From positions 1 through 35,086 of the forward strand of contig JAUSII010000099.1 in assembly GCA_030648035.1 (NCBI GenBank): a DNA stretch of 35,086 nt, read 5' to 3'. Of this stretch, positions 1-35,086 are shown piece after piece. This DNA comes from Deltaproteobacteria bacterium. GTDB taxonomy: Bacteria > UBA10199 > SPLOWO2-01-44-7. A program made the translations under genes and the position numbers. Every line of letters starts with the position of its first letter. The first letter of the stretch is position 1. Under the pieces are notes generated by a model. It saw only the letters and a program-made list of their open reading frames with translations. It was not told the origin of the DNA and searched no databases.

Positions 1-1794
1 CTTCAAAAAATCTTCCTTTTCCAAAAAAAATGTCATTAACCGCGAATCGTCCTGCTGGTATTGGTTCAAAAAAAGTTTTGTCACCGTCAAGGCCACTCTT
101 TGCGGATCGTGTCTTAACAACTCGACCCAGCTTTCTTTTATCCGGGGGGTAAATTTTTTGCTGGCGGCCAATGCCTCAAAAGCTTTTTCATTGCCAGCCA
201 TGGCCATAAAGCCCAATATCTCAGCCGTCTGTTCGGCAGAGTAGTCGCTGCCCCAAGCCAAATCATTCGTCATCTCTTTAGAGATGGGCCAGATTTTTAG
301 AAGCGCCTGCGCGTTTTTTAAACCATTTTTTGCCAGACGAAGAACATCATGCAGTGTTGCAGAATCTCCCCTCTCTGCCAGTGGAGATAAATCGAGCTCT
401 CCCAACACAACCCAAGCGTAAGTATTTTGATCCCGCGCCAGGCGTATAATCGCCATGAGCCTCTCTGGGGAGAGAGCGCCTTCTTCCACCCAGGCGGCCA
501 CCTCTTGACACTCTTCCAAAAACATCAACCGCCTGGTGCGATCAGACTGTCCAGGCGGCGCCATCTCCAGCCATTGCTTAGCCCAAACGAGGGCCCTCTC
601 TTTGGCCCTTTTGTTAAATTCCTCCACTTTTTCCCTAAAACCCTCTTCTTCGCTATTCCATCTTTCGGTGCCGCGATGTAATTGAAGCGCCCATTGGTAG
701 AAAGAGCGGATATCGATAAAACGCTCCGAAAACACTGCCATGTCGATCCAGGCCTTGAACTCCATAGGTCTATTCATGCCGGTATCTATTCTATGAATAA
801 CGGTGTGATTTGTACCTTTTACGCTGGCAAAACTTAAAAACCGGTCCCTATTTTCGGCATAAGAGGCATCTTGTTCACCAAAAAGGGCATCAACGGCCGA
901 AAGCCATCTATAAATAATCTGCTGAACAGAAAGGTGCCGCTCAAGAAGCGACATATCTTTAAGCTCTCTAACCCCGGCATTCCAATCGTTGAACTTGATG
1001 GTCTCATCCCGCACCAAAAATTCGCTTCGGATCGCTGTTTTGCCTCCCTTGAAATCGCCGACATGAAAACCGGCTTCCTCGGCAATAGCCAGCATGTGCA
1101 ATACCTGCAGGGCCATTTCAATTTTTTTCGCATCCGGAAGCGAAAGACAATGTTCCAAAAGACCGGGGCCGCCGCAAAAATCCATCAGCATCAAACCGCG
1201 GCGGGCCAATGCCGCGGTGGAAAACGGCCGAGGACAATAAGAAGCGATCCCTTCGAAGGGGAAATTCTCCCTTGGCTCTTTTGCAATGGCATTTTGCATA
1301 CGCTCCAAAATGAGCCATTCAGAATCTAAACCTGGCATTTCTTCAGATTTCGTTTCAAAGTTCGGAATGATCGTGGCCAAAACGATATCTTCTGGTGTAG
1401 AAAATTCCACCCGTCTGGCCAAATAGGCCCTCTTTGTGGTTCCCTCACCCAACAATTTCAAAATGCGGTAGCTCTCGTTTTCACCAATTTGCACGACGGC
1501 GCCGGTCAAATATTTTGGATCTTGTCTTTCAAGAACACGAATTTGGATAGGCGAGGTTGACACAGCGGACGCTGAAACCCTTTCTTCTCCAGAGGCGGAG
1601 GTCCTAAAAAAAGGGAGCGGCCTTCTCATAAAAGAAGGGGTATCTTCTACACGTTGAAAAACAGCCCGATCTAAAGAAGGAGTTGGAACAAAGATATCAG
1701 GGGAGCCGGTTACAAAAGAGGTTGCCGAAGCAGTCTCTCCCAAGAAAATAGTTGGAAGGGCCAAAAAACGGGTTGTAGATATAAAAATAGACAA
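1..1794 (-). CDS. Large protein with divergent (pseudo)kinase-like domain, cut by the left edge
   Basis: The frame is open for 598 codons from TTG at 1794 to the window edge. TTG is chosen because GAGGAG lies 5 bases upstream and a sigma-28-like promoter lies just before it; the first ATG is at 1629. Residues about 85-330 resemble a protein kinase fold: a glycine loop (LGEG at 115-118 in YRILKLLGEG), a catalytic-loop-like GDFKGGKT with D247 and K249, and a metal-Asp-like FNDWN with D270. The usual beta-3 lysine is absent (VLATI) and the catalytic-loop Asn is Lys, so activity is doubtful. The first about 80 residues are Ser/Thr/Pro-rich and the last about 270 look all-helical. No signal peptide is clear. 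The kinase relation is my reading of motifs; the biological role is unknown. Confidence 0.85.
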   Translation of the reverse strand, partial: MSIFISTTRFLALPTIFLGETASATSFVTGSPDIFVPTPSLDRAVFQRVEDTPSFMRRPLPFFRTSASGEERVSASAVSTSPIQIRVLERQDPKYLTGAVVQIGENESYRILKLLGEGTTKRAYLARRVEFSTPEDIVLATIIPNFETKSEEMPGLDSEWLILERMQNAIAKEPRENFPFEGIASYCPRPFSTAALARRGLMLMDFCGGPGLLEHCLSLPDAKKIEMALQVLHMLAIAEEAGFHVGDFKGGKTAIRSEFLVRDETIKFNDWNAGVRELKDMSLLERHLSVQQIIYRWLSAVDALFGEQDASYAENRDRFLSFASVKGTNHTVIHRIDTGMNRPMEFKAWIDMAVFSERFIDIRSFYQWALQLHRGTERWNSEEEGFREKVEEFNKRAKERALVWAKQWLEMAPPGQSDRTRRLMFLEECQEVAAWVEEGALSPERLMAIIRLARDQNTYAWVVLGELDLSPLAERGDSATLHDVLRLAKNGLKNAQALLKIWPISKEMTNDLAWGSDYSAEQTAEILGFMAMAGNEKAFEALAASKKFTPRIKESWVELLRHDPQRVALTVTKLFLNQYQQDDSRLMTFFLEKEDFLK

Positions 1795-1812
1795 AGTTAC
1801 TCCTCAGATTAG

Positions 1813-1840
1813 TTATCGTCATTTTTTGAAAAAAGTTGCT
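1813..1840 (-). promoter_or_regulatory. Sigma-28-like promoter, site A
   Basis: Read on the minus strand: AGCAACTT, 14 bases, CGATAA. The extended -10 is GACGATAA. It lies 18 bases before the TTG at 1794, leaving room for the ribosome-binding site GAGGAG. It has the same sequence and spacing as six other sites in the window. Confidence 0.8.
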
Positions 1841-1866
1841 GACTATTTTACATTCCAAAAGACACC

Positions 1867-2934
1867 CTAATCGGTGCAGAATTGGTAACAAGGGGGGAGA
1901 TTGGTGGGGTTGGTGCTGGAGTTGCTGCAGGCTGTGGAGGCAGGACGTAGCGGTCTCACTTTTTCTGCCGGAGCGGAAGCACGGCCATGGCAGGCTGTCC
2001 GACATTGAAGAACGGACGATGTTCCTTCACGCCGGCACGAACGATTTCCATTGTCATGGCAACCTCCGCCCGAACCTCCACAGCTATGTTGGATCGCATC
2101 GACCCAATTGGGATCAAGCTCTCCCGTGGGGCGAGTGCCATCTGCTGTGGTCACGAGTGGACTTCCCGTTCCTGCAGTCAGGGATAAATAAGAAGTGTGT
2201 CCCCGACCCGGAGAGGATTTATTCCACTCCCGCAACGATACCGTATTGGTCTTGTAGGAGACGTGCGGGTAGGTCCAATGGCATTTATAGCAATCCGACT
2301 GGGTGATAAGGTCTGCTTTGGTTTGTGTATCTGTCAGAGGAACCGCGGCAAGTGTGGGGTGTCCGTGACAATCTTTGCAGAACGGTTCCGAGTCGGAATC
2401 ATACCGCGGGGCGACGGGAGATGCGGTGTCTGATGAATAGGTATAATAGGTGCCATGATCCGGTATGGAGGTGGCTGCTCCCCAAACCGCTTCATGCCCC
2501 CACGCAGAACCGTGTGTCACCCCATTGGTATGGCAATCGGTGCACTGCTTGATGAGGCCGGCCTTCCAGTCGGCATTCTGCACATGGCAGGTCAGACAAG
2601 GCGATGTTGTGCCGGACCTGATTTCTTCAATATATGTTGAGGGGTGGACAAGGGTCCGTCCCACCGTATTCGCGACATACCAGTTGGAATCGGTATGCGG
2701 AAAAATAGAATGACAGGCGTGACATTCCGGCGGTGCATTATCAGAGGCGTCAATTGTGTGGCACTGCAAACAGACGGAAGTCCCTTCTGCTATCATTCTT
2801 TTTCCATGAGATTCCGGTTCTTGCCAGCTTTCGCTGTGCGGAAAGAAAGGGTCAGCGACCTCATCTTGTTGGGAGGGCACAGCACCACCACAGCCAATAA
2901 GAATAAACGAAAAAATAATCAGATATGTTTTCAT
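1867..2934 (-). CDS. Multihaem c-type cytochrome lipoprotein
   Basis: This 355-residue protein begins with a lipoprotein signal (lipobox LIGC, Cys15), so it is expected to be exported and lipid-anchored. It has six canonical CxxCH haem sites, at C55, C71, C103, C121, C176 and C205. Two non-canonical ones follow: C275-x6-C282-H and C301-x3-C305-H. The last about 65 residues are Cys-, Ser- and Arg-rich and unlike the rest; this could be real or a frameshift, though no alternative frame adds a haem site. ATG lies 4 bases after the stop of the HEAT-like gene, so it is probably the last gene of the mqnD run. A role in extracytoplasmic electron transfer, perhaps from menaquinol, is inference; the exact family is not recognised. 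Confidence 0.85.
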   Translation of the reverse strand: MKTYLIIFSFILIGCGGAVPSQQDEVADPFFPHSESWQEPESHGKRMIAEGTSVCLQCHTIDASDNAPPECHACHSIFPHTDSNWYVANTVGRTLVHPSTYIEEIRSGTTSPCLTCHVQNADWKAGLIKQCTDCHTNGVTHGSAWGHEAVWGAATSIPDHGTYYTYSSDTASPVAPRYDSDSEPFCKDCHGHPTLAAVPLTDTQTKADLITQSDCYKCHWTYPHVSYKTNTVSLREWNKSSPGRGHTSYLSLTAGTGSPLVTTADGTRPTGELDPNWVDAIQHSCGGSGGGCHDNGNRSCRREGTSSVLQCRTACHGRASAPAEKVRPLRPASTACSNSSTNPTNLPPCYQFCTD

Positions 2935-2938
2935 TCTC

Positions 2939-5020
2939 TTATTTTTTACTCACTTCACGCAAGGCGGCGCGGGCCTGGGTGCGGACATCTTCCGATGGTC
3001 CGGCCAGGCGTTGAAGGGTGAGTCTAGCATTCTCCCGAAAAGGAACGCCCAACCCAACCCGAACCTTTAATGTATCAATGGCGGCCTTTTTTAAAGCTGC
3101 AGGATAATTGGAATTGAGAGCGAAACTGGCCAGGCGGTCATCGATTGTATCTCTTGAATAGTGGCTGGTTCGCTTCACAGCGGCCACTCTTAACTTCAGC
3201 TCTAGAGAATCATTCGATGCGACATCCCAAAGGGTATCGAGAGAGACATTCAACAACAATCTTTCCCGAAGAGAAAGGGGAAAGAGACTCGTGGCCATTG
3301 CATGTCTATCCAAAACGGCATTTTGATTATTTTTAAATCCTTCCAGAATTTGGACTTCCATTTTTTTCAGGAGTTCGGGAGAGGCTTTTGATTTTGGATC
3401 CGAAACGACAGTGTAGGCATAAGGAACAAGACGGGTATCGGGCACCCAGCCCACCATCCAGGCTTCCACCACCAGAGCTTGCGCTACATCACTCAAACCA
3501 CTGAATTTTTGGGCAAACATGTCGGAATATTTTCTGACTAAACTGACCAATGTTTGCTTTGCAGAATTGCTGGGGACATCCAGTCCCGTTCGAACGGCGG
3601 TGGGCCAAAGCGTTTCAAAAATCAGATAGGCCGTTTCAGGATCTTCGTTGATCGTTCCAAGGTAATAAAGGGTTTCGAAATTCAGCTGTTGAGGCAACAT
3701 TTCATCTCCATCCAAATCGAGAAGGGTGCGATGAGCTTGAGAATTGGAGCTTACAGCCAACTCTTTCAAAAACTGTTTGGTTAATCCCAAACCTTTTTGC
3801 CCTACTCCATCATAAGCAGTCGCCGGCAGGGGATATTGCATACAGACCAAATTTTTGATCTCTTGCTGTGCCTCGGGGTCGTTCATGGTAGCCAAGGCTT
3901 TGAAAGCTTCAATCCGAAAATTATCAGCATAGGGGCCTTTTACATCATCCTGATAAACAAACCCGACCAAAGAAGAGATTGCCTCTTTTCCGCAACGAGC
4001 CAGATAGGACAGGGCATTTTTTTCGGGATCGGCAGGCTCAGACGATTTCGCTGCAAATTTTCTTAGCACGGCCGTAACAGAGGGAATCATGCGTGGGTCG
4101 GCGGGGAAACTTTCCTGCTGAAATCCTCTAAAGATCAAGGCGGCTAAACCATAAGGGTCGGCATGCGTGGTCTCTAGAACACGGGCAATGTGGGGTATCG
4201 CTGCAGGATTATCTCTGGCCGATTCCAGCAAAACGTCCGCTGCAATATTGGAAGTATCCCCGCGCCCATTGGCAATGGCTTCCTGTGCCAAAAAGGCAAG
4301 TGCGGCCTCTCCACCAATCGCCACCGACTCTTGACCAGACTGGTAGCGGTAAGACACATCCAAGCTTTCATATTGCATGAGTTCTGCAAAAACTGCGAAG
4401 AGCTGCGGGTCAAGTTCGGCGTTCAGCTCCGTGGATTTCATCTTTTTATCCAAACGACGATAGCACTCTCGACTTAAGAGTTCCCTACCAATATTTCGTT
4501 TTTCTTCTGAAAAGGTCAGTTTGAAATAAAGTGCCGTCAAACCGAAATCGTTGCACATGAAATCGCGGGTCCCTCCCAGCGCTTGTTGCATCCAAACAGA
4601 CATGGCGTTGTTCAGCGGATATTCGGAAAGGGCATAGACCATAGAGGCTCCATCTATCCGCCAATCATCGAAAACGCTTCCAGACGTGTTTCCACGCTTC
4701 CAATCTTCTTCATTAATTTTTTTCGGATATGCCCGGTCGATTTGATAAAAATCGCGAATCCCCTGACTCTGACCCTTCCAGCACGCCGTCATCTGATAGT
4801 AGGGTTGGTGACGGACGTAATCATAAACTTCCTGTGGATTTTTGGCATCGAGGCCACTCAAAACAAAAGAGGGGGGAACTTGCGAGGCTTCAACGCACGC
4901 ATCTTCCGATTCGACAATGGCACCACCGGTGAGTGAACCGACATCCCACTGGTAATAAAGAGCGTCGCCATTGCTTTCGTTCAATTTTGCGCGATCAAAG
5001 CAGATACGGTCGTTTCCCAT
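2939..5020 (-). CDS. HEAT-like repeat protein, unknown function
   Basis: The protein has 693 residues. ATG at 5020 has a good ribosome-binding site (GGGAGG, 4 bases upstream). I see no signal peptide or membrane segment. The N-terminal about 200 residues have scattered Cys and aromatic residues and no motif I know. From about residue 210 on, the protein is a run of paired helices of HEAT type, ending in a typical LRVAAVKR ... VRTQARAALREV repeat. Such solenoids usually bind proteins. It sits 35 bases after the HAD gene and 4 bases before the cytochrome gene, so it may help cytochrome assembly or form a complex with it, but only position supports this. Confidence 0.8.
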   Translation of the reverse strand: MGNDRICFDRAKLNESNGDALYYQWDVGSLTGGAIVESEDACVEASQVPPSFVLSGLDAKNPQEVYDYVRHQPYYQMTACWKGQSQGIRDFYQIDRAYPKKINEEDWKRGNTSGSVFDDWRIDGASMVYALSEYPLNNAMSVWMQQALGGTRDFMCNDFGLTALYFKLTFSEEKRNIGRELLSRECYRRLDKKMKSTELNAELDPQLFAVFAELMQYESLDVSYRYQSGQESVAIGGEAALAFLAQEAIANGRGDTSNIAADVLLESARDNPAAIPHIARVLETTHADPYGLAALIFRGFQQESFPADPRMIPSVTAVLRKFAAKSSEPADPEKNALSYLARCGKEAISSLVGFVYQDDVKGPYADNFRIEAFKALATMNDPEAQQEIKNLVCMQYPLPATAYDGVGQKGLGLTKQFLKELAVSSNSQAHRTLLDLDGDEMLPQQLNFETLYYLGTINEDPETAYLIFETLWPTAVRTGLDVPSNSAKQTLVSLVRKYSDMFAQKFSGLSDVAQALVVEAWMVGWVPDTRLVPYAYTVVSDPKSKASPELLKKMEVQILEGFKNNQNAVLDRHAMATSLFPLSLRERLLLNVSLDTLWDVASNDSLELKLRVAAVKRTSHYSRDTIDDRLASFALNSNYPAALKKAAIDTLKVRVGLGVPFRENARLTLQRLAGPSEDVRTQARAALREVSKK

Positions 5021-5055
5021 GATGCCTCCCTTTGGAAAGCCGGTCGTACCGCAGA

Positions 5056-5682
5056 TTACAAGAGGATGTCAATGAAAGGCAGGAGACTTCCTTTCACATG
5101 CAGACAGGGAATGCCGGCGTTTTTGGCGGCCTGGATACCGTATTGGGAATCTTCAAAGATGAGGCATTCTTCTTTTTTTAATTCGGGGTTCCACTCTTTT
5201 ATTTTTTTTAATTCTTCATAGGCTTTTAAAAATCCCTCGGGATCGGGTTTGCCTCTCTTCACGTCGTTGGCGCTGATGACGATGGGAAAATAATCCTGCC
5301 AGCCCAGACGCTTAAGAACCAGATGGACCTCGCTCTTCAGGGCGCCGGTCACAATCGAGAGGGGATATTTTTTGAAAACCTTTTTCACAAAATCTTCTGC
5401 GCCTTCAACAAGCGGAATCTCTTTTGCAAAGATGGCGTGGGTTTTTTCCTCTTTTTCGCAGATCAATTCTTCTGCCTCTGTTTGCGTGAGAGAGCGTTTG
5501 GCATGCTGAAAACGACGCATCACAATATCGCGATCGTTCAATCCCAAATAATATTCTTCATACTCTTTGTCGGAAAAATTCAAATTCAGCGGCGCCAAAA
5601 CAAATTGCCACGCCTTCATGTGCAAAGGTTCCAGATCGACAAGCACACCGTCGAAATCGAAGATGAGGGCTTTTGTGTTCAT
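5056..5682 (-). CDS. HAD-superfamily hydrolase, beta-phosphoglucomutase/phosphatase-like
   Basis: The protein has 208 residues, a normal length for subfamily I HAD phosphatases. All four HAD motifs are visible: DFDGVLVD at the N-terminus (nucleophile D9, general acid D11), SIVTGA (motif II), KRGKPDPEGF (motif III Lys) and LIFEDSQYGIQAAKNAG (motif IV acidic pair). The cap is helical, between motifs I and II. It should act on a small phosphorylated metabolite in the cytoplasm; the substrate cannot be read from sequence. ATG follows the stop of the flavoprotein gene by 2 bases, so the two are probably translationally coupled. Confidence 0.9.
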   Translation of the reverse strand: MNTKALIFDFDGVLVDLEPLHMKAWQFVLAPLNLNFSDKEYEEYYLGLNDRDIVMRRFQHAKRSLTQTEAEELICEKEEKTHAIFAKEIPLVEGAEDFVKKVFKKYPLSIVTGALKSEVHLVLKRLGWQDYFPIVISANDVKRGKPDPEGFLKAYEELKKIKEWNPELKKEECLIFEDSQYGIQAAKNAGIPCLHVKGSLLPFIDILL

Positions 5683-5684
5683 GA

Positions 5685-6596
5685 TTAGAAGGAGAGATCG
5701 CAGAGATGCCGATCGGCATTCATTGCGGCGACCATACCTTGTGCGGCGGAGACGAATTGCAATTGGGGAAAACCGGCAAGCATATCGCCGCAGGCAAAGA
5801 CACCCGGAATGGAGGTCATCATCTGATCATCCACCAGCACGCAACCCTCTTCCGAAATTTCGACGGTCCCTTTTAAAAATTCATATTTGGGTTTGCTCTG
5901 TCTCGCATACAAAAAGACGGCACCCGTTTCTATTTTCTTTTCTTCTCCTGCACACAAGACAGTAACCTGCTCCAGCTGATTTTCTCCCTCGATTTTTTTG
6001 AGGCTGGCGCTCAAAAGGCCTTCCACTTTGGGATTGTTTCGTAACGCATTCAACAATTTTTCATCCCCTTCCAGCTTCATGGCGGGGACAACAAAATATA
6101 TTTTGGCGGCAAAGCGCGTCAGATACAGAGCCTCGCGCATCGATTGTTCGTTTTTCCCTTCCACCACCACCGTCTTTCCCTCGCAGAGCGCGGCGTCCTG
6201 ATAGGCGTTATAGAAAACGCCGTGACCCGCAAATTTGGCCTCACCTTCGATGAACCCCTGCCGGTCGTAACAACCGGTCGCCAGAATAATAATGGGCGCC
6301 TCCAACACTTTGCCCGAGGTGGTGGTGATCTGTTTGACAGAGGCCCCCAACGCGGCTTGAGTCACCTCTTCTTCGATCATTTGAAAACCATGTGCGCCGA
6401 CTTCGGAACGAAGGTTGCCCAGCCATTCAGCCGGGCCGGTCCCTTTTGGAAAACCAGGAAGGAGCCAATTGAAAGAATGGATGAGAGGAGTCGTCGCTTT
6501 GTGAACCATGACCGCCTTGCGCTTCACACGGGCCGCAAACAGAGCCGCGGCGCAACCTGCAGGCCCACCACCTATGATGATAAAGTCTGTTGTCAT
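5685..6596 (-). CDS. Thioredoxin-reductase-like flavoprotein lacking the redox CxxC
   Basis: The 303 residues have the layout of low-molecular-weight thioredoxin reductases: an N-terminal FAD dinucleotide motif (GGGPAGCAAA), an ATG motif before the second domain (LATGCYDRQG) and a C-terminal FAD motif (GVFACGDM ... QLQFVSAAQGMVAA). The position that normally holds CATC reads GVFYNAYQDA here, so the disulfide pair is gone. The NADPH-binding Gly-rich turn is also degraded (VVEGKNEQSMREAL). It is therefore unlikely to reduce thioredoxin; a related FAD oxidoreductase with another electron partner is more likely. Its ATG overlaps the mqnD stop (ATGA). Confidence 0.85.
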   Translation of the reverse strand: MTTDFIIIGGGPAGCAAALFAARVKRKAVMVHKATTPLIHSFNWLLPGFPKGTGPAEWLGNLRSEVGAHGFQMIEEEVTQAALGASVKQITTTSGKVLEAPIIILATGCYDRQGFIEGEAKFAGHGVFYNAYQDAALCEGKTVVVEGKNEQSMREALYLTRFAAKIYFVVPAMKLEGDEKLLNALRNNPKVEGLLSASLKKIEGENQLEQVTVLCAGEEKKIETGAVFLYARQSKPKYEFLKGTVEISEEGCVLVDDQMMTSIPGVFACGDMLAGFPQLQFVSAAQGMVAAMNADRHLCDLSF

Positions 6597-7420
6597 GATT
6601 CAATCCAGTCGAGATGCGCTTTTTGTGAAATTATTTTTTGCTTATACCCCAGATCGAGAATCAATTGCACCGCTTTTTTTCCCTCATCTCCCATGTCGAT
6701 GGTGCGCTCATTCACATACATGCCTACAAACTGGTCAGCCTTTGCTGTCGGCAGATCTCTTGCAAATTGCAGGGCGTGATCGAGCGCTTGAGCACGATGC
6801 GCTAAACTGTATTCAAAAGACTGTTGAAGCCACTTTGCAATTTTTTTCTGCAACTCTTGGGAAAGATCCCGCCGGACAATGTTGCCACCGAGCGGAAGCG
6901 TCATTTGATATTGGTCGTACCACCATTTTCCAAAATTGACGACCTCTTCCAACCCCAGTTCTTTATAAAAAAGTTGGCCTTCGTGGATGAGCAGGCCCGC
7001 ATCGACCTCGCCACTCACCACCGCCTGCGGAATCTTGTCGAACGGAATAACTTTGTATTCCACATCGGGATACCACAGTCGTAGCAATAAAAAAGCGGTG
7101 GTCTTTGTGCCGGGAACACCGATGACGCCATCTTTAAAAAAAGGCCTGTCGGCGCGTTTCACAATCATCGGGCCGTAATCTTTTTCACCAAAACTTCCTC
7201 CGGTGACGAGCGGCGCGTATTTGTCCTGTATCTCGGGATAGGCGTGCCACGAAATGGCGGTGATCTCATATTTTCCCTCGCGCGCCCACTCGTTCAAGGT
7301 CTGAATATCACGCAACTCATGGACAATCGTCACCCCTTCAGTATCGATCTTGCCGGTGGCGAGACCATAAAACATGAAGGCATCATCGGCATCGGGACTG
7401 TGTGCGAGCGTGATTTTCAT
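6593..7420 (-). CDS. mqnD: MqnD, 1,4-dihydroxy-6-naphthoate synthase (futalosine menaquinone pathway)
   Basis: MqnD converts cyclic dehypoxanthinyl futalosine to 1,4-dihydroxy-6-naphthoate, the last ring-forming step of the futalosine route to menaquinone, in the cytoplasm. The 275-residue length is right for the family. Seen here are the N-terminal LAHSPDADDAFMF signature, the AISWHAYPEI segment, and AGLLIHEGQL, whose His146 corresponds to the catalytic histidine of the family. MqnA is the close paralogue; the HSPDADD start and the IHEGQ segment favour MqnD. It appears to head a run with the flavoprotein, HAD, HEAT-like and cytochrome genes. A repeat lies directly upstream and I see no clear promoter, so transcription may also come from the exonuclease gene. 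Confidence 0.92.
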   Translation of the reverse strand: MKITLAHSPDADDAFMFYGLATGKIDTEGVTIVHELRDIQTLNEWAREGKYEITAISWHAYPEIQDKYAPLVTGGSFGEKDYGPMIVKRADRPFFKDGVIGVPGTKTTAFLLLRLWYPDVEYKVIPFDKIPQAVVSGEVDAGLLIHEGQLFYKELGLEEVVNFGKWWYDQYQMTLPLGGNIVRRDLSQELQKKIAKWLQQSFEYSLAHRAQALDHALQFARDLPTAKADQFVGMYVNERTIDMGDEGKKAVQLILDLGYKQKIISQKAHLDWIES

Positions 7421-7428
7421 CGTAATTT

Positions 7429-7501
7429 GTCATTGCGAGCGTAGCGAAGCAATCCCGGCGATTCACTGGATTGCTTCACCCCTAAAGGGGTTCGCAATGA
7501 C
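7429..7501. repeat. Palindromic GTCATTGCGAG repeat, copy 1
   Basis: Starts GTCATTGCGAGCG and ends CGCAATGAC, with an inner AAGCAATCC ... GGATTGCTT pair: a long imperfect inverted repeat. It lies between the exonuclease and mqnD genes. It could fold in RNA and act as an attenuator or stabiliser, but that is inference. Confidence 0.9.
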
Positions 7502-7507
7502 ACCTCT

Positions 7508-8107
7508 CTAAAATAGACTGAACTGTTTTTTCTCCTCCGTTACTTCTTCTTTCTGCTCGAAACTCCAGGTAACGGGGGCCTTTAAATTTCCTTTTCCGAA
7601 TTTGTCGGTGAAAAGAATTTCGCGGTGTTTGACGCCGTATTCAAAAACCTCTTTGGTAATGCGCACATCTTCCAGACAATAGCTTTTAAGTTTATCGAGC
7701 TCCTGACGGTTCCAATAACGAATGGCGTCCAGCCCGTGACCGCTCTTTCTCGTCCCCAATGTCGCTTGCGCCACACTGTCGAGACTCACACGATGCCCCA
7801 GAGTTTTGGTCAGTTCTTCCAGGATGTCGATCATCGGAAGCGCATTCAAATCAAAATCTTTGAAATAGGCCTGAAGCACCGGCATGTCGAAACGGCGATG
7901 ATTGAAACCGATGACGAGCGGCTTTTCCGCCAGAATGCTCAACAATTTTGGGAAATCGGCCTCCCAATATCCCTGATAATCGTTATGGCGGTAAGAATAG
8001 ACCCCGACAAAAGAGACACCCAGGGCCCCGAGATTATTGCGGCCACCGACATCTTCAAAACTCCGCTTGGTTTCCAAATCGAGAACAATGATATTGGGCT
8101 TTGCCAT
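7508..8107 (-). CDS. DnaQ/YprB-like 3'-5' exonuclease (DEDDy RNase H-like fold)
   Basis: The protein has 199 residues from ATG at 8107 ([14 protein letters not shown]); a longer frame starts at TTG 8149 but has no better start signal. Exonuclease motif I is VLDLETKRS, motif II is [12 protein letters not shown], and motif III is [12 protein letters not shown] with Tyr four residues before Asp, as in DEDDy enzymes. [11 protein letters not shown] is also typical of the YprB-type ribonuclease H-like family. It should remove nucleotides from single-strand ends; whether DNA or RNA is the target is not visible. There is no helicase or polymerase domain. It is divergent from queF. Confidence 0.85.
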
Positions 8108-8178
8108 GGGTTTTTGCTTACCAGCGCGGTGTTTTGAATGCAAATACAAACCGGTTGCGCCCCTCTTGCCACTTTGCT

Positions 8179-8559
8179 ATGTCAAACCCCGTTATGCCGA
8201 GTGAGCCTTCCAAAAAAATAGAGACCTTTCCCAACCCGAATCCGGAGCGCAATTATGTCATCCATTGCCTCTGCCCCGAGTTTACCTGCCTCTGCCCCAA
8301 AACGGGCCAGCCTGATTTTGCCAATATCGATGTCCGCTATATTCCCGACAAAAAATGTTTCGAACTGAAATCGTTCAAAAATTATTTATGGTCTTATCGC
8401 AACGAAGGGGCCTTTCACGAAAAAGTGACGAACCAGATCTTGACCGATCTGGTGGAAGCCCTGCAACCGCGTTGGATTGAAGTGCAGGCGGTTTTTAATG
8501 TGCGCGGCGGCATTGCAACCACGATCACCGCAACGCATGGAGAAAAACCGAAATGTTAA
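8179..8559 (+). CDS. queF: QueF, NADPH-dependent 7-cyano-7-deazaguanine reductase
   Basis: QueF reduces preQ0 to preQ1 in queuosine synthesis. The 126-residue length fits the short, unimodular type. The catalytic Cys lies in [14 protein letters not shown], and the NADPH-binding QueF motif is [20 protein letters not shown]; both are intact. Start is ATG 8179 or ATG 8194. TTGCGC at 8155 and TATGTC at 8178, 17 bases apart, could be a promoter, in which case the later ATG would be used. No other queuosine genes lie nearby. A palindromic repeat begins 17 bases after the stop. Confidence 0.93.
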
Positions 8560-8576
8560 ACTGGCTACGCCGAGGT

Positions 8577-8648
8577 GTCATCGCGAACGAAGTGAAGCGA
8601 TCCAGCGAATCGCCGGGATTGCTTCGGCCCTTTGGGCCTCGCAATGAC
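8577..8648. repeat. Palindromic GTCATTGCGAG repeat, copy 2 (diverged)
   Basis: Begins GTCATCGCGAACGAAG and ends CCTCGCAATGAC. It is the most diverged of the four copies, with several changes in the left arm. It lies between queF and the next gene and is open in that gene's frame, giving a spurious N-terminal extension if ATG 8553 is taken as start. Confidence 0.85.
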
Positions 8649-8684
8649 AATAATGACACTGAAGTCACCGACCCGGGCATTCGC

Positions 8685-9377
8685 ATGTCTGCGGATGAAT
8701 ATATTTCACCAGAGGCTTACACTCCCATCCGCTGGGTCAAGTCGCTTCTTGAAAACCGGCGCGCGGCGGAAGAGACCGACGCACTCATCGCAAAAGTTGA
8801 CAGGCTCGCAACCGCTCCCGACAATGTCGTCCGCTATTTTTTCGACAACGATCTTCCCGCTCTAGTGAGCGCCTCCCGTCTCAAACCGGAAGAGGTTCAA
8901 AAAAAATTGCGCACGGCTTTTGAAAATACCTCCAACCGTCAAACTGCAGAACCGTGGTTTCGCCTGATACAGGTGGCCGCAGGAGATGCCTCGGCAAATC
9001 TTCCGGCATTGGACAGCATCACACCGCATCTTCTGGAAACGAAATCGCAGGCCTATCTCTATGCACTTGGGACAGTGGCAACACATCGTCCATTAGAGGC
9101 AACGCATCTGGCGAGGCAGGTTTTTGAAAAGGGAAATTTGACGACGCGTCTTTTGTCTTTTCGCACGACTCTTTTTTCACCGCACATCGGTGACGGCAAA
9201 ATGATCGGGGATCAGTTTGTGAGATTGATGGCGGTCGCGGAACGCAAAGAAATTGTGGAACCCTTCCTCACAAACATGCTTCAAAATAGCAGAGAAGAAA
9301 TTTCCCCGAAATCCAAAGGCAAGCTCGCCTGGCTGGGCGCCCTCTATCACGGCTGGCAACGCGAAGCTCTTTCCTGA
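8685..9377 (+). CDS. Helical-repeat protein, unknown function
   Basis: The protein has 230 residues when started at ATG 8685 (MSADEY). The frame is open back to ATG 8553, but that stretch is translated palindromic repeat, so the short form is preferred; no strong ribosome-binding site supports either. The sequence is almost all helical, with pairs such as VVRYFFDNDLPALVSASRL and FLTNMLQ at intervals of about 40 residues, as in HEAT-like solenoids. There is no signal peptide and no catalytic motif. It converges on the secreted-protein gene 16 bases away. The repeat upstream may have displaced its original promoter. Confidence 0.7.
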   Translation: MSADEYISPEAYTPIRWVKSLLENRRAAEETDALIAKVDRLATAPDNVVRYFFDNDLPALVSASRLKPEEVQKKLRTAFENTSNRQTAEPWFRLIQVAAGDASANLPALDSITPHLLETKSQAYLYALGTVATHRPLEATHLARQVFEKGNLTTRLLSFRTTLFSPHIGDGKMIGDQFVRLMAVAERKEIVEPFLTNMLQNSREEISPKSKGKLAWLGALYHGWQREALS

Positions 9378-9380
9378 AAC

Positions 9381-9411
9381 CAACCCAATCCGCCTAATGG
9401 ATATTGGGTTG
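9381..9411. terminator. Inverted repeat between convergent genes, possible bidirectional terminator
   Basis: CAACCCAAT (9381-9389) pairs perfectly with ATTGGGTTG (9403-9411) across a 13-base loop. It includes the last codons of the minus-strand gene ending at 9394. No T-run follows on either strand, so it would be an atypical terminator. Confidence 0.4.
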
Positions 9412-11055
9412 AATCATCAATTTGACGATCGCCTGTTTCTGCGCCGTGGTGATGGCGGTTGTTCCGTTGGTCGTTCCACCCAAAGCAGTGGCACGAGCAT
9501 CAACGCGTTGCTGAAACAACAAATCTGCGGCCTTTATTGCAGCGCGACTTGGCGTACCGCTCATAAAAAGGGCGAATTTCGACTGTTCAATAATTCTCAT
9601 ATCTTCTTCCAGTCCCATGAGAGAGGCCAAAGACGTCGGCATTCCCAGGCCCGAGAAATTGGTTCTGCTGGTCAACCACGACATACTGGAAGGGATGGCG
9701 ATGGTATCTACTGTGTAGGTTAACGACCCCCCATTTGCCAGCACGGCATCAATCACCCATTGGTGCAAAGCCGCCTGCGGAATCGGCCAGTTTTTGGAAG
9801 CTCCATTCTGGTCGCGGTAGCTTCCATATCCGACGGCGGAAAGCGTGGCCCCCGGAATACTGCTACTGGATGCCATGGAGGTCCTCAACGTGGTGATTTC
9901 GGCATCCGTTGAAACAATGGCCGACTGAAAAGTGGTGAATGCACTTTGAAAAGCGGCGTCCATCTCTGCTTTGATGGCGTCTGTCATTTGATTGTTCGTC
10001 GGATCTTCAAAATATTTTCCATACGTTCCCTCCAAGCTCTGGAAGGCAGTAATCATGCTGTCCACACCGGTGTTGTAACGGCTTATCTGACTGACAGAAG
10101 CATTCAATATGGCGAGAGCCGCGGTATATTCCCTCTTCACCTTTGAAGCGGCAATGCGGGTGAAAAAATTCTTGATGGCCTGCCCCATGGAGCTGTTCAC
10201 CGTGGAAGAAATCGCCATCAGGTTAGAATCACTATCGGACACTTCACCCGCCGCATCAAAAGCGGAAGTGATCAATTGCAAATCGATCCCTGCGGCACTG
10301 GCGGCATCGACAAAAATATCCCCCATGAACCCGCCCCCTTCAGCCATATCCTTGGTAGCCAACGTCGGATTTGAAGTGGTGTTCTCTACGGCATCCTTGA
10401 ATTTGGCGGTGAAGTCGGGAAGCGCCCTAAAACCGGGATTGGAGATCAGCTTCTGCCTGAATGTCTGCAGTTGGGAAGCGGTGACCCCATTTGTTGTTAG
10501 AAACGACACAAAACCGCCGTCTCCAAGAATGGCATTTTTCCCTCCCGTTGCAATATTCACTATGTCGGCCTCACTAATGCCGGGAGTGCGGAGAATGACG
10601 AAGCCAAAAGAGGCAAAAATGGGATCGTCCGATTTTGCAGCCGCAAATCCCAAAAGCATGGCTTTGGTCTGGGCATAAGAGAGGGTGTTCAACCCGGCAG
10701 AATTGGAGCTACCAGAGGGGGGTGCCGGGGCCAAACTCTGACGGACAACGGTATCAGCTGTGATCGGGGTTGCTGTTCCGGTGGCATCGAGGGTCGGTCC
10801 TTTGACGGTCACCATCAAAAAATTGGCATCGCTATTTGTTGGAATACTGGAGAAAGAAAAAGCTATTTTTCCGTTGGCGTCAGCCACCGCAGTGGTAGAG
10901 GTGACATCGGTTGTCGTTCCGTCGCTGTTGGCTTTGGCCAAGATCACGGAATAGCTTGCCCCTACCTCAAGAGCCGCGTGAACCGTTGGCGATATCAAAA
11001 ACGAAAACAGAGCCACCCACAAAAAAATTCCTTTTCTACGGAAAAATAAATTCAT
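9394..11055 (-). CDS. Large exported protein, unknown function
   Basis: The protein has 553 residues from ATG 11055 with a GGGGG-rich ribosome-binding site. A classical signal peptide is visible: basic MNLFFRRK, a hydrophobic core to about residue 22, and a cleavage site around SPTVHA-AL. Residues about 28-100 look like a beta-sandwich with many Thr, Asp and Ala. The rest is mainly helical and low in Cys, with Ser-, Thr-, Asn- and Ala-rich linkers such as PAPPSGSSNSAG. It has no lipobox and no transmembrane segment after the signal, so it is periplasmic or secreted. A small lipoprotein gene lies 26 bases upstream under a good promoter, and the two are probably one operon. I do not recognise the family. 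Confidence 0.85.
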   Translation of the reverse strand: MNLFFRRKGIFLWVALFSFLISPTVHAALEVGASYSVILAKANSDGTTTDVTSTTAVADANGKIAFSFSSIPTNSDANFLMVTVKGPTLDATGTATPITADTVVRQSLAPAPPSGSSNSAGLNTLSYAQTKAMLLGFAAAKSDDPIFASFGFVILRTPGISEADIVNIATGGKNAILGDGGFVSFLTTNGVTASQLQTFRQKLISNPGFRALPDFTAKFKDAVENTTSNPTLATKDMAEGGGFMGDIFVDAASAAGIDLQLITSAFDAAGEVSDSDSNLMAISSTVNSSMGQAIKNFFTRIAASKVKREYTAALAILNASVSQISRYNTGVDSMITAFQSLEGTYGKYFEDPTNNQMTDAIKAEMDAAFQSAFTTFQSAIVSTDAEITTLRTSMASSSSIPGATLSAVGYGSYRDQNGASKNWPIPQAALHQWVIDAVLANGGSLTYTVDTIAIPSSMSWLTSRTNFSGLGMPTSLASLMGLEEDMRIIEQSKFALFMSGTPSRAAIKAADLLFQQRVDARATALGGTTNGTTAITTAQKQAIVKLMIQPNIH

Positions 11056-11081
11056 CGTTCCCCCTGTTCTGTTGTTATCAA

Positions 11082-11231
11082 TTAAATGCCGCTACCAGAA
11101 ACGGTGCCGCCATTGGTGGTGGTACCCGTGCCAGTTGCCGTGGTTCCCGTGCCACTGTTGCCCGGTGTGCCACACGCACTCAAACCCGCCACAAAAACCG
11201 AAGCAACCAAAACCAAAATAAATTTTTTCAT
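11082..11231 (-). CDS. Small Thr/Gly-rich lipoprotein, 49 residues
   Basis: ATG at 11231 follows GGGGGAAT. The product begins MKKFILVLVASVFVAG and has the lipobox LSAC (Cys20), after which only 29 residues remain, nearly all Gly, Thr, Ser, Asn and Ala, in GTGTT-like repeats. The mature part is too short and flexible for an enzyme; it may be a surface spacer or partner of the larger exported protein encoded downstream. A strong promoter lies 34 bases upstream. Confidence 0.8.
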   Translation of the reverse strand: MKKFILVLVASVFVAGLSACGTPGNSGTGTTATGTGTTTNGGTVSGSGI

Positions 11232-11264
11232 TATTCCCCCTTGTTTGAAATTAAAGCCCGTAAA

Positions 11265-11293
11265 ATGTTAAGTCTTTATTTTTATTTCGTCAA
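11265..11293 (-). promoter_or_regulatory. Sigma-70-type promoter for the lipoprotein/exported-protein pair
   Basis: Read on the minus strand: TTGACG, 17 bases, TAACAT. The spacer and flank are AT-rich. The -10 ends 33 bases before ATG 11231, giving a leader of about 27 bases with a good ribosome-binding site. Confidence 0.65.
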
Positions 11294-11311
11294 ATAAAAA
11301 AATGATGTCTG

Positions 11312-11692
11312 TTAAAAAATGGCGGTGATTTCGATTTCTACAGTGGCACCTTTGGGAAGATTCGACACCTCTACTGTTGAGCGGGCGGGAGTGTGACTCC
11401 CAAAAAAGCGGGCATAGACGGCATTGACCTTTGAAAACTGTGAAAGATCCTTCAAAAAAATGGTTGTTTTAACCACCGCATCGGGACCCAAATTTTGCGA
11501 GGCCAATATCGCGTCGATATTTTTCAAAACCAGTTCCGTCTGACGTTCCACATCGCCCTCAAACAGGCAGACTTCGTTTGTTTTCGGATCGATTGGAATC
11601 TGCCCCGACAAAAATAAAAATCCACCAGCCTTTATAGCTTGCGAATAGGGGCCGATTGGCTTGGGGGCTTTATCTGTAAAAATAATTTCCAT
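11312..11692 (-). CDS. ridA: RidA-family enamine/imine deaminase
   Basis: RidA hydrolyses reactive 2-aminoacrylate and related enamines released by PLP enzymes. The 126-residue length is standard. Family segments are PIGPYSQAIKAGGFLFLSGQ at the start, a middle TTIFLKDLSQF, and the C-terminal PARSTVEVSNLPKGATVEIE, whose Arg binds the substrate carboxylate. ATG 11692 is clear. It is divergent from the NamZ-like gene. It acts as a cytoplasmic trimer. A partner PLP lyase (tryptophanase family) is encoded about 3 kb away. Confidence 0.95.
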   Translation of the reverse strand: MEIIFTDKAPKPIGPYSQAIKAGGFLFLSGQIPIDPKTNEVCLFEGDVERQTELVLKNIDAILASQNLGPDAVVKTTIFLKDLSQFSKVNAVYARFFGSHTPARSTVEVSNLPKGATVEIEITAIF

Positions 11693-11714
11693 AATTAATG
11701 GTGATTACCAAACT

Positions 11715-11742
11715 TTGACAATAATTCAAGTTGTGATATGCG
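11715..11742 (+). promoter_or_regulatory. Sigma-70-type promoter for the NamZ-like gene
   Basis: TTGACA (11715-11720), 16 bases, TATGCG (11737-11742). The -35 is perfect, the -10 is weak. The ATG lies 8 bases after the -10, so the mRNA may be leaderless. Confidence 0.45.
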
Positions 11743-11750
11743 CGAGCCCT

Positions 11751-12926
11751 ATGTTGCTTGGACTCGACATTCTCTTAAGAGATAACAAAAAATTGCTGGA
11801 AGGAAAACGGATCGGAATTTTGGGGCATCAGGCCAGCCTCAATTCCAAAGGGGAACATATTGTCGATCTGCTGGTTGATAAAAAAAACAACTGGAAGGTG
11901 ACGACATTATTCGGGCCCGAACACGGCATTACCACCCACGCTCAAGATATGGAGGCGGTGCAGTCTGGCGTTCACAAACCGACAGGATTGCCCTTGCACA
12001 GTCTCTACGGTCACACCGACAAGTCACTGCGCCCCACAGAAGAGATGCTCCAAAATATCGACACCCTTGTAATCGATCTGCAGGATATCGGCTCGCGCTA
12101 TTACACCTACATCTGGACCGCATCGCTTTGCATGGAGGTTTGTGCAAAATATAAAAAAGAGGTCATCATTCTCGACCGCCCCAATCCCATCAACGGCGTC
12201 ACCATTGAAGGGGAACTTAATCAGTCGGGCTACACCTCTTTTGTCGGGCTCTATCCTTTGGCGGTGCGGCACGGCATGACGTTTGGGGAGATGGCCCGCT
12301 TCTTTAACGATGCGCAGGATTTGAATTGTGATCTCAAGGTTGTTTCGATGGAGGGCTGGGAGAGGGAATGGTATTGGGATCAGACGGGATTAAAGTGGAC
12401 CAATCCCTCACCCAACATGCGCTCACCCCTGCAAGCCCTGATGTATCCGGGCACCTGCCTTCTTGAAGGGACCAATGTCTCCGAGGGGCGCGGCACCGAT
12501 ATCCCTTTTGAAATCGTGGGTGCTCCTTTTGTGGATTCCGCCGAATTGCTGGAGTCGATGAAAGAATTTAATCTGCCGGGCGTTCAATATGAAAGCATCG
12601 ATTTCACACCGACGATGCAAAAGCATGCCGGGAAACTCTGTCACGGCATGCGCTTTAAAGTCACCGACCGAAACATTTTCAAACCCTATGTCACCGGTCT
12701 GGCGCTGATCTGGTCTCTCTCCACACTCTATCGTGAAAAGGGATTTGAATGGCGTCTCGAACCGTATGAATTTATCGAAGACATTCCCGCTGTCGATCTC
12801 CTTACCGGCAGTTCCACTGTGCGGCAGGCGATTGAAAAACATCTTCCTCTAAGAGAACTTCTCGAATGGGTTGAAGAACCCCCAACCAGCTTCCTGCGCG
12901 AACGCAGGACTTATCTTTTGTATTAA
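11751..12926 (+). CDS. NamZ/DUF1343-family protein, exo-beta-N-acetylmuramidase-like
   Basis: The protein has 391 residues from ATG 11751. Family segments follow in order: FGPEHG, DLQDIGSRYYTY, ILDRPNPING, AVRHGMTFGEMA, NPSPNMRSP and EGTNVSEGRGTDIPFEIVG. Characterised members (NamZ) remove terminal MurNAc from peptidoglycan fragments, so a role in cell-wall recycling or feeding on wall debris is likely. Many homologues are exported, but here no signal peptide precedes the domain, which suggests a cytoplasmic recycling enzyme unless the start is wrong. The gene converges on cdd with 3 bases between them. Catalytic residues cannot be assigned with certainty from sequence alone. Confidence 0.88.
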   Translation: MLLGLDILLRDNKKLLEGKRIGILGHQASLNSKGEHIVDLLVDKKNNWKVTTLFGPEHGITTHAQDMEAVQSGVHKPTGLPLHSLYGHTDKSLRPTEEMLQNIDTLVIDLQDIGSRYYTYIWTASLCMEVCAKYKKEVIILDRPNPINGVTIEGELNQSGYTSFVGLYPLAVRHGMTFGEMARFFNDAQDLNCDLKVVSMEGWEREWYWDQTGLKWTNPSPNMRSPLQALMYPGTCLLEGTNVSEGRGTDIPFEIVGAPFVDSAELLESMKEFNLPGVQYESIDFTPTMQKHAGKLCHGMRFKVTDRNIFKPYVTGLALIWSLSTLYREKGFEWRLEPYEFIEDIPAVDLLTGSSTVRQAIEKHLPLRELLEWVEEPPTSFLRERRTYLLY

Positions 12927-12929
12927 TAT

Positions 12930-13301
12930 TTAAAACCGGAAAGCCTTTGGCAAAAGATTGGAGAGCTTCACCGTTTCTGTTTCGCCTTTTGTATTGGCGA
13001 GAATAATTTCCAGCTCGGGGGCGAATTCGTAGAGAACCTGGCGACAAGCGCCGCAGGGTGTCGGTTGCGGATGATCGGCGACAATGGCGATGCGGCGAAA
13101 TTTGATAGCCCCCTCTGAAACCGCCTTCATAAGGGCAATCCGCTCGGCGCAAACAGTCAAACCATAAGAGGCATTTTCCACATTGCATCCGGTAAACACG
13201 GTGCCATCTTCGGCTTCCAGCGCCGCACCGACCGCAAATTTGGAATAGGGAGAATAGGATTTTTGTCGGGCTTCAATGGCTTTTTTAACCAGTTCGTTCA
13301 T
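12930..13301 (-). CDS. cdd: Cytidine deaminase
   Basis: This enzyme deaminates cytidine and deoxycytidine to uridines in pyrimidine salvage. At 123 residues it is the short, tetrameric type. The zinc ligands and catalytic Glu are intact: NVENASYGLTVCAERIA (Cys, Glu) and PCGACRQVL (two Cys). The substrate-binding SPYSKFAVGAAL is present. ATG 13301 is 9 bases after the stop of the upstream exported-protein gene and has AGGGG before it, so the two are probably cotranscribed from the sigma-28-like site at 13777. Confidence 0.95.
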   Translation of the reverse strand: MNELVKKAIEARQKSYSPYSKFAVGAALEAEDGTVFTGCNVENASYGLTVCAERIALMKAVSEGAIKFRRIAIVADHPQPTPCGACRQVLYEFAPELEIILANTKGETETVKLSNLLPKAFRF

Positions 13302-13310
13302 GCAACCCCT

Positions 13311-13769
13311 CTACTCCACCGCATGGGCAAAACGCAAGGCGCGAATGCTTTCAAAACGATTTCCAACAATTTTTTGCAACATCTGCTTGAGCGTTTCGGC
13401 CCGCTCGCCTGTCGCCTTCATTTTGAGATAAATGCCTACTTTGAGTTCTCCCAAGTCGGGCTGATCTTTGGAATAGATACGAAGGTTACAGCCGTTTTTT
13501 TCAAAACCCTCTTCTTCGGAATAATGATATTGATAGATTATCTCTTTGGCAGAAACGGTGGCCTTCCTCCATTTTTTGAGCTGGGGAAACTCTCCCTCCA
13601 ACGCACCGATGTCTTTGGCAATCGCGGCCATCGCCTCATCCATCGCTTTGTGCGCCACGATCACCGAAAGGGCGCGACTGGTCTCCGGCCCGGAGATATC
13701 CGCCGATACAGCGAAGCCCGAGGAGATTATCAGCAGGATTGCAAACCAGAAATAGAAGTGGCGCATCAT
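13311..13769 (-). CDS. Small exported protein, unknown function
   Basis: The protein has 152 residues from ATG 13769. This start is chosen because it lies exactly 7 bases after the -10 of a sigma-28-like promoter; the longer frame to 13793 would begin inside the promoter. The N-terminus MMRHFYFWFAILLIISS with FAVSA-D is a signal peptide of about 25 residues. The mature part has helices (VAHKAMDEAMAAIAKDI) and a charged middle with KKWRKATVSAKEII, and one Cys. It has no lipobox and no known motif. It is followed by cdd and stands back to back with the methyltransferase gene. Confidence 0.8.
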   Translation of the reverse strand: MMRHFYFWFAILLIISSGFAVSADISGPETSRALSVIVAHKAMDEAMAAIAKDIGALEGEFPQLKKWRKATVSAKEIIYQYHYSEEEGFEKNGCNLRIYSKDQPDLGELKVGIYLKMKATGERAETLKQMLQKIVGNRFESIRALRFAHAVE

Positions 13770-13776
13770 GAAGAGT

Positions 13777-13804
13777 ATATCGGCTGATCTCAAAATAAGT
13801 TGCT
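13777..13804 (-). promoter_or_regulatory. Sigma-28-like promoter, site H
   Basis: Read on the minus strand: AGCAACTT, 14 bases, CGATAT; extended -10 GCCGATAT. Seven bases then separate it from ATG 13769, so the mRNA is predicted to be leaderless. Its -35 box stands 59 bases from that of the divergent site F. Confidence 0.8.
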
Positions 13805-13863
13805 TGCGCTCTCGACGGTCAGACTACTTCAAAATCCGCATAAAAAAATACTGGGGCCTGATA

Positions 13864-13891
13864 AGCAACTTTTGGAGATGATTGCCGATAA
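13864..13891 (+). promoter_or_regulatory. Sigma-28-like promoter, site F
   Basis: AGCAACTT (13864-13871), 14 bases, CGATAA (13886-13891); extended -10 GCCGATAA, a perfect match to the FliA -10. It serves the methyltransferase-like gene. Confidence 0.82.
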
Positions 13892-13911
13892 TATAAATGA
13901 GGATGCTTAAA

Positions 13912-14691
13912 ATGGCTGGAGATTTTGCGATATCCCCGATTTTGACAAGTGCTGTGCAGGTGATTGCCGGCACCCCCTTGGCCACCGCGCAAGAGGTTTT
14001 AAATGTCCTCCCTGCGGGCATGGTGGGAGATCGATTTATTCAGGGGCCCGATTTGTCTCCAAAGCTTCCGACGAGTGCGGAGGGTAAAGAGTGGAGAAGA
14101 ACTTTTTTGATGAGAGCGTTCAATGCATTAGCTCATTTGGAAAATAAATTGTTATATCCCATTGATTCCCTTATGTACAACTTGACTGGCCCATTCCGGA
14201 AGGATTGGCAGAGCGTTATTTCCACACGCAGGCCACCATCCACTTGCATTGAGCAATTGCATTTAGATTATTATGATTTTTCAAACAAAAAAATATTGGA
14301 TGTGGCTTGTGGAAGAAGTCGCTTTGCGCAGTTCATAAATCTTTTTTATGGAGACACGGGGACTCTCGCTGTTGCTCTAGATAAAAATATAAAACACAAA
14401 CCCCCTTTAAGGATAAAAGGGAATGCGTATAAATTGCCTTTTCAAGAACCTTGTTTTGATCTCGTGACCTGCAATTTCTTGCTGCATCATTTTAGCTTTG
14501 GTCGACAATTGATGTTTATCGAGGAGATGGTTCGAGTGACAAAGCCGGGCGGACAAATTCACATTGGGGGGGTGTTCGAGACTTTGAATTTAGGGGCTAT
14601 CGAAGAACTCTCTCGAGTAGAAAGATTTTTTGTTCACGAAATCCGATCCTATGAGGGTCTTTATTCTGTAGAGATCCGATTAAAGTCCTGA
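13912..14691 (+). CDS. SAM-dependent methyltransferase (class I) with N-terminal extension
   Basis: The protein has 259 residues from ATG 13912. In-frame ATGs at 13897 and 13903 are possible, but 13897 is too close to the -10, and MAGDFAISP matches MATSFLLSP at the start of the AAA ATPase gene. GAGG lies 9 bases before 13912. The core is a Rossmann methyltransferase: motif I ILDVACGRSRFAQFI, acidic AVALDKN, AYKLPFQEPCFDLVTCNFLL, then EEMVRVTKPGGQIHIGG. The C-terminus ends soon after, so the fold is on the short side. About 115 residues precede motif I and resemble nothing I know. Small-molecule or protein substrate cannot be told. Confidence 0.85.
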   Translation: MAGDFAISPILTSAVQVIAGTPLATAQEVLNVLPAGMVGDRFIQGPDLSPKLPTSAEGKEWRRTFLMRAFNALAHLENKLLYPIDSLMYNLTGPFRKDWQSVISTRRPPSTCIEQLHLDYYDFSNKKILDVACGRSRFAQFINLFYGDTGTLAVALDKNIKHKPPLRIKGNAYKLPFQEPCFDLVTCNFLLHHFSFGRQLMFIEEMVRVTKPGGQIHIGGVFETLNLGAIEELSRVERFFVHEIRSYEGLYSVEIRLKS

Positions 14692-14740
14692 CCGCTTTTC
14701 TCCTTGCCTTCCTTATTAAATAATTCAATCTTTCGCGCCT

Positions 14741-16105
14741 ATGCTCCCCTATCGCATCAAAGTTGTTGAGCCGATTCAACTCCTCCCCGCGCCTGTGCGC
14801 GAGAAAAAAATAAATGAGGCGGGGTTGAATGTTTTCAGATTGAAAAGTCAGGATGTCTACATCGATCTGCTGACCGACTCTGGCACGTCCGCCATGAGCA
14901 CACTGCAGTGGTCGAAGATCATGCTGGGAGATGAATCGTATGCCGGCTCCGAATCTTTTTTTCGATTACAAAACAGCGTTCAGGAAATTTTTGGCCTCCC
15001 GTTTATTCTTCCGACGCATCAGGGGAGAGCGGCCGAGCATCTTCTCGACATGGCCCTCATCAAACCCGGCATGTTGGTGCCGGGCAACATTCACTTCGAC
15101 ACCACGCGTGCGCATATCGAGCTGGCCAAAGGCCGCACTTTTGATGTGACTTTTGAAGAGGGCCACAGTTCCACCGGAGACAACCCATTCAAGGGAAATC
15201 TCGACTGCAAAGCGCTGGAGGCCTGCATTGAAAAAGCCGGGGTGGAGAAAATTGCCTATGTTTTGATCACCATCACCTGCAACTCCAACGGCGGACAACC
15301 GGTCTCGATGGAAAATATTGCGGCAGTTTCAAAAATATGCCGACATCACAAGATCAAACTTTTTTTCGACGCCGCCCGTTTTGCGGAGAATGCTTTTTTT
15401 ATTCAACAACGCGAGAAGGACTTTCAAAAGAAACCGATTCCAGAAATTGTCCAGAGGATGTTCTCCTACGTCGATGGTTGCACCATGAGCGCAAAAAAAG
15501 ACGCGCTTGTTCCAATGGGGGGTTTTCTGGCCCTTCGCGACGAGAGCCTTTTTGAATCTCTCAAAACTCTGGGCGTTTTGTATGAGGGCTTCTACACCTA
15601 CGGCGGCTTGAGCGGCATGGATATGGAGGCGATGGCACAGGGTTTAAAAGAGGTGATCGACGAAAATTATATCCATTATAGTGTGGGACAGGTTCAGCGC
15701 CTGGGAGAAAAATTAAAAAAGGCCGGCGTGCCGACCGTCACCCCTTTTGGCGGTCACGGCATTTTCATCGACGGCCGCCGTTTTTATCCCAACATTCCGG
15801 AGAATCAGTTTCCGGCGCAACTGGTCTGCGTGGAACTTTATAAAAATGGCGGTGTGCGCAGTGTGGAGGCGGGAGCGTGCATGGCCGGGCGCAACCCCGA
15901 CACCGGAGCGAACATCCGTCCCACCATGGATTTGTGCCGCATGGCCATTCCGCGTCGCGCATACACACATGAACATCTCGACTATGTCGCCGACGCGGTG
16001 ATTGAAACTTTTGAAAAAGGAAAAACAAAAAAAACAGGTCTTCTGATGACAGAAGAACCCTCCACAGGCATTCGCCATTTCTCGGCGGGTTTTAAATATG
16101 CTTAA
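14741..16105 (+). CDS. Tryptophanase / tyrosine phenol-lyase family beta-eliminating lyase
   Basis: The protein has 454 residues, normal for the family. It is a PLP enzyme: the Schiff-base Lys is the second Lys (K253) of CTMSAKKDALVPMGGF, the PLP-ring Asp is D220 in FFDAARFAENA, and PTHQGRAAEH near residue 91 lies in the cofactor pocket. The C-terminal RMAIPRRAYTHEHLDYVADA resembles tyrosine phenol-lyase, while the end (IRHFSAGFKYA) resembles tryptophanase. The segment VRSVEAGACMAGRN has Ala where tyrosine phenol-lyase appears to carry its phenol-binding Arg. The substrate is therefore open. No TnaC-like leader is visible in the 49 bases upstream. It overlaps the next gene by 8 bases. Confidence 0.9.
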   Translation: MLPYRIKVVEPIQLLPAPVREKKINEAGLNVFRLKSQDVYIDLLTDSGTSAMSTLQWSKIMLGDESYAGSESFFRLQNSVQEIFGLPFILPTHQGRAAEHLLDMALIKPGMLVPGNIHFDTTRAHIELAKGRTFDVTFEEGHSSTGDNPFKGNLDCKALEACIEKAGVEKIAYVLITITCNSNGGQPVSMENIAAVSKICRHHKIKLFFDAARFAENAFFIQQREKDFQKKPIPEIVQRMFSYVDGCTMSAKKDALVPMGGFLALRDESLFESLKTLGVLYEGFYTYGGLSGMDMEAMAQGLKEVIDENYIHYSVGQVQRLGEKLKKAGVPTVTPFGGHGIFIDGRRFYPNIPENQFPAQLVCVELYKNGGVRSVEAGACMAGRNPDTGANIRPTMDLCRMAIPRRAYTHEHLDYVADAVIETFEKGKTKKTGLLMTEEPSTGIRHFSAGFKYA

Positions 16106-17216
16106 ACCAGCGCTCGCAATGACAGCCTGCTTTCTCTTTTTTTCCATTTCCGCTTTTGCCGCAACACCTTCACCCGAAAAACAGACGACACAAGCTAACC
16201 AAAAAGCGGCCGAGGGAGACTATGAAGGAGCCTTGTCTCTATTTGAAAACATACTCCAAAAAAATCCAGACTACGAACCCGCTCTAATGGGCAAAGCGGA
16301 CGTCTTATACTGGCAGGGAAATTATCAGGGGTCCATCGATGCCTATGCCAAAATTCTGGAACTCGACCCCGATCATATCGGCGCGCTGATTGGCACAGGC
16401 AAAGCCTGGCTGGCGATGGGAAAAAATAAAAAATCACAGGAATACTTCAACCGCGCACAGCGCATTGAGCCTAAAAATGAAGAGGCCAAAAGTTTTCACG
16501 AGCAGGAGGGGAAGACAAGACTGACCATCAACGGTGGCTATATTACAGAGCCGATGAGTTATGCCACCACAGCGCAGGGGGAATTTCAGGAGGTCCAAAT
16601 CGAGAAGGAAAAAAGTTACGGGGCTCTTCTCAACACAACCTATCTGAACAAATTCAACCAGACCGGCCTGGACACGCGCCTTTCGGGCAATTATTATTTT
16701 CTGGAGAATACCCGCGTTGATGCGGGCTTGAGTTTTGCGCCAGAAACCGCCCTTTTTCCAAAACAATCCTACACGGTGGGGCTTAAGCAAACACTCTGGT
16801 CACTCACGCCACAGGTCCAATACACCTTTCAAAACTTTCGGGAGGCCAATTTAAACGCCGTCCGTTCCGCCCTCTACTTTGCACCGTTTTCATTTTTAAA
16901 AGTCGGCGGTGGTTATGAATTTCAGAATCTCAAATTTGGCGGGACGAGCCAGAATTTCAACAACGGTTTTGGCGATGTCCAGATCAGCGTGCTCGACCTT
17001 CTGCAAGTTCGCGGCTCCTACGCAAAAGTCCATCGCGGTTTTGAAGCGGGCCGAACCCCTTCGCCCTATGTCAATTACAAGGCGAATGTTTTTGGCGGCG
17101 GATTTTCATTTAATTTGATTCCGGGTTATTCAATCGGCTTTGATTCCCTCTATGAAAAGAGAAACAACAACGAAACATTCTCAAATTACAAAGTCTGGGT
17201 GGGCTACAGACTTTAA
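16098..17216 (+). CDS. TPR protein with C-terminal outer-membrane beta-barrel (YaiO-like)
   Basis: The protein has 372 residues. A signal peptide (MLKPALAMTACFLFFSISAFA) is followed by about three TPR units at residues 30-130, with a repeat rhythm such as EGDYEGALSLFENILQKNP. From about residue 140 to the end come alternating polar and apolar strands finishing in YKVWVGYRL, as expected for an outer-membrane barrel; YaiO-type proteins have this layout. The ATG overlaps the end of the lyase gene, so the two are translationally coupled, which is unusual for a cytoplasmic lyase and an outer-membrane protein. The stop is 3 bases before a palindromic repeat. Confidence 0.82.
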   Translation: MLKPALAMTACFLFFSISAFAATPSPEKQTTQANQKAAEGDYEGALSLFENILQKNPDYEPALMGKADVLYWQGNYQGSIDAYAKILELDPDHIGALIGTGKAWLAMGKNKKSQEYFNRAQRIEPKNEEAKSFHEQEGKTRLTINGGYITEPMSYATTAQGEFQEVQIEKEKSYGALLNTTYLNKFNQTGLDTRLSGNYYFLENTRVDAGLSFAPETALFPKQSYTVGLKQTLWSLTPQVQYTFQNFREANLNAVRSALYFAPFSFLKVGGGYEFQNLKFGGTSQNFNNGFGDVQISVLDLLQVRGSYAKVHRGFEAGRTPSPYVNYKANVFGGGFSFNLIPGYSIGFDSLYEKRNNNETFSNYKVWVGYRL

Positions 17217-17219
17217 GGT

Positions 17220-17293
17220 GTCATTGCGAGGCCCCAAGGGGGCCGTGGCAATCCCGCTGATCATCGGGATTGCTTCGCTTCGCTCGCAATGAC
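17220..17293. repeat. Palindromic GTCATTGCGAG repeat, copy 3
   Basis: GTCATTGCGAGGCCCC ... GCTCGCAATGAC with inner GCAATCCCG / CGGGATTGC arms: a near-perfect inverted repeat. It lies between convergent genes and overlaps the last codons of the M42 peptidase gene. Confidence 0.92.
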
Positions 17294-18352
17294 AGTTGTA
17301 AGGCGTCCCGAATATTTTTTAAACACAGCATCGACACTTTTGTTGACCCCGCGCAGCATTTCATTGGGGAGAGGCGACTCGGCAAGGGTCAAAAGCCACT
17401 TGAGCATATTCTGATAATCTTTGAGGCTCACATATTCCAATCCATAATTTTTGGGGCCGATGTTGTGATAGTTGCCAAGCGGAAAGGCAAGCCCGCCCAC
17501 CTGATACCCCTCTTCCACATACAGGCTTGCTTCACAGCGCCCGCCCGGGAGCAGGGCCCGCTGATATTCAAAACCATTTCCACTTTTTTTCAGTTTTTCC
17601 GCCACGAGCTTCAGCCACAAATCGACGGTATATGAAAAAATGGAAAATCGGTCTCCCACCCGGAGCACCGGGCCGCCGCCAATAGCTACGCGCCCGGCAA
17701 GAGCGGAACTTGATTCCATCACCACCAGCGGGATTTTTTTGGAAAGAAATTTTTTGTGAATCACGCCAAAGGCCCCGACAAAACCGACCTCTTCGGCCCG
17801 GGTGAAAAGACAGATCACATGCGTTTTGGGTTTTCTGCCCACCAGTTCTTTTAAAAGAGTCAGAAGAATAGCAACGCTCATCACATTGTCAGCGGCCTTG
17901 GTATAAATAATCCCCTTCTCTATTTTGACGCCCACCAGATCGAAATATCCAAAACTCCCTTTGGCAACCGGCCTCGGCACCGTCACCAGAAATTGTCTCT
18001 TCTTTTTGTTGAAAACTTTTGAAACCTTTCCGCGAATCAAATGTCCATTCTCACAGAAGACCACTTTCGCCTTCAAAAAGTATTTATCGGGAACGCCGCC
18101 CAAAAGTTCCACCACCGGTTTTGATCCGCCCCGAATGGTTTCAAAGCCGGGATGATCCATATGGGCCGCAAAGGCCATCGGTTTTGTGGAGCCTTTTTTA
18201 TAAATGACTTTCAGGTTGCCGTAGGAATCTTCAAGACAGATGAGTTTTAATTTTTTGCAAAAATTCTGGATGAAAGACATCACCGCCTCTTCATGAAAAG
18301 GGGCGGTGGGGAGACTCAAAACTTCTTTGAGCAGTTGGGTGTTGGATATCAC
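17261..18352 (-). CDS. M42-family metallopeptidase (glutamyl/tetrahedral aminopeptidase type)
   Basis: The protein has 363 residues. Metal and catalytic motifs of the M42 / M20-like fold are visible: AAHMDHPGF, the bridging Asp in AADNVMSVA, the general base in TRAEEVGFVGA, VMESS in the position usually read as the Asp/Glu ligand, and a late His in GNYHNIG. M42 enzymes are cytoplasmic dinuclear aminopeptidases that trim peptides. The start appears to be GTG 18352, 4 bases after the stop of the YggX-like gene; no ribosome-binding site is seen, so coupling is likely. The last nine residues (VIASEAKQS and flanks) are encoded by a palindromic repeat that also supplies the stop. Confidence 0.87.
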   Translation of the reverse strand: MISNTQLLKEVLSLPTAPFHEEAVMSFIQNFCKKLKLICLEDSYGNLKVIYKKGSTKPMAFAAHMDHPGFETIRGGSKPVVELLGGVPDKYFLKAKVVFCENGHLIRGKVSKVFNKKKRQFLVTVPRPVAKGSFGYFDLVGVKIEKGIIYTKAADNVMSVAILLTLLKELVGRKPKTHVICLFTRAEEVGFVGAFGVIHKKFLSKKIPLVVMESSSALAGRVAIGGGPVLRVGDRFSIFSYTVDLWLKLVAEKLKKSGNGFEYQRALLPGGRCEASLYVEEGYQVGGLAFPLGNYHNIGPKNYGLEYVSLKDYQNMLKWLLTLAESPLPNEMLRGVNKSVDAVFKKYSGRLTTVIASEAKQSR

Positions 18353-18356
18353 GTTT

Positions 18357-18602
18357 TTATATTTTCAAACCGAGGAATTCTTTCATCTGCTGTTCCAAAA
18401 TCTGGCGATGCTCCGGGAGAAACGGGGTCAGGCGATTTTCATTGACCACCATGACGCTCATTTTTTTCCACTCTTCCCAGCATTGCTGGCAAACCTGCGC
18501 CAGAATTGCTTCTCCGAGAGGGCCGGTGTAGGGAATAAAATCGGGCGGCGCGGCGTCCAAAGCCCCGCAACGTGCGCATTTTACATTTTTAACATCACTC
18601 AT
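18357..18602 (-). CDS. YggX-like Fe(II)-trafficking domain with added N-terminal zinc-ribbon-like CxxC pairs
   Basis: The protein has 81 residues. The middle and C-terminus follow the YggX pattern: PYTGPLGEAI, CWEEWKKMSVMVVNENRLTP and PEHRQILEQQMKEFL. YggX is linked to iron handling and oxidant protection. Unlike enterobacterial YggX, the N-terminus reads KCARCGA, and VCQQC follows at mid-protein, so four Cys could bind zinc or iron. The ATG overlaps the stop of the DUF62 gene by 8 bases. Assignment rests on motif memory; a role as a small metal-binding protein is safe, iron trafficking is likely but unproven. Confidence 0.75.
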   Translation of the reverse strand: MSDVKNVKCARCGALDAAPPDFIPYTGPLGEAILAQVCQQCWEEWKKMSVMVVNENRLTPFLPEHRQILEQQMKEFLGLKI

Positions 18603-19395
18603 GAACTCTCCTCAAGGTGAGACTTTCACCACGTTTGACTTTAAATGTAAAAGCAAAATTTCCCCGATTTACACTCAGTTGCACACGCCCAAAATCGTCA
18701 TCGAGAATGAGGGGCCGACCTTCTGGCACTTCGCCAAAAGTCAGCTCATAATAAATGGTGGGCTTCTTTCCCAAAGAAATTTCGATCGGATCTCCCAGCT
18801 TCACACCCTTTTTAAATTCCTCCGCGCGAACATTTAAAAAGAGCGATCCTTTTTCATTGATATGAATGACTTTGCATTTCAGTTCATCTCCCACCCAATA
18901 GGCCTCCGGATAGGGTGCGGGGACAAGCGTTTTGGGATCGACGCTTGCCCCAAACTTTTTGGGATCGACCCCCTTGGCCAGATACGCCGCCGCCGGGGCA
19001 AAAATATCGCGCCCATGAAAAACAGGAGAAACCGGATTGCGTTGATATTGGTCATTGGAAAGTTCAAACACTTTCTTTATGCCGCCCAAAAATTCAGCCG
19101 CGGGCCGAAGCAGACCATTGTCGGGACCGATCAAAAAATCTCCCCGCTTTGTCTCGATGACAATCCCCCTGCGCGAAGTGCCAACCCCAGGGTCAACAAC
19201 GCCGACATGAATTCCCTTCTCAAGGTGGGCGGTCCCTTCCAACATCCGGGCCCCCTCTTGAATGTCAAAAGCAGGAATGGAATGGCACAGGTGGATGACT
19301 TTTGCTTTGGGAGCGATCTCATGAATAGCCGCCTCCATCGCACCACACCCGATGTTTCCCGAACCAAAATCGCTGGAGAGAGTAATTAAAGTCAT
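18595..19395 (-). CDS. SAM hydrolase (SAM hydroxide adenosyltransferase, DUF62)
   Basis: The protein has 266 residues from ATG 19395 (MTLITLSSDFG); upstream in-frame starts would add a sequence unlike the family. The pattern is that of the SAM hydroxide adenosyltransferase / fluorinase-chlorinase superfamily: LSSDFGSGN with the SAM-binding Asp, VVDPGVGTSRRG, FLIGPDNGLL and FHGRDIFAPAAAYLA, then a C-terminal barrel (LNVRAEEF, GDPIEI). Family members split SAM to adenosine and methionine with water; halogenases need a special loop that I do not see. It leads a coupled run with the YggX-like and M42 genes. Confidence 0.9.
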   Translation of the reverse strand: MTLITLSSDFGSGNIGCGAMEAAIHEIAPKAKVIHLCHSIPAFDIQEGARMLEGTAHLEKGIHVGVVDPGVGTSRRGIVIETKRGDFLIGPDNGLLRPAAEFLGGIKKVFELSNDQYQRNPVSPVFHGRDIFAPAAAYLAKGVDPKKFGASVDPKTLVPAPYPEAYWVGDELKCKVIHINEKGSLFLNVRAEEFKKGVKLGDPIEISLGKKPTIYYELTFGEVPEGRPLILDDDFGRVQLSVNRGNFAFTFKVKRGESLTLRRVHE

Positions 19396-19444
19396 TGGAA
19401 TAATTAAAGTATTTTTTAACCCATTCTGAAAACTATCTACCAAT

Positions 19445-19453
19445 TGCTATAAT
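19445..19453 (+). promoter_or_regulatory. Extended -10 promoter (TGcTATAAT)
   Basis: TGCTATAAT with a perfect TATAAT at 19448-19453; only a weak -35 (CTGAAA at 19426). Seven bases then separate it from ATG 19461, so a leaderless transcript is likely. Confidence 0.6.
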
Positions 19454-19460
19454 CCAGATT

Positions 19461-20381
19461 ATGGTTTTTGGCCAAGCCCAATTTCATTTTAAAGTTCTTT
19501 TTTTCTTTTTTCTTTTCTCCACCGCTCTTCTGGCAACTCCATCCAGCTCTTGGGCCAATTCTCTGGTCGCTCCCGACACGCCACCCGAAAAATGGATCGA
19601 CTGGTCTTTGAATTTTCAAACGACCTCCCAAAACATGGAGAACCTGATTGCCAGATTTTTGGAAGCTTCCAAAGAAGTTTTGGATCGACCCGGAACACAT
19701 TATCCTTTTGTCTACAATTATAAGAATACGCATACGGTCTCCATCGACTGGGCCAGCATTCCGCGCGAAAACGAACTCAATTCTTTTTACGATCACATCG
19801 CCGAAATTAGAAAGGGAGATTCAGGACAAATCAAAATGGCAGTGGTCATCTGGGACACCAAAAAAACGGGAATACATCCCTCGCCTCAAGATGCGCTTAT
19901 CACTATTTCGCTGGAAGAGGGGAACAGGGTGAGACACCTGAATTTAAAACAGGATGAATATGTCATCAACGGCAAAAGTTATTATCGCTCCCATCTGCAA
20001 TTTTCAAACACCGCGCTTGATGGAACCCCCCTGCAAAGGGGCGTTGCCGAAATTTTTGAGGATGTTGAAAGACAGTTGACCAAAATATCTTCCTCCACCA
20101 TCGAGGGCAAAGCCGACATGCGCCCCGATGACATGGTCCAGCTGAATATCCAGACAACCATTTCTTCCAAAGGTTATATTTTTCTGATCGGGGAGATGAC
20201 TGACCCGGTGCATGTCGCCAAAAAGCAGAACCTGTTTTGTCGCAACCCGTCCCAAAAGTGGGTGGAACAGCACAGCCTGGAGTGGGATGAAAATTGCGAA
20301 CCGCTTTTCGAAAACAAAAACTGGCACGGCTCTTCCTTCAGCTCGCTTCCCAATAGTTACAAATCTTTTCTGGAAAACTGA
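19461..20381 (+). CDS. Exported protein, unknown function
   Basis: The protein has 306 residues. A long signal peptide (MVFGQAQFHFKVLFFFFLFS ... SSSWA-NS, about 32 residues) marks export. The mature protein has mixed helix and strand, begins with PPEKWIDWSLNFQTTSQNM, and carries two Cys near the C-terminus (FCRNP, ENCEPLF) that could form a disulfide. There is no lipobox, repeat or catalytic signature. It is read from a sigma-70-like promoter with essentially no leader. It converges on the AAA ATPase gene, with 4 bases between stops. I do not recognise the family. Confidence 0.8.
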   Translation: MVFGQAQFHFKVLFFFFLFSTALLATPSSSWANSLVAPDTPPEKWIDWSLNFQTTSQNMENLIARFLEASKEVLDRPGTHYPFVYNYKNTHTVSIDWASIPRENELNSFYDHIAEIRKGDSGQIKMAVVIWDTKKTGIHPSPQDALITISLEEGNRVRHLNLKQDEYVINGKSYYRSHLQFSNTALDGTPLQRGVAEIFEDVERQLTKISSSTIEGKADMRPDDMVQLNIQTTISSKGYIFLIGEMTDPVHVAKKQNLFCRNPSQKWVEQHSLEWDENCEPLFENKNWHGSSFSSLPNSYKSFLEN

Positions 20382-20385
20382 TCCC

Positions 20386-22074
20386 TTAGACAACTTTTCG
20401 GCCATCGCGATTTTTGGCGGGGATAAAATCTTTTAACGCCTGTGCAAAATGGAGTCGGGTAATTTTAAGACTTCTTATCTCTTCCTCGCTCAACTTGCCC
20501 TTGGGGTTTTTTGCCCGTCGCTTGACTTCCCGCAAGGCGATCATGGCGGCATCGTTGGTGAGGGCTTCCAGATCGGCTCCGACATATCTTTCTGTTTTTC
20601 TGGCAATCGCTTCCAGATCGACATCGGTGGCCAAAGGTTTTTTCCGGGTGTGAATTTTAAGAATATCCAGTCGCCCTTTTTCGTCCGGATAACCGATCAT
20701 CAATTCCCGATCAAAACGTCCGGCCGCGCGCAAGGCCGAGTCCAAAATGTCGGGTCGGTTGGTTGCCGCAATAACAATAACCCGCCCCCGATCTTCAAAA
20801 CCATCCATACCTGCAAGCAGGGCTGCCAACGTGCTGTTATATGCTTTATCTCCCGATATCATATCATTGCCGGAAGATCTTTGAGCGCCAATGGCGTCAA
20901 TTTCATCTATAAAGATGATGGCAGGTTCATTGTCTCTGGCATCTTCAAACATTTTTCTTATTGCAGCCTCTCCATCTCCTATGGATCCCTCCACAAGTTT
21001 GGGGCCATTAACGGCATAAAATTTGACCCCCGAAGCCTTGGCCACCGCTCTGGCGATGCTTGTTTTTCCCGAACGTGGAGGCCCCACCAGCAAAAAGCCT
21101 TTGAGAGGTTTGATGTTCAACATTTCAAAAACTTCCGGTTGCAACAAAGGCCATTCAATCATTTCACGCATCAGGGCAATCTGATCATCCATCCCCCCAA
21201 TTTCATCATAAGGATTTTCGTCAGAACCTTTGTAAAAAACGGCGCCTTTTATTCCTTCTGGTTCAGTTCTGTTTTGTTTTTCTATTCTTAATCTGGCGGT
21301 AAATCCGTCTTTATTAGGATTTAAAATATCTTTTTCAAAAATGTTTCTGGCGACCTTCCCAGCTTCATTCACATAAGGTTTCATGGCCACCACGGCTTCA
21401 AACCAGGGTTCCAACTCTTCTTGAGAAGAGGCTAAGGCGATCCCCTTTTTGACTTCCTCTATCAGAGTCAGCAGAATCGGAGTCACGCGGTCTCTCCATC
21501 TCCATTTATTTTTTAATTGATCGATGATTCTTAATTGATTGGCCACTCTTTCAATCAGAGTGTCGGGCTCTGGATATTTTTCCACCATTTCAAACAGATC
21601 TTTGGCCCTTTGGACGGCCGCTTGATCTTCCAAAGAAAAAGCCATGCGTCCCTGAATCATCAATCGAACGGAGACCGCATCGATTCTGTCTCTGAAATTT
21701 ATTATATTCTGCACTTCGATCAGATCAGAAGCTATGAGATTAACACCGTGTATTGCTCCGTCATAAGCCTCTTTTGCAGTCTGGTCGATATGGCGATGCT
21801 GATAAGCTGATTCATTGAGTTTTAGAAAATGCAGTGTTTTTCCAAATTCGCGGGCGATATCCGAATCAAAAAGACCCTGTTTTCTCAAAGGGGTGACAAG
21901 CAGATTCAAAACGATGCGCATGTCGTGAAGTTCTCTATCCTCCAATGGTTTCGGATCTTCTTCAAAAACCCAGTCATGTTCTTCCCAGACAGGAGACCCC
22001 ATCAATTCATAAAGCATGATGGGATCTGCCATGAGAGCATTCTGGACAGGACTCAATAGGAAAGAGGTTGCCAT
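20386..22074 (-). CDS. AAA ATPase, Cdc48/FtsH-like core, with unknown helical N-terminal half
   Basis: The protein has 562 residues. The C-terminal half is a classical AAA module: Walker A GPPRSGKTS (331-339), Walker B IIFIDEID (386-393), the second region of homology IAATNRPDILDSALRAAGRF with GRFDRE arginines, and a four-helix lid with VGADLEALTNDAAMIAL. AAA modules of this kind use ATP to unfold or remodel proteins. Walker A has GPPRSGKT where GPPGTGKT is usual. There is one AAA domain and no protease domain. Residues 1-290 are helical and unknown; residues 1-15 carry the motif FLLSPVQNAL shared with two other genes here. A sigma-28-like promoter lies 7 bases before the ATG. Confidence 0.9.
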   Translation of the reverse strand: MATSFLLSPVQNALMADPIMLYELMGSPVWEEHDWVFEEDPKPLEDRELHDMRIVLNLLVTPLRKQGLFDSDIAREFGKTLHFLKLNESAYQHRHIDQTAKEAYDGAIHGVNLIASDLIEVQNIINFRDRIDAVSVRLMIQGRMAFSLEDQAAVQRAKDLFEMVEKYPEPDTLIERVANQLRIIDQLKNKWRWRDRVTPILLTLIEEVKKGIALASSQEELEPWFEAVVAMKPYVNEAGKVARNIFEKDILNPNKDGFTARLRIEKQNRTEPEGIKGAVFYKGSDENPYDEIGGMDDQIALMREMIEWPLLQPEVFEMLNIKPLKGFLLVGPPRSGKTSIARAVAKASGVKFYAVNGPKLVEGSIGDGEAAIRKMFEDARDNEPAIIFIDEIDAIGAQRSSGNDMISGDKAYNSTLAALLAGMDGFEDRGRVIVIAATNRPDILDSALRAAGRFDRELMIGYPDEKGRLDILKIHTRKKPLATDVDLEAIARKTERYVGADLEALTNDAAMIALREVKRRAKNPKGKLSEEEIRSLKITRLHFAQALKDFIPAKNRDGRKVV

Positions 22075-22081
22075 AAGTTAC

Positions 22082-22109
22082 TTATCGACTCGGGTGAAAA
22101 AAAGTTGCT
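22082..22109 (-). promoter_or_regulatory. Sigma-28-like promoter, site B
   Basis: Read on the minus strand: AGCAACTT, 14 bases, CGATAA; extended -10 GTCGATAA. Seven bases then lead straight to ATG 22074, predicting a leaderless mRNA for the AAA ATPase gene. Confidence 0.82.
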
Positions 22110-22152
22110 TAAAGTTATTGCCACTTTTTCCCCGTTTTGCTACCCCATTTCC

Positions 22153-22920
22153 ATGTCACTCATTCTTGTTCACCGCGAAGAACCGATTGCTGTGGTTCAA
22201 CTCAACCGACCCGAGGCTTTGAATGCCTTGAGCCCGGCACTCATTCAAGAGCTGGTGGCCGCACTGCAATCGCTCGACCGGGATGAAAACATCCGCGCCA
22301 TTGTGTTGACCGGCTCCGACAAAGCCTTTGCCGCCGGCGCCGACATCAAGGAGATGGCGACCTTGACCGCCAAAGAGATGCAGGAAAAAGATCTGATCGG
22401 CGCCTGGGATGGCATCTGGAAAATTCAAAAACCATTGATCGCCGCTGTCTCCGGTTTTGCCTTTGGTGGTGGATGCGAAATCGCCTTGATGTGCGACATG
22501 ATCGTCGCCTCCGAGACCGCCAAATTCGGCCAGCTGGAAATCAATCTCGGCATTATTCCGGGTGCGGGGGGCACGCAGCGCCTGACGCATGCGATTGGAA
22601 AATGGAAGGCGATGGAATGGATCTTGACCGGAAATATCTATTCGGCCGCAGAGGCTTTTCAATCAGGGATGGTGAACAAGATTGCGCCTATCAGTGAATA
22701 TCTGAACGAAGCAAAAGCCCTGGCCAAAAAAATCGCCGAAAAATCCCCCATCGCATTAGCCGCCGCAAAAAAAGCCATCCTCGCCTCTCTCAACCTACCA
22801 CTGGATGAGGGCCTCAAAAAAGAACGCCAACTTTTCTATCAACTTTTTGATTCCGAAGATCAGAAAGAAGGAATGAAGGCGTTTCTGGAAAAAAGAAAAC
22901 CGGAATTTACAGGACGCTAA
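22153..22920 (+). CDS. Enoyl-CoA hydratase (crotonase family)
   Basis: The protein has 255 residues from ATG 22153 (MSLILVHRE); the longer frame would run into the divergent promoter region. The sequence matches short-chain enoyl-CoA hydratases along its whole length: LNRPEALNALSP, oxyanion-hole segments AFAAGADIKEM and FGGGCEIALMCDM, the catalytic region FGQLEINLGIIPGAGGTQRL, and the EGMKAFLEKRKPEF end. It should hydrate trans-2-enoyl-CoA in beta-oxidation or a related path. No other beta-oxidation gene lies nearby. It is divergent from the AAA ATPase gene; TTGCCA with a poor -10 at 22118-22146 is the only promoter candidate. Confidence 0.93.
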   Translation: MSLILVHREEPIAVVQLNRPEALNALSPALIQELVAALQSLDRDENIRAIVLTGSDKAFAAGADIKEMATLTAKEMQEKDLIGAWDGIWKIQKPLIAAVSGFAFGGGCEIALMCDMIVASETAKFGQLEINLGIIPGAGGTQRLTHAIGKWKAMEWILTGNIYSAAEAFQSGMVNKIAPISEYLNEAKALAKKIAEKSPIALAAAKKAILASLNLPLDEGLKKERQLFYQLFDSEDQKEGMKAFLEKRKPEFTGR

Positions 22921-22954
22921 GTTCTTGTTGACTAGCCATCCAATTTCGACGAAA

Positions 22955-24136
22955 ATGGAGTCCATGCAATACATTCCTCGCCTTTTAGAGTCTCATATCA
23001 AACACCATCTAGATAGAGGAAAAAGCCTTCTATTGCTGGGAGCTCGCCAAACGGGCAAATCGACCCTTCTTCAACGCTTTCCCGCAGATCTCACACTCTC
23101 TTTTATCCAACCTGCCGTTCGGCAACGTTATGAAAAAAATCCGGAACTTTTGGGGGGAGAAATTGAAAGCCTGAACAAAAAAATGTCCAAGCGCCCCCTC
23201 GTCGTGCTGGACGAAATACAAAAAGTGCCGTTCATTATGGACACCGTTCAGGATCTGATCGACCGCAAACTGGCACAATTCATTTTAACCGGTTCCTCGG
23301 CACGCAAACTGCGCAGAGGAACATCCATCAACCTTCTGCCCGGACGACTGGTCACTCTGCACCTTGATCCTTTTGTTTTTCAGGAATTCGGTGAAGAGAA
23401 TATAGAAAACATTCTTTTCTACGGCGCTCTTCCCGGAATTTTCCGTGAAAAGAAAAACGAGGATCGTGAAACAGATCTTCGATCCTACGTTGAAACCTAT
23501 CTGGAAGAAGAGGTTCGCGCAGAAGCACTCGTCAGAAATCTGGGAGCTTTTTCCCGCTTTTTGGAGCTGGCGGGGCTTGAATCGGGCAACATTGTCAGTC
23601 TGCGCGCACTCTCGCAAGAAATTGGCATCAGTCATACAACCATCGCCTCCTTTTTTGAAATTTTGGAAGATTGTCTGGTGGCCGAAAGGGTCGATCCAAT
23701 CACCTTCAGCACAACACGAAAAAAACTGACCAAATCGAGCCGCTATCTTTTGTTTGACATGGGTGTTCGACGCCTGTGCACCGGAGAGGGAACCGCCGTG
23801 ACAAAAACGCGTCTTGGCGAATTGTTTCAGCAATATGTCGGATTGGAGCTGATCCGCCACGCGCGACTGGCCGAAAAAAGAACGCGCATCAAATTCTGGA
23901 GAGATCCCGATGGACCAGAGGTCGACTGGGTGATTGAAAGAGAGGGGGAGTTTATCCCCATTGAGGTCAAATGGTCCGCCGCCCCGGTTTCAAAAGATGC
24001 GCGCCATCTGGAAACTTTTCTGAAAGAATATCCTCAAGCCAAAAAGGGTTATGTCATCTGCCAAACGCCAAACCCCGCAGACATCACCCCCCATGTCACC
24101 GCCATTTCATGGAAAACCATTGCCGACCTGTTTTGA
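22955..24136 (+). CDS. DUF4143-type ATPase (AAA_14) with C-terminal nuclease-like fold
   Basis: The protein has 393 residues from ATG 22955; ATG 22964 is also possible. The N-terminal P-loop domain has Walker A GARQTGKST (residues 29-37) and Walker B LVVLDEIQKV (82-91), followed by the sensor-like ILTGSSARKL. The middle has a winged-helix-like stretch with QEIGISHTTI. The C-terminus has EVD (322-324) and EVK (337-339), the PD-(D/E)xK-like pattern typical of DUF4143. This large family is often mobile and lineage-scattered; its function is poorly defined. The gene starts 34 bases after the hydratase gene on the same strand. Confidence 0.92.
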   Translation: MESMQYIPRLLESHIKHHLDRGKSLLLLGARQTGKSTLLQRFPADLTLSFIQPAVRQRYEKNPELLGGEIESLNKKMSKRPLVVLDEIQKVPFIMDTVQDLIDRKLAQFILTGSSARKLRRGTSINLLPGRLVTLHLDPFVFQEFGEENIENILFYGALPGIFREKKNEDRETDLRSYVETYLEEEVRAEALVRNLGAFSRFLELAGLESGNIVSLRALSQEIGISHTTIASFFEILEDCLVAERVDPITFSTTRKKLTKSSRYLLFDMGVRRLCTGEGTAVTKTRLGELFQQYVGLELIRHARLAEKRTRIKFWRDPDGPEVDWVIEREGEFIPIEVKWSAAPVSKDARHLETFLKEYPQAKKGYVICQTPNPADITPHVTAISWKTIADLF

Positions 24137-24143
24137 AATAGTT

Positions 24144-24171
24144 AGCAACTTTTTCAAAGCCCCGCCGATAC
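24144..24171 (+). promoter_or_regulatory. Sigma-28-like promoter, site C
   Basis: AGCAACTT (24144-24151), 14 bases, CGATAC (24166-24171); extended -10 GCCGATAC. Seven bases then lead to ATG 24179, predicting a leaderless mRNA. The site starts 8 bases after the DUF4143 stop codon. Confidence 0.82.
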
Positions 24172-24178
24172 AACCATT

Positions 24179-25519
24179 ATGACTAATTATGTTGAAGGAA
24201 AAATTTTGGGCGTTCACACGGCCCCCACGTTAATGTTGGAGGCCTCATCCACGGTGTCCGCTTCACAGCCAAAAGATGTTTATCTCTTGGCTTCTGCTGC
24301 AAAGACAACAATCAAACCTTCGGCCAGCAAGGCGATGGAGGCGGCTGTGGAAGAAGTAGTGAGGCAGGTTCAAGCCAATTCGTCCCCCGGTTCTAAAATT
24401 CGCTTTCAGGGGAAAGAATATAAAGTTGGAAACAATCGCGTTAACGTAATTTTTAATGATGCTCTCGAAAAGTCCGGTTCCAAACGGCGAGTTGTGTTTT
24501 ACAATGCTCCCAATGGGGCGGTGGCTGTTTTATATGGAACTGTCATTCAGGAAAGAAAGATCCGGGTTCACGGCCAACAGGTTCGACATATTCTGCTCGA
24601 CAAGGCGGAGATCAGTGTCAATGAAACTATCGGCATTTTGGGGGTGAACGACCTTCTGGATGTCATTGTTGTCTCCAAAGATCATTGCGAGAAAGTCGAT
24701 GCCTTCGACCGAAAAAAAAATTCAGGCACATACAAACAGGCCGAACACACTTCCATTTTGGATGCCTATCGCGCCGCTCCTCTGGATACCGAAGGTCTGA
24801 AACTTTTTGCAGATCTGGTTTTCGCCCACGAAACCGGTCATTTTGAATTTATAAAAACCTATGGTGCGATCGTAAAGGAATTTGAAATGCGCGATCAAGC
24901 GGCAGGTCGCTATCATCTTCACACATTGGAGGAGTTGCTGTGTGAAGTGGCCACGGCGCAGTCGATTGTGGCACTTGCAAAAAAAGATCCGAGGGCGGCT
25001 GAAAAGGCCTATCAAATATGGGTGGGGGTTCGCGGCGATGCGCCCGGACGGCGCACTTACAATCCTGCAGAGGGATGGATGGCCGCTTCCGGTTTTCTTC
25101 TTCTTTCTGCCGTCTCTATGAAAAGTGGGACCGCTGTTGTCGATTGGGGTGTGCTGGAAAAAAACACAGGGGCCCTCAAGTCGGTTATAAAAACTGTTTT
25201 TACAGATGTTCAGACGAGGATTATCAAACCTTTGGTCAAGGATGGATCACAAGATACTCCGCAACAGCTGGCTGCAAAATATAAAGAACTTGAAAAAGTG
25301 ACTCTGGCCCAGTGGAAAACCGCCAACGCACCTTTCAACGCAGAATTTGCGGAACAAGAAGTGGCGATGGGCATCATGGAACAATTGTTTCCACAGCGGG
25401 AAAAAATGGGTCTCGGTCCAGATAGTATTATTAGGATGGTTTATACCGTGGATGCGTGGACGGTCACACAACTGGGAGTTAATCCTGCCGCAACTCCATT
25501 TCGTATCCGTTTGCGCTAA
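24179..25519 (+). CDS. HExxH zincin-like protein, unknown family
   Basis: The protein has 446 residues. The zinc-peptidase signature is VFAHETGHFEF (H217, E218, H221); acidic HTLEELLCEVATA follows with E251, E252 and E256, a spacing that would fit a gluzincin third ligand. The first about 45 residues are Ser/Thr/Ala-rich with no classical signal peptide. Residues 70-180 look like mixed strand and helix (SKIRFQGKEYKVG, VVFYNAPNGAVAVLYG). The C-terminal third is helical. Peptidase activity is plausible from the motif but not shown. ATG 24179 is set by the promoter; a second ATG is at 24189, out of frame. It converges on the next gene with 14 bases between. Confidence 0.8.
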   Translation: MTNYVEGKILGVHTAPTLMLEASSTVSASQPKDVYLLASAAKTTIKPSASKAMEAAVEEVVRQVQANSSPGSKIRFQGKEYKVGNNRVNVIFNDALEKSGSKRRVVFYNAPNGAVAVLYGTVIQERKIRVHGQQVRHILLDKAEISVNETIGILGVNDLLDVIVVSKDHCEKVDAFDRKKNSGTYKQAEHTSILDAYRAAPLDTEGLKLFADLVFAHETGHFEFIKTYGAIVKEFEMRDQAAGRYHLHTLEELLCEVATAQSIVALAKKDPRAAEKAYQIWVGVRGDAPGRRTYNPAEGWMAASGFLLLSAVSMKSGTAVVDWGVLEKNTGALKSVIKTVFTDVQTRIIKPLVKDGSQDTPQQLAAKYKELEKVTLAQWKTANAPFNAEFAEQEVAMGIMEQLFPQREKMGLGPDSIIRMVYTVDAWTVTQLGVNPAATPFRIRLR

Positions 25520-25533
25520 AAGAAAGCCGAATT

Positions 25534-26592
25534 TCACCGGCAAATGACCAAACGCCGGACGAGCGTCGGTTCAGGTCTCAAAACCAAATCATAGGCTCCC
25601 AACTCCGATCTGGGTAAATTTACAAGGTGGTTGAAAGCAGGTTGCAGGGCTTCCTGAAATTTTGGATTGAAAAGAATCCTGAATCTCACCTCTTTGACTG
25701 CATCAATCCATGCTTTTCCAATCTCCGCTGTCGGGGCTGTTTTTGCGCTTTTTTCAACTTCCATTAAAAGACGCTTTAATGCCTCAATCTGGCGCGACTG
25801 AACAAAAACCCATTTGAATTGAGCAATTTTATTTAGCGATAAATCCATAACAGCCTTGGCGTATCTTAGTTCAGAATCAGGAGTGGGCGATCTTGGAGAG
25901 ACCCCAGAATCAAGCCAAAAGATAATTGGACACACTTGCCCCGCCAACGGTCCTATTGCCAAACCATTCCATCCTGAACCGGAGGTGCCGACGATTGCCA
26001 CAACCTCTTCACCCACTCCCGCAACGGGAATGACGGCCATGGCTCCCGATGGTTTTATTCCCATCGCCGGTGGAACCATTTTATCAAAACCGCGTTCGAC
26101 CGTGTGCAATGCTCTTTGAGCCCACACCACATTTTGCGTTTCAAATGCCGCCATCTGCGGTGCCAAACCATACGCCAGCAAAACCCCCTGCGGCAGAGCG
26201 GCGCCGGTGTTAACCGCCAAAGAATCGAGCGCCTTTATCGGGTCAGACTTCCAAGTCTGCATATCGAGATAACCGCCAACAATGGCGTCGGCCTCTTTTT
26301 GAACCAATTCACGACAGGTTTGCAAAGGATGAGCCAACTTTGGTGAGCGATCTTCCAAAGTGCCGGGCCCCAACAGAACATAATTCACCCAAGCCGAAGC
26401 TTGGCCAATCCCTCTGACCAGATTCAAATAGGTGCGATAGTCGGCTAAAGATAAAGTGGAATGAAACGCCGCCTCTGCGCCGTGATCGGCCACGGTCACC
26501 AGCTTTGTCCATGTTTGAAAAGCCGCCGTATCATTCACGGCTTCCAACGGAGCATCAAAAAATTTCTCTTTGAAAGAAACGGGACTCGCCAT
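25534..26592 (-). CDS. Unknown protein of the sigma-28-like set, 352 residues
   Basis: Start is ATG 26592 (MASPVSF), with GGAGG 4 bases upstream. The frame is open further back to 26625, but that would begin inside the promoter. I see no signal peptide and no known domain. The N-terminal third is helical (FQTWTKLVTVADHG). The centre is Gly- and hydrophobic-rich, with VGEEVVAIVGTSGSGWNGLA and LAGQVCPIIFWLDSG, and could be a beta-rich or membrane-touching core, though no segment is a clear transmembrane helix. The C-terminal third is helical with KIAQFKWVFVQSRQIEALKR. TSGSGWNG is not a Walker A. It lies downstream of the HEAT-like gene and has its own promoter. Confidence 0.75.
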   Translation of the reverse strand: MASPVSFKEKFFDAPLEAVNDTAAFQTWTKLVTVADHGAEAAFHSTLSLADYRTYLNLVRGIGQASAWVNYVLLGPGTLEDRSPKLAHPLQTCRELVQKEADAIVGGYLDMQTWKSDPIKALDSLAVNTGAALPQGVLLAYGLAPQMAAFETQNVVWAQRALHTVERGFDKMVPPAMGIKPSGAMAVIPVAGVGEEVVAIVGTSGSGWNGLAIGPLAGQVCPIIFWLDSGVSPRSPTPDSELRYAKAVMDLSLNKIAQFKWVFVQSRQIEALKRLLMEVEKSAKTAPTAEIGKAWIDAVKEVRFRILFNPKFQEALQPAFNHLVNLPRSELGAYDLVLRPEPTLVRRLVICR

Positions 26593-26608
26593 AATTCCTC
26601 CACACAAG

Positions 26609-26636
26609 TTATCGCCTCTTATCAAAAAAAGTTGCT
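26609..26636 (-). promoter_or_regulatory. Sigma-28-like promoter, site D
   Basis: Read on the minus strand: AGCAACTT, 14 bases, CGATAA; extended -10 GGCGATAA. Sixteen bases then precede ATG 26592 and include GGAGG, so this transcript has a short leader. The site lies 7 bases after the stop of the upstream gene. Confidence 0.82.
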
Positions 26637-26643
26637 AAAAAAA

Positions 26644-27798
26644 TCAACCGACCATTGTCAAAGCGCGGGTTGCAAGGGCTCTAAGTTGGGAATCGCCGGA
26701 AGAGGCGATGATCTGTTTTATCCAACGCTTGGCCCCCTCAACGCCGCAAAGAGAGAAACTCGTCAATTCTCCCACCGCCTGCTCGCGAATGAACGGATCG
26801 TCGCTTTTCAGATCCCGCGCAATTGGTCCTTGTTCATCCGTCCATAGGCTGGGCAGTTGGTCACGGCGCCCCAAATAGGCAACGACACTCAAAACGGTCA
26901 GCCCCCGAACTCTGGGGAGTCGATGTTGCATCAACGCGTTCAAATGTCTCTCCTCTCCATGGCGCACAAGAATTAAAATAAGATTATTGAATCGCTCATC
27001 ATACTCACCCTTTTCAATGGCTCCATTCAATTCTTTCCAGATCAAATCGGTATCCACGTCTGCCAATCCATTCAACAATGCATCCATAGAACGCCTAGAT
27101 TCCACATTAAGGCGAGCGGCTTCAGCTTTGGCTGTGCTACGAAGATCTGGATCGTAATGGTCCCTGGCAATTTGGTGAAGAGTTTTCGCATAGGGAATCG
27201 CGTTTTCTCCGATTCTCGATGTCTGGGAAATTGTTTCCACCAAAAACGCAATATCGGCGAAAGTGGCGGTTTGTGGATAATGAAAAAGCCGGTTTGTTCT
27301 TTGATGTGTGTTCTCTTGAGGCGGTAGTTGAATGACAACATGGTGCCGAAGCACCGCCGCCCTTGCCGCCCGCTCAAATTCCCCTTCTGCAAGAGCTGTT
27401 CTGAAAATTTCTCCCGTCGCCTGCAAACGGCTGATTGCAAATTTTTTGTACATTTCGCTGTTTCCGGAAAGAGGGAGAAGGTAAGTATAGATCAGGGAAG
27501 ATCGGGCCATAGTTTCGAGTTGCATCGCGACGGGTGCCAGCACCTTTTCAAAGCGTTGAGAGAGTCGAAGCAGGACACTCGCCACCATATGTTTTGGATG
27601 CCACTTGGAACCGAGCCGACCTTGCACAATTTCTCCGGTTACAAGAGAGGCGGCGCGGGCAACTTCTTGAAGGTCTTTTGAAGATAAATCTTCCAAAACG
27701 ACAGCCGATCCTCGATCGACAATACTACTCAAAGCGTTGGGTGCGTTTAAAACAGCATTTCCCAAAGGGCCCAGAATAAATGGATTGATTGCACTCAT
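26644..27798 (-). CDS. HEAT-like helical protein with shared N-terminal motif
   Basis: The protein has 384 residues. It is almost wholly helical; the C-terminal half shows HEAT-like pairs (FNNLILILVRHGEERHLNAL, RVRGLTVLSVVAYLGRRD, FIREQAVGELTSF, QLRALATRALTMVG). The N-terminus MSAINPFILGPLGNAVLNAP carries the F-x-L-[SG]-P motif shared with the AAA ATPase and methyltransferase. No catalytic motif or signal peptide. ATG 27798 is 7 bases after the -10 of its own promoter, whose -35 overlaps the stop codon of the upstream gene. HEAT solenoids usually bind proteins; the partner is unknown. Confidence 0.8.
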   Translation of the reverse strand: MSAINPFILGPLGNAVLNAPNALSSIVDRGSAVVLEDLSSKDLQEVARAASLVTGEIVQGRLGSKWHPKHMVASVLLRLSQRFEKVLAPVAMQLETMARSSLIYTYLLPLSGNSEMYKKFAISRLQATGEIFRTALAEGEFERAARAAVLRHHVVIQLPPQENTHQRTNRLFHYPQTATFADIAFLVETISQTSRIGENAIPYAKTLHQIARDHYDPDLRSTAKAEAARLNVESRRSMDALLNGLADVDTDLIWKELNGAIEKGEYDERFNNLILILVRHGEERHLNALMQHRLPRVRGLTVLSVVAYLGRRDQLPSLWTDEQGPIARDLKSDDPFIREQAVGELTSFSLCGVEGAKRWIKQIIASSGDSQLRALATRALTMVG

Positions 27799-27805
27799 GT
27801 TATGG

Positions 27806-27833
27806 TTATCGGCGGGGAAAAATAAAAGTTGCT
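27806..27833 (-). promoter_or_regulatory. Sigma-28-like promoter, site E
   Basis: Read on the minus strand: AGCAACTT, 14 bases, CGATAA; extended -10 GCCGATAA. Seven bases then lead to ATG 27798. The -35 overlaps the TAG stop of the gene ending at 27832. Confidence 0.83.
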
Positions 27834-28494
27834 AGGGGTTTGCTTGGGCTCTTAAAGCTTGGAAGCGGCTCCAGAGGAAAACATCGGTGGCGATAAAACG
27901 AGCAGGAACCGAGCGAACATAAGATTCGACACCGGAGACAGTTTCTATCCAGACCCGAATAACATTGGGATCTGTGGAGTCATGAATTTTATCGGCAAAT
28001 TGAGTCAAAATTCTATCTAAACGCTCTCTTCTTTTTTGCGCCGCACTCCGCACAAAACGAATGGATTCCAAATTTTCTCTTACCTCTTGCACTCGGCTGG
28101 ATCTAATGGCTTTTACCTGCCTGTCTGACAAAACAACGGCGGGAGTAAGAATGTTTGGGGGCAAATAAACGGCTTCAACTTTTCTTACAACCTCTCTCCA
28201 CAATCGGCTTGGCGTGCGCGCGACAACATGGCCAAAAAATCTACTGTCCAGAGCGGCGATGCGATGATCCCCTGCTCTTAGTGCGTCGCGCTGGTCTTGT
28301 AAATATCCCCTTAAACAAACGGTCGCATATTCGTTCCCAGAACTGACAACTGCACTGAAGGCATCAATCACCGCATCGGCATCTTGACCCAAAAAAGGGG
28401 CTTGACCTACCACCTCCCCAACGACCACGGGGTCGCCATAACCGACTTGCGGCACACCTAAAATTGTCATGATTGTCATGGGGGAAGTATTCAT
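27832..28494 (-). CDS. Unknown protein, 220 residues, coupled to ispG
   Basis: ATG 28494 lies 3 bases after the ispG stop with no ribosome-binding site, so translation is probably coupled; ATG 28479 and 28470 are alternatives. The N-terminus (MTIMTILGVPQVGYGDPVVV) is hydrophobic with Gly and Pro and somewhat like the N-termini of the neighbouring unknown genes, but no sigma-28-like site precedes it. The rest is helical and Arg-rich, e.g. SSRVQEVRENLESIRFVRSA and QKRRERLDRILTQF, with a possible coiled coil near residues 120-160. I see no known domain. By position and composition it seems to belong with the unknown genes downstream rather than with isoprenoid synthesis. Confidence 0.75.
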   Translation of the reverse strand: MNTSPMTIMTILGVPQVGYGDPVVVGEVVGQAPFLGQDADAVIDAFSAVVSSGNEYATVCLRGYLQDQRDALRAGDHRIAALDSRFFGHVVARTPSRLWREVVRKVEAVYLPPNILTPAVVLSDRQVKAIRSSRVQEVRENLESIRFVRSAAQKRRERLDRILTQFADKIHDSTDPNVIRVWIETVSGVESYVRSVPARFIATDVFLWSRFQALRAQANP

Positions 28495-28497
28495 GAT

Positions 28498-29715
28498 TTA
28501 AGCGCCAAACTTTTTATCGACATACTCTTCGACCATTTTTTTGAATTGAGTCATCATGTGCGGGCCTTCCAGCGTGACCGTTTTCTTTCCATCAACAAAT
28601 ATGGGGGCTTTGGGGTTTTCACCGGTGCCGGGGAGCGAGATGCCGATGTTCGCGTTTTTCGATTCGCCCGGGCCATTGACAATGCAACCCATCACCGCAA
28701 TCTTCAAACCTTCAACGCCTTTGTAACCTTTTTTCTTCCACTCCGGCAGTTTGTCGCGAAAGAAATTTTCCATATCCTGCGCCATCTCCTGAAAAAGAGT
28801 GTTGGTGGTGCGACCGCAACCGGGACAAGCCGTCACGCTCGGTTGAAACTGGCGCAGTGACAGGGCCTGCAGAATATATTGGCAGACTCTCACCTCTTCG
28901 GTGCGATCGCCACCGGGCGCGGGAGTGAGCGAAGCGCGAATGGTGTCGCCGATGCCGTTTTGCAAAAGATTTGCGAGAGCGGCGGTGGAATAGACCGCTC
29001 CTTTGACTCCCATGCCCGCCTCGGTCAGGCCCACATGCAACGCATAGTCGCATTGTTCAGAGAGTTGCGTATAGGCGCGAATCACATCTTGCACATGGCT
29101 CATCTTCACACTGATCACAATTTTGTTGGGGCTCATCCCATATTCGCGAGCCATGGCCGCAGACGAGAGGGCCGATTCGATCATGGCGTCGATCGTCACT
29201 TCGGTCGCTGTTTTCGGTTTGGCGGCCTTGCCGTTTTCATCCATCCGACGATTCAAAATGGTCTGATCGAGGGAACCGCCGTTGACACCGATGCGCACCG
29301 GCTTGTCATATTTCACCGCCACTTCGATCATCTGTCTGAAATTTTTGTCATGCGTTTCACCAAAACCGACATTGCCCGGATTGATGCGATATTTGTCGAG
29401 CGCCTCTGCGCACGCGGGAACATTTGTCAGCAACGTGTGACCATTATAATGAAAGTCGCCGATGAGCGGCGTGGTGTAACCTTTCGCCAATAATTTTTCT
29501 TTGATGACGGGAATCGCCTTCGCCGCCGCGTCTACATTGACCGTCAAACGAACCAGCTCGGAACCGGCGTCCGACAAAGCCATCACCTGCTGAATCGATT
29601 TTTCAATATCCACGGTATCGGTGTTGGTCATGGATTGGACCACGACAGGACTGCCGCCGCCCATCGTCACATGGCCAACCTGAACTGCGAGACTTTTGTG
29701 TTTTGTTGTCGTCAT
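28498..29715 (-). CDS. ispG: IspG (GcpE), 4-hydroxy-3-methylbut-2-enyl diphosphate synthase
   Basis: IspG reduces methylerythritol cyclodiphosphate to HMBPP with a [4Fe-4S] cluster in the MEP pathway. The 405-residue length is that of the bacterial two-domain form without the plant-type insert. The TIM-barrel start [11 protein letters not shown] is intact. The cluster ligands are seen in TACPGCGR (two Cys) and [10 protein letters not shown] (Cys and Glu). ATG 29715 has a weak AGAAAAAG upstream. A palindromic repeat separates it from the dehydrogenase gene upstream on the same strand, and an unknown gene follows 3 bases after its stop. Confidence 0.97.
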
Positions 29716-29724
29716 ACTTTTTCT

Positions 29725-29797
29725 GTCATTGCGAGGCCCTTTAGGGCCGTGGCAATCCCGCGAATCATCGGGATTGCTTCGCTACGCTCGCAATGAC
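29725..29797. repeat. Palindromic GTCATTGCGAG repeat, copy 4
   Basis: GTCATTGCGAGGCCC ... GCTCGCAATGAC with GCAATCCCG / CGGGATTGC inner arms; the closest match to copy 3. It lies between two minus-strand genes. Confidence 0.92.
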
Positions 29798-29801
29798 ACC
29801 G

Positions 29802-30830
29802 CTAGATTGTTAAAATAACTTTCCCAAATTGTTTGCCCGAATCCACATAGCGATGGGCCTCGGCGACATCCTTAATAAAAAATTCTTTGTCGATCACCGC
29901 CTTCAATTTTTTCTGGCGGACGAAATTCAAAATTTCAAACAACTCTCCACGCGTCGCCATCGTCGATCCGATGATCTGCTGGTGCTTGTAGAAAAGATGT
30001 TTCAAATCGATCGTCACTTCCGACCCGGTGGTGGCGCCGCAGGTGACAATCTTGCCGCATTTTGCGAGACTCTTGAGACTCTCGTCCCACGTCGCTTTAC
30101 CCACATGCTCCACAACAATATCGGCTCCGTGTTTTTCGGTAAACTCCCTGACCTTCTCTGAAATAGATTCTTTGCGGTGATTGATGACAAAATCGGCTCC
30201 GAGTGCTTTTGCCTTTTCCATTTTTTCTTCGCTTCCGGCGGTGGCAATCACCTTGGCGCCATGCAACTTTGCAATCTGGATGGCCGAAGAACCGACACCC
30301 GAACCTCCGGCCAAAACCAGAACAAATTGTTCTGGCTTCACCTGGGCTTTGGTCACCAGCATGTGCCATGCCGTCATAAAAACCAGAGGGATCGCCGCGG
30401 CCTCTTCATACGTCAGGCCTTTTGGCATCGGGATAACGTTGCGGCGGGGGAGAGAAATCATTTCGGCATCGCAACCGTTGCAGGTCTCTCCCACAATGCC
30501 ATATTCGGGACAGAGGTTGTCGTCACCATTACTGCAAAAAGCGCAGTTACCACAACTGACATTGGGAATAATGAGAACCTTGTCGCCGGTCTGCAGATCC
30601 TTGACCGTTTCCCCTTTGCCAACAACCAGCCCCGCGCCATCACAGCCGGGCGTCATCGGGAGGGAGACCTTCCAACCGGGAATGCCCTGGCGAACCCAGA
30701 TATCGAGATAGTTGATCGATGTCGCTTTCAGTTGGACCAGAACATCCTGACTACTGCAGATCGGATCGGGAACATCCTCAAGTTTAAGAACCTCCGGACC
30801 GCCATGTTGATGGATACGCACCGCTTTCAT
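29802..30830 (-). CDS. Zinc-type medium-chain dehydrogenase/reductase (quinone oxidoreductase-like)
   Basis: The protein has 342 residues. It has the MDR fold: an N-terminal GroES-like domain (PGCDGAGLVV), a structural zinc lobe with four Cys (C93, C96, C99, C107), and a Rossmann domain with AGGSGVGSSAIQIA and VIATAGSEEKMEKAK. The catalytic zinc Cys-His pair of alcohol dehydrogenases is not complete: the usual first Cys is replaced in NYLDIWVRQG. It is thus nearer quinone- or enone-reducing MDR enzymes using NADPH, although those often lack the structural zinc. The substrate is unknown. It is divergent from metE. Confidence 0.9.
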   Translation of the reverse strand: MKAVRIHQHGGPEVLKLEDVPDPICSSQDVLVQLKATSINYLDIWVRQGIPGWKVSLPMTPGCDGAGLVVGKGETVKDLQTGDKVLIIPNVSCGNCAFCSNGDDNLCPEYGIVGETCNGCDAEMISLPRRNVIPMPKGLTYEEAAAIPLVFMTAWHMLVTKAQVKPEQFVLVLAGGSGVGSSAIQIAKLHGAKVIATAGSEEKMEKAKALGADFVINHRKESISEKVREFTEKHGADIVVEHVGKATWDESLKSLAKCGKIVTCGATTGSEVTIDLKHLFYKHQQIIGSTMATRGELFEILNFVRQKKLKAVIDKEFFIKDVAEAHRYVDSGKQFGKVILTI

Positions 30831-30876
30831 GAGGGCGGTCTTTATCTCCCTCGCCCCATTTTGTAAACAGCTTTCC

Positions 30877-30906
30877 TTGACACTCCGGGCTTCTCTGCTA
30901 CCAGAT
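30877..30906 (+). promoter_or_regulatory. Possible sigma-70-type promoter of metE
   Basis: TTGACA (30877-30882) is a perfect -35; 18 bases on, CCAGAT (30901-30906) is only a fair -10. ATG 30917 follows 10 bases later. The 86-base gap is too short for a SAM or cobalamin riboswitch. Confidence 0.35.
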
Positions 30907-30916
30907 AAACCATCTT

Positions 30917-33193
30917 ATGGCATTCAGCACTTCGCTGGGCTACCCCAGAATCGGAAAAAACAGGGAATTCAAAAAGGCGATCGAATCGTTCTGGAAGAAA
31001 ACGATCACTCCGGAACAATTTTTGAAAGATTTGGAGACGATCCACACCTCCAACATCTTTCAACACGCGAGAACAGGGATCGATTTTATTCCGATTGGTG
31101 ATTTCAGCGCCTACGATCTGATGCTGGAGACAGCACTCATGCTGGGAGTTGTCCCTGCCCGATTCCAGAGTCTTAACGGATGGGACCGTTACTACGCGAT
31201 GGCGCGCGGCACGCAGGAGACCACCGCCTGCGAGATGAAAAAATGGTTCGATTCCAATTATCACTACATCATGCCGGAGATTGAGGCGGGGTTCTCTCTC
31301 ACACAAAATCGTCTCACACTTTTATACACCTGGGCCCGCTCCAAATTTCCCGACAAAAATTTTCGGACGGTGCTGATCGGGCCCTATACTTTTTTAAAAC
31401 TCTCCCGCATCAAAAACAAAAAAACGCTGATTGAAAATCTGGCCGACATTGCACCGGTGTATCAAAAAATAATTGCAGAGCTTTCACAAACCGACTGCCC
31501 GTGGCTTCAAATGGACGAGCCCTCACTTTGCGGCGATGTGACACAAGAAGAACTCAAAGCGGTGGTGCAAACTTATGCCACACTGGCCGCGCAAAAAAAG
31601 GATCTCAAAATAATATTGCAGACTTATTTCGGTGATGTTGCCGATATTTATGAAACGCTATTTGCCCTTCCCGTGGATGGGCTCGGTCTGGATCTCGTGC
31701 GCGGCGAAAAAAACAGGGCGGCCATCCACAAACACGGCGTCCCAAAAGACAAATGGATCGGCCTTGGTGTTGTGGATGGACGCAATATCTGGCGCTCTGC
31801 ATTGAGAGAACCACTCGACATTCTCAAAGAACTGACTTTGAATATCGATCCCTCCAGAGTTTTTATTCATCCCAGCTGTTCTCTTCTGCACCTGCCGGTC
31901 TCTCTGCAAGGAGAAGATAAAATGGCGGCTCCACTCAAAAAGCGGCTCGCCTTTGCCAATGAACGTCTGGAAGAGGTCGCCACGTTGACACATGGGTTTA
32001 ACAAAGGGGGCGCATCCATTATCGCGGCCCTCAAAGCCAACGATGCGCTCTGGACAGACAAAGATTTTGAAGGGCTCGCCTTCAACACCGAAACGCAAAA
32101 AAGAAGTCTTGGATTAAAGCCGGAAGATTTCAAAAGAACAAAATCTTTCAAAGAGAGGCTTCCACTTCAGCAGAAATCATTGGGCCTTCCAATATTGCCC
32201 ACCACCACCATCGGCAGTTTTCCGCAGACCGAAGAGATCCGCAAAATCCGCGCCCGATGGAAAAAGGGGGAAATTCCACAAACGGAATATGACCAGTTCA
32301 TCGAGAAGGAGATTCAAAAGGTCGTTCAACTGCAAGAAGAGATCGGCCTCGATGTGTTGGTGCATGGCGAGCCGGAACGGACCGACATGGTCGAATATTT
32401 TGCGCAGAAAATGAATGGGTTTGCCTTCACTCAAAATGGATGGGTGCAGTCTTATGGCACACGATGCATTCGCCCCCCCATTATTTTTGGCGATGTTTCG
32501 CGCACAGAACCGATGACGGTCAAAGAATCGAAGCTGGCGCAAAGTTTCACAAAAAAACCGATGAAGGGGATGCTCACTGGCCCGGTGACTCTTGTGAACT
32601 GGTCCTTTCCAAGAAGTGATGTTTCAAAAGAAACCAGCGCCCTCCAGATTGCGCTCGCCCTTCGGGACGAAGTGAGCGATCTGGAAAAAGCGGGAATCCA
32701 TGTGATTCAGATTGATGAACCGGCTCTGCGCGAAGGGCTCCCCTTAAAAAAAGACGACTGGAAAAATTATCTCCAGTGGGCGGTGAGCGCTTTCAAACTC
32801 TCTTCTTCCGGAGTGGCCGATACCACACAGATTCACACCCACATGTGCTATTCCGAATTCGCCGACATTTTGGAATCCATCGCGGCGCTCGATGCCGATG
32901 CCTTGAGCATTGAAGATTCGAGAAGTTTCGGACGCCTTGCCGCCGAACTGGCGGAGATGCATTATCAGAATGGAATCGGGCCCGGCGTCTATGATGTCCA
33001 CAGCGAAAAAATTCCGCCAGAGAGCGAATTTATGGAGAGAATAAAATTTCTGACGGCCAACATCCCACTCCATCAGCTCTGGATCAATCCCGACTGCGGA
33101 TTAAAAACGCGCGGATACAAAGAGGTTGTTCCAGCCTTGAAAAATATGCTAGCGGCTGTTAAAGAGGTGCGCAAAACATTGGAGGGAAAATGA
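30917..33193 (+). CDS. metE: MetE, cobalamin-independent methionine synthase
   Basis: MetE transfers methyl from 5-methyltetrahydropteroyl-triglutamate to homocysteine in the cytoplasm. At 758 residues it has full length with both barrels. The N-terminal GYPRIGKNREFKKA is typical; the second barrel starts with LPTTTIGSFPQTEEIRK, and the zinc ligands are in HTHMCYSEF (His, Cys) and NPDCGLKTRG (Cys). The acidic IQIDEPALREGLP is intact. No cobalamin riboswitch precedes it. Its stop overlaps the ATG of the following barrel gene (ATGA). Confidence 0.97.
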   Translation: MAFSTSLGYPRIGKNREFKKAIESFWKKTITPEQFLKDLETIHTSNIFQHARTGIDFIPIGDFSAYDLMLETALMLGVVPARFQSLNGWDRYYAMARGTQETTACEMKKWFDSNYHYIMPEIEAGFSLTQNRLTLLYTWARSKFPDKNFRTVLIGPYTFLKLSRIKNKKTLIENLADIAPVYQKIIAELSQTDCPWLQMDEPSLCGDVTQEELKAVVQTYATLAAQKKDLKIILQTYFGDVADIYETLFALPVDGLGLDLVRGEKNRAAIHKHGVPKDKWIGLGVVDGRNIWRSALREPLDILKELTLNIDPSRVFIHPSCSLLHLPVSLQGEDKMAAPLKKRLAFANERLEEVATLTHGFNKGGASIIAALKANDALWTDKDFEGLAFNTETQKRSLGLKPEDFKRTKSFKERLPLQQKSLGLPILPTTTIGSFPQTEEIRKIRARWKKGEIPQTEYDQFIEKEIQKVVQLQEEIGLDVLVHGEPERTDMVEYFAQKMNGFAFTQNGWVQSYGTRCIRPPIIFGDVSRTEPMTVKESKLAQSFTKKPMKGMLTGPVTLVNWSFPRSDVSKETSALQIALALRDEVSDLEKAGIHVIQIDEPALREGLPLKKDDWKNYLQWAVSAFKLSSSGVADTTQIHTHMCYSEFADILESIAALDADALSIEDSRSFGRLAAELAEMHYQNGIGPGVYDVHSEKIPPESEFMERIKFLTANIPLHQLWINPDCGLKTRGYKEVVPALKNMLAAVKEVRKTLEGK

Positions 33194-33669
33194 AAAAAAT
33201 TATTATCATCTTTTTTATGTCGATGCTTTTCTTGTCCGGAACCGGTCTTCGTGCGCAGACGCGCGATAAAGAGATCCAATTTTATACGGGTGCCGGTGCC
33301 GGGTTGCGCACACCGGTCCGCTTCGACTTTGATATGGCCGGGGAATATTTTTTGAACGACCGCTGGTCGATCGGTCTCGATCTGGATGTTTTTGTCAGAG
33401 GAAAAACATCCTTTGATGCGATTCCCTTTGGTCGTTATCATTTTGATCTCCCTAAGTGGCCCCGATTTCTCCCCTACATAGGTGGCGGAATGGGTGCTTT
33501 GGCCAACAGCTCCAATGTCTGGCTCGATGTGATGCTCCCGGAGGGTGGCTTTTTGTATGAACTAAACCCCCATCTCTACATCGGCCCGAACGTTTCGTTC
33601 CACATCCTCGGGGGACCCAGCACCACATGGGACCTGCAAATGCTTGGACAGCTGGCTTATCGGTTTTAG
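33190..33669 (+). CDS. Small outer-membrane beta-barrel-like protein
   Basis: The protein has 159 residues. A signal peptide (MKKIIIIFFMSMLFLSG ... LRA-Q, about 22 residues) is followed by alternating strands rich in Gly and aromatics: QFYTGAGAGLRTPVRF, WSIGLDLDVFVRG, FLPYIGGGMGAL, and a C-terminal strand ending in LAYRF, whose terminal Phe is typical for outer-membrane insertion. It is probably an 8-stranded barrel. Its start overlaps the metE stop, so it is translationally coupled, an odd pairing. Pore or adhesin function cannot be told. Confidence 0.82.
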   Translation: MKKIIIIFFMSMLFLSGTGLRAQTRDKEIQFYTGAGAGLRTPVRFDFDMAGEYFLNDRWSIGLDLDVFVRGKTSFDAIPFGRYHFDLPKWPRFLPYIGGGMGALANSSNVWLDVMLPEGGFLYELNPHLYIGPNVSFHILGGPSTTWDLQMLGQLAYRF

Positions 33670-33677
33670 CCAAGATG

Positions 33678-34484
33678 TTATTTTGTCGACTGGATGATTG
33701 AATCATTTGAATCAAATGGGACATCCTCACCCAATATGGTTGGAACAGCATTTCTAGTTTTTTGAGTCAATCTATTGGCAAACGCCTTGGGGCTGGCACA
33801 CAAACCGGGTTTTTTTTCATCGGGCGACAATAAATATGGCTGGCAACTTGGATCTAGATAGCGCTCAAAATAGAATTCACCCGATTCCCTAAAAGCATAG
33901 GCGTATATAGCCGGCCAAATAATATCTGCCCACCTATCAATTTTTTTCTGAACTTCTGTCGCGGCGGACTTTAAGCTCATTCCCGATAACCATTTTTCCA
34001 GCAGCCAATACGCACCTATGCCATTCGGGCCTCTTTCAGGGAACCCCACATAGGTTTTAAAACCAATTTTATAGGCCATGTTGGCTATGCGCTGGCCCCC
34101 TTCTTCACATCCAATGTTAAGGAGTAGGCGCAGGTGGTTCCTCTGTTCAGGACTCAATTTATTGAAATACCTATTTGCGGGCACACCAACTAACCCACTG
34201 CCGTTGTCCGTGTTGTTATGAGTCAGAACTATCATGTCAACCGTTCCAAATCGTTTTGTTGCCTCATCAAGATTTATCAATACTTCCTTTTCGTTGTTCC
34301 TACTCATCGGGGCCTTTACGACAAAGACGTGACTATAATGGTCCACGAACATGGACTCGAACAAATCCTCACCCAGGTTGTCCATGGCTTCCGCGCTCAT
34401 ACCAAAAAAAGAAGAGCCTTTTGCGTTGTCGATAACCAGGACTGCGGCCCTGCCAGACACCTTTTCTGTTTCTGGAATTCCCAT
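33678..34484 (-). CDS. Caspase/CHAT-like (clan CD) protein, candidate cysteine peptidase
   Basis: The protein has 268 residues from ATG 34484. The first half looks like a caspase-haemoglobinase fold: strand VLVIDNAKG, strand VDMIVLTHNN ending in His89, strand LRLLLNIGCEEGG with Cys116, then an ANMAYKIGFKTYVGFPE segment as after the catalytic Cys in CHAT proteins, and a helix LLEKWLSGMSLKSAATEVQK like the CHAT end. A His-Cys dyad is thus plausible, though the 27-residue gap between them is short for the clan. There is no signal peptide. The C-terminal about 90 residues are unknown. It may be a regulated protease, but I give this as a candidate only. It is convergent with the barrel gene and divergent from the ChaN-like gene. 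Confidence 0.7.
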   Translation of the reverse strand: MGIPETEKVSGRAAVLVIDNAKGSSFFGMSAEAMDNLGEDLFESMFVDHYSHVFVVKAPMSRNNEKEVLINLDEATKRFGTVDMIVLTHNNTDNGSGLVGVPANRYFNKLSPEQRNHLRLLLNIGCEEGGQRIANMAYKIGFKTYVGFPERGPNGIGAYWLLEKWLSGMSLKSAATEVQKKIDRWADIIWPAIYAYAFRESGEFYFERYLDPSCQPYLLSPDEKKPGLCASPKAFANRLTQKTRNAVPTILGEDVPFDSNDSIIQSTK

Positions 34485-34493
34485 ACACTATTA

Positions 34494-34523
34494 TTATCGG
34501 CTCACGATGACGCCAAAGTTGCG
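34494..34523 (-). promoter_or_regulatory. Possible sigma-28-like promoter, variant spacing
   Basis: Read on the minus strand: CGCAACTT, 16 bases, CGATAA; extended -10 GCCGATAA. The halves match the other seven sites but the gap is 2 bases longer, and ATG follows after 9 bases. It may be a weak member, or the resemblance may be chance. Confidence 0.4.
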
Positions 34524-34606
34524 TCTTTACGCACCCCAGATCCGTCAGCAACAAATTTGTATAGTGGTTTAAAGGGGTTAGTGGCCTAAAAAAAGTGCAA
34601 TCTGAC

Positions 34607-34634
34607 TTGTTAGCGGGCGCGATTTGTGTAGAAT
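34607..34634 (+). promoter_or_regulatory. Sigma-70-type promoter of the ChaN-like gene
   Basis: TTGTTA (34607-34612), 16 bases, TAGAAT (34629-34634), 12 bases before ATG 34647. The remaining bases between 34485 and 34606 hold the divergent promoter and nothing else I can identify. Confidence 0.5.
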
Positions 34635-34646
34635 GCCTCCCCTATT

Positions 34647-35086
34647 ATGGTCCTTTCACCCCGGGAAGAATTGCTTTCCATTCAGAAATCCCTCTATCGG
34701 CGCAATCAGCGGCTGATTGACGAGTCTATTTTCGTCAAGGAGCACGACTTTCTTGATTATGAGAAAACCTACAAACGCTATGTCCGTGATTATCAGAAGG
34801 TCGTCTCTGTTGAGGAGATGATGAAGGCGTGCGACACAGCCGACATTATTTATGTCGGCGATTATCACACCTGCAACCAGTCCCAGCGGTCTTTTTTGAG
34901 AATTCTCAAGGCCGAAATTAAAAAAAATAAAAAATTTATTCTGGGACTGGAGCTTTTGCACAAACGCCACCAGAAATTTTTGAATCTTTTTTTCAAAGGG
35001 AGACTTTCCGAAGAGACTTTTTTAAAAAAAGTGGGGCTTAAAAAACATTGGGTGTTTGACCTCTGGGAAAACTTCAAACCAATTTT
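34647..35086 (+). CDS. ChaN-like (haem-binding uptake/Tiki fold) protein, cut by the right edge
   Basis: The first 146 residues are present and the frame is open to the edge. IIYVGDYHTCNQSQRSFLRI matches the first ChaN motif (a Gly-Glu-x-His-like turn, here GDYH), and FILGLELLHKRHQKFLN matches the second (Glu in a GLE strand followed by a helix); the WVFDLWENFKPI segment also fits. ChaN homologues bind haem or act as TIKI-like metalloproteins. The Asp in GDYH where Glu is common is worth noting. There is no signal peptide or lipobox at the start, unlike many ChaN lipoproteins. Confidence 0.8.
   Translation, partial: MVLSPREELLSIQKSLYRRNQRLIDESIFVKEHDFLDYEKTYKRYVRDYQKVVSVEEMMKACDTADIIYVGDYHTCNQSQRSFLRILKAEIKKNKKFILGLELLHKRHQKFLNLFFKGRLSEETFLKKVGLKKHWVFDLWENFKPI

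What the first reader, a model, noticed from the sequence alone, without database searches (positions are those of the whole stretch)
1813..27833. A sigma-28-like regulon with a variant -35 box joins scattered unknown genes
Seen: AGCAACTT-N14-CGATA[ACT] at 1840-1813(-), 13804-13777(-), 13864-13891(+), 22109-22082(-), 24144-24171(+), 26636-26609(-) and 27833-27806(-). All have exactly 14 bases between the halves, and each lies in the right direction 5 to 20 bases before a gene. Known: FliA/WhiG-family promoters read TAAAGTTT-N11-GCCGATAA. Re-framed, these sites read GCAACTTT-N11-GCCGATAA, with identical spacing and -10. Inferred: one alternative sigma factor of the sigma-28 family, with altered -35 recognition, co-expresses a kinase-like protein, a methyltransferase, an AAA ATPase, an HExxH protein, HEAT-like and unknown proteins. 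None of them looks like a flagellar or chemotaxis gene.
Basis: partly seen in the sequence, partly recalled or inferred. Interest (0 to 1): 0.9.

Follow-up and report, generated by a model that had tools for sequence, protein, structure and literature searches.

The report
Injectisome sigma factor and its regulon
Scattered genes in this uncultured bacterium share one promoter that is probably read by a switch protein encoded inside its protein-injection machine, which would give a ready-made list of about sixty candidate secreted proteins.

Summary
All 7 sites exist with exactly 14 bases between the halves (0.01 expected). The genome has 64 exact copies and 0 reversed-control copies. Of these, 54 have a same-strand gene start within 120 nt, against 10% of random positions. 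A purine lies 8 bases past the -10 in 92% of 63 sites. The motif is in 46 of 46 genomes of the class and 8 of 100 others.

No flagellin was found in the own genome. Its -35 recognition helix differs from flagellar FliA. A sigma-54-like promoter precedes the sigma gene in 25 of 26 sequences.

Regulon N-termini are poor in Lys/Arg and rich in Ser/Thr; 40 of 57 proteins scanned show no Pfam domain over cut-off.

Best reading: NtrC/sigma-54 turns on a T3SS-encoded sigma-28-family factor, which turns on about 60 genes, many of them T3SS substrates. The promoter is near certain, the sigma link indirect, secretion inferred. Its relatives lie in Myxococcus-type T3SS clusters.

The parts
1813..1840 (-). 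promoter site (-35 AGCAACTT ... -10 ACGATAA)
   Evidence: exact match, matrix score 37.4
1..1794 (-).
13777..13804 (-). promoter site, divergent partner of 13864
   Evidence: exact match, score 35.5
13311..13769 (-). 152-aa protein with a signal-peptide-like N-terminus; ATG 7 nt past the -10 (predicted leaderless)
   Evidence: no Pfam hit
13864..13891 (+). promoter site
   Evidence: exact match, score 35.7
13897..14691 (+). methyltransferase with about 130-aa N-terminal extension; more likely start at 13912 (after GAGGATG), since 13897 would precede the predicted transcription start
   Evidence: PF08241 9.4e-12
22082..22109 (-). promoter site
   Evidence: exact match, score 34.8
20386..22074 (-). 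AAA ATPase, domain at residues 328-461 behind a 300-aa N-terminal region; ATG 7 nt past the -10 (predicted leaderless)
   Evidence: PF00004 5.7e-38
24144..24171 (+). promoter site
   Evidence: exact match, score 30.9
24179..25519 (+). 446-aa orphan protein with HETGH at residues 217-221; ATG 7 nt past the -10
   Evidence: no Pfam hit
26609..26636 (-). promoter site
   Evidence: exact match, score 41.5
25534..26592 (-). 352-aa orphan protein, ATG after GGAGGA
   Evidence: the longer frame 25534-26625 has no Pfam hit
27806..27833 (-). promoter site
   Evidence: exact match, score 31.2
26644..27798 (-). 384-aa protein, weak HEAT repeat match below Pfam's cut-off; ATG 7 nt past the -10
   Evidence: PF13646 0.0043, 17.8 bits against 27.7

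Best explanation
The sites are promoters. They are read by one sigma-28-family sigma factor encoded in the middle of a non-flagellar type III secretion (T3SS) gene cluster. An NtrC-type activator, encoded divergently beside the sigma gene, and sigma-54 switch the sigma gene on. RNA polymerase with this sigma then reads GCAACTTTT-N10-GCCGATAA-type promoters in front of about 60 mostly single, scattered genes, starting RNA about 8 bases past the -10, often at the A of the ATG. Many products are candidate substrates (effectors) of the same secretion system. SHOWN by sequence: the promoter-like motif and its position, the sigma gene in the T3SS cluster, class-wide co-occurrence, the altered recognition helix, the conserved sigma-54-like box, the biased N-termini. 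INFERRED: that this sigma reads the motif, that the NtrC protein acts at that box, that the products are secreted, and what they do to a target cell (prey or host).
For: Promoter: 64 against 0 reversed copies; strict N14; +8 purine 92% with T before it 67% (63 sites), ATG at +7 in 12 of 63; 54 of 64 before genes. Sigma: only four Sigma70_r2 genes in the own genome, one of the FliA/WhiG type; ortholog in 42 of 46 class genomes, motif in 46 of 46 and in 8 of 100 outside. The -10 and spacing equal the FliA consensus (recalled); the helix SKSW[TVA][SC]R of the T3SS sigmas (26 class sequences) replaces ESR[VI]SQ of flagellar FliA. T3SS: SctJ- and SctD-type neighbours; SctV and SctR of a family member over T3SS cut-offs and under the flagellar ones; no flagellin in the own genome. 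Cascade: TGGCAY-N6-TGCA upstream of sigma in 23 of 26, two more close; at least 10 of 11 letters in 8 of 26 against 1 of 130 control windows. Substrates: Lys/Arg 0.051 against 0.114 (p 8e-8) and Ser/Thr 0.160 against 0.113 (p 1e-4) in residues 2-26, no such bias at 81-105 (53 proteins, 129 controls); in four other genomes, 38 proteins: 0.059 and 0.164. 40 of 57 scanned proteins have no Pfam domain over cut-off; the enzyme domains of several lie C-terminal of 130-330 residues.
Against: Five of 46 class genomes lack an intact sigma gene yet keep sites: G020 3, G021 15, G022 21, G032 17, G038 3. The FliG-like neighbour was also not found in these five, nor the T3SS ATPase in G020, G021 and G032 (G022 has only a 51% relative on the contig of its flagellar genes); G038 does have the ATPase. 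That fits a missing contig but does not prove it. Two genomes with the sigma ortholog have a single site (G008, G010). No site lies on the own sigma contig. Some regulon members do not look like T3SS effectors: lipoprotein-like N-termini, GGDEF, PilZ, a radical-SAM/TRAM protein. A general proline-type N-terminal motif was not enriched (10 of 53 against 14 of 129, p 0.15), and no common N-terminal domain was found (3 related pairs among 53). The N-terminal controls are crude longest-ATG ORFs. Myxococcota genomes with a related sigma show no large regulon of this exact motif: 30 one-mismatch hits against 12 in the control, 10 of the 14 loci having such a match inside the sigma gene itself.
Confidence: 0.7

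Rival explanations
1. The promoters belong to this sigma, but the regulon is a general cell-surface or life-cycle programme; most products are not exported by the T3SS.
For: Members include lipoprotein-like proteins, GGDEF, PilZ, fn3 and a radical-SAM/TRAM protein. No single shared N-terminal motif or domain.
Against: The sigma gene lies in the T3SS cluster, and the N-terminal bias is absent at residues 81-105 and reappears in other genomes.
Confidence: 0.22
2. An ECF sigma factor reads the motif: the -35 core GCAACTT resembles the AAC-type -35 of ECF promoters (recalled).
For: One ECF gene exists in the own genome, on C18, within 4 kb of a site.
Against: G021 has 15 sites but only two Sigma70_r2 genes, sized and ranked like RpoD and RpoH, so no ECF. 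The GCCGATAA -10 is FliA-like (recalled). ECF conservation across the class was not searched.
Confidence: 0.06
3. The motif is an operator for an activator or repressor rather than a sigma-recognised promoter.
For: Highly conserved -35 half, AT-rich stretch between the halves.
Against: Not palindromic, always pointing at the gene, fixed distance, purine start position at +8 and a peak of ATG at +7.
Confidence: 0.04
4. Chance or repeat-borne motif.
For: Some downstream leaders contain a recurring stretch (GTCATTGCGAG...).
Against: 0.01 expected in the window, 0 reversed copies in the genome, spacers differ between sites.
Confidence: 0.01

Closest known systems
HrpR/HrpS - sigma-54 - HrpL - hrp box regulon of Pseudomonas syringae (T3SS effector regulon)
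   Same: A sigma-54-type step makes a dedicated sigma factor, which reads one box in front of scattered T3SS genes (abstract starts of PMC4145663 and PMC12285254 seen in the listing; sigma-54 and box details recalled).
   Different: HrpL is an ECF sigma (PMC4145663 listing); here it is a sigma-28-family factor with another promoter. No homology between the two regulators is claimed.
Flagellar hierarchy: NtrC-type regulator and sigma-54, then FliA (sigma-28), then late genes
   Same: Sigma family, -10 and spacing, sigma-54 tier, sigma gene beside export-apparatus genes (hierarchy recalled).
   Different: No flagellin in 42 of 46 genomes including the own; different -35 and recognition helix; targets are not flagellar.
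Needleless T3SS* of Myxococcus xanthus (mxan_2434-2464), a predation apparatus working with the Kil/Tad pilus
   Same: Related sigma (38-42% identical) in 14 Myxococcota loci, with SctJ, FliG-like, SctL or SctN relatives beside it in 7 of 10 loci looked at; same SKSW-SRLHARA helix.
   Different: PMC12075869 (passages read) never uses the word sigma and does not name effectors in the passages shown. That these loci are the T3SS* cluster itself is inferred from gene content. Absence of secretin and needle was not tested genome-wide here.
Chlamydia sigma-54 and sigma-28 regulons
   Same: Alternative sigma factors tied to T3SS effectors (PMC7482065, abstract start in listing).
   Different: There sigma-54 is the one tied to effectors; no promoter with this -35 is known to me.

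Membership tests
FliA/WhiG (sigma-28) family | Regions 2 and 4 of a sigma-70-type factor with FliA/WhiG as nearest family | tested here: met
   Pfam r2 and r4 over cut-off; best NCBIfam hit TIGR02479 FliA_WhiG; best solved relatives are sigma factors of that type, incl. FliA 9wsm/6pmi
FliA/WhiG (sigma-28) family | Curated NCBIfam cut-off for FliA_WhiG (189.6 bits) | tested here: not met
   131 bits: a divergent relative, so not filed as a flagellar FliA
FliA/WhiG (sigma-28) family | Canonical -35 TAAAGTTT (recalled) | tested here: not met
   GCAACTTT in all exact sites by definition of the search; helix ESRVSQ replaced by SKSW[TVA]SR
FliA/WhiG (sigma-28) family | -10 GCCGATAA with N11 spacing (recalled) | tested here: met
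   G at position 20 in 84%, C or A at 21, then CGATA; N11 by alignment
Non-flagellar T3SS | SctV and SctR nearer T3SS than flagellar models | tested here: met
   G003 SctV 782 against cut-off 692, FlhA 688 against 772; SctR 235 against 209, FliP 209 against 217
Non-flagellar T3SS | SctJ equivalog cut-off | tested here: not met
   115 bits against 162, though YscJ_FliF of Pfam is over cut-off in the own genome
Non-flagellar T3SS | Secretin, needle, translocon | not tested
   not recognised by eye in about 35 kb of G002; no genome-wide search
T3SS effector regulon (HrpL-like in logic) | Dedicated sigma in the T3SS cluster and one box before scattered genes | tested here: met
T3SS effector regulon (HrpL-like in logic) | Products exported by the T3SS | not testable with these tools
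   only N-terminal composition is available
Sigma-54 dependent promoter | TGGCAC-N5-TTGCA-type box before the sigma gene (consensus recalled) | tested here: met
   25 of 26 with at least 9 of 11 letters; at least 10 letters in 8 of 26 against 1 of 130 controls; not seen in 8 Myxococcota loci

The most novel reading that the evidence does not exclude
A whole class of uncultured bacteria has run a flagellar-style three-tier cascade (NtrC/sigma-54, sigma-28-type factor, late genes) on an injectisome of the Myxococcus predation type instead of a flagellum, with a rewritten -35 code and leaderless late genes. The promoter alone lists the substrate repertoire, more than 60 proteins in the richest genome. 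This would be the first genome-wide substrate list for this type of T3SS.
Probability: 0.45. Interest if true: 0.9.

Novelty: new variant of a known kind. Interest (0 to 1): 0.8.

Why it matters
Dedicated sigma factors for T3SS genes are known (HrpL), but I know of no case where a sigma-28-family factor is part of a non-flagellar T3SS cluster with its own promoter code. Searches listed none; I saw listings and, for one paper, passages. If right, a simple promoter search lists candidate substrates of a secretion system whose relatives act in bacterial predation and, in the passages I read, have no named effectors. It also gives a natural pair (helix ESRVSQ with AAAGTTT, helix SKSWTSR with GCAACTTT) for how sigma region 4 changes its -35 target.

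Tried and rejected
ECF sigma as reader of the motif: considered because of the AAC-type -35, made unlikely by G021, which has 15 sites and no ECF gene. RpoH-like gene of the own genome: it scores as sigma-32, whose promoter is unlike this one (recalled). A common N-terminal proline motif: not significant in its general form (10 of 53 against 14 of 129); a narrow form chosen after looking was 4 of 53 against 0 of 129, so I do not lean on it. A shared N-terminal domain: only 3 related pairs among 53. A Myxococcota regulon with the same motif: 30 one-mismatch hits against 12 in the control, with matches inside the sigma gene itself in 10 of 14 loci. Three genomes do share a site before a kinase-like gene, and a fourth has one 6 nt before an ATG. 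Canonical flagellar promoters in flagellated class members: three flagellin genes (G025, G022, G007) have T[CA]AAGTTT-N12-CCGTC; the other six loci looked at show nothing clear, and the match counts do not exceed other chance matches. The canonical TAAAGTTT-N11-GCCGATAA occurs in none of 281 loci. Phylogenetic footprint of the PP2C gene: site in 4 of 6 family members, in 0 of 24 others. First tree had one wrong fragment (Myxo_L133, 64 aa); rebuilt without it. An earlier count said 9 of 100 outside genomes; the right count is 8.

Full report
1. Observation. The seven sites are real and exact; 0.01 are expected by shuffling. Only spacing 14 occurs in the window. The pattern occurs 64 times in the 2.39 Mb genome and never reversed. 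Sixty-four loci were read. With crude ORF calling, 38 sites are intergenic, 19 overlap an ORF end and 7 lie inside one, while 90% of 3200 random positions lie inside; 54 of 64 have a same-strand start within 120 nt against 10%. The aligned sites (63; one lies at a contig end) show conservation beyond the searched letters: A before the -35 (75%), a T-run after it, G two bases before the CGATA (84%), and a T followed by a purine (67%, 92%) seven and eight bases past the -10. ATG stands exactly 7 bases past the -10 in 12 of 63, the most frequent offset. This is the signature of transcription starting at the eighth base, often leaderless (inference).

2. Spread. 46 of 46 genomes of the same class hold the motif (1 to 64 copies), 8 of 100 more distant genomes hold 1 to 3, and the reversed control is 0 in all 46. 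Named relatives are MAGs titled mostly 'Deltaproteobacteria bacterium', for instance RIFCSPHIGHO2_01_FULL_43_49. That this is the group called UBA10199 is my recollection, not a result. Sites fetched from four other genomes (62 sites: all 19 of G026, all 15 of G021, 22 of 23 of G043, 6 of 16 of G036) behave the same: 51 of 62 have a start within 60 nt. The peak at +7 is weaker there (3 at 7, 3 at 8).

3. The sigma factor. The own genome has four Sigma70_r2 genes: RpoD-like, RpoH-like, ECF, and one of the FliA/WhiG type on contig C103. An ortholog is found in 42 of 46 class genomes, counting one in two pieces (G032), one on two contigs (G043) and one with a stop (G044). In the five genomes without an intact copy, the FliG-like neighbour is also missing, as is the T3SS ATPase in G020, G021 and G032; G022 has only a 51% relative on the contig of its flagellar genes, while G038 (73% complete) does have the ATPase. 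All five keep an SctV/FlhA-type gene. I read this as missing contigs, but it remains the main counter-evidence. The recognition helix reads SKSW[TVA][SC]R in 26 class sequences and SKSWASR in six Myxococcota sequences, against ESR[VI]SQ in E. coli FliA, a flagellar FliA of this class and an actinobacterial relative. T3SS sigmas of the class and of Myxococcota form one clade apart from flagellar FliA (99/99; long branches warned of).

4. The T3SS. On C103 the sigma gene stands between a divergent NtrC-type gene and a 185-aa and a FliG-like gene, with YscJ/FliF and YscD-type genes beyond. In relatives G002 and G003 the same block continues, by eye, through SctL, SctN, SctO, SctP, SctQ, FliN-, FliO-like, SctR, SctS and SctT genes. 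SctV and SctR of G003 pass T3SS cut-offs and fail flagellar ones; SctN passes both kinds; SctJ fails its equivalog cut-off. 44 of 46 class genomes have an SctV/FlhA-type gene, only 4 of 46 a flagellin. Upstream of the sigma gene, 23 of 26 class loci read TGGCAY-N6-TGCA and two are close; one (L092) has none. At least 10 of 11 consensus letters occur in 8 of 26 against 1 of 130 control windows. With the NtrC-type neighbour this suggests a sigma-54 tier. RpoN itself was not searched for.

5. The regulon. 57 of the 64 downstream proteins were scanned with Pfam (7, 50; the rest have no ORF, a very short one, or were left out): 17 have a domain over cut-off, 40 none. Domains: trypsin-like protease, two FGE-sulfatase-type, two methyltransferases, AAA, transglutaminase-like, alpha/beta hydrolase, two ResIII/DEAD helicases, PP2C, TPR, fn3, PilZ, GGDEF, a carboxypeptidase-regulatory-like domain and a radical-SAM/TRAM protein. 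In the trypsin, AAA, both methyltransferases, hydrolase, transglutaminase and one helicase the domain lies behind 130-330 residues without a hit. N-terminal 25 residues: Lys/Arg 0.051 against 0.114, Ser/Thr 0.160 against 0.113, Ala 0.134 against 0.084; residues 81-105 show no such difference (53 proteins, 129 control ORFs). The 38 proteins from other genomes give 0.059 and 0.164 for Lys/Arg and Ser/Thr. This is the composition expected of T3SS signals (established knowledge), but controls are crude and no export was tested. Membership turns over: the PP2C gene near SctV has the site in 4 of 6 family members and in none of 24 other class genomes.

6. Link to predation systems. Fourteen Myxococcota loci carry a 38-42% identical sigma. 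In 7 of 10 examined, at least one T3SS relative (SctJ, FliG-like, SctL, SctN and small proteins) lies beside it; in three my crude ORF calls showed none. Myxococcus xanthus has a 'needleless' T3SS* at mxan_2434-2464 that is recruited to prey contact sites with the Kil pilus and is needed for prey lysis (PMC12075869, passages). That the sigma belongs to T3SS* is an inference. Those genomes show no large regulon with this motif, and 10 of 14 loci have a match inside the sigma gene itself, a coding coincidence. Three genomes share a site before a kinase-like gene.

7. Verdict. The best account is a sigma-54 to sigma-28-type cascade of a non-flagellar T3SS. Its logic is that of HrpL, its parts are those of the flagellar hierarchy.

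Noticed in passing
G000 C28:2430, C82:1534, C104:17820 (L009, L044, L051): Three strong sites have no ORF of 60 aa or more within 120 nt downstream; they may drive small RNAs or short proteins. The one on C82 lies 341 bases upstream of another site on the same strand.
   Followed up: no
L098 and L117, upstream region; L118: In some class members, sites read AACAACTTTTT...CCGAT (scores 14-21), so the G of the -35 may vary by family; family f10 has only 2-5 exact sites.
   Followed up: no
L171:1984, L172:2046, L173:2034: Three Myxococcota genomes share GCAACTTTTGACGC-N8-ACGTCGATAT in front of a kinase-like gene: a candidate promoter for their T3SS-linked sigma.
   Followed up: partly
L273, L274, L275: Flagellin genes of three flagellated class members share T[CA]AAGTTT-N12-CCGTC about 50-85 bases upstream: possibly the class's flagellar sigma-28 promoter with another -10.
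   Followed up: partly
window 13777-13891: Two sites back to back drive divergent genes from one 115-base stretch.
   Followed up: no
L070:12642-13508, 4754-6907 and 2648-3172, minus strand: One site precedes PP2C, followed on the same strand by M23 peptidase, SecA and SctV genes; another precedes a 174-aa ORF behind SctV, so part of the apparatus may be co-regulated.
   Followed up: partly
window 11661-12926 (+), 28498-29715 (-): NamZ muramidase and GcpE genes near the regulon genes, without the motif.
   Followed up: no
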